From the NCBI GenBank assembly GCA_023374025.1, contig SIJG01000040.1, positions 856,871 to 920,870 of the forward strand: a DNA stretch of 64,000 bases, read 5' to 3'. Below the pieces are notes generated by a model. It was given only the letters and a program-made list of their open reading frames with translations. It did no database searches and was not told where the DNA came from. Position numbers and translations under genes: made by a program. This DNA is from Heterodera schachtii. Lineage: Eukaryota > Nematoda > Chromadorea > Rhabditida > Heteroderidae. This document shows, piece after piece, positions 1 through 64,000 of this stretch (position 1 is its first letter; each line of letters begins with the position of its first letter).

Positions 1-1441
1 AAATGCACACTAAGGGAAATCGTTTCAGACGCACAAAATGAATTGTAATTTCACGTTTTCTTGGTGTGCAAATGCACGTAAAGGGAAATTGTTATAGACG
101 CACAAAAAGAATTGTAATTTCACGTTTTCTTGGTGTGCAAATGCACGTAAAGGGAAATTGTTATAGACGCACAAAAAGAATTGTAATTTCACGTTTTCTT
201 GGTGTGCAAATGCACACTAAGGGAAATTGTTATAGACGCACAAAAAGAATTGTAATTTCACGTTTTCTTGGTGTGCAAATGCACGTAAAGGGAAATTGTT
301 ATAGACGCACAAAAAGAATTGTAATTTCACGTTTTCTTGGTGTGCAAATGCACGTAAAGGGAAATTGTTATAGACGCACAAAAAGAATTGTAATTTCACG
401 TTTTCTTGGTGTGCAAATGCACGTAAAGGGAAATTGTTATAGACGCATAAAAAGAATTGTAATTTCACGTTTTCTTGGTGTGCAAATGCACGTAAAGGGA
501 AATTGTTATAGACGCACAAAAAGAATTGTAATTTCACGTTTTCTTGGTGTGCAAATGCACGTAAAGGGAAATTGTTATAGACGCATAAAAAGAATTGTAT
601 TTTACGTTTTTAGTGTGCAAATGTATGTAAAAGGGAAATCGTTTTCAACTCAAATAATGAATTGTAATTTCACGTTCTTGAAAAGTGAAACCGTTTTAGA
701 AGCACAAATGAATTGTAATTTCACGATTTTTGAGGTACAAAAACCCAGAAAATCAATTGTAATTTCACATATTTGGAGTACAAGTGCACATAAAGGGAAA
801 ATGTTATAAACGCATAAATGACATTGTAATTCACGTTTTTAGTGTACAAATGGACGCTAAGGGAAATCGTTTCAGACGCACAAAATGAATTATAATTTCA
901 CGATTTTTGGTGTACACAAACTCGAAAAATTAATTGTAATTCACGTTTTCTTAGTGTGCAAATGCACGTAAAGGGAAATTGTTATAGACGCATAAATGAC
1001 ATGTAATTCACGTTTTTAGTGTGCAAATGCACGTAAAAGGGAAATCGTTTTCAACTCAAATAATGAATTGTAATTTCACGTTTGCTTCGTGTGCAAGTGC
1101 ACGTAAGAGTGAAACCGTCTTAGACCCATAAAATGAATTGTAATTTCACGTTTTCCTTGGTGTAAAAACCGAAAATGTACGTAAAGGCAATTGTTTTAGA
1201 CGCATAAATGACATTGTAATTTCACGATTTTTGGTGTACAAAGACAAAAAAATAATAATAATTGCAATTTCAGATTTTGCTATAAAGCGTATGAAAAGTG
1301 AAAAAACTTGGTTTACGTGTGCATGCAAATGTGAAATGGTTTTAGACCAAAAAACGAATTGTATTTTCATATTTTTATGTACATGTGCAGTTCACGTAAA
1401 AATGAAATAGTTTTAGACATAAAAAATGAATTGTAATTTCA
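1..1441. repeat. 69-bp tandem satellite, degenerating rightwards
   Basis: A unit of about 69 bp containing GTGTGCAAATGCACGTAAAG and TGTAATTTCACGTTTTC is repeated in near-identical head-to-tail copies from the window edge to about 600. Copies diverge and vary in length out to about 1441. Because 69 is divisible by three, both strands stay open across the array (a 247-codon frame on plus, 106 on minus). These frames encode only a 23-residue periodicity and are judged artefacts. The array is cut by the left window edge, so its full length is unknown. Confidence 0.95.
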
Positions 1442-1798
1442 CCTAACCCTAAAAAGACAATGTGTTGATGACAAATGGCATTTTGTAAAATAAACACTAA
1501 TTGATTTCCATTCGCCGAATTCAAGTTTTATCCATCCATAACAAAATGTATAATAAGTCACATAAAAAAATGAAATGACACGACAATTATTATAGGTAAT
1601 ATAGTCATCATTATCATCATCAACAAATGATAGACAATCAAAATAATTAAATATTAAATGTAATATATAAGTCACATGAACGCGATGACAACCACACAAT
1701 AACATATTATTGTTTTGTAATATTTAACGGCACAACACAAAAAATAATGACGGGACGCGGTGGTCGCCATTCATTCATTTGTCCGCTTGTCCTCTCCC

Positions 1799-4700
1799 CT
1801 AGGCGCGTTTTTTGCCACGCAAACGGTCCATCTCCACCTGCACTTCCTCCAACGTTTTGTTCTTTGTCTCCGGCAAAAATTTGAATGCAAACAGGATGAA
1901 CAGAATCAGCAGCAGGGTGAAGAGGAAGAACACATTCTTTCCCAAAATACCCTGCAAAAAAAAGAAGAAATAATTAAAGGGGCACAAAAAACTGCAACAA
2001 TCAATCAATATCATGGAAACTGAGGGGGGAGGGGTACTGTAACTGGGCTTCTGTCTGTGAAACTGAGGGGGGTACTGTAACTGGGTTTCTGTCTGTATCT
2101 CTTTTATTCTGAGCTAATAATCATTTTTTTGAGGCGGGTTGAGAAATCTCAGTATGTTGCTGATCAATTAAGAATTTTTGTTACGGGGGCATCCAAACCT
2201 GACCCATGAAAAATTCAGATTAAAAATCGACATTATTGCACCGAAAAAAATCGTTACGTTTAAAAACTGGTTGCTTCAACATGAAATTTGCTTAAAACTT
2301 CCATATTTTCTGTGTGAAAAGAATGAACCCACGTTGAGGAAAGGGAAGAGGACGACAACAAGCATGTTAGTGCTCCAGTTGGTCAACACAGCAAGAGAAT
2401 TGGCATTGCCACGGGCATTGGACGGGAACAACTCACTGACGTAAAACCATGGAATAGAGCCTGTAAAAATCAAAATTAAACAATTATGTAGAGATTGATT
2501 TGAAACTCTTTTTTTGGGTATTGGGAGTGTTGAATTTTTCGATAAAATTAAAAATTCTAAAAATGAAAAAAAAATCAGTTGGCTACAGGCACGTAACCAG
2601 GGGGGATCGGGGGGGAGGGACAAAAAATGTCTGTAAAAATTTTTTTTTTTAATAAGTCAACCCAAACACCTGGTCCTGTTGCAAATGCAATGACGAACAG
2701 CTGGACAAACAGGATGGACATGTACGAAAACCATTTCATATTGTCCATCTACAACAACAACAACAACAATAATATAAAAGTTAAATTTTGGGAATTTCCA
2801 AATTCCCAAAAAAAAAATTTAAAAAAATGAAAAATTTAACAAAATTTTTTTATTTAAATTTTAAGTCACTAAAAAATGTTTTTTTTTTTTGAAAAATTTC
2901 TGTTTGATAAGTTTTATGCGAGGTAGGGAGGGGTGGGAACGTTCCGCCCACCACGACAACAACACACCTCGGAAATGTGCATTGAAGCGGCAAGCAGTGC
3001 GGTGGTCACACACGTCCCAAGCAAACCAATCAAATGCAACGTACGACGACCACTGCGTTCAACCTGAATACAGTACAAAAAAATTCAAAACATAATTATA
3101 GCAATTAAAGAAAAAAAATTGGAATATGTTAAAAGCAAATTCCAAAAAAAAAAAATTCTTAGAAAAATTTATAAGGAGATTCAGGAAAAAAAAAATCGAA
3201 AAGTTTTTCTAGAGTAATTCAAATGTTATGATGAATTACTCCGTTTTTTGAAAATTTTTTATACAAAAAATTTGGCGGCGAAATAATTAATTAATAATCA
3301 GTCGAGCGGTTAGTAAATAAAAATCGTTTTTTTTTGCTTGTATTTTCTATGTGTTTGCGCTTACCATGTAGACCGAAACGACTGTCATCGAAACATTGAC
3401 AGCGCCCATGATGCAAGTAGCGATGTTCTGCCCTGAATAGGAAAAAAATTTTTTTTTTTTTTTAGAATTTGATTAATTGCTCCAAATTAACTCTAATAGC
3501 TTATGAAAAGGGGGTACCTCACCTCCCCCAGACGCGTCCGCCACCGAAATTTTTAAAAATACACAAAATTGCCAATTTTTGATGAAAACGGAGTGGAGCA
3601 GATTTTTGAAAAGGAAAATGTTTCCTAGAATTTCTTTTTTAATACAATAATTACCCAGCTTTTGTTTTTTTAAACAAAAACTTACACATTTTGTCCAATC
3701 CGGCGCTTTTGAAGATGTCCTTGAATAAAACATCACTGTAAAATTGGAGGGAAATGAGACACATAATTAAAAAAAAAAATTTTTTTTGAATTTTCTTTTT
3801 TTTAACTGAAGTAAGGAAGAATCGGAATTGGTCAAATCACATGATGTAGAGATTAGTGATCAAAAACAGGATTTGCGCTAAAAAATGTGAAATTTTAGCC
3901 ATTTAGGGTCCGATTTTCACACTTCTATAGCCACATAGATATTTGGAAATTAAGAATTTTCATATTTCACTCCCCCCCCCCTCAAGATTTTTTTTTTTGC
4001 TTATGGGATAAAATTTTGTTTGTACCTGCGTTGATGCCGCTCAACTGTTGGGACACCATCATGAACATTGCCAACACGAGGGGCCACACCAACGGGGCAC
4101 GGAACATGTTACCCCAACGCACCAACGGCTGAGAATGAATTGCAATCGACTCTGCGTCCATCTGCTCCATCTCTCCACGCACCTGGGTGAGTGGTTTAAA
4201 ATTAGTAATTAACAAAAAATTTTTGAAAATTTTTTAGCGATTTTTAAAATAAAAAATTCATCAATTTTAATAGAAGGATTAGAGCCAGGGAACCTGGATC
4301 TCGGTACCGAGTCGAAAGACTTTTCTTTAACTCAAAAAATTCTCAAGTTAAAACGACCGATTTTGAAAATTGCGATTGGCACCCCGCCGTTGGCAAAAAA
4401 TAATAATAATTTCCCTTTAACATTTTCAGAGTTTTAGTGCAAAAATCTCGACACGCTCGGTTCCGAAAAATCTCAGGGTTTTAATATATTGGTGCAAAAT
4501 AAATAACACACGACACCGCCCTACATACATCGTCGTCTCCCCTGAGCTTCTTCAAGTCATTCTCCGCCTCCTCCTTCAGTCCCTGCACAATCAGATTGTA
4601 TTTTGGCGACTCAGGACAGAATGGAAGGGTGCACAATTGGGCGATCACGGGCACCTGCAAAAATTTGGAATTAATTTTAAATTTAAAAAAATTGGCCGAT

Positions 4701-6866
4701 TCCATGGCAAAAAAAATTTTTTTTTTTTAATTTAACAATTTTACAAGAAGTATTGGAAAAAGCTATAAAAGAATTTTTGAAAAGGAAACTGAAAAATTTC
4801 TAGCGTTTTTCGAAATTTTCTGATGAATTAAGCATAAAAATTTTTTACACATTTTTTTTTTGAAATTTCTTATAAAAAAATTTTTGAAAAAATTGGCGGC
4901 GAACTTTTGTCCTGTTCCAATTCAAACATTAATTAATAAATTTCATAAAAAAAAATCTTACGAATGTAAAAGCGAAGATGTAATTCCATTTGTCGGCATC
5001 GCCCAAAACACCAGGAAGTCCAATGAGTTGGGAGCACAAAATTGCGATGGTAACAAACAGTTGCGGAAATGAGCCGAGGGAACCGCGCAAGTTGGCCGGC
5101 GAAAGTTCCATCAAGTACATTGGAGCCAAGCCACTGTTCAACCCTGGGAAACAAAATGAAAGTATTTACGCGTTTTATATAACCGCAAAACTGGACACTT
5201 AATGGTAATGGTAGTTCGTACAATTGGCAATGCCAAAAACCCAAATCTTGTAGAGGGGGGGGGGGGGGGGGGGGGGTCAACCGAAATTTTTGAGGAGTCC
5301 GAATTTTTTTTTTCCAAATCTTTTTTGCGGCGCGCTGCTTTTTTCAAAAAAAAAGGTGGTGGGTTCCCCTGGCGATGCCATGCAAAAAAAAAAATTTTTT
5401 TTTTTTTTGAAATAAATGTGCCATAAAACCAACCAGAATTAATTCCGATGATGAAACGTCCAAGGTACAAAAGGAAATAGTAGGTGCCGGGCATTTTTGA
5501 AAAAATCAACAGCACCGCTGCAATGGCCGCCACAAAATTGTTGAAGAGAAGCGGCTTACGACGCCCAAATTTGTCCGAAACAGTGCCCACCGAAACGCCA
5601 CCAATCATTCCGCCAAGCGTAAAACAACCGGCGACTGCGCCCCTGGCAAAATGATGAAAAATTAGATAAATCAAATCCATGGGATTTCCGGGGAGTCGGC
5701 CGAAATCACAAATTTGGCCACCGTTTTGACCAATTTCCGCAGATGTATGTCCCCAAACAACGAACTTGAGAGCAAAAAAAAAAAAAAAAATTTTTGTCTA
5801 TAATTTATCTGCAAAATGTTTCGTTCATTATAGTTTTTAAATGTTTTTAATTTAGTTTCATTGCGTTTTTGGATGGTTTTAGAAGCCAAGTCGAATTCCA
5901 AAATTTTTCTTGAAAATTTCTTAAAATTTTTTTTTTTAGGAGGGGTATAGACAAGCTGCTTACGACATACCGACACAAATTTAATGAGAACCAAATTTGG
6001 GGGGAATCCAACCCTTACATCAAGAGTTTCGATGTTGACAACTCGATTGGTTCACCGGGTCTCCCGGTTAAGTTGGCATGCGTTTCGTTGAGCCATTTTT
6101 GAATGTGATCACCTGAAATATTTGGGAATTTTTTTTCCGATTTTTTTGTTTGTTTATGAATTTCTTTTTACCCGGAATGTTGGTAGCGCCGATGTGGAAG
6201 CCAAACTGGAAAGAGCTGCCAAAGACGATGGACAACGTGGCGAAAATCAACGATTTGGTGTAGCGACCATCCTGAAAAATGTTGCATTTTTAGAAAGTTA
6301 TGAGCAACATTTGTAATATGAACTTTGGGGGGGGGGGGGGTGGGAGGGGTATGAATTGGAAACCTCTTAAATTTCGGAATTCCTGACACAAATTCGGACC
6401 AAAAACCTAAAAAAAAAAAAATTTTTTTTTTGGACTCCGTTGCGCCAATTTTGAAACCACTCAAAAAGTGTCCAACTCAACCATGAATGAACTCTGTACC
6501 ATCCAAATTTGGCAAAAAATGGGAATGGAAAGGAAACAATCCTGTGAAAAGCAGAAAACGCAATTTCGAAAATTTTTTTTCATCCCATTTTAGGGCACCG
6601 AAATGACGGGGAGGGGGGAAGGGGGGAATGGGTCAACGACTGTGCCATCCTTTCGTCCGTGGTTTTCGTGCCGAGATGGCTGTCGATTATGCCAAAAACA
6701 AGGATTGTTGCTTGCCAACACGTGCCTTGATCGGTGGCGGCACCCGTTTGGATCCATCCGGCTCGGTGGTGGTCTCCACAAGGCCCTCCTTTGCTTTGCT
6801 GATCAACTTCTCACGCTGTTCCTGGTCCCGCGTGGACACCACTTTGTCCAAATTGGTTTCAGCCAT
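1799..6866 (-). CDS. fgt-1: FGT-1-like facilitative glucose transporter, 13 exons, with an apparent 1-nt frameshift
   Basis: Major facilitator sugar porter, expected to carry glucose across the plasma membrane by facilitated diffusion. Exons (5'->3'): 6866-about 6720, 6271-6172, 6112-6019, 5642-5434, 5143-4962, 4654-4529, 4182-4026, 3735-3686, 3432-3365, 3063-2968, 2748-2670, 2460-2333, 1951-1799; about 530 residues. Visible family motifs: FQFGFHIG (helix 1), GGMIGG then DKFGRRKP (loop 2-3), LSPANLRG, PFCPESPKY (loop 6-7), QQLSGIN (helix 7), RSGRRTLH, ATGPGSIPWFYVSELF (helix 10 region) and FLPETKNKT (C-terminal loop). Order and spacing match C. elegans FGT-1 as I recall it. All internal splice phases agree except at the 50-nt exon 3735-3686. 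There VMFYS and FKSAGLDKM lie in different frames, so one base is missing relative to expectation. The exon 1 donor is uncertain: GT at 6719, or a GC donor near 6692. Start ATG 6866 gives MAETNLDKV; no signal peptide is expected. Confidence 0.9.
3686..3735 (-). other. Frameshifted exon of the glucose transporter
   Basis: Flanking phases (1 in, 1 out) require a length divisible by three, but the exon is 50 nt. The helix 7 motif VMFYS is read in the upstream frame. The following IFKSAGLDKM, also expected from the family, is read in the downstream frame. The shift falls at the short A run in TCAAGGACATC. It is either a consensus or homopolymer error, or a real inactivating deletion. Confidence 0.75.
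5643..6018 (-). other. Intron of the glucose transporter carrying an exon-like open stretch
   Basis: The stretch 5780-5690 is open in one frame and preceded by a good acceptor. Splicing 6019 directly to 5642 restores phase (AT|G) and gives SKLLMGAVAGCFTLGGMIGG, matching the family without insertion. It is therefore treated as intron sequence. Confidence 0.6.
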
Positions 6867-8684
6867 TGCACCGTAATTGATGTTTGTGCTGTTGCTGTTT
6901 CGTTGGGTCGTAAAAAATTTGTCGTCAGAGTGAATTGGTTGTTTTTGGATGGTTTTTGCTGGAAAAAAACAACAAATTATTAGCAAAATTTGGGGGAGAA
7001 TGTAAATGTGAAAATGTAACAAATATAGCCCGGGTCAATAGCAACTCGTCCACTGTTGTACACAAAGGCAAGTCGTACAAAAGCGCCAACTCATTTTTTC
7101 AAAAAAAAAAAACGCCAAGCCTAGGCCTAGCCTAAAGCATAGGCCTAAGCCTAGGCCCAACCTAAGCAATTGTACGAATTCCCTTTGTACAATAGTGTAT
7201 GAGTTGTCATGACACCGGAGTAGTCCACGGGAATGCAACAAATCTAATTGCTTTTAATGAGTGTGGGGGGCGGGAGAGGGTGGGAGGAGAGTGATAAATT
7301 ATTTGACGATTTGCGATTTGCACACAATGTTTGGTGGGGTTGGTGGGTCAACAAATGCTCCCCCTTCTTGTTGATAGGAAGACACAAAACCGAAAGCTGT
7401 TGGGGGCTGGCTGATAAGTGATGATAACAAAAATCAAAGTGCGGAAAAATTGCTAGCATTTTTTGGGGGGTTTTTTTTCAATTTTTTTGGTTGGGTTACA
7501 CTTTATGTATGCTGATGCACATTATTGAGTTCTTCTTTCTGTGTTTGTCATTGAAATGGGACGAGAATTTCTGCCGCTGAAAACGAGCTCTCCTCCCTCG
7601 TATGATTCTCTTTTTCGCTAGACCCCAAAAAGTGGGGGTCCAAAAAATGAAACCTTCAATTATCTTCAAGTAAAAATTTTTTGTATGAAGTTTAAAAGAA
7701 AAACGGGTAGAAGAAGAGAGGGCTAACAAAAACAAGAATTTTTGGGGGTTTACAGGTATTCTCCCATTAGAAAAACATACTGGGGTAGGTTATAGAGAAA
7801 GAATTTTAAAAAAAAAAAAAAACAACGAAATTTTCCATTTATCAACTTATTAGGACAAGTGAATTCACACTGAGCTTTCCTCCGCACTTTTTGACGATGT
7901 GAAAATGAGATCAGCGGAAAAGAGCGGAGGATAAAGTTAAGGGAAACAACAAACAATCCATCAGTGGATGAAATAACGGGAGCAAAGTTTGTTGATCAGA
8001 AAACAGAAAAATAAAGAAAATCCCAACACGTGACTCCACCATCTTATGATGATGATGAGGGGATAAGGGGATAAAGCAATGTGAGCGGATGGAATGATGG
8101 ATGAGAAAAAGGACGGCAATGTGACAGGATAAAGTGATTTACACAAGCAATAGGATAAAGAGGCTCTACTGCAGTTTACGCGTCCAACCAATGATCATCC
8201 TCAGTTTCTTGGGCCATAACCTTTCTCTTACTTGGTCAGAACTTACAAGCTTGGTATCAAACGAAAGCTTAAGGTCTCAGGAATTTAGAAATGCAAGAAA
8301 AGAACAAATCCTGACATTAAGAAAAAAATTACATGAGAAAATACGAAATTCAGCATTTTCTAATATATTCAGGATAATTTTTTGTATTTATGTTGTTTGT
8401 AGCTCAGAATTAAGTTTTATAAAACATTCTATAAAGTTTAAGCTTTCAATTGGTAGCTAGAATGTAAATTTTTACCAAGGAAGAAAAAAGTTATGGCCTT
8501 AGAAAAGGAGGATTTGTAGCAACAAAAAAATGGAAAAAAATGTTGAAAATGATCATTTTAGCGATTTTTCTTTGTTTATATACACATTTTTGATTGCTAT
8601 TTTGCGCAACATTTTTTGGTCAATTTTTCAGAAAATTTGTTTGTCATGCACTATTTCGCTGTATTCTTTTTATCTTTGTAACCG
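6867..8684. other. Intergenic region upstream of the glucose transporter
   Basis: It holds the presumed 5' UTR and promoter of the minus-strand transporter, the inverted repeat at 7042-7206, and AT-rich sequence. Open frames here (for example 8134-8460, plus) have no start context, splice signals or recognisable motifs, and are not called. Confidence 0.5.
7042..7206. repeat. Foldback element with AGGCCTA core
   Basis: Arms at about 7042-7080 and 7169-7206 are imperfect reverse complements: CAACTCGTCCACTGTTGTAC on the left, GTACAATAGTGTATGAGTTG on the right. Between them lies a run of AAGCCTAGGCCTAGCC-type palindromes (7107-7165). The structure would form a long cruciform or hairpin. A small non-autonomous foldback transposon is plausible; no target-site duplication was resolved. 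Confidence 0.6.
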
Positions 8685-8687
8685 TTC

Positions 8688-8905
8688 ATGCTCGAGAAAG
8701 AGAAATAGTGCGAGACAGACAATCTCGAGAAAGAGAAATAGTGAGTGACAGACAATCTCGAGAAAGAGAAATAGTGCGAGACAGACAATCTCGAGAAAGA
8801 GAAATAGTGCGACAGACAATCTCGAGAAAGAGAAAAAGTGCGAGACAGACATGGTCGGAGAAATAGTGCGTAACAGACAATTCAAGAGAAAGAAATAGTG
8901 CGTAA
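8688..8905. repeat. 33-bp tandem repeat
   Basis: About six copies of a unit built on TCTCGAGAAAGAGAAATAG followed by TGCGAGACAGACAA. The period is 33 bp, so open frames run through it on both strands. Those frames are repeat artefacts. Confidence 0.85.
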
Positions 8906-9647
8906 CGTGCTTATTTGTAAAAATTAGCCATAATTTACAGGAAAAAAACGCAACAAAACTCAAAAATGGGTCGAGGATTATTTTTGTCATATCAGCAAAC
9001 TCATTAAACAATAATCGGCCTTCAATAGTAAAATATGTGTGTTTAAGAAACAAAAATTTAAAGGCGATTAAACACAAAAATTTTGGTGATTTTTTTTTAA
9101 TTTTAGCCAAAAAAATGTGGGATGTCGCCGTTTTTTGCGGAGACAATTCACAAAAACCTGTAAATTCTCATTTTGAAAAAAAAAATATTCACCAGGATTC
9201 CCAATTGTGAGTTTAACCTTATTTTGTAGTTTGTTGAGAGGCCATTTTTTGCGATTGTCCAATGCCTTTTTATGGTTTTTTGAAAAAATTTTCCCATAAT
9301 GGTATTTTCAAAAAAAAAAAAAAATTTATAGCTAATTTTATTATATTTAGCAAAAAAAAAAAAAAAAAAAAATCCCCGCTGAATCACCCACCAATTCCTT
9401 TCACACCTTAATAAATTAGGCTTTTTCTTGCCGCCAAATGAAAAACATTACCCCATTTTTATAGTTCGCGATTTTTATTTTTTGTTCTAAATAGGGAACG
9501 GATTTTTAGGTTTTACTTCTTTTTTTCTGCGCCTTTTAATTAATGAGAAAAGAACGAAAACACATTTTTGTGCGAATCGTTTTAACGTCCCCCTATTGGT
9601 CCTTGAGAATCCCTATTTTTTTTTTGCACTTTTTGGCATTTCGCTCC

Positions 9648-9900
9648 GGTAATAGTACCGATGGTAGCCCCCCTTTTTCGAAAAACAAAATTTTTGAAAT
9701 TTTTTTCGAGAGAAGATTATATTAGGGGTTTTAAGGGTCGGAGAATCCGAATCTGACAGTAATTTCGACCTATGTCGAACCCCGAACCCGAATTCGAACA
9801 AAAAATCGAAAATTTAGATTTTCGAATTTCGCATTTTTGGTCTAAAAATGGTTTAAGTGATTTTTTTCGAAAAAGGGGGGCTACCATCGGTACTATTACC
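9648..9900. mobile_element. hAT-like MITE, 253 bp
   Basis: Terminal inverted repeats of about 31 bp: the left end begins GGTAATAGTACCGATGGTAG, the right end closes CTACCATCGGTACTATTACC. The element is flanked by a perfect 8-bp direct repeat TTCGCTCC (9640-9647 and 9901-9908), the duplication size of hAT transposases. There is no coding capacity. A related internal sequence (GGGTTTAAGGGTCG-like, then CCCGAATTCGAAC) recurs at about 61850-61990 in an intron of the Srt gene. Confidence 0.85.
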
Positions 9901-9908
9901 TTCGCTCC

Positions 9909-10370
9909 TATTTCGGCATTTTGAAAAATTTCTTACCAAAATGCAATAAAAAAAAAAATGCACCCATAAGGACCGCGACCCCTTGAAAATTTCTCAAAAA
10001 ATTTGAAAAAGTAACAAATATTTCAAGATTTTTGGACAAACAACAATATAACTCACAAAATTTTAAATTTTTCAAACAAAAACTAAGCAAAATGATAGTA
10101 TGTAAATGAATGGCGGTGTTTGGGGTACAAAAATTTGAAAATTTGGTTGGCAAATGAGGGAGAGAACACTCCGCCGTCGTTTCTGTTGTTTGATATTTGT
10201 CTGGTGAAGTGGGAATTTGGGAAAATATCCTTTCTTTCTTTCTCCGCCCCCGCGCCACAGCGCCCACAATAATTTGATTTAGGGGCCATGTGGCGAAATG
10301 ACATCGTCAGCAGAAGAGCAGCAAAAGGAACAGCGCAGCAAAATCAATCAATTTAGCAGAGAGAGAGAGT
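9909..10370. other. Intergenic, no gene seen
   Basis: AT-rich sequence with poly-A and poly-T runs. Overlapping minus-strand frames at 9908-10304 lack splice sites, motifs and consistent coding composition. Confidence 0.5.
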
Positions 10371-11000
10371 AAAACAATTAATTTTGTATGGGGAGCCAGA
10401 GAAGGGTGAAAAGAGCGCCGAAGAATGAGAGAGCGGCAGCAGGAAAGCACATTAGTGTAGATAAATTGTGGGTAATGAGAATGAGAGTAGTAAAAGACTG
10501 TGTGAGCAGAGCGCGAGAGACACTAAAGAAAGGCGAAAAGAGCGCCGAAGAATGAGAGAGCGGCAATGGAAGCGCATTAAAAAGAGAGTAGGCATGTGTG
10601 GGTAATGAGAAGGAGAGAAAGAAAGATTATGTGTGAGCAGAACGTGAGAGATACTTAAGAGAAAAGGCGAAGAGAGCGCCGAAGAATGAGAGAGCGACAG
10701 GGAAGCACATTAGTGTAGGTTAATTGTGGGTAATGAGAAGGAGCGAAAGAAAGATTGTGTGTGTGTGAGCAGAACACGAGAGAAATCTTTTGTGGGCAGA
10801 GAGAGCGGAAAGAGAGAGAAGCTAAAGAAAAAAGGCGGTAAGAGAGTGGACAAAGAAAGGCGCCAACTCCAGTGGTGAGAGATGAAGCAGAGAAAAAAAA
10901 AGAAAGGAAATAGTAAGGAAGAATAAAAGATAGGATAAGGAAGGCAAAAGAGAAATTAAAAGGGAAAAGAAATAGAGAAAAAAGAGTTCATTAAAAAATG
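10371..11000. repeat. Purine-rich tandem repeat, about 130-bp period
   Basis: The phrase GCGCCGAAGAATGAGAGAGC recurs at about 10417, 10541 and 10675, each followed by related AGCACATTAGTGTAG and GGGTAATGAGAAGGAG segments. The plus strand is strongly A/G-biased throughout. No gene is seen. Confidence 0.75.
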
Positions 11001-11900
11001 ATGATGGACAAGGCAGTCAAGCATTAATTAAATATTAATTAGTGTTTTGAGCAAATGTTGCCTTTTTTGCAGTAAATTGCAAAATATTAAAATTTTTGAT
11101 ACTTCCAAATTAAAAAAAAAATTGCTTTTTTTCTTTCAATTTGGAAAATCACCGAAAAATTTTTACATAAATTTTTAAGTATTGAAAATAAGAAAATTTT
11201 TCAAATTTTGCTGGACGCTTATAGAAAAAATGACGTAGAATGGTTCTAAAAAGACGCGAAAGCTGAAACGGATCTGTTTACGGGATTTGGATTAAAAATA
11301 TATTTTGCCGAAAAACGGGTAAAGAGGATCAATTACTGAAGTTCATACATCAATTAACACATAACCAACCACCCACTTGTTGATTAGGCATCAGGCCGCG
11401 TGATCATAAACGGAATGGAAGAAATGAATAATATGGCACAATTGTCGATATGTGAATATGTGTGCAAATTTTAAATGCCAATATCTATAAGAAAAGGAGA
11501 GTTTTTATGTTTAAAATTATAATCTTATTTTAATTATTAATTACTTAGGAGCAGACAAAAAAAATTTAATTGAAAATTGGATAAATATATTTTTTTAATC
11601 TATTATTTGACTTGGAGCCAGATTTTAGACAAAATCCAGCAAAATCCAGCTTGTAGAAAAATACTCTAATACCTATGTATATAAATAGTTAACAACTATA
11701 ATTTTTACTAGTATTCATAAGAAAATTTAAAGATACACAAATATCAATGGTGAATCCCGAATCTATATTTTTTGCGTATTTGCCTTCGCTTTTTTGTACA
11801 AGAATGGATTTTTTTTAATTTTGCGAGTTAATATGGTGCTGGGACGTTAGTCAAAAACCATTAAAATGGGCGTTAGTCAAAAAAAAATCAAATGGAAAAT
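11001..11900. other. Intergenic AT-rich sequence, nothing recognised
   Basis: No open frame with splice context, no repeat with clear ends and no RNA gene was recognised here. Confidence 0.5.
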
Positions 11901-11904
11901 TTGG

Positions 11905-12616
11905 TGTGTGGACATTTCGCCAACTGGACATCTCGCCAACTGACACTTCGCCAACTGACATCTCGCCAACTAAGCCAAATTCAGACGTTTCGCCAACTCA
12001 CCCAAAAAATGACATTTTGCCAACTAAGCCAAATTCGGACGTTTCGCCAACTAAGCTAAATTCGGACGTTTCGCCAACTGACATTTCGCCAACTAAACTA
12101 AAATAAATTTTTTAGTCATATATTGATTTAATGATAATAAAAATTATATAAATGGGTATATGCTTCAGAGCAGTGAATTTTCTATTTCTTCGGTTAGAGA
12201 ATCAGAATCCTGTGTACATTCCATGTCAGAATAGAACCGGATGAATGTTTTTTTTTGCCGGGCACGATGATACGTAGGGATTCTGATTCTCTAATCAAAG
12301 AAATACAGTCACTGCGATGAATTGATAAGTGATATGATAAGCAGAAAAATCACTGAGAGCCCTGGTTTTCATAGGTACACATTTGTATTAAATTATATTA
12401 CTATTCTAGTGCAGAATTTTTTTTTAGAGTAGTTGGCAAAATTAGTTGGCGAAACATTCAATTTTGGGTGAGTTGGCGAAACGTCCGAATTCGGCTTACT
12501 TGGCGAGATATCCAGTTGGCGAAATGTCAGTTGGCGAGATGACTAGTTGGCGAAATGTCAGTTGGCGAAATGTCATTATTATGGTTAGTTGGCGAAACGT
12601 CCGAACTTCGCCCCCA
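11905..12616. mobile_element. Foldback element with internally repetitive arms
   Basis: The left arm (11905-12110) is built of short variable repeats of the type GACATTTCGCCAACT. The right arm (12428-12616) carries the complement, AGTTGGCGAAATGTC. A second nested inverted repeat lies near the centre: GGTTAGAGAATCAGAATCC at about 12195 against GGATTCTGATTCTCTAATC at about 12280. Nested inverted arms made of sub-repeats are the hallmark of FB/Galileo-type foldback transposons. No transposase is present. Confidence 0.75.
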
Positions 12617-13121
12617 AAATAAACCAAATTTTAAATACGGTAGCCCCAATTCGAAAAGCCAATTCGAAAAGTATCCAAGAAATAATTAATTAGATTGAGA
12701 AATTCGATTGAGAAAGGAAAAAAATTATGATCCAAAAATTGTGCGGCGATTTTTTCACTAATTGCCTAACCCAAAATTACTTTCAAATATTCACTGACTG
12801 AGATTGATCATTTTTCCAATGGAACACTTTTTTGTTTGTTTGTTTTGATCACATAATTATGTTAATTGATTTTGATGGGAAATTTATTTTCTGTTTTTTG
12901 GATGGGAAAAATGAATACAAATTTTATGCAAAAATTAACAAAAAAAAGAAAAGAAAAATTCTTTTAATTCAACAGCAGCAACACTCATTTGTCAGCAGCA
13001 GATGGAGGAAGAGAAATGACAGTCAAAAAATATGTTATCAGCACAGAATAAATTAATATGGATTTTTGAAAAAAAAATGAAAAATACGTAAATATTTATC
13101 AAAATTTTTTTTTTGAAAATT
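12617..13121. other. Intergenic, nothing recognised
   Basis: AT-rich. The open frame 12832-13056 has no start or splice context and is not called. Confidence 0.5.
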
Positions 13122-14092
13122 TACCGTATATACTCTTTTTATATGCCAGTCTCCATTAATCTGCCGGTCTCCAATTATATACCCCTTTCTGAGGAGGTTG
13201 AAAAATTATATACCAGTCTCCATTTATGTGCCAGGGGGGATAAATAGAATTTTTTAATAATTTTTTTTGGCACATTTTCCAAAAAAAATTAAACTCAATT
13301 CAACAGTAAAAGGGGCTAATAAATGAACAATTCGTTGTCATCTCCGACTCCATCCAGCCCTGCCCAAAATAATTTTTATTCACTAGTTAGAGTTGCAAAT
13401 GAGGTACTTTTCCTTTGAATTATTCCCTTATCAAAACTGAACATTTTTAATCAAAATTTGTCAAGAAAAAAAGTGTGAAGAATTTTTAAGAAAATTTTCC
13501 AATTCTTAGTGGTTTTTTTGAAAAACTTTTTTAGACCGATTCTCAGGGGTGCATTTTTTGAAAAAATGTTAAGTCGTTTCTTAGGGGTGTATTTCTTGGT
13601 TTTATTGCATTTTTGTTAAGGAATTTTCCTGAAAATGTCGAAATAGTAAATTTTTACTATTTTAGTACGAAGCGCCAAAATAGATATTTCTAGTGTCCGA
13701 TAATGACATCAGAATCGAAAAATTTCAACGCAGAATACGTTTTTTGAGCTCCTTTCTTCAAAACAATTGAACAAAAAAAATAGTTAAATCACAAAAAGTA
13801 GCGAAATTTCAATTTTTATGCATAGCGGAAACAAGAAAATGACGCATTTTTGCCATTTTGGCGTCATTTTTTCAGAAGTTGTTTAACACAAATGCAACAA
13901 AAATGATTTTTTTTTGACGCGATTACATTTTTTGCGACATGTTCAAAAAAATTTCAAAAAATTTCCACTAAATAAATCAGCTGAAAAATAATCTCCCAGT
14001 CTCTATTAGTCTACCAATCTCCAATTATCTACCCCTTTCTTAGGAGGTTGAAAAATAATATACCATGGCATATAAAAAGAGTATATACGGTA
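13122..14092. mobile_element. Tc1/mariner-like MITE, about 970 bp
   Basis: Terminal inverted repeats of 27 bp: left TACCGTATATACTCTTTTTA (from 13122), right AAAAGAGTATATACGGTA (to 14092). The outer TA at both ends fits a TA target site. Sub-terminal segments are also inverted or related, such as CCAATTATATACCCCTTTCT and CCAATTATCTACCCCTTTCT. No intact transposase frame lies inside. The short elements at 18676-18787 and 48513-48619 start with the same TACCGTAT. Confidence 0.8.
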
Positions 14093-16927
14093 TACAAAAT
14101 TAGCAAAAAAATTTTTTTGATGGATATAAAAAGTATCATAATTATGGGTTCTTTTTAGCATTTATTAAATGGATTTTGAGTAAGCTGAGTTTTGTATCAA
14201 AACTTTTCTGACGATCCTTGAATACTTTTTACAATAGATCTAAAAATTTTTATTTTATTTTAATCGATCTAAAATATTTAAAAAAAATTTCTATTCCATT
14301 CCGATAAAATTCAATGCAAAACGAATATTTTTAGGTGGAATTTATATGATTTAAAATTAATTGCTTAACAAATTAAACCACTCTAAAAAATGCCGAATTT
14401 ATAAAAAAAATATATATTAAAAAAAGAAAAAAATGCCGTAAATAAAATGCCGAATAAAAAATATATTAAAAAATGGAAATTGAAATTAAAAAAAAAGAGG
14501 AATATGTGTATTAAGAGAGAGCTGCTTGCTACGCACCCAGGCTCCATTTGTTTATTTAAGCAGATATCATCCATCTTCCATGGCACTTTCTTTCTTCTGT
14601 GTTCGGCATTAACTACGGGGCAAATCGATAAAGCACCAATTTAAAACAGTCATTCTAAATTAAATATTGTAATCAGTCGTACAGACAAATGGTAAATTTA
14701 TAAATTTTCTGGAATATTTTTGATTAAGTTTAATTTCCTTAATTTTTCGAGAGAGTTTTTTGGAAATTTTGGTAAATATTTGTCCAGATCTCCTTCATTT
14801 TTCGAGCTTATCCTTAATGCTTCGAGATTTTTGGAAGTTTTGTTAAAATATTTTTGCCGATTTCATTAATCATACGCTAATTTTTAATTTAAAAAATAAA
14901 TAATATAAAATTAAAATAAAATAAAATTTTTTCCAATTTTTTTAATGCTTTCATAATTTACCCACATTCATTTTCTCAAGAACGATAAGGCACCAGTTTA
15001 AAACAGTCATTCTAAATTAAACTGTAATTAGTATGTAAATATGTACATGTAAAAGCAAATTTAGCCTCTAATCACTTTATTAAACATTTTTATTTCGATA
15101 AAATCCGATTTTCTTAATTTTTAGAGAGATTTTTTTTTAGAATTTTGATAAATATTTGCCCCGATTCTACCATTTTTCGAGGGTAAAATCCGATTCCTTA
15201 ATCCTTCGATTTTATTTATTTTTGGAAGTTTGTTAAATATTTGTGTCAATTTTCTCTATTCTTTCGCAATTTTTTAATTAAAAAAATAATGTAAAAAGGA
15301 AATAAAACAAAAGTGATTTATTCGCACTTTTATTAACGCTTTTCTTAATTTTCGCACATTCATTTTTCTCAAGAACGATATTTTTATTTTTTTGGAAATT
15401 TTGGTAAATATTAATTGTGTCAGCAGTTCCCTTTAATCTTATGCAATTTTAAAATTTTTTAAATTATATAAATATAAATATAAAATTAAAATAAAACAAA
15501 ATAATTTACTTGCCCTTTTATTAACGCTTTTCATAATTTACTCACATTCATTTCTCGAGATTTTTTGGAAGCTTTTATTAAAATATTTATGCCGATTTTT
15601 CTTAATTTTCGCAATTTTTATTGTTTAAAAAATATTTAATTTAAAATTAAAACAAAAATGATTTATTCGCCCTTTTATTAACGCTTTTCATAATTTACCC
15701 ATATTCGCTTCGTTTTCTCAAGAATTTAAAGCAGCTCTTTTACACATGTACGTTAAATATCCGTCTTGTGTTTTCCCACTCTCAATAAATTATTAATGCC
15801 ATTTTCTGTGCCTCCGTTTTCTATGAGCTGTCGAATGACTTAATGGTTGTTGTAAAACGCAAACAAAACTAATGGATAATAATTATATTCTCTTTTTTTA
15901 ATAGAAAATTCATTAATAAAAATAAAATAATTATTTAAAAATGTGCCTAATAATCTATTTTCTTATTAATTCAGAAAAAAATTATTTTTCCATTTAAAAA
16001 AAAATATCCCGAACAATAATAAAAAATAATCTATTTTTATTTTCTTATTTACTCACAAAAATATATTAGTTTTTCATAATTTCATTTAGAAAATTATCCC
16101 TGATAATAATAAAAATAAACTAAATTTATTTTCTTATTTACTCACAAAAATATATTAGTTTTTCAATCTTTCATTTAAAAATTTATTTCGAACAATAATA
16201 AAAAAAAAATTTTATTCCTAAACAATAATAATCATTTAATAATTTTTTATATGTAATGACAAAAATTTATTCTTTTTTTCACAATTCATTTGCACATTTC
16301 CTGAGTGCAATTCATTCTATTTAAATCATTTTTATAATAATAATTTAATTTAATATATCAAATTAAATATTTTCATAATTAAAATTGAAAAATTATCCCA
16401 AAAAAACAAATCTCTTTAAATTTTTATTACCAATTAGACGAAAATACTCAGTTTATTGAATAAAATTCTTTTTTTTTGTTTTTTGTTTTTTAATGTTTCA
16501 AAATAAATTTCAAATTAATTTTATGTCCTCATTTACCAAAATCATTAGAGGAACTCATTTTCTGTTACGTCAGCCATTTTGTATCTTTCTGCTGCTGCCT
16601 GGCTGTTAAGCTAATCCACCCGCTAATCCGTCGCAAAAACAATATTCGTCAAAGAATGTCACAAAAATTTATGTGCCCCCTTGGCTATATCCATTTCACT
16701 TAATGTAATAGCCCTCGACATAAAGCTGCGTTTACGTCACAAACAGATTTATATTGTAAATAATTTTTATATTAAATTAACCATTTCTTTTTGAAATTAT
16801 TATTTTTTAAAAATTCTAATTAGCATACAATGAAAAGCGGAAATTGAACTTTGATACATTAAAAAGTGTAAATTCTCAAGCACAGAATTTAAAAAAATAT
16901 TTGCATCATCAATTTTTCATTAAAAAA
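14093..16927. repeat. Intergenic AT-rich tract with diverged long-period repeats
   Basis: Between about 14690 and 15740 a block containing TTATTAACGCTTTTCATAAT, then ACCCACATTCATTTTCTCAA, recurs in diverged form (about 14945, 15325, 15520 and 15675), separated by similar AT-rich spacers. The remainder is simple AT-rich sequence. The frames at 14383-14644 are not supported as genes. Confidence 0.5.
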
Positions 16928-18005
16928 TGCTTTTTCTCCGCTAATTATCTTTTTCGATTTTCTTTTTTCTCCGCTAATTATCTTTTCGATTTCTTTTTTC
17001 TCCGCTAATTATCTTTTTCGATTTCCTTTTTTCTCCGCTAATTATCTTTTCGATTTTCTTTTTTTCTCCGCTAATTATCTTTTTCGATTTTCTTTTTTTC
17101 TCCGCTAATTATCTTTTTCGATTTTCTTTTTTTCTCCGCCAATTATCTTTTTCGATTTTCTTTTTTTCTCCGCTAATTATCTTTTTCGATTTTCTTTTTT
17201 CTCCGCTAATTATCTTTTTCGATTTCCTTTTTTCTCCGCTAATTATCTTTTCGATTTTCTTTTTTCTCCGCTAATTATCTTTTTCGATTTTCTTTTTTCT
17301 CCGCTAATATCTTTTCGATTCTTTTTTCCCATATCTTTCCTTTTCTTTTTCTCCGCTAATTATCTTTTTCGATTTTCTTTTTTTCTCCGCTAATTATCTT
17401 TTTCGATTTCCTTTTTTCTCCGCTAATTATCTTTTTCGATTTTCTTTTTTTCTCCGCTAATTATCTTTTTCGATTTCCTTTTTTTCTCCGCTAATTATCT
17501 TTTTCGATTTTCTTTTTTCTCCGCTAATTATCTTTTTCGATTTCCTTTTTTCTCCGCTAATTATCTTTTTCGATTTTCTTTTTTTCTCCGCTAATTATCT
17601 TTTTCGATTTCCTTTTTTTCTCCGCTAATTATCTTTTCGATTTTCTTTTTTTCTCCGCTAATTATCTTTTTCGATTTCTTTTTTCTCCGCTAATTATCTT
17701 TTCGATTTCTTTTTTTCTCCGCTAATTATCTTTTTCGATTTTCTTTTTTCTCCGCTAATTATCTTTTTTCGATTTTCTTTTTCTCCGCTAATTATCTTTT
17801 TCGATTTTCTTTTTTCTCCGCTAATTATCTTTTTTCGATTTTCTTTTTTCTCCGCTAATTATCTTTTTTCGATTTTCTTTTTTTCTCCGCTAATTATCTT
17901 TTTCGATTTTCTTTTTTTCTCCGCTAATTATCTTTTTCGTTTTTCTTTTTTCTCCGCTAATTATCTTTTTCGATTTTCTTTTTCTCTGCTAATTATTTTT
18001 TTTGA
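16928..18005. repeat. Minisatellite, about 31-bp unit, about 34 copies
   Basis: A uniform array of TTTCTCCGCTAATTATCTTT followed by TTCGATTTTC. Units differ mainly in T-run length, and one degenerate patch lies at about 17305-17345. Homogeneity suggests recent expansion. The plus strand is pyrimidine-rich and asymmetric. No coding potential. Confidence 0.95.
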
Positions 18006-18421
18006 TTTTCTAAATAATCATTCTTGAATAGTTATTTTGAACATTAAACATTTACTTCCTTAAAATTAACCAGTACTTAAATTATAATCTGTAATTAGAA
18101 AAAAAAATTTTTTTTTCTTAACGTCCTCTGACAATTGTTAGCCCGATAAATGAAAATTCCTAGTGATTTATATTAAAATTTATATGCTTATGGAGTTTAA
18201 AGTGCTTTTTTTTCACATGGATTTGAAATAGGCCTATAAACATACGTATAGTCCAGTTTTTTATTCGCCATAACGATATAACAAGACATAAGAATTAAGC
18301 AATTGCTTAAAGAAAATTGGACAATAAGTATATTTATAGGTTTATTTTAAATCCATGTGAAAAGATATATTTAATTTAGAGTAATTAATAATATTTTTGA
18401 TTTTTTTAAATAAATTTTATT

Positions 18422-18660
18422 TCATCCAATTAATTGACACACCATAATTAGTATTTTTATTGTTGCACAAATTGTTGGCAACATTTTCTTGGGCCAACTG
18501 GCGCATTGGGGCCGACGAGCCAGTGAGCATGGTGCCAGCAGATACAAGCATTTGGTCAGGGACACGGCAAACCGACGTTTGGCACTACTGATGACCAGGG
18601 CACGGCGTTGCGTTGTCCTCACACTGTACACCATATCAACGGCACGGAATTATGGCAAAA
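18422..18660. other. Coding-like GC-rich island, strand unresolved
   Basis: This stretch is far more GC-rich than its surroundings, with codon-like third positions, and is open on both strands (plus about 18433-18655; minus 18634-18422). On plus it could supply an upstream exon for the membrane-protein exons at 19150; a GTGAGC donor at 18531 would end in phase 0 in one frame. On minus an ATG at 18634 reads to a GTGTGT donor. Neither model is convincing, and a decayed gene fragment is also possible. Confidence 0.3.
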
Positions 18661-18675
18661 AATTGCTTTATAAAA

Positions 18676-18787
18676 TACCGTATTTTTGTGAATTAGAGCC
18701 ACCCCACTGAAATATAGCCCTCTTTTTAAGTGGGTTGATTTTGAGAAATAGAGCCCCACAGGGGCTCTAATTCAGTAAATTACGGTA
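18676..18787. mobile_element. Short palindromic MITE, 112 bp
   Basis: Ends TACCGTATTTTTGTGAATTA and AATTCAGTAAATTACGGTA are imperfect inverted repeats enclosing GAGCC...GGGGCTC. It has a TA at both ends, like the larger element at 13122-14092 and the one at 48513-48619, which suggests one family sharing a terminal motif. Confidence 0.7.
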
Positions 18788-19149
18788 TAGAAATCTCTAT
18801 TTATATTTATTTTAATATCATCCATCTACAGTATTTCCGATAATACAGTTACCCTCCCCTAATTAGAAAACTGTAGAATAATTTACTCTATTTTTAAGAT
18901 GTCTGAGATACATACTTCGGTAGCTATTCTTATATATTTTTTTTTTGTTCCAATATTTCAATATTCTTATAGACTGGATGAACATCCGTTTCTCAGATGT
19001 CAAACCCTTGGGCTAATGCCAAAAATCACTCTATTTTATGAATAAAATTTTGTCCAAATCCTTGGAATATCTTATTGATATATCAATAAACCAAAAATAA
19101 ATATTTAATCGTAATAAAATACCAGTTTTTAATTTTTTTTAAATTTTAG

Positions 19150-20287
19150 TTGCTTTCATCATTTCTCATCTATTTGGCGGCTTTTCATTGTCAATCCATG
19201 TTTCGATGTACTTTATTAGAAAAGCAAAACCAATTCACCCAAGTGAATTTTATGTTTGAAAATTTAATTATTTATTCGCCCAAATATTTAATAATAAATT
19301 TAATTTAAATTTTTTTAAATTAAATTATGCACTTATTATTTATTTTAAGATTGTCGCCATTTTGTTCGCCTGTATGATCATTATCTCATCACTGATTTGG
19401 CTGTATGCAAATTGTTACAAAGTTGAGAATACATGCCTCAACAATTACAATTTTTTGGTGAATAAAAGAATAAAATAAATAATAATAATAATAATTAATA
19501 AAAGCCCTGTTTTATTTCTTTTTTTTTTTGCCAAATATTAAATTCAATTTTAATAATTTAAATTCGCCAATTCTAAAACAAGAATAAACAAACAATGCCA
19601 TTTTTTCTAAAATTAAAGACAATTTTGCTCAAATTACTCCCATTTTAATTCATTGCTTGCCATTTCAAGCGACCAATTATTGCCATTTGGATTTAAAAAA
19701 AATTATTTTTAGTAATATTTTTGGTAATTAAATTAATTAAGTAATTAATTAATTTTTTTTTTATTTAGGAAATGCCTAATGCAGTTTTTTGTTCATTGTT
19801 GGCAGGTGTCGCTTGTGTTATTGAAATTCATTACAATTTTGATTACACGGACATTGAATGGACAAAAAAATGGACAATGGTGGCAGTAAGTTGTTATTTT
19901 TGGGGCCTAATTAGTTGGATTTAAAAATTAGAAATTAATTTCATTAATTAAACAAATAACAAAAAATTTTGGGGAAAATATTTCGTTAAATTTAAAAAAT
20001 GAAAGTAAATTTATTGAATAATATTTTTAGGCAATAAATTGCTTTTAAATCCTTATAAACTTTGGATTACAAAAATTGGTAAAATATGAAAAAAAAAACA
20101 AGGGAAAAAATCAAAATAATTTTTTGGGTGAATTTTTTAAAAATGAAAAAAAATCCATTACCTTTTTGTTTAATAAAAATAATAATTTACGCTCTAATTA
20201 TTTTTTAAATAAACTTTGAATTTGATTAAGCTTGTTGCTGGTCTTCTCTCCTCTTTGCACGCTGCTTTGGCTTTTGCATTTACATAA
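19150..20287 (+). CDS. Multi-pass membrane protein, 3' exons only (partial)
   Basis: Four exons with consistent phase 0 junctions: 19150-19242, 19350-19457, 19769-19885 and 20231-20287 (stop TAA). Each has an AG acceptor, and internal donors are GTGAAT, GTGAAT and GTAAGT. The translation holds three clear hydrophobic segments: IVAILFACMIIISSLIWLY, AVFCSLLAGVACVIEI and a C-terminal LVAGLLSSLHAALAFAFT. A fourth possible segment (LLSSFLIYLAAF) lies in the first exon. Topology resembles MARVEL, claudin or tetraspan proteins, but no diagnostic motif was recognised. The 5' exon or exons with the start codon were not identified; the island at 18422-18660 is a candidate. Function is unassigned. Confidence 0.55.
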
Positions 20288-20818
20288 CGATATTACCTAT
20301 TTGTTTGTCAAAAATTGTGAAAATTTTTAATTGCAATAAATTTATTAAATTTTTCAATTAAATCATTATTTGAAAATATAAAATTGCTGAATTTTTGGCA
20401 CGTTTCTCAATTGAAACCAAACATCACGAATCCCCAGTTATTCGAGTTTTTACTCGATTGTGATCCCGACAATTCAATCGTAGGAGGATCGGTCATGGCC
20501 AGGACGTAATTACGGGTTATGGAAATTTTATTCAATTTTTAGAACGATTAAAGGGCAGGCTTTTTGCGAAATTTTTTAATAATTTTAATTCGTAATAGTA
20601 ATTATTGGATTATTTTTCATAATTATTTCATAAAACCAAAATAAATAGACAATTTTTTCAGCTTTTGTTTTAAACAATTAAGCACATATTCTAATAAAAA
20701 TTATTTAAATTAAAAAAAAATGTAAATTTTATGACGCATAAACAATTAAAATTTAGACAAAAATTCCTAAATTATCATTTTTTAAATGATTTTTAACACA
20801 CAACAAATTGGTGTGTTG
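20288..20818. other. Short intergenic gap between convergent genes
   Basis: It separates the plus-strand membrane gene from the minus-strand CCGRVCC gene. A palindromic patch, GAGTTTTTACTCG, lies at about 20443 near GTAATTACGGGTTA (20506). It recalls the repeat at 56400-56530. No gene is seen. Confidence 0.5.
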
Positions 20819-23800
20819 TTAGTATGATGGTATGTTATCAAATGTTGGCCTCACGTACATCATTTCGGCACGCAACGGTTCCGCCGTGTCCACACTTTTT
20901 GGCACGGGATGCATGCCTTAAATTTATTTGAAAAATTTACATTGATTTTTAAAAGCGACTAATTTAAATTAGAATTATTTAAAATTCAATTTTAAAAACA
21001 CGATTACCTCGTCCCAACAATTCTTGTGTGTCGCCAAAGTGAGGATGAACACGGTAGGGCATGTTCAGTTGCAATTCTTCCATTGGGTCAGGAAGAATTG
21101 GCCTAAATTGGGCGGCGTAAAAATACTTTTGGTCTCGGAAAATTTTGATTATATTAATCTTCCAATAATGGTAATACAGGATAATAAATTCCGTTAAATT
21201 ACTGTACAGCCCCAATTACTGTATTTCTTATAAATTTTTTGAAACTTTTGTTAAAAATCTATTAATTTCACAAGGCTGCAATATTCGGCTTAAAATCATC
21301 AAAGATCATGAAATTTTTTTTGATTAATTAAATGTATATTTTCGTGTAATATGTATAAATATTAAAATGAAGTTTTTTTTAATATTAATATTTATTGATA
21401 ATTAATCCCATGATAAATATAAAGCAAATTTTTTTATTGTTCAAAGTATTGCGTTTTATTTTTTCAATATTTTTAACAAATAAAAATCACCGACAATTTT
21501 AATTCTAAAAATTCAATTTTTCTAAACATTTCTACGAAATTTATGCGCTAACAAAAATAATTTGCATCACAATCCAATCATAAAATTTTCTTCATTCAAT
21601 TGGATTGTATGAAGCCACTTGATCAGTATGAGTACTGAAAAAGTAAAAAACAAATAAAATATTTAAATTTAAATTTTTGTGACAAATTAATTTTTGCTTT
21701 TTTAAATTTTTTGGACTATTAAAAATGACAAATCAAAAATTAAAAAAATTAATATTTATAAACACCTGTAGAATGCGTGTTGGGCCCGCTGAGGGCTTTC
21801 CGCGCGGATGCCAACCGTTGCGGTGGATTGACGCGAGCCGGGCAACTCGCGCTCAACCGCGCGGATTGGACGCGGCGTCGGCAAGTCGTACTCCGTCATT
21901 TGCGATGGCACCACAATAGTTCGACGTGTTGGTGGCACTGATGCTGGAGGCGTTTTTGGCATAATCTATGGAAACTTATTTAAAAAAATTTTTTTTAAAC
22001 CGAGTCGGAATTAAAATATGAAGGTTTATATAATTTGAATGAGTTTTTTGGGTCAAAAAATTCATATTTTGAGGTTTCGTGAACAAAAACCCAAAATGTA
22101 TAAATTAAATTTTTAAATTATTTTTTAATTTTAATTTTAAATATTAAAAATTTAATTTTTAAAATTTCTAATTCCAAATACTTACCAATGCCTTTGTTTG
22201 TTCCTTTTTGGGCAATGGCGATGATGGAACTATTAAAATTTGTAAAAAAAAATTTCTTTTGTCTATTTTTACGGATATTATTCAATGTTATTTTAAATAA
22301 TTAAAAATATACGATATTCAATTTAATTTCCAATTAATTTGTCCTCTAATATTTTTTTTTTTGGCATTTCTTTATCACATATTAAACTGGTGGTTAGAAA
22401 TTGTGCAAATACAATTTTTGTGAAAGGCAGCAGATAGTAAATGAATTATGAGGAATTTATATAGAATTACTGTAGTACATTGTACAGTAACCATGATTTG
22501 AATATGGTCCGCGTTTAGTACGGTGCAAGGAAAAGAGATTAAAAGCAATTAGTGGTAACACAACATGCACACGGATTCACACTTAAATGGTTTGAAAAAT
22601 TTATGAATTAAAAATTTTATGTATTAAAATTTATATATTTTTTTGTTTTTTGAACCCCTCGGCCTAAAAAAACTTTTTTTTTTTTTTTTGAAATTTTGTA
22701 ACGGTTTTATTTCTGAATAAAAGATTGTATTTTTCATGTCCTTTCCAGAAGGGTAGTACAATTATCAATAAACTAAAAACATTGAAAATTCTTATGGAAG
22801 GGAGGCAAAATGATTTAAAAAGAAAATTAATTTTAAAAATTTGAAATTTTTCAAAAAAAAAATAATTTTTTCCATTTTTCAAAAAAAAAATGAAAATTAA
22901 TTTCGTCCTCCTCCTGCTGTTGTTTCATGTTCACCACCACCAGCAGTTCCGCCTCGTTCCATTTGAATTTCTTCATGAAATTCTTCCTCAAATGTTTCCT
23001 CTTCATGGAATGAACGCCGAAACGGCGGACGGCCAAAACCGCCGGCACTTTCAAAGCGTTGTTCTTCAACAATTTTTGATGGGCCACCATTTGGCATTGC
23101 TTCCACATCAGATTGACTTAATCATTTTTAAAAAATTTAAAATCCCACTAGGGATAAAGCCATTCTCAAAAATGGTAAATCGGAATTTTTACATACCAAA
23201 AAATTCAAAAAATTCGGTATACAAAAGATAATTAAAAATTATTTTAAAATTAGTTGGTTCCAAACCAGGGATGAAGCGAATCAGAAAAATTTTCAGATAC
23301 CAAAAACCGCCAAAAAAAAAAAATCCGTATGCAAAAGATAAAAATCTGTCGAAATTTTTAGTTTACTTAATTTTAAGCCGAAAACCTGAATCCCCGTGAC
23401 TAAAAAATTCTTGGTGGTGAAGCTATAGATTCGAGGCCGAAAACCAGTGTAAAATGAAGCCAAAAGTATATCCAATGTGGGGACACGAATTTCGAAATCG
23501 GGATGTCGGAGAAAAGCGCAAAAAATTGGGAATTCTGTGATGGGATTAATGAGATTTGGAACCTAATGTCATGTCGAGAAATCCCGGTGGGAGGGGGGAG
23601 GGACGGAGATTAATCGTCATTATTAAAATACCGTAACAATCCCCGGTCGTCCCCGCCTCGGTCAATGGAACGGTAGCCAGCCTCCGATTGGTACGGTCGC
23701 GTGGCATGCCGAGATTTGTGAGTGCCTAAAACATGTTAGTTTGCCGTGCCACCCACAACAAATGGGAACAAACGAGTGGGTAATTAACGAAGGGGGGTGG

Positions 23801-24871
23801 GTAATTAAATTATGAATGTTAGGATAAAGATAACGGTAAGAGCGGTAAGTACCGTATTCCTTTTTTCGAAAGGTAAACAGTTTTACAGTTATTCAAAAAA
23901 GAATTAGAACCTACCTATGTTAGTTTACAGGGAAAGAAGAGTAGTGTTAAATTAAAATACACAATTAAAACTAAAATGCATTTAAAATAATAATAAAAAT
24001 AAATAGTCGAATGGTAATAATATTTCGAAATTAAAATTAAAATATTTAAATAAAATTGTTTTTAATTAATTAAAACTCACTTCGTTTGATCAGTTCCTTC
24101 TCGCCACGCTTCTTTCGGCAAAGGCGATAGAGCAGGTAGGCAAGCGCGGCCAGAAGCAATAACAGCAACAATAGGAGAAGCAACAATAGAAGCCACCAGG
24201 GGAGGCCTTGAAAAAATTTTTTTTTTTATTTTAAAAACGGAAAATTTTCATTTTTCACACCTAAAATGGTGCCGGTTGCTGCGGTGGGCACACAACAGAC
24301 TCGTCCACAGCAGGACAAATGTGCATCACATCTGAAGAAAATTTGGGAGTAGATGAAAGATTTTCAAAAATAAAGGTGTGTGTTGAATGTGGTTTAAGAT
24401 TGGAGAATTTGATCAGAACATGAGTACAAATTACGGTTTTAAAATTTGATTTTCGGGTTTTCTCGCGGTAAATTTTTTCACATGCCGAACAATAGTCTAA
24501 TTTAGGAGTCAGAAAATCTTTAATAAGATCTATCGGTCATGTTTTGCATTAAAAAAAAATTCAATATGAATGATAAAGGATCAAAAAAGTGATAAAATGA
24601 ATCCAAAAACGCATATTCAAAAAAATTACGCAGGTGGTTTTGGAAAATTCTAAGTTAAAATTTTATATTTTCAAAAAATATTCAGGAAAACAAAAAAGTA
24701 ATTAATTTTTATGGACTATTATAAATTAATTTAAAATTTTTCACACCTAAATTCATAACGTTCATTCCGTCCCTGCACATCGGGCTCCTCGTGGATGCAC
24801 AATTTAAAATCACGCTCATATGGCTCATAATAAATGCCTGTTGAGTCTCGTTGGGCAAGAATATCAGTCAT
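20819..24871 (-). CDS. Single-pass membrane protein with extracellular CCGRVCC motif, 10 exons
   Basis: Exons: 24871-24747, 24331-24261, 24206-24081, 23725-23632, 23116-22935, 22229-22186, 21965-21766, 21634-21619 (16-nt micro-exon), 21125-21008 and 20916-20819; 357 residues, all phases consistent. The N-terminal part (about 1-66) carries RCDAHLSCCGRVCC. A poly-leucine transmembrane helix follows (about residues 69-87, after PWW), then a basic stop-transfer RLCRKKRGEK. The long tail is rich in Glu, Pro and Arg, with PTFDNIPSY at the end. The layout (Cys pairs, one helix, Pro-rich cytosolic tail) recalls small Cys-rich adaptor-like membrane proteins such as the Shisa/VOPP type; that comparison is weak. 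Alternative ends exist: exon 5 can read to a stop at about 22892, and exon 8 can read through to VASYNPIE and stop. Exons are much more GC-rich than the introns. Specific function is unknown. Confidence 0.7.
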
Positions 24872-26021
24872 TTTCAATTAAAAAAAAATAAATTAAATTT
24901 TAAAAATTTAATTATAAAATTTTTTCAATTTGTACAAACAGATGGAATAATAAAAAAACCTTTTTCTTTTATTTTATATTTATTTCTTATTGTTTATTCA
25001 TTCATGAACAAAATGTGTAAAAAATTCCCTCCCCCTCCCCCCAATTTCAATCAATTAGCGCTTAATGAGACACATTAATTGTGATGGGTGGTGGTGGTTT
25101 GTTTGGTTGGGCTGTGTGTGTCGCATTTTGTCGGAATTTTGGAAAGTGTGTAAAAATTGGTTTTGGTGTGAGTGAGGCTGAACTGAACTGTGCTGTTCTC
25201 ATCTCATTTTTGTCTGTGATGTTGTGAAAAGCCCAGAGTCGTGAAGTGTGTAGGGGTGGGGAAAAGAGAAGACAAATGAAAACAATGAAAAAAAATTAAA
25301 TTAAAATTAAATAATTTAAAATGGTAAAAAAAAAAAATTAAATAAAATTTCTTTATTTAGTGTTCGTTTCGTTAAAAATTTTCATTTTTTTTTTAAATTT
25401 TTCGTTTGTGACGAAGAAATGAAGGCAAATGAAATAATTAAAAAAATGAAAATTTTATAAAAAATTGAGTCTGAGAATTAAAAATATTTTATTTAAATAT
25501 TACATTTTTTTAATCGTCAAATAAAAAATTTACAATTTTTTTGACCCTATGTTTTGTTACCAAAAAAAATCAACCATATTATTATTTTTTTTATAATTAA
25601 TTTTGTTAAGGGTAATTTTTTGGCAACAAAATGAAAAAAAAGGAATATTACATTTTTTATCCATAAATAATTGAATTTTCAAGGCAACAAATTGATCTGA
25701 TAGAACGGAAATAATTTAAAGAAAAAATAAAAAATATTAGTCCATGTTAAATTAATCAATCTATTTTTTTATATTTGTTGGTAGTAATGATACTAGAAAG
25801 AATTTATTATATTTTCCAAGAAATAAATTATCCTTTTTGCAATAATTTAAAAAAAAAATAAATTAAAAAAATTGCCAAAAAGTATCGTTTAAGCTAAGCA
25901 TCATGGCTTATCGAGAATTATGTTTTTTTAATTTTCAAGGAAATGTCAATCAAACCAAAATTTGAATTCTCAACTTTTTTAAATGATGGTCAAAATGTTT
26001 AAAAATTTCCCTGGTTTAAAT
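24872..26021. other. Intergenic region upstream of the CCGRVCC gene
   Basis: AT-rich. A G/T-rich patch at about 25081-25260 may belong to a promoter. No coding sequence is recognised; the frame 24851-25078 lacks support. Confidence 0.4.
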
Positions 26022-26325
26022 GTGAACATGGCTCAGTTGGTTGTGCCTCTGTTTTCACGCTTGGACGCGTTCGGGTTCAATTCCGGCCCACTCCCATCGA
26101 AAAGTGGTGGCATTTTCTTCGGAAAATTTGTCACCTTGTGGAAGTGAATGCACCAATTAATTAATGGGTGCAATTTGTTCCACCTTTTCGTAAATTAATT
26201 TCGTTTTCAGCCATAATTAATGGCCGAAGGCGATGCTCCGCATATTCCTAATCTCTGGGTAGTCCCGATGGGGCACTGATCCGATGAGAAAAACCATGTG
26301 GAGAACATTTTTTTTTTTTTTTGTT
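26022..26325 (+). mobile_element. tRNA-derived SINE
   Basis: An A box TGGCTCAGTTGG (26029-26040) and a B box GGTTCAATTCC (26074-26084) sit 33 nt apart, the spacing of an internal RNA polymerase III promoter. Flanks do not form a tRNA acceptor stem. The unrelated body extends about 230 nt to a T-rich 3' end (about 26308-26325). This arrangement is that of a tRNA-derived SINE rather than a functional tRNA. Target-site duplications were not resolved. Confidence 0.7.
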
Positions 26326-26354
26326 TGAATTTACTTTTGTTAAAAAGAATTTAT

Positions 26355-26606
26355 GGTACTTTTCCGTTTTGGGGCCAAAGTTTGAATTTTTAAAAAATCA
26401 ACAGCAAGCGCGTAGAATTATTAAGTTACGTGCCAAAATTATTTCGGATGCATAAATGCCACATTGAGCTAATCTCTTCGAATGGGTCTGCGCCACGGGT
26501 TTTGACATTTTCACGCCAGATAATTTGCACAAATACGAGTCAAGTTCTACTCGCTCGCTGTTGATTTAAAAAAATTCAAACTTTGGCCCCAAAACGGAAA
26601 AGTACC
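26355..26606. mobile_element. hAT-like MITE, 252 bp
   Basis: Terminal inverted repeats of about 47 bp: left begins GGTACTTTTCCGTTTTGGGG, right ends CCCCAAAACGGAAAAGTACC. A perfect 8-bp target-site duplication GAATTTAT flanks the element (26347-26354 and 26607-26614). No open frame. Confidence 0.9.
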
Positions 26607-28680
26607 GAATTTATTTTTAATTAATTAATTAGTTTAATTTGTAAATAATAAAAATTTTTAAATGTTTTTTTCGTTAATTAATAATTATATAATAAATTAA
26701 ATAACAAAAAATAATAAAATAAAATAAAATAAATTAATTTTTTAATAAAAAAAATTTTGTTTTTTACCAAAAAAAATTAATTGTAGATTAAAAAAAATGA
26801 TATTTTGTTTAATTTAATAATAAACAAGTGATATTAAATAATTAAATTAAAATCAAAAAATAATATTTTATTATATGGAAATATATTTTCCATGAAATTT
26901 TCAACAATTCATAAATTATATGAAAAAAAAACTTTTTATGGGAGACTAATTAAGTAATTTGTGAAACAATTTTGAAAAATATTGACATTCTTAACAAAAT
27001 CATTGTTTTTCTTTAAGGGATGACCCATTTTTGCAAAATTATTAATGATTATCCCTCCAACAAATTTTTGAGGCCCATCTTAACAAATACAATAAATAAA
27101 CCCAAACCAAAAATTTTTGGTTGGGCGCGAAAAACGCCGATGGCAAAAATAGGAAATATTTGTACACATAAACAACAAAAACTGGTTTAAAAACTTAATT
27201 TCTTTCTACCACACAATTATAATGGAGCAGAGAAAACTAATGGGGCCAAAAAGTTTGGGGGCAGTAATTTGGCAGAATGACGAGCAATTTGAAAATTTGG
27301 GAGCCAGAATTTTTGAAAAATTGGAGAATTTTTTTGATAGTCGGGGTTTATCAAAATAAAGAATTTACTAAAATTCAAATAAATAAAGAAAATCATTTAT
27401 ATTAATAGTCAGGGTTTAATTAAAGAAAACAAAAATTACTGAAAATTTATTAATGAAGTTAAATTGTGAATCAACAAATTCTTTAATTTGTGAAAAAAAA
27501 ATTCAATAAGCTGAAACTATTAATTTAATAAAAATGCGTTTTAATTATTTGAGAAAAAATAATTGCGCAAAGAAAATTAATTTTAACATTAGAATAATAA
27601 GATTTTTTTTTTGGAGAATTTTTGGGTTTTCTCAAAAATTTTCGGACTTTGGGCGTTGCCTTTTTAAAAATTTTTTGTCTTTCGGGTAATTTTTCAAATT
27701 TTTATGAAAATCCAAAAGTTGTTGCAATGAAATTATATACATATTTTAAAAAATTTATCCACCTGTATATATAAAATAATTAAAAAAAAAAAATATTATA
27801 TATTTTTTTAAATATTTTTGCAAAATGGGATAAAGCACATAATAATAATAATAAGGCAAGCCAATGCTTCTTAGCCCGATCAGCAGCAGATCTTTCTCTC
27901 TCTCGTCTGTGTGTGTGTGTGTATTGACACAATCATCACTTTACTTACGTCGTCGTTTTTCGATCGTCTTCGTCCTGTCGTCGTCGTCGTCGCGCACGCA
28001 AACAGAAAATCCGGTCGATTATTTGTTGTCCCCCCCCCCCCCCCCAAATCTTCATTTACCTATATCCCCCACATCTACTAATGTGGTAGCAGCGCGGAGC
28101 TGCTTTTGTTGGATAAAGTGAGGAGATGAGAAACAACAACAACAACAACAGCATCAGCTAACAATAAGTGGGGGAGGTCGTCGATCCGTTGTGCCGAATG
28201 GAGGCCTTTGGGATGGCCTCGAAAAATGAAAAACAAAAAATTAGACGATAAATGTACTTGTTTTTTTGTTTTTTTTTAAATTTACAGCAAATTTTCATAA
28301 AAACAAGGCTTCGAGATGAGCGTGGCAAAAATGATCTGGCCTCTTTAGGGGTTCTGTAACAGAATTTGAATTCAAAATTTTCAGGGCAAGAGATATTAAA
28401 GGATTATGAAGAAAAAATACAGGATCCCGGGCAGTGGTCCTGAACCTTTGGGATGGCCTCGGAAATGAAAACAAAAATTGATGAAAAATCGTTTTTTTTT
28501 TTTTTTGGAAAATTTATAGCAATTTTTAAAATCACAAAAACTCTTCATTTATACATCAAAAGATGACAACAATAAATTTCTACTTTTACACATTTAATAT
28601 AATCGTAAAATGTATGAATTTAAAAAAAAAATATTAAAAAAAATCTCTTAAAATTCTTTCGACGACAAAAATTTTCCATA
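26607..28680. other. Intergenic, with a low-complexity CT/GT patch
   Basis: Mostly AT-rich. At 27864-28120 a pyrimidine-rich stretch with (GT)n, CGTCGTCG and a long C run opens a plus-strand frame. Composition suggests low-complexity regulatory or UTR sequence rather than a gene. Two similar segments around TTTGGGATGGCCTCG (about 28207 and 28447) form a diverged direct repeat. Confidence 0.4.
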
Positions 28681-31600
28681 TCATTTCATTCTTCTGGAAC
28701 TTGAACTTCGAAAAGATGTATTTAATTGTGGTCGGACCATTTGTCTGAGCTTATAGAAGAATGTCTGCAATAAAAGTAAAATAAATGAAAAAAAAGAGAA
28801 ATTTATTTTTGCTAAAAAATGAAATTTGGTTTTACAAAAAATTTACCAAACTTAATGAATTTCAAGAAAACCAATGTTTTCTTAGTTTTTTCAATCTTGA
28901 AATTTAACAAAAATAGGGTTCAAATTTATAAAAAAAAAACCTCGGAGAATATACTCACTCACTGACTAAATTTTATAGGAAAACCCGAGAACAGTACCAA
29001 TTTACTCTGATCCTATAGTTTTCTTAAAGATTTTTTTTTTTTTTTTTTGAATTTTCCACTTTTCATTATTATTATTTTTTCCTATATTTAAGCCAATTTT
29101 GATCCCCTATTTTTTTTTTTTTAGTTTTTTTCTGCACATTTTTGGCTTCTATTAATCAAGCAAAAATTTCAAAAAAAAAAAAAAAAAATTCGTTAAAATT
29201 TCTGAAAATAATCTTACTTTGAATTTTTTTTTATAATTTCCATTTAAATTTAAAGATTTTTCAATTTTTTGCATTTAAAATTTAAAGTTTTTTTTTTTCA
29301 ATTTTTTCCATTTAAAATTTAAAGTTTTTCAATTTTTGCATTTAAAAATCAAAGTTTTTTTCCAATTTTTTCATTTAAAATTTAAAGTTTTTTTTTTCAA
29401 TTTTTTCCATTTAAAATTTAAAGTTTTTCAATTTTTTGCATTTAAAAATTAAAGTTTTTTTCCAATTTTTTCCATTTAAATTTAAAGTTTTTCAATTTTT
29501 TGCATTTAAAAATTAAAGTTTTTTTCCAATTTTTCATTTAAAATTTAAGGTTTTTACCCAACTTTTCTATTTAAAATTTAAAGTTTTTTTCCAATTTTTT
29601 CATTTAAAATTTAAGGTTTTTACCCAATTTTTGCATTTAAAATTTAAAGTTTTTTTTTCCAATTTTTTCCATTTAAATTTAAAGTTTTTCAATTTTTTGC
29701 ATTTAAAAATTAAAGTTTTTTTCCAATTTTTCATTTAAAATTTAAGGTTTTTACCCAATTTTTGCATTTAAAATTTAAAGTTTTTCAACTATTATTTTTT
29801 TTTTCTCACATCTTTGTATGGAAAAGAATTAATGTTTTCCCATTGAATTGCATGTTGTGCTTCACCACTGATTTCATGAAACAATCTGTACTCATTTTGT
29901 TCGAGTTTTGCCAATTCTTCCTTTTCTTTTTCAAATTGTTTTTTCACTTTTGGATATATGCCAACAAATTTCAAATATTTTCCTGGAATTTTGCCAGTTT
30001 TATTGCGCAATTGCGATTCCGAGCCTTGAATTTTCAGTGAAGTTTTTTGTTGATCAGCATTCACAATTCTTATTCTTTGGCATTTTTGCTGAATAAATCA
30101 TATTTAAATTTAAATGGATTTTTTTATGGCACATAGTGAAAAAAGAATCTGGCAAAAATTTTGGAAAAAATTAAAAACTGGCAAATTTTTGACTATAAAA
30201 CAGCAACTCCTATAGCCGAAGCCAAAATAATGTGTCAAATCACCCGATTTTCTAGACAAAATTGGCATCCCTGTGCCCAACTCATTGCATGAAAATTAGA
30301 TGGAAATTTCGAAGAAAACAAATTTTTTTTTATTAGCTACCTATAGGCATGCTCGAGACCGAGACTCAACCCCGAGACCGAAAACCGCTGAGATCGAGAC
30401 AGAAAACCCTGAGATCGAGACCAACCAAAAAGGCCGAGACCCAAAAAAGCTGAGACCTTTTTTTATACAAAAATTTTCCTATTTCTTAAAATTGCTAAAA
30501 CTTTTTTTTTTTTTAGTTTTAAATTTTGATTCAATTAGCTGCCGCATTTATGCGCATGCGTTTTGCCGAACATGGCTTTATGGGTGTAAAAAAGTCTCGG
30601 TCTCGCGAGTCTCGAAAACCGAGACCGACACCCAAAAACCCGAGCGAAACTTTTCTCGACTTGCGCGACTCGAGACCGAGAGACTCTCGAGCAGAGAGCA
30701 AGCACTACGACTTACCAACATAACATTAATGACTTTCATTTTATTTGCAATAATGTTTTCAATTTGTGGTTCAGACAGATTTGGAAGTTTTGCTTTAGCA
30801 ATTTCTTCGTTTAATATATTCTCCAGTTTACGTATCACATTTTCCATTTCATCAACATTTTTTCTCCCTAAAATGGTCAAAAATTATAATTAATCATTTA
30901 TAAAAATATTATTTAATTACAAAAAATTTTTTTAAAGCGGAAAAAAATAGCAATAATTCAAATTTTTGCAAATTTTCCAATAAAATCACCCCAAAATTGT
31001 TTTTTTTTAAATATTCATGCCTTAAAAGTGTTTTTTTAATTTTTGCGCTGTAGAGCAAAAAAAAAAAAAAAAGGAATTTGTAGCCGGTTTTCTCAAAAAA
31101 TCTTCTTTTTTTACTAGGCCCCTGGGACCTAGGTATTACTGGACCTGGATTTTCCTATTTTATCCAGGAAATCCAGGTCGAGCAGGTCCAAACTCTGAAT
31201 CCAGGCCCAGGCTTTTTGACATTCTTCAAAATTTTGTTGATTCTCTAGTCAATAATACAATAATAATACATAATAATTTTGTTTAAAAATTATTTTTTGA
31301 TTTTAAACCCCCTGCTAATTTTCGAATTTCGCTGAAATAAGTCCTCAATTCCGCCTTCATAAACACTTCTTTTGCAAATTTGATTTCTTGCTCCATTAAT
31401 TCGAAATCTTCCAACAGTATTATTTTCTGATCACTTCTCAATTTGTTGACAGAATTTTTAATTTTTTCCATCGCATTTGCATATTTTTTTGTGCCATAAT
31501 TTTGTGGCACCAACACAGTCTGAAGATTCTGAAGAGCAAGCATTTTATTGGCACTTTCCGTGTTCACTGGCGTGGTGTTGGCACGTTCATTGGAGAAATT

Positions 31601-34600
31601 ATTGTTGTTAGCTAAAATGGAAAAATATTATTTTTAAAATAATAATTTAAAATTTATTAAATTTTAATTTAACTTAATAAGTTGGCAACGGATTTTGAAG
31701 CTTATTCTTAGAATTTTTGCTCAATTTCGGCGAACTGAGAACCATGAAAAATGCAATTCTGACTTGGTTAGAGACTTCAAAATCCAAAGTTTTCGTGCTT
31801 AATTTTGTTTTAATCGGAATTATTGCATAAAATAATTTGGCATTTGACGCACATTTTAACGCTTATTAGTAGGGCGTTGAATTATATGCACATGCATATT
31901 TTTTTCCTGGACTGTGGGAGGCCTGAAACGCATGAAAAACATGTTTTTAGCTTGATTAGAAGCATTTGAGCATTTTTTCAACAAAACCTCTATTAAAACG
32001 GCCCCTTCTATTAAAGCGGCCATTTGGGCCTCTAGTGACCGAAAATTTTCAAAATATCATTTTTTGGGTATTTTCTAACAAAAAATGTAACTTTTTAAAA
32101 AATTGGAAATTTATGCCAAAATAGTCAGAAAATAGAAAATTCTCCATTTTTTACTCAATTTTCTTCAAAATAATTAAATATTGGTTCTAAAATGATTATT
32201 CATAATATATTTAGCTATTTTCGAGATTTTTATCTTAAAATTTAACAAATTTGTAAATTTGCCCTCAATTTGGAAAAATTTATGTGCATATTTTTCACTT
32301 TTTATGTGCATATTTTGCAATTTTTGGTGCATATAATTCAACGCCCTACTTATTAGATGTTTTTTGAAAATTTTCTTAACAAAAATGTGTTTTTAAAATA
32401 AAAGGCCCAAAGAATGTAAGATTTATTCGAAAAATCATCCAACAACATTTTATTTTTTCTCTACCCAAATTTCGAAAGGTTTTTTTTTTTCATTTTCGAA
32501 ATTTTTTTTTGTTAGCTTTTCGTAATCAATTATTAAAAAAAGGAAATTCGGGTTTTCTGTAAGCGATAACATGTATCCCAATTTAAATGTTTGAATTATA
32601 AAAAATAAAAAACTTACACTGATTTGGTCGCACATTTGTTGACTGAGACCTTTTCAAGTTCGCTCTGCTGGTTATTGACGCTAAATTTAATTTTCGATTA
32701 AAATAATTTTTATTTATTATTTTTCCCTTAATTAAGACTAATTAACATTTGCATGCCTTTATTTGGATTAGCAGCATATGAGAATGAGGATGAGCCAGTT
32801 TCATAATTTGCTGAATTAAATTTAATAATTAAATTGTGAAAATTAAAAAAAATTATCATATTCTCCTACAATAAATTTATATCAACTATTTACTAAAAAT
32901 ATTTTCGGTTTTTTATTTATTTTATTTTTTTTAAATTACATCTGGCTGGTATTGTTGGTCGACTTGTCTGAGAAGAATAATGACCTCTATCCGTTGCTAA
33001 ACATTAAACAGTTAATTAGGTAGTTCATAATTATTAGGCTAGGCAATTTGGGGTCTGGCGGTTTCGAGATTTTTATTTATTATTTTTCCCTTAATTAAAA
33101 CCAATTAACAATTTGCATGCCTTTAATTGGATTAGCAGCATATGAGAATGAGGATGAGCCAGTTTCATAATTCGCTAAATTAATTTAGTAATTAAATTGT
33201 GAAATTTTTTTAAATTTTTGTCGTATGTCCATCGTGCAATTTAATTCAATTTTCAATTTTTATTTAATTATTTTCTAATTACATCTGGCTGGTGTAGTTG
33301 GTCGACATGTCTGAGAAGAATAATGACCTCTATCCATTGCTAAACATAAAACAGTTAATTAGTTGCTAATTATTAAGGATATGTTTTTTGGTTGGGCGGT
33401 GTCGAGAAAAACTTTTTGAGTTTTTTCTTCATTTTCTTAAGAAAATTTTCGCAAAATTGCGGAAACAGGTGCCCAAACTAACTTTTAGGTGTAAAACCCA
33501 TCAAATAGTATTTGTTTTGGTCGTAAAATGCTATCCGCAAAAAATAGGTATTGCAAAAACAAAAAATTCCGGGCTCTGATCATAAAAATTATTTGCCAAA
33601 AATATTGAATGTTTCCGATTCTAAATATACCTCAAATTTTTTAATTATTATAATTAGGTTTTGACTGTGATTTAGATGTGCATTTGTCATTTAATTTAGT
33701 CTAATTATCAAATTAATTTTTTTTTCTGCTTTTATTTTATTTAATTTGTCTTTCTAATTACATCTGGATGGTGTTGTTGGTCGACTTTTCTGAGAATGAT
33801 AATGACCTTGATCCATTGCTAAACAGTTAATTAAAACAGGATATATTTTTTTTTGTTGTCTTTCTTAATTGTTATTATTATTTATTAATTCAATCTATTT
33901 AATTTACATTTTCTTGATGGTGTCATTAATTCATCGGTTGTTTTAAACATGCGATGAAAATTTTCTAAAAAAAAGAATTTTTTATTCATTATTTTTAATA
34001 GCTTTTTTTTTTTCTTTCATTCCCTATTAAAATTGTTTTTTGGTTAAAAATTAAATTTTAATATTTAATTAAAATTGTTTTTTGGTTAAAAATTCCATTT
34101 AATATTTTATTAAATTGTTTTTTGGTTAAAAATTCAATTTTAATATTTAATTAAAATTGTTTTTAGCTTTTCTGAATTTGTTACCGATTTCTTCAGCTTG
34201 GAATTGGACGGAATTGTCAGAAGTAAATGGGCGAGAAGCATTAGCTTAAATTGTTTCCAAAGCTATTAATAATTTGTTCATTAATTTTTTTTCTTATTTT
34301 TATTTATGAAAATTTCTTTCGCAAAAATTTAAGACTATCAAAGAACTTATAATCAAAGAATTATCCGTCAGAAAATTTATTTGTTGGTTGGTCATTGGTC
34401 AAAAATTCTTGTTAAATAATTTTGTTAGTGAAATTTTTGTCGAGAAAATTTTTTTTTAAATTTAAAATTATGTAAAAAAAGAAATTTAAAAGAAAATTGA
34501 CGAATTTAATTTTAAATAAGCATTAAGTGATGAATTTTTTTAAATTAATTTGAAAACTATTAATATTTAAAATAAATATGTACATTTTCTGTGGTTATTG

Positions 34601-37539
34601 TTGTTGATGTCTTGTTGATCGGTTGCTGAAAAAGCAATTTAAATTATTATTATTATTTTTCCAATTAATTTATTTACAATCAAATGTTGATCGGAATGAT
34701 GGTGCTCTATTAAGGGTTGATGCCGCTTAAAATAATAAATTAAAATTCAAAAAAATAAAAATAACTATTATTAATTGTGCCAGATTTTCCGAATATTTCG
34801 TAAATTTAAAAATATTTTAATGACAACAAATTTTTAATAAAAATTGTTCTTAAAGCTTGTTCAGTTTTATTAATTTTGCCAAAAATGGAAGAAATATATC
34901 CGTTACAAATGTCCTATCCGTTACAAATGTCCAAGACTTTTAATTATCATTAATTATGAGTGATTAAAGTGTAATAATTGATTAATTTAATTGAACTTAA
35001 TAAAAATTTTTTTATCTCTATTTAAAATTTAAATTATTTTCTAATTACTTCTGGCTGGTGTTGTAGGTTGAAGTGTCTGAGAATGAGTTCGATCCACAGC
35101 TAAACATGAAAAGAGTGTCCATTTAAATAAACGGTTTATTTGGGGTAGACATCGGGGGATGGAATGGAATTCCATTTCCGATTTTGAAATTTTTTTGGGG
35201 GGCTCGGAATTCCAAAAATTTTTCAGGGCCTAGGAATTCCATCCCTAGCAGAGACAGGCAGGTTTTTTTTCGAGATTTCCATTCCTGTCCTATTCTGCAA
35301 AATTTCAGATTCCCATTCCCGCAATTCTTTATTTTGCCGACTATTAATTTGGGTCTAATTGGTTTAATTAGTAATTAAATATAATATTTATTTACATACA
35401 TTTTCTTGATGGTGTCATTAATTCATCAGTTGTAAACATACGATTTATATTTTCTATAAAAGGAAGAATTTTTTTTTTAATTTTTATTATTTTGTTTTAA
35501 CAAAATGTTTTTTGTCTTTATTTTAACAATAAATCTCCAAATTTCTTCACAAAAATACATAAACCATAATATATTTTATAAATTCTCACAAACAAATAAA
35601 ATTGAGATTTTTGAAATTAATAAATTTAAGCAATCTTTGATCTTATGAGTCTATAATTTTATTATTTTTGAATTTAAAATATAATAATTTACGATTCGTG
35701 GGAATTGCTGAATTGCTTCTCTGATAAGCTAAAGAAAGAAATAATAATTATTTTTTAAACATTTAAATATATAGCAATTACATTTTTTTGCGTTCATATC
35801 AGTCTGGGAAAAGTATGAGGAGGAGGAGGAGGTGGCATCCACAGCTTAAAAATGTTTTATTTTTTTTCATCAATTTTTAAACGAGAATTTCAAGGTATAA
35901 AAAAATAACATTTTTAACCTAAAATGGCGATTTCAATAAATGAAAGCTGTCAGGGCAGGTCATTTGGGCCCTATCGTTTTTCAAAAAAATAAAAATGTTA
36001 CAGCTAGAAAATCACAAAAATTCCGCAATTTTTTGTTAGCTTTAGCTTCATCTTTTTTGTGTTAACTAAGGAAGAGTATTTTGCGTTTTCTAAGCTTAAA
36101 AGCTCTTGGGCGGCTTTCGTTGATACCTAGTTTAAAATTTTGATCAACTAATTAATGTTTCGGCCCTTTAAATTCCGGGCCTAAACGTCCTGGTCCCCGG
36201 GCCTCAGGTTTGAATTTTCAGAGTCAAATCTCGGAACTAATCTAGAAACAATTACATTTTCTATGGTTATAGTTGGATGAGTTGTGCTCATTAATGGCGG
36301 CTTAATTAGGGGAAAAAGCAATTACAATTGTTTAGTTCAATTAACTGTGTGTTACATTCATATGCTGTGCGCTGAAAAGATGTTGCCGATTGTGAGAATG
36401 ACCTATTAAGACGGGTTGATGCTTTTGCTATAAATAAATAAATACAATTTTAAACATACAAATCATTATTTTTATCATAATTAGCAATTAAAATTTTTAA
36501 TTTGTTTTATAATTATTACATTGATTTATCAGCAACAATTTATTGCATTCCTTATATAGACCGTCAACGACTAAAAAATAATTATTTATTACAATATTAG
36601 AAAATAGGTCTTATCCGGTCATTTATTGTTTCATAGATTATTCAAAAAATTGAAATGTTTGAAGGATTTTTTTTTTGCATATTTTTATGCAAATTTTCCA
36701 TCAATATTTTTAAAAAATTGTCAGAAGAAAAAACAAATTTTAGATGAAATTATTGGCGCTACTGTAAAAGTGACCTATTTTGAAAAATTTTTCACTTTTT
36801 TTTTGGTGAAAATTTTTTTTTTTTGTTTGTTTTGATACAGAATTTGTTTTAATCGTGAATATACTTTTTTCGCCAAATTATGCACAATGCTTAATGTGTT
36901 CATCATTCTATATCAAAACAAAAAAAAAAAAATTTTTTTTGACCAAAAAAAAGTGAAAAATTTTTCAAAATTGGTCACTTTTACAGTAGCGCCAAATAAT
37001 CCTTCTCTCTTTTTTTTTAAATTCCGACTTAATTTTGACAAAATTTGATCATCCCAAACTGTCTTTAAAGTGATCAAAAAGCTCATAAAATTGTAAAGGA
37101 AGAATATAGGTGGTGGCCAAAGAGATGCTTTAAACAAAAAAAAATGGATCAATGAAAATTTACGATTACGAAAATCCCCGACTAAAATTTGTCGGGGGAT
37201 GGTCCGTGAAAAATCTAAAAAATCCCAAACCAAAATTGTATGAACTTTACCTTGGAATGCTTGTTTGGCTAATTTCACCATTTTTTCGTCATTTCCATAT
37301 TTGTCGGGGTGAAATTTTAAAAGTTCAAACTTCAAAAATCTTTCCCATTTTTCTTTCTCCGGAGGACATTTCAAAATTTGGCAAAGCATCACCAACTGTT
37401 CACTGCGCTTTTTGTTTTGTTCTGGGATTTTGACGATTTTTTGCATTTCATCCAATTGGCCCTGCGGCGACATTGTGGTCGCAACAAAAAGTGTTGAGAT
37501 GACCATGAAAAATGGCACCACAAAAATTGTCGAAAACAT
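28681..37539 (-). CDS. Secreted J-domain micro-exon protein, paralog A, 22 exons
   Basis: Predicted secreted protein of about 675 residues. Exon 1 (37539-37251) encodes a signal peptide (MFSTIFVVPFFMVISTLFVA) and a divergent J-domain: LCQILKCP as helix I, a basic helix II, HPDK at about residues 77-80, then helix III. Seventeen micro-exons follow: 36570-36520, 36427-36356, 36300-36256, 35844-35782, 35728-35693, 35453-35400, 35099-35049, 34725-34678, 34625-34584, 34244-34185, 33964-33908, 33818-33762, 33339-33283, 33174-33121, 32996-32940, 32810-32757, 32680-32618. Each is 36-72 nt, divisible by three and phase 1-1, coding Ser/Thr/Arg-rich peptides. C-terminal helical exons: 31611-31309, 30867-30716, 30088-29810 and 28764-28681 (stop). 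All joints keep frame; two introns need GC donors. J-domains normally stimulate Hsp70 ATPase; a secreted form could target a host or extracellular Hsp70 (inference). Paralog of 50071-43300. Splicing choices need RNA evidence. Confidence 0.8.
29230..29780. repeat. AT-rich tandem repeat in an intron of J-domain paralog A
   Basis: About 15 imperfect copies of a 30-35-bp unit, CATTTAAAATTTAAAGTTTT followed by TTTCCAATTTTT, within the last intron. The array ends just before the exon at 30088-29810. Confidence 0.8.
30330..30705. repeat. GAGACCGAG-rich insertion in an intron of paralog A
   Basis: The left block (30345-30460) repeats GAGACCGA and GAGATCGAGAC. The right block (30595-30700) carries the inverted form AGTCTCGGTCTCGCG and more GAGACCGAG. 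It looks like an inserted element with inverted, internally repetitive arms. It produces a 197-codon plus-strand frame that is not considered a gene. Confidence 0.55.
31870..32348. mobile_element. hAT-like MITE, 479 bp, in an intron of paralog A
   Basis: Terminal inverted repeats TAGGGCGTTGAATTATATGC and GCATATAATTCAACGCCCTA are flanked by a perfect 8-bp duplication CTTATTAG (31862-31869 and 32349-32356). There is no coding capacity. It sits in the intron between the last micro-exon and the first helical exon. Confidence 0.9.
32618..36570 (-). repeat. Micro-exon array with block duplications (paralog A)
   Basis: The 17 micro-exons fall into recurring types. Type a: TRLNRSFSQS, TLNRAPSFRS. 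Type b: NYNHRK, NNNNHRK. Type c: DATSSSSSYFSQ, NYETGSSSFSYAANP. Type d: YQRSNSAIP and SNASRPFTSD (tentative). Type e: MFTTDELMTPSRK, MFKTTDELMTPSRK. Type f: DRTHSQTLQPTTPAR, DRGHYSSQTSRPTIPAR. Type g: RANLKRSQSTNVRP. Their 5'->3' order is a-b-c-d-e-f, a-b-d-e-f, f-c, f-c, g, after a first unique exon. The two f-c pairs (33339-33121 and 32996-32757) are near-identical including intron sequence, so duplication was recent and included introns. Confidence 0.75.
34020..34170. repeat. AT-rich tandem repeat in a paralog A intron
   Basis: Three to four copies of a roughly 50-bp unit, TTGTTTTTTGGTTAAAAATT followed by AAATTTTAATATTTAATTAAA, in the intron next to the exon at 34244-34185. Confidence 0.7.
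36755..36993. mobile_element. MITE-like inverted repeat in intron 1 of paralog A
   Basis: Ends GGCGCTACTGTAAAAGTGAC and GTCACTTTTACAGTAGCGCC are inverted repeats, continued inward by AAAAATTTTTCACTTTTTT and its complement. The total is about 240 bp. The flanks do not give a clean target-site duplication. Confidence 0.7.
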
Positions 37540-39533
37540 TCTCAGCAGAACGCTTAATTTTTTTTGAAAGGGGAGAGAATTTATCGTATTTCTTCTATTA
37601 CAGGTCCATCCCCCCCCCCCTCCTTTAGAGCCACCCCACATTAGGGTTACGAATTACGCAATAACGTTTTTGGCTTCCGTCATAACGGGTTACGGATTTT
37701 TTTTGAAAGCCCTCCACAATACGCATTGTCCGTAATTGAAATCCAGTTACTTCTAACAACATTGATCCTCCTAACTTAAAATTACACTTTATATCCAAGA
37801 CATTATCCTAATTGGCAATAATCCCTGGCAAACTTAAAAAAATGCCTTGGTGGAGTGGCGGAATTATTAATAATTTTACGTTTTTGGCACTAAAAATTGA
37901 AAATGCGCAACCTAATTAGGTGAATTTTTGCGAATAATATTGCCATTTACCTAAATCCATTCCTATACATTACATTTGATAGAAATGTAGCGAATTTCAT
38001 AAAAACATTATAATGTGAAAGAAATATAATTTTATTATATGCACATATTAAGAGAAAAATTGCCATTCCTTGAATTTATTGAATGGAATAATTGATTTAT
38101 ATTTTTTCTCATTATAATGAATAAATTAATTTTATTTCTTTTTTTTATATTAATTAATTTATTAAGAAATTTGGAAATTTATAGATTCGAATGATAAGTT
38201 TGCTCAAGATTTACTAAATTTTTTAATATAGCCCTAAATGTTTTGTATTATTAGCCTGAATGATTACAAAAATTGCATTAACTTTCAAAAAAGTTTTGAC
38301 TAGGGCTGGGAATTTTATGTAAGAAAAATCGCGAAATATGTAAATAAAATATGTATAAAAAATGCTAAAATATGTATGAAATATATAAAATATGTAAATA
38401 ACATTTTTTAAATGGTTATTTTTTTGATAAAAATTCTTCGTAAAAAGTGAAACAGAAGCATAAAATACCATAAAAATGACCAAAATTGGCTTAGAATCAC
38501 ATTTTAGTATTTCAAAAATTAATTTTTGATAGTCACTTTTTGAAAAAAAAAAATTGATTTTTTAGGGATACATTTTCATAAAAAAATTTTTAAATTTTTC
38601 ACAAAAAATTTTATAAATTCTCAAAATCCTCAAAATATGTAAAAAAAAAAAAATGAAAATATGTACGAAAAATTGCGAAATATGTACGAAAAAGTCCAAT
38701 ATATGTATAAAAATATGTACATATGTAATATGTAGAAAAACCCGAAAATATGTAAAAATATGTAAATAAAAGTCCCAACTTTTGTTCGCAAACACAAAAA
38801 AGAAAGTGTTTTTCCTACTAATTAGGCTATGGAGAATCCAGGAAAAAATATGTATTTACATAAAATTCCCAGCCCTACTTATGACTATAAGAACTTAAAA
38901 AATCACATTTTTAAATTATTTTCGGTCATAATTTTTGTTTTTTGAAAAACTAACGAAATTTTTTTGAATTTTTGCATGCTAATAGAGAACAAATAGGGCT
39001 ATTTAAATTTGAATTTAATCAAGAATGAAAAATAAGGATGCTTTTAAGCAAGGTTAGAAACAAAAAAAAAATTTGGATTTGATTGTTTTTCGAGGAACGC
39101 CCATTTTTATGGGTTTTGAGTAAGTTTATAGCATCATTAAAAATATAATTAGGCTAGAGCATAAATTTTTATTAACTGGGTAAAAGAAGGAATGCCTTAA
39201 AAATGGAAAATTTATATGGGGTTTCAGAAAAAAATTTGGAGGAGGCACAAAATGGTGGTTCAATTGGTTCCCAGACAATCCGTCAATAATTGGACAATCT
39301 GTCAGTGGACATTCAGTCAGTAAAATGTTTAATTAAAAGCACATTTTAAATAAAATTATATGAAAGTGACTGTAAATTATTTGTGGATTAAATGCCAATT
39401 AAAAAAAAGAAAAAAAAACGTTTTATAAATTATCAACGATAAAAAACAAATCTTCGAATATGATTAAAGAAAATTATCGGCTTAAAATTCAGAATTTCCT
39501 CTTTTTTTATAATTTTCCAATATATTTATCCTA
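37540..39533. other. Intergenic between the HTH gene and J-domain paralog A
   Basis: It holds the promoter region of the J-domain gene, a GTTACG-type inverted patch at about 37640-37720, the inverted-repeat element at 38301-38877, and the 3' flank of the HTH gene. Part of that flank (about 39130-39530) is duplicated at about 41650-42280. No other gene is seen. Confidence 0.5.
38301..38877. mobile_element. Inverted-repeat element with internal ATATGTA repeats
   Basis: Termini TAGGGCTGGGAATTTTATGT and ACATAAAATTCCCAGCCCTA are inverted repeats of 20 or more bp. The interior is full of AAATATGTA repeats. Flanking octamers GTTTTGAC and CTTATGAC match at six of eight positions, so an old hAT-type insertion is possible. 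The TAGGG start is shared with the element at 31870-32348. Confidence 0.7.
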
Positions 39534-40730
39534 TCAAAATTTCTTTGCTTCGCCCATTAATTTGGATTTGTATTTCTGTAATGAGCTTATTGAAATTTCC
39601 AATTTTGCCGCAATTTGGCGATCAGTGATCTTTGGATTTTGGTTTTTCATCTGATCATATTTCTTCATCATTTCCATTTTCTCAGCAATTGTGAAAACTT
39701 TTCGCTCTTAAAATATTCATAATTGAATAAGTAAATTCAAAAAATTAAAAATGCTAAAAAATAATTAAATTTGACCTTTTGTAACATTTTGTTTAATGCC
39801 AATTTTCTTGGCCCATCTTTCTATCTTCTTAAAATTCACACCAAAAATTTGTTTAATTTTTGCATAAAATTCTTCCCATTCCTTCCGTGAATGTTTTGCC
39901 ATTTGCATAAATTCATTTTTTATTTTTAAATATTTTTCAACAATTTCTCTTTTTTCATCATCAATTTGTTGGTTTTGCACCAATTTTCCATTTTTTAATT
40001 GTTTCTTCCATAAATAAATACTTCTAATATTTATGCCCAAATGTTTTGCTATTATTTTTTGACATTTTTTCCTTTTTCCCTCCAATTTTTCATTTAATTT
40101 GATTTTTATTTTGTCATATAATTGATCAAATTGTTTTAATATTTCACATTTTTCTTCATCCGAATATTTTTTTACATTATTTAGTCCAAATTCTCTTTTC
40201 CATTTATAAATTTTCTCCCGATTGACTCCCAATTTTTTTGCGATTTTTCTTTCAATTTTCGTACATTCTTTTGTTGAATATTTCTTTCCAATTTGCTTAA
40301 TTTTCTCTTTTATTTTAATAAATTTTTCCACAATTTCCCTTTTATTTTTACCAATTGTATTTGAAAATTTATCAGAAATTTGTTCATTATTTTTTGGCAT
40401 TGTCAATTGGCCGCCAAATTCATCATAATTTGTTGACATTTCTTCACTCTCCTCTTCTTTCACTTCCAAATTTTCATCAAATATTTGATCAAATTGTGGT
40501 GCCAATATTTTCGACTCACTTTTTGTCTTATTTTTGTCGTCATTTTGTCTTTGTCCAATTGTTCCGTTTTGATCAGTTTGACCCATTCCATTTTCCTCAA
40601 CATTTTTCTCCCATCCATCGCCAAATATTTGATCAAATCCTTTCGATTGTTTCATTTTCACTGACACAGTTTGATCAATTGTATTTTTGATCATCAATAG
40701 GCATAATAGTAATAATATTTCAATTTTCAT
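39534..40730 (-). CDS. Secreted tandem helix-turn-helix-like protein, copy A, 2 exons
   Basis: Exons 40730-39776 and 39706-39534 join in phase 1 (donor GTCAAA, acceptor AAG) into 375 residues. A signal peptide lies at the start (MKIEILLLLCLLMIKNTIDQ). Residues 30-125 are acidic and carry FDQIF twice. Four related modules follow at about 129-184, 190-247, 259-315 and 320-375. Each has a long basic or acidic helix and a compact unit of the form IAKxxGxNxxxIxxWK, a helix-turn-helix with a conserved Trp in the first three modules. The last module, encoded by exon 2, ends with RQIAAKLEISISSLQKYKSK. HTH units like these occur in transposases and DNA-binding proteins. A secreted Lys-rich protein with four could be a nucleus-targeted effector (inference). 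It lies upstream of J-domain paralog A on the same strand. Paralog of 54430-55636. Confidence 0.8.
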
Positions 40731-42281
40731 ATTTTTGTGAAAAATAAAGCGATTATTAAATGATTTTAAATGTAAAAATTTTAATGTTTGTATAAATTCT
40801 GTAAAAATGAATAATAATTTATTGCATTTATTTGGTTTTGCCTATGAAAAATCGGCCAGTAGAAAAATTTAATGAAAACATTAATCAGCATCAATAAAAA
40901 AAAGCTATTCTACTGATCAGTAGAATAAATAATTTTTATTTTATAAAAATGTTTAAAAATAAAATAATAATAAATTTATAAGTTTGGCGAACCCTTTCAA
41001 TTTCGAATTGCTAAACACAATGACAAATAAAATGTTTTCAAAATTTGTGTTTTGTTTACCCATTTATTGCACCTGAAACCCGGCATTTTCCCGGTTTTTG
41101 CAGATGCCGAGCTTTTGGGGTCCATGTTTCTGAATAGAGGAGGTTCCTAAAAATTTTCCAGTACAACACTTGAAAGGAAAACCCTTGAAAAAGGCAAGCA
41201 GAATCAATTACAAGAAATGTCTCCAAAATAATTTTTCCAGTACATGCTTTATAATAGTACTTGTCCTATAAAATCATGTAAGAATTGTTTTCGTTGTCCA
41301 CTTTTGATACCAACAAATATTATTAAATTGTTAGAGATAGAGAGGAACTCAAATTTGGTGGTCTCTGCCCTTTTTGTATTAGGGATATGTCGTCGATTTA
41401 TCTGATTTCGACCCTTTTGAAGAAATTCCGATTTCCGATTGCCAAAATTTTTTGAAAAACGTCGGCACATTTCTCGGTTTGGCATCCTTTCTCATTGCAG
41501 CCCATTTCTGTTTAATTATTTTTAATTGTTGTACCTTTTCCTTCACACTGCTGAAGCATTCATTCAATTTTAGCATTAGCCAATTGATTAGATGGGGAAG
41601 CCCTTGCTTTTAAGCAAAAGTTTTATGCAAAAAAAAAGCATTATTTTTTTTGAATAAAAGAATTTTAAAGTTAAGTTTATATGGAGTTTCAAAAAAAAAA
41701 AAATTTAGAGAGGGCATTGGCATAAAAAGGGCATTATATTGGGTCCCAGCAGAAATCAAAATTGTTGCCACTGGACCTTCCGTCAGCAAAATTTTTTATT
41801 TAAAAGCACAATTTTATATAAAATTTTGCAAAAATGAAATGAATTTAATTTAAAACTACAGCTTATTCGACAGTACTGAGTTTGATTGTTTTTTAATGAA
41901 TAAAAAAAATTGAAAATTTAGGCATTTTTGGGCCCCCGATATTATTTACGTAATTATAAAATAAATTTAAAATTATCGCTTATTCCCCAACACTTTTAGT
42001 GTTGTTTATTACCATTTAAAATAGTTTGGTAGCAAAGGTCTGATCACATGATGATGGTTAATGCTCACAATCAACAACATTTTTTGATTTTGCATTGAAA
42101 ATCAATTAGAGAAAAATTTAAAAAATATTTGTGGAATTAAATGCCAATAAAAAATAGAAAAAACGAGTTTTATAAATTATCAACGATAAAAAAAAACATT
42201 TTTTGAATACGATTAAAGAAAATATCACTTCTAAATTCAGATTCTCTATTTTTGATAATTTTCTAATTCAATATATCCCTA
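40731..42281. other. Intergenic, partly a duplicated 3' flank
   Basis: The segment about 41640-42281 resembles 39000-39533 (for example TTATAAATTATCAACGATAA and the TTAAAAGCACA block). It therefore arose by duplication of the HTH gene's 3' end. A minus-strand frame at 41576-41379 (starting MLKLNECFSSVKEKVQQLK) is basic and helix-like but has no splice context. It may be an old fragment. Confidence 0.45.
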
Positions 42282-42454
42282 TCAAAGTTTCTTTGCTTCG
42301 CCCATTAATTCGGATTTGTATTTCTGTAATGAGCTAATTGGAATTCCTAATTTTGCCGCAATTTGTCGATCGGTGAGCTTTGGATTTTGTTTTTTCATCT
42401 GATGATATTGCTTCATCATTTCCATTTTCTCAGCAATTGTGAAAACTTTTCTCT
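42282..42454 (-). pseudogene. Orphan last exon of an HTH protein gene
   Basis: The 173-nt segment has exactly the length, acceptor (TTAAG) and phase of exon 2 in both HTH genes. It reads without interruption through RQIAAKLGIPISSLQKYKSE to a stop. No matching first exon was found upstream before the J-domain paralog B gene (ends 43300). It is either a remnant of a tandem duplication or an unrecognised alternative last exon. The intact frame suggests the duplication is recent or the exon is still used. Confidence 0.7.
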
Positions 42455-43299
42455 CTTAAAATATTTATAATTTGGATAAGTAATTTCAGAAAAATTAAAA
42501 AATGGCAAAAAAATGATTTGTTCATTTATTATTAGTGCCTGGAAATTTCAAATTTGATGAATCCTGCGCGGGATTGCTGGCTTTTTTGAGTTGTGAAAAT
42601 TTTATTTTTGGCTAAAAAATAATTTTTACAAAAAACAAAAGTGTGACTGAAATTTGCTGCGATTTTTTTTTAGCAGATTTTGGCTTAAAAATGACCAAAA
42701 AGCAGCTTCCAGCAGAACTCCTTGCAATTGAAAAATTAAAAATAATGATTAGGTTTTAGGCCGGCAGTGCCAATAGAAATTTTTATATGAATTTTGCGAT
42801 GAAAAATGTTTTAAAAATTAAGAATTTACTGTAAAATTATTTCAAAAATTTTTGTGAATTTAAAGAAAAAATGGAATTTACACAATTTTTTTTTTGTTTT
42901 ATTTACTAAGTATATTTCATAATTTTATGTAGAATTGCCAATAGTCACTTGGTAAATTATAATTAAATCCTTTAAAAAAATTACTTATTTCACAAGGTTG
43001 ATGATATTAATAGAGTTTATTTAAAATTTGGTTTTTAAATTAAAAAAAAAATCCGGTGAAAAATTTGAGAAAATTCGTAACTGTAACCCTATCTCAATGA
43101 ATTTTTTTTTAATAATTTACTAATTTTTAAATTTCTATAATTAAAATAGCTTAAATAATCACATAAAATCGCCGTTTTCGTGTTTTTATCAACAATTAAA
43201 ATAAGTACAATCGATCAAAAATTTATCTTTTAAAAATCACCAATTTTCATACTTAAAAAAATTATGAGGATAAAAATCATACAAAAAATAAAACTTCAA
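42455..43299. other. Intergenic, nothing recognised
   Basis: AT-rich sequence between the 3' end of J-domain paralog B and the orphan HTH exon. No motif, gene or repeat with defined ends is seen. Confidence 0.5.
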
Positions 43300-46200
43300 T
43301 TAATATTTTCTTGTACTTGCATTCTTTTTCAAAGTAATTGTTATTGATAATGTTTTGATCTGATCGAAGAGTTTCTGTAACAGAAAAAAAATAAATGAAA
43401 AATTATTTAAAAAATAAAAAATAATTTTAGCACTTTTTTTGACCCACAGAATCACTAACAGAGATGGACCGTCCTTGAAACAAAATCCTAAAGGAAATGG
43501 ACCGTCCTTAAATTTAAGGACGCCATTAAAATATTTTGTTTTTATTGTTTTCATCAAAATTTAGCACTAAACCATATAGTTTTTAGCACACAAAATGACA
43601 TAATGGAGCGCCCTTGAATTCAAGGACGCAACATTTGGTATGGAGAAACAAGTTGGTAACTTATAAATGTCCTTTTGAAAGACATTATTGGGAAGTAACC
43701 ATTCTTCGCAAGTACACCCATGTTAAAAAAGGATTTTTTTCAAAATTCCACAAGTAATTCCCAAGGACGGCATTGAATTCAAGGAACTTGGCACCAGGGA
43801 TGGCATTCCGAGACCCCAAAAAATTCGGAAGTCGGAATTCCGAGGCAAAAAATTTTCGGAAGTCGGAATTCCTTGACATCCCTGCTTGGCATCACCGTTT
43901 AAATAATTATTTTTAATGGAATCGCGCCAATTTTCATTTTTCTCCCCCCAAAAAAATTCCAAATTAAATTTAAAAAAAAATTTGTTTTTCCCTAAATTTT
44001 CGTCGTCACCTTTGTGCATGGCAATATGAGATTCCTCAAATTAAATTGTGTTGTTTCCGCTGCACTTTTAATTTCTCGAAACAGTTGCTGCTCTTTTTGT
44101 TCCAATGATTTTAATTCATCGGTCAAATTTGCCAATTTTTTTTTAATTTTTGAATTTCCGCCAATTAATTTGCTAAAACTTGACATTTTGCTCTTTTTGC
44201 TTGTGTTTTGTGCCTGTGCCTGTGTGTTTTCTGCTTTCTTACGACGAATGTCGTCAATTTGATGACATTTTTCCTAAAAAAAAATTTTTTGTTTTAATAT
44301 TTTTTAAAAAAATTTAAAGAAAAATATTTTTAAAAAAAATTTAAAGAGCCTCCAAAAGTGGAAAAAAATAATTGCAAAACCCCAAAAAAAATGTCATAAT
44401 AATCAGTATGGCAATTTTTTGGTGAAAATTGCTTAATATGAATATAAAAATCTTTTCCCGCCGCCCATAAAAATACTATTCTCTTAAAAATTGAGTCAAA
44501 GTCGCAAAAATTTTGTCATTTTTTTAGTGTAAATTTACGCCAATTTTTTTTTGAAAAAATGCGCAGTAAAAATGGGTTTGAAAAGCAAAAAAGGTCGATT
44601 TACATGGCTTGATATAATTCTAAGCTAAAATATAAAAAAATTTTTCGAATTCTTAATCAAAATTTCAAAACTTTTTGAAAAAAGCCCGGTCCCGGCGGGC
44701 GCCCGGTCAAAATTTTGGACCGCGCCCGGGGCGCCCGGTAAAACGGGCTTTTTTTTTTTTGAACGGGCGGCCCGGTCCCGGTAAAATGGCTAAGCCCGGT
44801 CCCGGGCCCGGTCCCGGTACTTTCAAAATTCCGGTCTCTAATATATATATTCCCAAAAACTACAAAAATATGTATTGCCAAAAAATGGGTTTAAACAACA
44901 AAAAAAAATGCAAAAAATTTAATAAAATCCAAAATTGACGTAAAAATAATAATAATAAAAAAAATGGCTTTTAAGCCCAACAAAAATGCCAAAATAGGGA
45001 ATAAAAATCAAAGAAAGTTTGAGTTGAAAAATTAAATATGTAATTACTAAAAGTAGTGATGTTTTTATTAATTAAAAAATCTGATTTTTTTCTCGCAAAT
45101 TTTGGCGAGTAGACAATTACCACAAAAGTTATAGTATGAAAATTGCGAAAAACTCAAAATTTTAAGTTTTTTCTTAATAACTTTTCAATTTGTTAGAAAA
45201 TTTTTATGCTTTTTGTATGACGGATAAAGCTTGTGAAAAGCTTTCGAATGATACCAAAATGGTTAGAATTGGTCGACAAAGAAAAAAAGTTAGATCATAT
45301 AATGAAAAACTCGGGCTGGCGCCGAAACGTCTGTGCCAAAATGTCGGTGCCGAAACGGCCCATTCCCGTTGAAAAGTGTAAAATTTTTGCCCAAAAAATA
45401 GCTGGCAAAGAAATTGATTATAAAAAATTAACCAACCAACAAAGCATTGATTTTTTCAACAGTAATTTTTTCAATTTCTTCAACAGCAAATTTATTTTTG
45501 TCAAATTCTCTACGAATTTGTTCGTGAATATTTGCCATTAATGTGAGTAACGCTACTTCAGTTGCTCCGATATCTTTCGCCACTAAAAAAAAAAAAATTA
45601 AATAATTTTATTTAAATATTTATTTTTTTATTTTTTAACCTATCCAAATATGGGCATTTTTTAGTGCACAGAATAATCGAATTGAAATTTGAATGTTTTC
45701 CCCGAGGCTCGAGACCGACTGATATTTTTCAAAAAAAAAAAAAAAATGTTTCTTACACAATTTTAAAAATTTACGAAAATGTTTGTGGCAAAAAAATACG
45801 GACCGGGACGACTGGGCGCCGGCCAACTGGGCTCCAGCCTGGTTGTTGGAGCATAACTCTTTTCATAGTTGTCCGAATTGGATAAATTTAAGAGCATTCG
45901 ATAGCCCTATGTATTCTCTATTAGCATGCAAAAAATCGAAAAATTTCATTAAGTTTCAGAAAAATTATGGCCAAAAATTTTCGGAAAACCCAGTTTGTCT
46001 AGTTTTTTTGGCCATAATTTTTCTGAAACTTAATGAAATTTTTCGATTTTTTGCATACTAATAGAGAATACATAGGGCTATCGAATGCCATTAAATTTAT
46101 TCAATTCGGACATCTATGAAAAGAGTTATGCTCCAAAAACCAGGCTGGCGCCCAGTTGGCCGGCGCCCAGTCGACCCCCACCGAAAAAATACCCAATTTT

Positions 46201-49200
46201 TGAAAGTTTTCCTACAAATTTTGGCCTTTACTAATTTTGATTCAATTCTTTTATTTTATTTATTTTTTGCCTTTTTTGGCATTTTCGTGTTTTCATGCCT
46301 TTTTGGGCGTTTTTTTTTTTCCGAAAAATTCCATTAAAAATGCAATAAATTTGGGAAAATAGACCCCTAAAAATTTCAGAAAATACACCCCTAAGAATTA
46401 AAAAAGTTTTCTCAAAAATTGATCGCCAAAATTTAATTTTAATCATTTAAAGGACCAACATTAAGTTTTTTGATTAAGTTTTACGTGTTTTGCTCCCTAA
46501 AAATCCTTAATAAAAAATTTTAAATGCCTTTTTTCATGCCTTTTCGGGATTTTCTTGCCTTTTTTTTTCAATTTTTTGGTGCCTATTATAGTGCCCTTTT
46601 TCGCGATTTTGAGTGCCTGCCTTTTTCGTCGGTCTCTATTTATTAATGATCAAATTTTTCATTTAATTATAAAAATTATTAATCAATTTAAAACGCAGCA
46701 CCTGCTCCTTTTTTAATTGCGTTGAAATCACGTTTTAATTTCTCTTTCATTAACACCTCCCTTACAAATTGGACCTCTTGCTTCATCAAATCAAAAAGTG
46801 CCAACATTTCTTCCCGTTCATTTTTCCCCCTATAAACTGTTTCGATAAAAATTGGAATATTTGCTGTCGCTTCGGCATATTTTTCTTTGTCTGTCAACTC
46901 CTTTTCATAATTGAGGATTTTTCTGATGCTTTCTTGATTCATTGGACCACGTCCGGTGGACAAATTATTGCTGGCTAAAATAAATTTAAAATTTTCATAA
47001 ATTTGGGCCTCATTTATTTTTTAAAAATTTCCTTATTTCATAAAAAAGAACAAGCGGGGGTTTTTTCAACCCTTTACTAGAAGGGAGGGGGCTTTATTTC
47101 AGGGGGGGGCTTTATTTCAGGGGGGCTTTATTTCAGGGGGCTTTATTTCAGGGGGGGGGGGGCTTTATTTCAGGGGGGGCTTTATTTCAGGGGGGAGGGC
47201 CTTTGTTTTTCGGAAATACGGGCTTCATTGAAATTGAAATACAATTTTTTGTTAAAAGCAGATATTTGGAAAATTTAATTGATTTACATTAGCGAATAAG
47301 TCCAATATGAAAATTTTCGTGAATTTCTTGGAGTTTTTCTGGGGGCAATTTCAAAATATCATAAACACCCCGTAAAAATGGGAAATCAGGGTCTTCTGAA
47401 AATAAATTTTAAATGTTTTTAGAATTACAAGTGTCTGGTCGAACAGCTGTTGACTGTGATCTTTTCAAGTTCACTCTGCTGCTGGGTGTTGCTAAATTAA
47501 TTTTGGTTTAATTTTTTTTATTTCCTTAATTAGGACTAATTTTTATAATAATTGCCATTGTCTAATTATTATAATTAATTGCTTTTATCTAATTATTATA
47601 ATTAATTGTCTTTTTCTAATTATCATAATTTATTGTCTTATTTAATTATCATAATTAATTGCCTTTATCTAATTATCATAATTCATTGTCTTTATCTAAT
47701 TAACTAATAAATTGATTTTTAATTGCCTTTATTTTAATTAATGTCTTTATCTAATTATTATCGTTAATTGACTTTATCTAATTAATTAATTGACTTAATC
47801 TAATTATTATAATTACTGCCTTTATCTATTTATCATAATTCATTGTCTTTATCTAATTAAATCGATTTTATCGAATTAATTCATTGCCTTTATTTTAATT
47901 ATTATCTAATTAATTAATTGACTTAATCTATTTATTATATTAACTGCCTTTATCTAATTATCATAATTAATTGCCTTTATTTGGCTTAGCACTAGATGAG
48001 GTTGAACCAGCGTCATAAGTCGCTAAATTTTAAATTGATTAAATTTGAGATTGTGACCCAAAAGCTTTTGCCGGACCGTGTTTGTGGGACTAATCCGCAA
48101 AATCCCGAAATTTCAAAAAACAATGCGGGATTTCTGATTAGGACCCCGCAAAATGCGGCGCGGAACCCTGTTTCGGGTCTGTCTCTCCTCTAAAATTCTT
48201 TTTTCTATTTTATAAAAATTTCCGTTATTTTTTTTTTCAACTTTTTGTGAAAATTTACTCCCTTTCTCCCCGAGATTTTTTAAATTTCTCAAGCTATCTC
48301 CGACAAAATTTGTGCGGAATTTCCTCCCCAATTTGTCTTTTTCCCCGAGGGTCGGCGCTTAACCCCCTAAACTTAATTAATTGATTATTAATTTATTTTT
48401 TCATTTACATTTCGTTGAGCTTCTTGTTGAATAGTTTCGCCTTAAATCGGGTCCTGTCGTAGCTAAAAAAAATAATAATATTTATTTATTTATTTGTTTT
48501 TAATTTGTAATATACCGTATTTCCTAAAATACAGCCCCCCCCCCCCCTAAAATAAGGCCCCCTTTTGAGAAGGGGTTAAAAAATAAGCCCCCGGGGGCTC
48601 CATTTTAGGAAATATGGTAATACCATACCTTTTTTTGTACTCATATCAGTTTTTTGAAAAGAAGAGGATGATGCATCGTAAGCTATAAAAAAATTTTTTT
48701 TTAATTTTTTCATAATTTATTTATAATTTAAATAATTTTTACATTTCCGGTGATTATAAATGTCTTCTTGATCGGTTGCTTAATTGGTAAAATTAAAAAA
48801 TAATTAATAATTATTTTTGTGGTACAACCATATGTTCTTCTGCTGCCGAAAGATCGGAATGATGATGCTGATGAGTATGAACGATCAAGTCTTGCAGTTG
48901 CTATTGACAACAATTTTAATTAGCCTCATTAAAATTAATTAAAAATTAAAGTTTAATTAAAAAACCATAAAATATATTTTTATTGAATAAAACAAAAATT
49001 TAAAATTTAATGAAAAAACAAAAACTAAAATTCAATGAATAAAACAAAAATTTAAAATTTAATGAAAAAACAAAAACTAAAATTCAATGAATAAAACAAA
49101 AATTTAAAATTAATGAATAAATTATTACTTTGTTGTCCAGCCTCAAACTTCAACAATCGATTGCACCTTTCTTTATAAAAGGTAACTACTAAAAAAAAGT

Positions 49201-50071
49201 TATAATTTATCATAATTACATTTAAGGCAATCAATTTACAAATTTTTCGAAAAATAAAATTAATTTCAAGTTTTTGCGTTATCCGCAAAACGCCACAAAA
49301 CCCCCCCCCCCCATATTGAAGGGCTAAGAGGCTAATAGAGAAACTTAGAATTGCATAACAAATTCCTGTAAAATTGCCAAAATAATATGTTATATTTATA
49401 TTAAGGATCATTTCAGTTTTGGTCTCTCTACATTGAAATTTTTAAATTGCAAAATTGGAGAGAAAAGTGGAAATTCCCGGACAAAAACAAGACCTAACCA
49501 CTTCAAAAAAAAAAGAACGAAATTTTCAAGATTAATTGCTAGACCGCTTAAAATACTCTGAATAAAACAAGGAATGTTTTTAAAGCTTGCTTTTTAGGGC
49601 TTTTTAGGGCGTTTTTCCCATTTTTACTGCATATTTTCAGTCAGGAGTTTATGATGGCCTAAAGCCTATCATTTTTTTTTTTTTTGCCATTTTTTAGTGT
49701 CAAAAAAAAGTTCGCCCCCAAAAAGTGTGCCCTCCCTCAATCGTGTTCCGTTTACCTCTGGATGCCCTTGTCGCTAAGTCGATCAGTTCCGATTTGTTCA
49801 ATTCCGGCACCTTCGCTTTGTCCGGATGAATTTTTACCAATGACTTCAACAAATATTTTTGCCATTCCTCCTCCTTTCCATCGGGACATTTCAGTATTTG
49901 GCAAAGTTGCCTGAGGCCATTCAATCGTTCTTGTCTGTCATTGGTTTCAATTTTGATTTTGCCAATTTGTTGCAACAATTTGGTTGTCACAATTAGTTCT
50001 TGCGCAGCAGCAATGGCAATTGATGAAATTGTTATGCATAATAATAGGGCGACTACAAATTGTAACAACAT
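43300..50071 (-). CDS. Secreted J-domain micro-exon protein, paralog B, 12 exons
   Basis: Exons: 50071-49756; micro-exons 49188-49129, 48900-48829, 48778-48743, 48682-48629, 48462-48409, 48022-47975, 47491-47429; then 46974-46702, 45582-45437, 44273-44010 and 43374-43300 (stop); 486 residues, all phases consistent. Exon 1 gives a signal peptide (MLLQFVVALLLCITISSIAI) and a divergent J-domain with LCQILKCPDGK and IHPDK (His at about residue 81). Micro-exons are phase 1-1 and match those of paralog A in order: unique (YKERCNRLLK), a (TARLDRSYSS), b (IYNHRK), c (YDASSSSFQKTDMSTKK), d-like (RRNYSTRSSTK), c (TYDAGSTSSS), g (RVNLKRSQSTAVRP). The C-terminal exons pair one to one with paralog A, with moderate identity and conserved junctions. 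One intron needs a GC donor (47974). The micro-exon set is smaller, so A has expanded or B has lost cassettes. Role as for paralog A: secreted co-chaperone-like protein, inferred. Confidence 0.8.
43590..43890. repeat. Repeat-derived sequence in the last intron of paralog B
   Basis: It contains short direct and inverted copies of CCTTGAATTCAAGGACG and GGAATTCCGA-type motifs. These recur in other introns and intergenic tracts, for example near 35170-35240 and 59130-59200. Ends are undefined. Confidence 0.4.
44680..44825. repeat. GC-rich CCCGGTCCCGG repeat in a paralog B intron
   Basis: An abrupt GC island of repeated CCCGGTCCCGG and GGGCGCCCGG motifs, with inverted copies, inside otherwise AT-rich intron. 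Both strands are open by composition (frames at 44657-44938). No gene is indicated. Confidence 0.7.
45809..46173. mobile_element. Near-perfect palindromic foldback element, 365 bp
   Basis: The left arm starts CGACTGGGCGCCGGCCAACT. The right arm ends GTTGGCCGGCGCCCAGTCG. Arms of about 170 bp each are almost exact reverse complements through TTTTCATAG, GCATTCGATAGCCCTATGTA and AATTATGGCCAAAAA, leaving a short central loop. It lies in an intron of paralog B. Its transcript would form a long hairpin. Confidence 0.85.
47040..47230. repeat. GGGGGCTTTATTTCA tandem repeat in a paralog B intron
   Basis: Six to seven copies of a 17-22-bp unit, GGGGGGCTTTATTTCAG, with variable G-run length. The unit resembles the interior of the nearby short element at 48513-48619 (TAAAATAAGGCCCCC read in reverse), so it may be an expansion of element-derived sequence. 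Confidence 0.75.
47288..47395 (-). pseudogene. Truncated J-domain-like symmetric exon inside paralog B
   Basis: A 108-nt segment with acceptor TTTTCAG and donor GTAAAT has the same phase 1-1 symmetry as the micro-exons. It encodes LRGVYDILKLPPEK, resembling helix I of the J-domain in exon 1 (LRQLCQILKCPDGK). It ends in an in-frame TAA just before the donor. Joining it to the preceding micro-exon (47491-47429) also creates TAA at the junction, whereas joining to 48022-47975 gives Glu. It is either a decayed J-domain exon or an alternative truncating exon. Confidence 0.5.
47530..47985. repeat. AT-rich tandem repeat in a paralog B intron
   Basis: Many imperfect copies of a 20-30-bp unit, TAATTGCCTTTATCTAATTA with TTATAAT variants, fill the intron between the micro-exons at 48022-47975 and 47491-47429. 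Confidence 0.8.
48513..48619. mobile_element. Short palindromic MITE, 107 bp, in a paralog B intron
   Basis: Ends TACCGTATTTCCTAAAATAC and CATTTTAGGAAATATGGTA are imperfect inverted repeats with TA outer bases. The interior carries C-run and AAGGCCCCC segments. It ends ten bases from the micro-exon boundary at 48629, so it was inserted close to a splice donor without destroying it. Confidence 0.75.
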
Positions 50072-51678
50072 TCGGCGCGGACGGAACGGATATATAAAAT
50101 TATGGATTTTTTGAGCTAAAGGTGTCGGCAATTTTATATTGCTTTGGGGATTTGTGCCCAAGATTTGATGGAATTTTGCCAAAAATTTTCAGCAATTTTA
50201 CACTTCTTCCCGGGATTTTGCGCTCAAGGTTTGGCGCTCATATTTTGGCGCGCCGTATTGGCGAAATTTGGTCTTTTTTTTTTTTTGCTAATTTTTAGCA
50301 TTAGCAATATATAATCGGTTTTTTATTCTAAAAATTTTCAAGATTTTATTTGCCCCCGAGGTTTAGCGCTCGTATTTTGGTGCGCCGTTTTAGCGAAAGT
50401 TGGGGTTTTTTTAAAATTAAGCTATATTTTGAGCACTCGTATTTTGGCGCACCTTTTTCATAATTGGGATTTTTTAGCTAAAGTTTTCGGAAATTTTAGC
50501 ACTGCTTACAGGAATTTTGCGCCCAAGATTTGGCGCTCATATTTTGGCGCGCCGTTTTGTCGAAAGTTAGGGGTTTTTTTCGAAAATTAAGATTTATATA
50601 ATTTGGAATATTTAAGTAAAAATTTCGGCAATTTTATAGTTAGATTTAGAAACCCCAAAAAATTTACGAATATGCATTTGAAATAGGTATTCGTTGAAAT
50701 ATGAAAAAAAATAATAATTTTAATATTAAGAAAGAAAAATTATTTTAATTGAAAAAAAAGTAAAATTATAATTTATTTTCAAATATAAACATTTATTAAA
50801 AGAAGCGCTTTTTGTAGATATAATTGAAATCAATAAATTAATCAATTGAATGAAATCGTATTCAAATATAGAGATACATATAGAAGAATATGTTGAATTC
50901 ATTTTTATACAATGATCATTAAAAATTAAATTCAGTGTGCTCTTTTTTTCCAGATTTGTCCTTATTTGAGGGTGTAGCCAATCTGCTGAAAATCTTTACT
51001 GATTTGAAGATTTTCTCTGGAATTCCAGGACCCATTTTTTGTTTGTGGCGTCAAGGACCTAAGTTTTCAAAAAAAACTTTATTAAAACGGCCCTTTATAT
51101 TAATAAAAAAAAACAATGGAAAATTTATTTTCTGATGAATATTTTAAGAAATATTTTAAATTGTTTTTTCATCAATTCTTTAAAAATAAATGGTAAATTT
51201 TTTTTTATAATTCTTTAAGCCGATGACTTAAATATCTTATAAATTTGGTTTTATTTTTTATTTTTATCTTCTTTACTGAAACAGTTGCTTAAACAAGTTT
51301 TAAGCCGCCAAAACAATTTGTCAATCAATAAATAGCAAAAAGTTTTGCGTAAAAATTGAGGACAATTGCTAATGGATTTCTTTTTATTTGATTTATTTTC
51401 AAAGTTTTATTACAAATATATTATTCAAACGTTAAAAGTTTTACATCTTTAAATATGTATCAAAAAATTCTAAAAAATCTAAAAAATTTTGACCCTATAA
51501 AATTGTCGGACCAATAAAAAAAACACAGACATATTTTTATGAAAAATTGTAAAAAGCTTAAAATATGAAAAAAAACAAATTGAAAAATTTAAGCTTTTAA
51601 AAGTCATTTAAATTTTTAAATTTCATTCATTTTATAGAGTAATAAAGTCTAAAAAATTATTACCATTCTTTTTTCCAG
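50072..51678. other. Intergenic upstream of paralog B, with a GGCGCGCC-type repeat
   Basis: Between about 50215 and 50590 a block with GCTCATATTTTGGCGCGCCG recurs in four diverged copies. It lies directly upstream of the J-domain paralog B start codon, so it could include promoter sequence. The rest (50600-51678) is AT-rich with no gene recognised. Confidence 0.5.
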
Positions 51679-51693
51679 ACAGTTAGCACAATT

Positions 51694-51963
51694 ATGTCCT
51701 CATTCGCCGGCAGTTACCTTTACCGTTCGCCGGTGCGCCCAATTGAAGACTCTTCGTCTCTTAATTACTCTCCCCACCATTCAAATGCCACATTTTGGCG
51801 CCATTCCTACACCTTCGACACATTTCGCCATTCTTCGGCACATCCGCTTCAACAATCGGCATTTCATCGGCACAACTACACGTCATCCTATCAGACACCA
51901 TTCGTGTGCCGATTTGAGCCAGCCTATCGTCCAGCCAGCTGGCACCCGCACCCGTTGAACTGA
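51694..51963 (+). CDS. Small Tyr/His/Ser-rich protein of unknown function
   Basis: An 89-residue frame starts MSSFAGSYLYRSPVRPIEDS and ends WHPHPLN. A strong acceptor TTTTTTCCAG ends at 51678, 15 nt before the ATG, so either a 5' UTR exon or a spliced-leader addition site precedes it. It is much more GC-rich than its surroundings and rich in Tyr, His, Ser and Phe. It has no signal peptide or membrane segment. No family is recognised. The overlapping minus-strand frame is a shadow. The acceptor next to the ATG and the composition make a real gene likely. Confidence 0.5.
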   Translation: MSSFAGSYLYRSPVRPIEDSSSLNYSPHHSNATFWRHSYTFDTFRHSSAHPLQQSAFHRHNYTSSYQTPFVCRFEPAYRPASWHPHPLN

Positions 51964-53123
51964 TCAGAAAAATGGAATGCCATGCCGAAGAAAACGGACT
52001 GATCGGAAATAAATGGGGAATGGCACGATGATCCAATTAAATGGCGTCATGAAATTGGGAGATGTGTAGGGATGGGTTCATATTTTAGTTAATTTTTGTG
52101 ATCATTTAATGGGTGCCATTAATAATCAAAAAGAGAAAAAATTAAAAAAAAATGCCAAAAATAGGTAAATCAAATCTTAAATTGTAATTCTTTTATTTTG
52201 TTTTATGCTTGTCTATTAAATGTTTACCGCAGTGTGCCGTAATGCCAAACTTTATCTCCCATTTTTGTGGCATTTGCTAAATTGTTGGGTCTTTCTTTCC
52301 ACTCCCATTTTGAGATAGTCTCTCATTTTAGTTTAGATTTTTTAATTTTGGATATTTAAAAAAAATTCTAATTTGATCAAGTTTTAAAAATGATAGGATC
52401 AGCCAATGGTGCCGAAATCCATCGTCATAATTTTTTAAATGACGTCAAAATGGCTCCAAAAATGGCACATCCTTGTAATTTAAAATAAAATTTTAATATT
52501 CCATATTGATACGTTGATCTAAAATAGAATAAGGATCTCAATTTGATTCTTAAATTAAAATTAATTTTATCATTTCTATTTTTCTAATGCTTTTTTAAAA
52601 TATAAATTCTTCAGAAATTTTTTTTAAAATAAAATTTAACGAAATTTTCCATTAAGTTCCCAATGATCTTTCATATAAGCATATGTGTACACACCATAAT
52701 GAATCCGGATGAGAATTTCTCAATTAAAAATTGGTTGGCATTTTAATTATTTTATTTGATCAGCTCAATGAAAAGTTGGGATTTTGCGATAAAAAACAAA
52801 CAAAAAGTTTATCCACGAAAGAAAAAAATGAATTAATTATGTGGGATGAAACGCAAACAGAAATGCTTAAAGCTCAATTTGAAAAATGATTGAATAAATT
52901 AAGCAATATGATGACATAAGCATTAAAAGTTTTATTTACATATGAAACAATTTGTCAATATAAAAGGACTTTCCATAATTTAAATATTTCACATTTAACT
53001 AATGTTTTAAATTAAATTAATAATATTTCATTAAAAAAAATTACAAAATATGGCTTTGAAATTTATGTTTTTTATAAATTTAAGATATTTAATTTTTCAA
53101 TAAATTTCTAATTTGAACAAAAA
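51964..53123. other. Intergenic, nothing recognised
   Basis: AT-rich sequence without motifs or repeats with clear ends. It includes the probable promoter of the ShKT gene. Confidence 0.5.
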
Positions 53124-54056
53124 ATGATTTCCTCAATACCCCTAATTGCTATTCTTGCAATGATTTTCTTGGTAGCCAATTTGCCTTCCAAGATTTTGTG
53201 TGATTCATCATCGGAAGAAACAACATCAACGAGTTCAACGAGTTCAACCAGTAGTAGCACGTCCACATCCACATCCACGTCAACGTCAACAAGTACCAGC
53301 ACAAGTACCAGTACAAGTACAACACCAAGCTCAACAACGAGTACAAGTACAAGCACAACACCAAGCTCAACGACGGAGTCCAGCAGTACCACCAGCACTT
53401 CAAGCAGCACAACCCCAACAACGACCACATCCACCAGCACCGCTTCAACCACAACCAGGCATAGACAGACGGGTTGAAAATGGGATTTGGCTTTCATAAA
53501 ACCGTACCCTTGGATTATCACGGCACAAATAATTATGCCCGAAGTGTCATGGTTAAGTTGAGGAACCAATCGGATTCGAATAGAAAACAAATGGGATTTC
53601 CAAGAAAAAAAAATATAAGAATTTCAAAAAAATATAATTAAAATTCTGAAAATAAAATTTTGAAAACTATTGTAAAAAAAGACTGAAATGTATTTTTTAA
53701 AAGGAAATTTATTTTTCTCTCATATCCGAATCATATTTCGTTATACTATGTATAATCCACATATCCGTTAAATCTGAAAAGTCTCGAAAAGAAAATTTGG
53801 CAAATTTTCTAACATAATTTTACCAAATTAATTCATTTTTACTCATGGAAATAATTTTTTTTTTTTAATTTATTTGTTTGTTTTGTTCAGTGCCGGTCAA
53901 TCAAATTGTCGTGACGCGATGCCAAACACTTTCTGTAATCGCATCAAAAATGCCGGACAATGCTTGAACAGATTTCTGATACTTCGGATGATGGCCGTCT
54001 GTAAATTGACGTGCGGACTGTGCAGCGCGAACATTGTGCGCATTGTTGGCAAATAG
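53124..54056 (+). CDS. Secreted Ser/Thr-rich protein with C-terminal ShKT domain
   Basis: Two exons, 53124-53458 and 53891-54056, give 166 residues. The start MISSIPLIAILAMIFLVANL is a signal peptide. Residues about 30-108 are almost only Ser, Thr and Pro, a mucin-like stalk likely to be O-glycosylated. Exon 2 encodes a ShKT domain with the six-cysteine spacing, including NCRDAMPNTFC and CKLTCGLC. The intron requires a GC donor (CCAG|GCATAG, 53459): only that junction gives phase 2 to match the exon 2 frame, and the GT candidate nearby does not. ShKT domains occur widely in nematode secreted and surface proteins, where they often modulate channels or bind partners. The precise role here is unknown. 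Other frames over the Ser/Thr repeat are shadows. Confidence 0.85.
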
Positions 54057-54429
54057 AAAAATGCCGTGCGCTGATGAGAGAGAGAAAGAAAGAAAGATGG
54101 CACCCGCCGGGCCAATTGTGAAGCGATTTTTTAAAAATTTTTGGGGCTAATTAAAAAACTTTATAAAAATATGATGGATTTTTTTTTAATTTGGATGATA
54201 ATTTAAATGTAAAAATGACAATTTAATTTTTGTTTATTATTTCTACTGGTTTTATTAAAATTATTTATTTCATATTCTACTTCGCTTTTTTTTTTATTAG
54301 TGATGTTTTCAATTAGTTTGGTCTACTGGCAGCTTTTTCTATAAAATCAAATAAATCCAAAAAATTATAATTATAATCCAAAAAATATTATTTCATTTTC
54401 ACATTTCTTTATATTTAAATAATATAAAT

Positions 54430-55636
54430 ATGAAAATTTTGATATTATTACTTCTATGTCTATTGGTGATCAAAAATACAATTGATCAGACTTTTTCTAT
54501 GAAAATGAAACAATCGAAAGGATTTGATCAAATATTTGGCGAAGGATGGGAGAAAAATTTGGAGGAAAATGTAAGGGATCAAACTGATCAAAGTGTAACA
54601 ATTGTAGAAAAACAAATTGATAACAAAATACGACAAAAAATGGCAAAAAGAATGAGGCAAAAATATTGGCCAGGACAATTTGATCAAATATTTGATGAAA
54701 ATTTGGAGGTGAAAGAAGAGGAGAGTGAAGAAATGTCAACAAATTATTATGAATTTGGCGGCCAATTGACAATGCCAAAAAATAATGAACAAATTTCTGA
54801 TAAATTTTCAAATACAATTGGTAAAAATAAAAGGGAAATTGTGAAAAAATTCCATAAAATAAAAGAGAAAATTAAGCAAATGGAAAAGAAATATTCAAAA
54901 AAAGAATGGGCAAAAATTGAAAGAAAAATCGCAAAAAAAATGGGAACAAATAAAGAGAAAATTTACGAATGGAAAAGAGAAGTTGGACTTATAACTAAAA
55001 ACTTTTATTCGGATGAAGAAAAATGTGAAATATTAAAGCAATTCGATCAAATATATGACAAATTAAAAATGAAATTAAATGAAAAATTGGAGGGAAAAAA
55101 AGAAAAATGTAAAAAAATAATAGCAAAACATTTGGGCACAAATATCAGAAGCATTCAAAGATGGAAGAAGGAATTAAAAAATGGAAAATGGCGGAAAAAT
55201 GAAAAAATTGATGAGCAAAAAAGGGAAATTATTGAAAAATATATTAAAATAAAAAATGAATTTTCGCAAATGGCAAAACATTCACGAAAGGAATGGGAAG
55301 AATTTTATTTGAAAATTAAGAAAATGTTTGGTGTGAATTATAGAACAATTGAAAGATGGGCCAAGAAATTAGGCATCATTCAAAGTTTTTCAAAAGGTAA
55401 AGCATTTTAACAGATTTTTATTTTTATTTAAAAATAATTGCACCAATTTTAAATGCTTTTCAGTACAAAAAATGAACACTTTTGCCAAAAAAATGGAAAA
55501 GATGAAGCAATATTACCAGATGAAAAAAGAAAATCCAAAGCTTTCCGATTGGAAAATTGCAGAAATCTTGAAAATCTCAACCGCTTCATTAGCCAGATAT
55601 AAAGTTGAATTTAAAGAAGAAAATGTGATGTTTTGA
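54430..55636 (+). CDS. Secreted tandem helix-turn-helix-like protein, copy B, 2 exons
   Basis: Exons 54430-55396 and 55464-55636 join in phase 1 (donor GTAAAG, acceptor TTTTCAG) into 379 residues. The signal peptide is MKILILLLLCLLVIKNTIDQ. An acidic region with FDQIF twice follows. Then come three Trp-containing HTH-like modules (recognition segments ending IYEWKREVGL, IQRWKKELKN, IERWAKKLGI) and a fourth module in exon 2 (LSDWKIAEILKISTASLARY). It is closely similar to copy A over most of exon 1, but the exon 2 modules differ strongly, so the last module is divergent or has been exchanged. A decayed copy-A-type module lies just downstream (55826-55933). The gene points away from J-domain paralog B. 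DNA or RNA binding is inferred from the fold only. Confidence 0.8.
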
Positions 55637-56729
55637 ATACTTATGTTAGCTTGAAAAATATTATAATTATTTAAAAATTATAATTTTTCCCATATTTTTT
55701 TTTTAAATTAGGGTTTTTATGTTCGATTTATCTGTCGTTTTTCGACCTTTGTCATTTATTTGATTCAACCCAAATTCTTTGTTTTTTATTTGAAATTTTC
55801 TTAAATTTATGCTTGGAATTCAAAAGGCTATCCAAAGATCACTGATCGCCAAATTGCGGCAAAATTGGAAATCGCAACAAGCTCATTACACAAATCTAAA
55901 TCCAAATTAATGAAAGGTGCCAAGAAATTTTGATATAGGGATATAGTGAAATTAGAAAATTAACTAAAATACAGAATTATGAATTTAGAGGTGATAATTT
56001 TGTTTTTGAGAGAGAATGTGATAATGAATTGCACATCATATTCAAAGATTTGTTTTTTATTGATAATTTTATAAAACAACATTTGTTTTTAATTTCATTT
56101 AATTCCACAAAATTTTTTTATATTTTAATTATGAATTTTTAATTTGTATCATTTAAATGTGAATCTGGTAAATTTTAATTTTTAAAAATTTTAAAAATAA
56201 ATCATTGAATGAATCAGATAGGGAGAAGAAAAAAATATTTCGTCGAACCATATGATCAGGTGTCATCAGATCTCAAACTGTTATACTCGAGATCAGTGAC
56301 CTTTTAAACCCGAATTAAATTTTTTTTGATTATATATAAACTCTTTAAATTAAAAAATCAATCTCAAAAAAAAATTTAAAAAAATTTTTAGGCTATGATT
56401 AGAGATCGGGTACGGGGCGGACGAACTCGTATACGAGTTTTTACGTTGCCCGTAGTCCGTAACCCGTACCGATACGAGTTTTTATGGAGTACCTATCCCG
56501 TATCGATGTCAAGCCCGTAACCCTAACCCTTATACGTACAATCGGAAAATGGCGATCTGTAGATTAGACACACACATTTTAATTTTTAAATATAAAATAA
56601 TAGTCAAAGCTTTTAAAAGTTAAGGAATTAACATACAAATCTTTCAAAATCCCATTAAATGCCATCAAAAAATGTTCAAAATAAATCCGTCATCATTAAT
56701 TGTCCACATAATAAATTCCGTTCAGTCCG
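55637..56729. other. Intergenic, with HTH-gene 3' flank and an inverted GTACGGG patch
   Basis: It contains the relic HTH module at 55826-55933 and flank homologous to the 3' side of copy A. At 56400-56530 a patch repeats CGGGTACGG, GATACGAGTTTTTA and GTAACCCGTACC in both orientations. No further gene is seen. Confidence 0.5.
55826..55933 (+). pseudogene. 5'-truncated HTH last-exon relic
   Basis: It reads GYPKITDRQIAAKLEIATSS and on to KFstop, matching the second half of the copy A last exon (ITDRQIAAKLEI) better than that of copy B. The first half and the acceptor are missing. This suggests the ancestral locus held two alternative or consecutive last modules. Confidence 0.7.
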
Positions 56730-57597
56730 CTACATTTTTGTGCTCCTTGCGGTGCCGGTGAACAATCGGGTTGAAAATTGCCATTGTTTTGCATTTGAGC
56801 AGAGCCCATCTAAACAATGTGATAAATTTTTTCGCAAATTAATAATTTAAATATTTTTTATTTTGGGCAGGCAAAGCAATGCAGAATGCCAAAAAATGAA
56901 ATTTCTTAATAAAAAAATTTTCTATTTTGATTTGCAATTCGCAAAAATTTTGCGTAAAATTTGGTGACACAAAATAGATCACTCCTTCAATGGTGATCTG
57001 AAAACCTGAAAATGGCTTGAAATCGAGAAAGTTTTCAAAAAAATCCTCGTAGGTTGAAAAAATTTCGTGAAAAAATGATTAAGCCCATATGCAAGAGCAC
57101 AAAATTCCCTACAAGATTTAAGAATTTCATGTATAAACTTATATTATTTAAATAAATTTATAGAATAAAAGCAAAAAAATTTTTTATTTAAATTTAATTT
57201 GAAAATTTAATTAATTAAAATTTTTTTTTCAAAATGCATACACCTACCTGGTTTAATTTTGCAATTGCCTTGGACCCAGTCACAACGCCAATAATTATGG
57301 CAATTATTGTCGGGGCATTGCCGACGCATTGGGCCAATGCCACCAAATGGGTCACGTTTACATGCACCGTTTGAACATGAATATGAAAATGCACAATCAT
57401 AATTGGAATAACAACTCTTTGATCCGGCCACTAAATTTTTAAAATTTTAATTTATTTTTTTGAATTTAAATTAAAAAAAAATTCTGACAGTTTTTGAAGA
57501 AATTTTTTAGGTCATTGATAATAGCGCCGTTAATAAAAACAAATTCTTGATACATTAAAACAAATAAAATTGTATGAAGAAGGTATTGGAAATGCAT
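56730..57597 (-). CDS. Cys-rich secreted protein, 3 exons
   Basis: Exons 57597-57489, 57430-57248 and 56809-56730 (stop TAG) join in phases 1 and 1 into 123 residues. Exon 1 encodes a hydrophobic signal peptide (MHFQYLLHTILFVLMYQEFV). Exon 2 holds eight cysteines arranged as CYSNYDCAFSYSCSNGAC and CPDNNCHNYWRCDWVQGNC. Exon 3 adds one more (GLCSNAKQW). Closely spaced Cys repeats of this type resemble EB-module or similar disulphide-rich extracellular domains of nematodes; the exact family is not recognised. The third exon is the least certain: it is chosen by phase, and a different frame is also open there. Role unknown; secretion is predicted. Confidence 0.7.
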
Positions 57598-60514
57598 TAG
57601 GGAAGAATTTTCTGAAAAAAAAGATTAGATTTATTTTTAAGAAATAATTTTTAATAATTAAGAATATTTATATTTTACAGCCCCATTAACTTTTGTTTAA
57701 ATGTTTTTTTAAATTTTTAATTAAAAGAATTTTTGAAACAAATTATTTAAATTTTAATACATAATTAATTAATAATTAAGAATTTTCTTTTTTATGGCAA
57801 CTATTTTATTCTTTTTTTTTCAAAAAATTTTAAAAACCCATTTTAACCAATTAAGGATTAATTAAAAATGATTTTAAATCCAAAAATCGTCAATTTTATT
57901 ACCCCTGGTGAAAATTTAAATTGGTCAATATCCTATTTTAAAATGAAAAAAAGCTTGTGATTATGCGGTGCTTCCAATTAAAATTAATCAGAAATTGAAT
58001 TCCAAAAAATTTAAATGTGTTCAGCTGGAATTCTGTGTCGATTCATCAATTTTACTAATATAATTAAAACACAAATTAGAGGAAAACGAATTGAAAGAAA
58101 TTTTCTGACAAATAAAAAAAGCAATTAAAAATATTTAAATTTGTTTTATTTTTTTTTAATTGAAAATTCGTCATAAAAACTAATGAGTTCATTAATTCCT
58201 TAATTACCATTTTCCACTGCAATTTTTTTCATTGAAAAACCAAATTTAGCAATAATTTCCGCCTCATTTTGTTGCTTGACAATGTGAATGATTTCTTTCA
58301 TATACATTCTTTTGTTTTAATATTTTTAATTATATTTATATTAAAAAAATGGTATTTAAATGATATTTTTTGAAAAAAAATCCCATTTTCAGTTTATTTA
58401 TAATTAAAATTTAATAGCATTTTAATTCTCATAGGAATTAATTAATGCTGGTGTTTCATTTGCGTCATTCAAAATAAAAATGAATTAATTTAAAATTTTT
58501 AAAAATTACTTTATTCGCCATTTCCCCTCCATATAACTATTTGTTATCAAAATTATTTTTAGAAAATAATAAAGCAATAATTTAAAGGAATATACACATG
58601 ACTAATTATACTTAATCATGTATAATTGTGCAAATAATTAGAGTAAATTAGCATTTTTATGTGCCTTTCATTATGTATCATGGCAAATTATATGCAATCA
58701 TGTATAATTAGTAAATAATGAGAATAATTTGCCACTTTTTATGTGCCTGTTCATTTCTTCATTTAAAAATGGTTGTACTAATCTTTTAATGAGTGCAATA
58801 AATTTTAAATACTATTTCAACTAATTACCATTTTTAAATTTTACAAAACAAATAAATAGGGGCAAATTACACCAATCCCTCAATTGTGTGCCCTTTTTTT
58901 TTTACCTCAAAATGCCATTGCGAAAACACCTCAAATAATTGGAAAAGCGCTGGCCTTCCTTGCAAGCCTTTTTATTTTAGCATTTTTCCAAAATTTAGTC
59001 CTTGAAAAGCATAATTTGTTCTTGGAAAATTGCTCCCTGTTAAAAAGTTCTTTAATTAGTCGCAGATAATTATTTATGTCCATTACTTTTTGATTTTAAA
59101 TGAAACTGCTGGAACACCATTTTTCAAGGACAACATTGAAAGCGCACTTTAATATTCAAGGACCACATCTAAATCTTACTTTAATTTCAAGGACATCCCA
59201 TACCATAAGGACTGGCAAAAAAAAAACTAATTTTTTCCCATATTATTCGAATTAATTTTTTTTTCATTATTCCTAAAGGGTAGTGATAATTAATTCCCCA
59301 AACTAATAATTATTTTCACATGAATGGCATCAATTTCAATGTCTTTTGGCATTTGGCAACAAAAATAATTAAGCACGAAATTCTTTTTTGTTCATCATAA
59401 CCGCCTTTATTATTTCCTTTTCTTTATCCCAAAGATAAAAGGTAAGCCGACAAAGATCAAATTTTGAAAAGACAAAATGTCCAAAAGAGTCTTAGATAGA
59501 GGATTAAATAAAGTAATTAATTTTGAAAATTGGCATATAAAAGTGCCATTGAGACGACTTACGACCCCATTAATTAAATATTTAGTTGACCCTTTTCTGT
59601 TATCGTAACCCATAAAAGACAAAATATCCAATACAGTCACAAATAGAGGATTAAAGAGAGTAATTAATTTTGAAAATTGGCATATAAAAGTGCCATTGGG
59701 ACGTTGACCCCATTAAATAATTAAATATTTAATTGACACTTTTCTGTTATCGTAACCCATAAAAAACAAAGTACCCAAAACAGTCTCAGATAGAGGATTA
59801 AATAAAGCAATTAATTTAAAAAATTGGCATATAAAAGTGCCATTCGTTCAACGACGACGACCCCATTAATTAAATATTTAATTGCCACTTTTCTGTTATC
59901 GTAACCATAAAAGACAAAAATCCAAAACAGTCTTAGATAGAGCATTAAATAAAGTAATTAATTTTGAAAATTGGCATATAAAAGTGCCATTGGGACAAAA
60001 TGACCCCATTAGTTAAACATTTAATTGATACTTTTCTGTGTTATCGTAACTCAGTGAAATTATTTTTCAATAGCTAATTAAATTGGGCATTAAATTATAT
60101 GCTATTAAAATAAAATTACAATTTGTTACTCAAAAAGTGCCTGTGATCTTTTAGTTAAGTACATTTTTTACGTGGGAATTTTAAAGTTTCAAGCCTGTGC
60201 ATTTTTCAAAATTTTCATTTTCACAAAAATTTTCAGGAATTTTCAATGAGATGTACCGGGTGGTCGCTATTATATATAACGGAAATTTCCATTTTTATTT
60301 AAATATTTTGAAATTTAAGAATATGAAAAGGTTCCAAAATTTTCAAGAAATAAATGAATAATGAAAATAGGGAGCACCAACTTTGGCGCCGCGCAAAAAA
60401 TTCCAATCAAAAACAATTTTTGGCATTCGAACAAAGCGATTTAAAAAAAAATCGAATTAACGGTACAATTTTTTAATTTATTTTAATTTGGCAGAGCAAT
60501 TAAAATTTGCTTAA
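57598..60514. other. Intergenic, AT-rich, with possible small exon and tandem repeat
   Basis: Apart from the tandem repeat at 59410-60060 there is one exon-like piece on minus, 58308-58208. It runs from MYMKEIIHIVKQQNE to a GTAATT donor after VEN and has a faint HTH-like feel (IIAKFGFSMKKIA). No partner exon was found. The remainder shows nothing recognisable. Confidence 0.4.
59410..60060. repeat. About 147-bp tandem repeat, four copies
   Basis: The phrases GCATATAAAAGTGCCATT and CTGTTATCGTAAC recur at intervals of about 140-150 bp (the latter at about 59597, 59746, 59897 and 60038). They are joined by AGACAAAATATCCAAAACAG and AATAAAGTAATTAATTTTG variants. Copies are diverged by small indels. 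No coding potential. Confidence 0.85.
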
Positions 60515-63500
60515 ATGGATGTGTATCTGTTCCAACCGGATGTGTATGAGCAGTATTACAACTGCACCGGGTACAGTGTTGATTCAATCCCGATTGAGAA
60601 GCGTCGGCACATCATTCTTGGCATTCTGTTCATAGCGCTTGGCATTTTGTGTGAAGTCGGTGTAATTTAAAATTTTTCAAATTTTAAAATATCTATTTTT
60701 AAAAAATAGGTTCTCTACGTGCCGTGCATGATCGCCATCCGAAAGCACATGGATTCCACATGCTATCAGGTAATTAGTTATAGTAGGTACTTCGTCAGTC
60801 ATAATTTTGGCAAGTGATCGACCAAAAAGAAGTCAGCCCTCCGGGCACAATAGAATCCAAAATTTTTCAAATCCAGTCCCCCGAGTCTCGTTTTTTTTTT
60901 TGTCAGTAATATGCATCATTCTAAAGCAAAAGTAGCCATAACATCTCTGATTTTTAACCCAACTATATGTATAGCCCAAGGGCGTAGCCAGACCCTTGGC
61001 TTCGGGGCGGGCTTAAGTCAAAAATTCGATTTTTAGGGGTGTATTTTTCTTTTTTCAGTCGATTTTTAGGGGTGTATTTTTACTTTTTTGAAATCCCGAA
61101 TTAGGGGGTGTATTTTACAAAATTTTTTGCCGTCTTTCGCCAAAAAATTACTGTTTTTTGCCATTTTGGCCTCCATTTTTCAAAAATATGGTAAAATGGG
61201 GGTCCGGCGGTGCCGATAGGCGCCGCCGGAAATTTTTTGAGAGTTTTAATGCAATTTTGTTAAGAAAATTGCTTAAAATTTCAAAAAATTTACTGAAATT
61301 TTTTTACTTTTTTTGGTTTCGGGGGGGGGGGGGGGGGGCTTTAGCCCCCTAAGCCCCCCCCCCTGCCTACGCCCTTGGTATAGCCCTCCCTCATTACCCA
61401 TACTCGGGCAATTTGAAACCATGCCACGGAATTGGCACAATTTATGGATTAAATTCAAAAAATTTCGACTCTAATTAGAGAGGATATGGTTTCAAAAAAA
61501 AAAAAACAACAAACTCAGTGAAATTTAGGAATTTTTGCTGTTTGAATCAGGGGCCCTCAGAATAGTGTACTAATTAAATCCTTAATTGGCGCGCGCCACA
61601 GCTGATGTTCTACATTTCCATCGCGGACATGCTCTGTCTGACAGTGAATGCCATTGCCAATGGCTTTTTGGGACTCATTGGCGCGGTGTTTTGCACAATG
61701 CCAAATTTTATTTACATCGCTGGCGCATTTGGGCTATGTAAGTGTAAAAAAGAATTAAAAAAAAAAAAATCTAGGTAATAGTGAAGCCGGTGCCCTCCCC
61801 CCTTTTTGGAATAAAAATTTTTTTCTTCTAAAAAGTCGTGAAAACACATTTTATGGGGTTTAAGGGTCGCTCTGATCACGAATATGACATTCATTTCGAC
61901 CAATTTCGAACCCCTGACCCGAATTCGAACGAAAAGTGAAAAAATTCAAAATTTCCAATTTTCCATTTTTAGTCTAAGAATGGTTTAAATGACCGTTTAC
62001 TGAAGCACTAATGATATTCAGTGCGTTTTCGTGTATTTAAACAAAGTTTGAACAAAATCTGAAAATCGAAAAATTTTGAATTTTCGACTTAAAAAAACAA
62101 TGAAAATTATACGAAAATTTAAGAGTTTTCAGAAAATTTTCAAATTCTTAATAAAATACAATGGCTTCGTGATCTTGTAGCTTTTTGTGTGTAAGACAAG
62201 GATAATGACAGGATTCTGGAGTAAACAATCCTGGTTCATCCTGTCTTCCGAGCCTTACATATTTGGCAAAAAATGCCAGGATCAGAGTAGTCTTCTGGAA
62301 AGCTGAAACGGGAACATTTCATTTGCTGCCCTCCCTCGTCATTTCGTCCATGAAAATTTTTTAAAAAAAAGTTCTAACTTTCATATGGTTTTTTTAATTA
62401 AAAATATTAAATATTTTTTTAAAATAAATTCTTACAAAAAAATGATTTTTTCTTCTTTTTTTTTTTTTTGCAATTTCAAAGAAATCATTTTTTAAAAACC
62501 TGCTTTTTGAAAAATATACATTATTTTTTAGGATTCTATTATATAAAAAACAAATAAATTTAGAAACTAAACATTTTTAATTTTTTATTTTTTAGATTCT
62601 ATTATATAAAAAACAAATAAATTTAGAAACTAAACATTTTTAATTTTTACATGGCACAGCCCCTATTTTTTTATATATTTCAAAATTTAAATTTTAAACA
62701 TTTTGTAAAATCATTTTTAGCCATGTGGTGCTGTGAGACGGTGATGGAAATGACATTGGCATTCAACCGTTGTGTTGAGTTGTCCTCGGCACGTTGGGCT
62801 CGTCTGCTTTTCCAGGGCAAACGCATTTACCTGTGGATGCTTTTCCCGACCTTATACGGCTTTTACTACTTCTGGTACACCCAACCGCTGATTTTTAGCG
62901 GCATTTTCTTCTCATGGTTCTTCAACCCACATGTTGGATACATTGACGATTTTGGCAAAACGGTGAGTGCCAATGTTGTTGGTTTTTTTTTAAATTGAAA
63001 ATGATGAGTGCCAATGTGATTTTTTAAATTGGCAAAATAGTGAGTGCCAATGTGATAATTGGTAAAACGTGAGATTTTTTTTTTGTTTTTAATTGTCCAA
63101 TGGTTGCTAAAGGAATATCTATGCAATATAATTTTTGAAATAATCAAAAATTATTATTTTTTGATGGGATGAATTTATTATTTCTTTTTAGTATTACGTA
63201 ATAAAATATTAATTAAAATTTGTTCATCAAATGTGTATTTGAGAAAAAATATTTAAATATATTAAAAAAAATTAATTCAATTATTTAATCCATTAGATAG
63301 ATTAAATTAGAAAAATAAATTCAAAATTAAAATTTACAGTGAAATTTTTGCCTTTAAACTTGAAAATATTTTTAATTTTTGTTATTTTTCGAAAGTTGGG
63401 AAAATATAATTAAAGATTATAAAATAAAAAAATTTTAAAAATTAAAAAAAACTAATTATTTTGAGAATTAATAATTAATGTATTTAAATAAAATATTTCA

Positions 63501-63958
63501 ATTATTATCCATTTATTGATTAAATTAGCAAATAATAAACTAATTTAAAAATGCCTGTTTAATAATTTAATTTTTATTATTTTTTCAAAATTAGAAAAAT
63601 TCAATTAAATATAAATTAAAAAAGTATTAAAACTTATTCATTAGATTAGTCAAAGTTTTCATCACTCTCTCTATACGTCTGATCTCTCATTTTAGCACCC
63701 ACTTTCTCCATCTCTCTATTTCTCTGGCTAAAATTATAAACCCCCCGGCTCCATTAATGGGGATTTTCTTTAATTAACTAATTATAATTACAGTATCACA
63801 ATGATTTTCACACCTTTCACAATTACATTGTGATCAGCGTACTGACCAGTACCTACGCAGCATTTGGCCTCATTTTGTACTTCAAAAGTCGCAAAGTTCA
63901 CGCAGTATCCAGCAATGTAAATGCTCGAGAACAAACGTCACAAAGATCGCAGAATACG
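60515..63958 (+). CDS. Srt-family serpentine chemoreceptor (7TM GPCR), partial at the right edge
   Basis: Exons 60515-60655, 60710-60769, 61602-61737, 62721-62962 and 63794-63958 are in frame throughout; a GTAAGA donor at 63959 shows the gene continues past the window. The translation begins MDVYLFQPDVYEQYYNCTGY and shows features of nematode Srt receptors: YNC near the N-terminus, a first helix ending ILCEVLYVPC, the DSTCYQ loop, helix 2 with ISIADMLCL, helix 3 ending LAFNRCVEL, helix 4 with WMLFPTLYGFYYFW, and helix 5 with YIVISVLTSTYAAFGLILYF. Receptors of this class act in chemosensory neurons of nematodes. Helices 6 and 7 lie outside the window. The exon 1 donor (GTCGGT, 60656) was chosen because it gives phase 0 and the family-like spacing; an alternative at 60662 adds two residues. 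Introns carry repeats, including an hAT-element relic. Confidence 0.85.
61000..61110. repeat. AGGGGTGTATTTT repeat in an Srt intron
   Basis: Three short copies of AGGGGTGTATTTTT spaced by 30-50 bp, followed by a long G run at 61321. The same phrase occurs near 13546 and, inverted, near 46362, so it belongs to a dispersed repeat. Confidence 0.5.
61770..62000. mobile_element. Relic related to the 9648 hAT-like MITE, in an Srt intron
   Basis: It shares an ordered set of segments with 9720-9860: GGGTTTAAGGGTCG, ATTTCGACC, TCGAACCCC, CCCGAATTCGAAC and TAGTCTAAGAATGGTTTAA. Terminal repeats are degraded, so boundaries are approximate. Confidence 0.6.
62522..62645. repeat. 60-bp tandem duplication before an Srt exon
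   Basis: Two near-identical copies of ATTCTATTATATAAAAAACA, then AATAAATTTAGAAACTAAAC and ATTTTTAATTTT, lie head to tail in intron 3. The second copy ends about 75 bp before the acceptor at 62720. Confidence 0.9.
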
Positions 63959-64000
63959 GTAAGAAAAAATTTTTCCAGCATTTTTTTTACCAATTTTTCC

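Follow-up and report, generated by a model that had tools for sequence, protein, structure and literature searches.

What kind of protein would be assembled from as many as 17 small internal exons, each of which begins and ends in the same phase? The question is raised by two minus-strand genes, A and B, in a 64,000-nucleotide stretch of DNA from the plant-parasitic cyst nematode Heterodera schachtii (the window; contig SIJG01000040.1, positions 856,871 to 920,870). The overall best explanation, towards which we lean with its proposed role included, is that A and B belong to a small family of secreted J-like proteins with a disordered cassette linker.

Gene models and exon phases

Gene A (37539-28681, minus strand) has 22 exons and a predicted protein of 675 aa, and gene B (50071-43300, minus strand) has 12 exons and a predicted protein of 487 aa. 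The exons are given below in window positions; C and D are two further family members on contig C63.

Gene A
Exon 1, 37251..37539, minus: hydrophobic N-terminus and J-like region with HPDK; end phase 1
Exon 2, 36520..36570, minus: 51 nt, 1-1; J-like region continues; matches B exon 2; aligned with C and D exon 2
Exon 3, 36356..36427, minus: 72-nt cassette, RLNRS type; matches B3 and A9
Exon 4, 36256..36300, minus: 45-nt cassette, NHRK type; matches A10 and B4
Exon 5, 35782..35844, minus: 63-nt cassette, S-run/TDM type; matches B5
Exon 6, 35693..35728, minus: 36-nt cassette
Exon 7, 35400..35453, minus: 54-nt cassette, DELMTPSRK type; matches A12
Exon 8, 35049..35099, minus: 51-nt cassette, PTTPAR type; matches A13
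Exon 9, 34678..34725, minus: 48-nt cassette, RLNRS type; matches A3
Exon 10, 34584..34625, minus: 42-nt cassette, NHRK type; matches A4 and B4
Exon 11, 34185..34244, minus: 60-nt cassette; no significant partner
Exon 12, 33908..33964, minus: 57-nt cassette, DELMTPSRK type; matches A7
Exon 13, 33762..33818, minus: 57-nt cassette, PTTPAR type; matches A8 and A14
Exon 14, 33283..33339, minus: 57-nt cassette, PTTPAR type; opens the duplicated pair 14-15/16-17
Exon 15, 33121..33174, minus: 54-nt cassette, NYETGSSS type; GC donor
Exon 16, 32940..32996, minus: 57-nt cassette; duplicate of A14
Exon 17, 32757..32810, minus: 54-nt cassette; duplicate of A15; GC donor; matches B7
Exon 18, 32618..32680, minus: 63-nt cassette, NLKRSQST type; matches B8
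Exon 19, 31309..31611, minus: first C-terminal exon; homologous to B9
Exon 20, 30716..30867, minus: C-terminal
Exon 21, 29810..30088, minus: C-terminal
Exon 22, 28681..28764, minus: C-terminal, holds the stop; no KDEL-like end

Gene B
Exon 1, 49756..50071, minus: hydrophobic N-terminus and J-like region with HPDK; end phase 1
Exon 2, 49129..49188, minus: 60 nt, 1-1; J-like region continues
Exon 3, 48826..48900, minus: 75-nt cassette, RLNRS type; matches A3
Exon 4, 48743..48778, minus: 36-nt cassette, NHRK type; matches A10 and A4
Exon 5, 48629..48682, minus: 54-nt cassette, S-run/TDM type; matches A5
Exon 6, 48409..48462, minus: 54-nt cassette; no clear counterpart in A
Exon 7, 47975..48022, minus: 48-nt cassette; GC donor; top score against A17
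Exon 8, 47429..47491, minus: 63-nt cassette, NLKRSQST type; matches A18
Exon 9, 46702..46974, minus: first C-terminal exon; homologous to A19
Exon 10, 45437..45582, minus: C-terminal
Exon 11, 44010..44273, minus: C-terminal
Exon 12, 43300..43374, minus: C-terminal, holds the stop

Each model contains a single stop, at its terminus, and the 32 introns have GT-AG (29) or GC-AG (3) sites, which bears out the claim of the first-pass annotation that 22 and 12 exons close in frame. The small internal exons (A exons 2-18, 17 of 17; B exons 2-8, 7 of 7) have lengths divisible by three and phase 1-1, and all 24 are symmetric and start at codon position 2. The phases and the divisibility by three stated in that annotation therefore hold, but its size range of 36-72 nt has to be widened to 36-75 nt, since B exon 3 is 75 nt long. 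A exon 4 (36300-36256) was picked up by a relaxed exon scan. In both genes, the cassette exons have 40-41% GC, whereas the introns between them have 23-26%. The two proteins are 39% identical overall. The phases of the four C-terminal exons agree between the genes and, together with the cassette homology, uphold the earlier proposal that A and B are paralogs with shared exon phases. As judged from their sequence, the two genes are both intact and paralogous, and their exons are probably spliced as modelled.

The J-like head and further family members

Four loci of this family were found, arranged as two tandem pairs, A/B and C/D. Exon 1 of C is 41% identical to its match in A (E 2.7e-6) and 39% identical to that in B (E 0.023). 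In the C63 pair, exon 1 ends in the same phase as in A and B and is followed by 45- and 51/48-nt 1-1 exons, two small exons being modelled in each gene. Aligned separately over the four genes, exon 2 gives a poor alignment with 2 invariant columns, and exon-2 homology between the pairs thus rests on place and phase. A weak alignment over 48 columns, in a single register, joins the C-terminal exons of the C63 pair to A19/B9 (hhalign probability 19.5%; E 0.0012, calculated for one comparison). In gene D, a further candidate 48-nt exon lies at C63:371916-371963.

Multi-copy J-domain hits on C153, C26, C236, C11, C42, C99, and C261 were rejected as family members; Pfam recognises the one J exon of this type that was tested (WLCV...HPDKN; E 3e-10), and the LCxxLKC pattern is absent from the type by eye. 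The weak matches on C10 (E 0.126) and C1 (E 0.878) each contain a stop and were not counted. A protein-database search with B gave no match at E<=0.01 among the 7992 best-ranked of the scored candidates, and one with a neighbouring HTH protein gave none at E<=0.001. The family of the latter has 147 matches in the same genome; hence these empty results tell little about absence, and such nematodes may be sparsely represented in the database.

The first-pass annotation assigned a divergent J-domain with HPD to the N-terminal part of A and B. HPDK is invariant at the expected place in all four members, which share 15 invariant columns including this motif, and hhalign of the head against J domains of the same genome gives 89% over 23 columns. 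With the four-member profile that includes exon 2, J-domain chains make up 16 of the 20 PDB hits, the strongest of them at E 0.0088, and these matches span as many as 44 profile positions and extend into exon 2; with exon 1 alone, they make up 7 of 9, the strongest at E 0.32. When the columns were shuffled and HPDK was left in place, J chains accounted for 2 of 6, 1 of 3, and 0 of 1 hits in the three controls. The top PDB hit is a non-J protein with both profiles, namely the repeat protein RPB_PLP3_R6 with exons 1-2 (E 1.4e-5, and 1.1e-6 with HPDK masked) and a hit at E 0.042 with exon 1 alone.

It is possible, if doubtful, that the gene structure is real and the HPDK incidental. In this scenario, the head would be an unrelated, lineage-specific helical domain of a secreted or surface protein that has a linker built from cassettes and does not work with Hsp70. 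Consistent with such a head, Pfam DnaJ has no match in A and B at E<=1 and none in three exon-1 heads at E<=5, and masking HPDK leaves no J hits (0 of 5). Moreover, no J-domain chain is among the matches listed by Foldseek (35 rows) or VIA-align (11 rows) for the weak AlphaFold models of exon 1 (pLDDT 59.5 and 62.3), and none of the fold matches was significant. The invariance of HPDK in four paralogs, however, argues against an incidental motif, as do J hits that reach into exon 2 and exceed all three shuffled controls. One of the four joined exon 1-2 heads reaches a match to Pfam DnaJ (E 0.013); a genome-wide search with PF00226 gave 42 matches, none of them on C40. The divergent J-domain is therefore moderately supported, plausible but not proven: the motif and the profile hits beyond the controls stand on its side, whereas Pfam fails in A and B and the signal is gone once HPDK is masked.

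Growth of the cassette arrays

The array in A is far beyond chance. It holds 14 chained candidate 1-1 exons in a 5-kb window, compared with a mean of 1.4 and a maximum of 4 in 246 control windows, a non-random genome sample drawn from 13 regions (11 picked for their J-domain hits and 2 adjoining the window) and the rest of the window. Likewise, the A zone reaches a chain count of 13, whereas none of 300 dinucleotide shuffles exceeds 4. In the 2-kb B zone, 300 shuffles stay at or below 3 and the observed count is 4, which is not above the genomic controls, as some 5-kb control windows also reach 4. The case for the B exons thus comes mainly from homology to A: six of the seven small B exons have A partners, in the same order when B4 is paired with A4. 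A different cassette order in the two genes was considered and rejected, since A exon 4, once included, restores collinearity.

Within A, exons 3, 4, 7, and 8 recur as exons 9, 10, 12, and 13, and exons 14-15 as 16-17. In six of the seven duplicated pairs examined, the two copies are more similar in the exon than in the intron stretch on either side, the exception being A3/A9 (exon 79% alike, following intron 86%). These duplications, together with the differing numbers of cassettes after exon 2 (16 in A, 6 in B, and one modelled in each gene of the C63 pair), agree with the earlier suggestion that the family diversifies by cassette gain and loss, and the best reading is that the linker cassettes evolve by gain, loss, and duplication. 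As every cassette is of phase 1 at both ends, duplication, loss, or skipping would leave the frame intact.

Frequent alternative splicing of the cassettes, giving many isoforms per gene as in the schistosome micro-exon genes (MEGs), would be compatible with a secreted J-like family. The 1-1 phase and divisibility by three of all cassettes would allow it, and alternative splicing of cyst-nematode effectors has been reported (PMC5802810). The symmetry, however, follows equally from repeated exon duplication, and we regard frequent alternative splicing as rather unlikely.

Another explanation assigns the proteins to the ER lumen of gland or other secretory cells, as BiP co-chaperones whose cassette array grew by tandem duplication as a nearly neutral spacer. 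In ER J-proteins, too, a J-like head follows a signal-like N-terminus, and A and B have a similar layout: on hydropathy only, their N-termini are strongly hydrophobic (best 19-residue mean 2.25 in A and 2.62 in B, with later maxima of 0.48 and 1.16). In the duplicated A cassettes, pN (0.11) is close to pS (0.10), on small counts, such that protein-level constraint is not demonstrated for these cassettes; this similarity would suit a neutral spacer. The DOG box (ATGCCA), which is present in 77% of 101 Globodera rostochiensis dorsal gland effectors according to PMC4901422, occurs 0 times in the 500 bp upstream of each of the four genes on both strands, also in keeping with an ER location. Yet a KDEL-like C-terminus is absent in A and B, and a neutral spacer fits poorly both with the greater similarity of exon than of flanking intron DNA in the duplicated pairs and with A-B cassettes that are recognisable despite the low overall identity of the proteins. 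We therefore consider the ER reading improbable. Least credible by far is a gene-model artefact of chance open stretches or pseudogenes. In its favour, the models are known from sequence alone and the B chain count by itself falls inside the control range, but the chain in A, the single terminal stops, the A-B exon homology, and two further loci with the same head and phases all speak against it.

Proposed role and comparison with known systems

In the favoured reading, a secreted J-like family, a signal-like N-terminus would be followed by a divergent, J-like hairpin of helices that carries HPD and spans exons 1-2, by a Ser/Thr/Arg/Asn-rich middle whose phase 1-1 cassette exons each have 12-25 codons, and by the four-exon C-terminal region. 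The predicted protein would be exported from the nematode and would probably serve in parasitism as an effector-type protein. The J-like head may recruit an Hsp70, and the variable, probably disordered middle would set the binding partners, in the manner of HopI1, an effector of Pseudomonas syringae. More tentatively, the genes might represent an independently evolved nematode cassette-exon effector system, in which an open-ended array of interchangeable phase-1 cassettes is framed by a secreted J-like head that recruits Hsp70 and by a C-terminal body, and in which the same gene explores client- or host-binding combinations through exon duplication, loss, and splicing.

The first-pass annotation had likened A and B to the schistosome MEGs, which are described as having a signal in a long 5′ exon, long flanking exons, central and mostly symmetric small exons, and secreted products (PMC4671649, PMC4350168). 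The logic of symmetric exons carries over, as A and B have long flanking exons around a central series of small exons that are symmetric throughout (24 of 24). Exon size does not: MEG micro-exons are given as <36 bp and as forming the greater part of the central coding sequence (PMC4671649), whereas the A and B cassettes, at 36-75 nt, lie outside this size criterion. Moreover, MEG proteins are mostly small, whereas those of A and B are predicted to run to 487-675 aa and to include both a J-like head and a C-terminal region of considerable length. In 2015, MEGs were called apparently restricted to platyhelminths (PMC4350168). MEG-type small exons are said to be easily missed by gene finders (PMC4671649), and more such genes may thus be hidden.

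As precedents, the aphid bicycle and KQY genes are no more distant than the MEGs. Bicycle genes are reported to have numerous small internal exons, nearly all of which begin at codon position 2, and to encode putative, fast-evolving plant-gall effectors (PMC9168663). The likeness is one of exon architecture, the 24 small exons of A and B all starting at this position (intron phase 1); bicycle proteins carry CYC motifs, and their family is large in aphids. In the pea aphid KQY/KHI genes, a shared secretory-signal coding region is joined to divergent miniature-exon parts, with isoforms reported (PMC7495047); in KQY1a, 33 of 37 exons are 15 bp or smaller, and the conserved part is the signal region (PMC7495047). 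Secreted genes of small symmetric exons have been described in flatworms and aphids, and here they would occur in a nematode with a model plant host. Such a case would show small symmetric exons to be a recurrent route to variable host-interface proteins, with four paralogs that have 1, 1, 6, and 16 cassettes after exon 2 as a small natural series on array growth.

The cyst-nematode HYP effectors of Globodera are described as secreted, with conserved ends and a variable motif middle, and HYP-like genes are also reported in H. schachtii (PMC11228951). The HYP variable domain, however, is described as one exon that varies between alleles, whereas each motif in A and B has its own exon. Secreted DnaJ proteins of Meloidogyne arenaria combine a J-domain with Ser-rich repeats but were found as DnaJ proteins, and the word 'exon' occurs 0 times in PMC6802931. 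HopI1 joins a J-domain to disordered repeats and is secreted by a plant parasite, but it is a bacterial type III effector (PMC4617103). If the J-like head of A and B is functional, these proteins would be a eukaryotic counterpart of HopI1.

Exon architecture of genes A and B

Two paralogous genes carry the array of small exons in the window:

Gene A: 37539-28681, minus strand; 22 predicted exons, 675 residues, sole stop codon terminal
Gene B: 50071-43300, minus strand; 12 predicted exons, 487 residues, sole stop codon terminal

In both genes, exon 1 ends in phase 1 and is followed by small exons that are each divisible by three and phase 1-1 [A exons 2-18, n = 17, 36-72 nt; B exons 2-8, n = 7, 36-75 nt] and by a C-terminal part of four exons with phases matching between the genes. 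The count of 22 exons that the first-pass annotation had given for A is right, as an exon at 36300-36256, homologous to A10 and B4, was identified by a scan with relaxed acceptor rules. The 12 exons of B are likewise in frame up to the single stop, while the proposed size range of 36-72 nt holds for A and is exceeded in B. The introns of A and B are GT-AG (29/32) or GC-AG (3/32), 20 of the 28 residues created at the phase-1 joins are Ser or Ala, and the GC content is 40-41% in the cassettes (the small exons after exon 2) vs 23-26% in the intervening introns. The last intron of A also contains an A/T-rich tandem-like repeat (29220-29780).

The array was compared with chance by counting chains of non-overlapping candidate 1-1 exons (33-78 nt, T-rich acceptor, GTA donor). 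Over A, as many as 14 fall within a single 5-kb window, compared with at most 4 elsewhere in the window (203 windows) and a mean of 1.4 and maximum of 4 in 246 5-kb control windows (both strands of 13 fetched regions, a non-random set comprising 11 chosen for their J-domain hits and two adjoining the window). Moreover, the A zone has 13 vs ≤4 across 300 dinucleotide shuffles. The 2-kb B zone has 4 vs ≤3 across 300 shuffles; since 4 also occurs in some 5-kb controls, B is not exceptional by this count, and its predicted exons are backed by homology to A.

Cassette homology between and within the genes

Residue shuffling of 119 A-B exon pairs (500 shuffles each, floor p = 0.002) gives six of the seven small B exons a partner in A, with approximately one nominal hit expected by chance at these levels. 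B2-A2, B3-A3, B4-A10, B5-A5, and B8-A18 all reach the floor, B4-A4 gives p = 0.006, and B7-A17 (p = 0.004) is the top score in the B7 row, where B7-A18 also gets 0.002; B6 has no partner among the small exons of A. Exon order is collinear provided that B4 pairs with A4 and not with A10.

Within A, exons 3, 4, 7, and 8 are duplicated as 9, 10, 12, and 13, and 14-15 as 16-17; A5 shows no significant similarity to A11 (p = 0.39), A15 (0.10), or A17 (0.08) by residue shuffling. At the DNA level, the exon exceeds both 60-base intron flanks in similarity in six of seven duplicated pairs [A14/16, 53/57 bases identical; A15/17, 52/54; A7/12, 49/54; their flanks, 68-88%], the exception being A3/A9 (exon 79% vs following intron 86%). 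For comparison, mean identity between unrelated introns is 59% (maximum 77%). In the duplicated cassettes pN is 0.11 vs pS 0.10, on few sites; hence constraint at the protein level is not proven, and diversification is compatible with the data. A and B have a common head (the J-like region of exons 1-2, with HPDK) and body, and the middle is altered by whole exons.

Relatives, neighbors, and the J-like head

A genome search with full-length A (660 residues, without exon 4; E ≤ 1) yielded 24 matches, 20 inside the window and two on contig C63; single matches on C10 (E 0.126) and C1 (0.878) were not counted as members. The C63 matches are a plus-strand tandem pair, genes C and D, in which exon 1 (334/337 nt) has a hydrophobic start, HPDK, and a phase-1 end, followed by small phase 1-1 exons (45 + 51 nt in C, 45 + 48 nt in D) and a C-terminal exon starting in phase 1. 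At E ≤ 1, exon 1 of C recovers A (E 2.7e-6), B (0.023), D, and no others; the C-terminal pieces of D recover only D and C. Profile comparison of the C/D C-terminal exon with A19/B9 (48 columns, probability 19.5%, E 0.0012 as a single comparison) is only suggestive of homology. Between C and D, identity is 94% in exon 1 (dN 0.052, dS 0.13), 80% and 67% in exons 2 and 3, and 85% and 80% in introns 1 and 2; the C-terminal exon has dN 0.37 and dS 0.72. On these few sites, the small exons seem to be a fast-changing part. With A as the full-length genome query, the family comprises at least four members (A-D).

Other open reading frames lie in the window:

39765-40730, minus strand: intact single-ORF gene between A and B
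54430-55410, plus strand: intact single-ORF gene beyond B
53124-53477, plus strand: Ser/Thr-rich ORF near B with a signal-like start, possibly encoding a mucin-like secreted protein
66-809, plus strand: near-perfect tandem repeat of the unit MHVKGNCYRRTKRIVISRFLGVQ, probably a tandem DNA repeat

The two single-ORF products (321/326 aa) have signal-like starts and repeated helix-turn-helix motifs, with Pfam matches above cut-off to HTH_Tnp_1, HTH_28, HTH_23, and others in the first and HTH_28 in the second. A genome search (E ≤ 1e-3; 124 of 2640 candidates scored) gave at least 147 matches, sometimes several per locus, many of them on C5, C6, C34, C36, and the window's contig C40, some open and many with stops. 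Judged from predicted products, both genes belong to a very large secreted-looking multi-HTH family.

The first-pass annotation had described the head as a divergent J-domain. Pfam DnaJ has no match in A or B at E ≤ 1 or in three exon-1 heads at E ≤ 5, and none of the 42 PF00226 matches listed across the genome is on C40. Nine PDB sequences match an exon 1 profile of the four members at E ≤ 10. Seven are J-domain chains, the best at E 0.32; the top match overall (E 0.042) is a non-J protein. Joined exons 1 and 2 align with 15 invariant columns, HPDK included; their profile finds 20 PDB sequences, of which 16 count as J-domain chains judged by name (best E 0.0088), and its top match is the repeat protein RPB_PLP3_R6 (E 1.4e-5). 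Among the PDB matches, we take KIAA0730, HCG3, and F9E10.5 to be J-domain chains. With these exons joined, one of four members reaches Pfam DnaJ (E 0.013), and hhalign of the head to a set of nine J domains from this genome scores a probability of 89% over 23 columns.

Three column-shuffled profiles with HPDK kept gave J-domain matches in 2/6, 1/3, and 0/1 cases, all large T antigens, which carry a J domain; these fewer matches indicate that the flanks of HPDK matter. With HPDK masked in the exons 1+2 profile, 0/5 matches are J chains, so the motif is indispensable to the match. Exon-1-only models are weak (pLDDT 59.5 and 62.3), with helices flanking HPD on both sides and no meaningful fold match. 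The head is best read as a divergent J-domain, though not established as one: the joined profile favors it, whereas the Pfam and masking results do not. Because the J-like match extends into exon 2, this exon seems to belong to the head rather than being a free cassette; on its own it aligns poorly between the A/B and C/D pairs. A second multi-copy J-domain exon family, WLCV...HPDKN, occurs on C153 (several copies), C26, C261, C236, C11, C42, and C99 (regions L011-L021); the one copy tested matches Pfam DnaJ at E 3e-10, and the family differs from A/B in pattern.

Proposed working and comparison with known systems

The hydrophobic N-termini, with neither comparable later segments nor a KDEL-like end, suggest that the proteins would be secreted. 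The head, given its HPD, may recruit Hsp70, and the Ser/Thr/Arg-rich cassettes, taken as disordered from composition, could give binding variety. No DOG box (ATGCCA) occurs within 500 bp upstream of any of the four genes, which argues against standard dorsal-gland control; gland expression is nevertheless possible, since 77%, not all, of the dorsal gland effectors known from G. rostochiensis carry the box (excerpts of PMC4901422).

Among the matches listed from openly accessible main texts, none describes a gene family with micro-exons or cassette exons from a plant-parasitic nematode; genes of the A/B type may well be present but unnamed in published annotation. Secreted DnaJ proteins bearing Ser-rich repeats are described in M. 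arenaria (excerpts of PMC6802931). A worked parallel for the proposed J-domain head and disordered middle of A/B is HopI1 of P. syringae, whose J-domain binds plant Hsp70 and whose disordered repeats are dispensable for that binding and required for virulence (excerpts of PMC4617103). In Globodera HYPs, variation lies inside one exon (as excerpted from PMC11228951), whereas in A/B whole exons vary. The KQY/KHI proteins of pea aphid have been termed cassette effectors (PMC7495047, in part), and aphid bicycle genes combine one intron phase with small exons, as do A/B (PMC9168663, in part). Schistosome micro-exon genes (MEGs) have symmetric exons, as do A/B, and a signal exon, for which exon 1 of A/B is a putative counterpart, but MEG exons are <36 bp (PMC4671649, in part).
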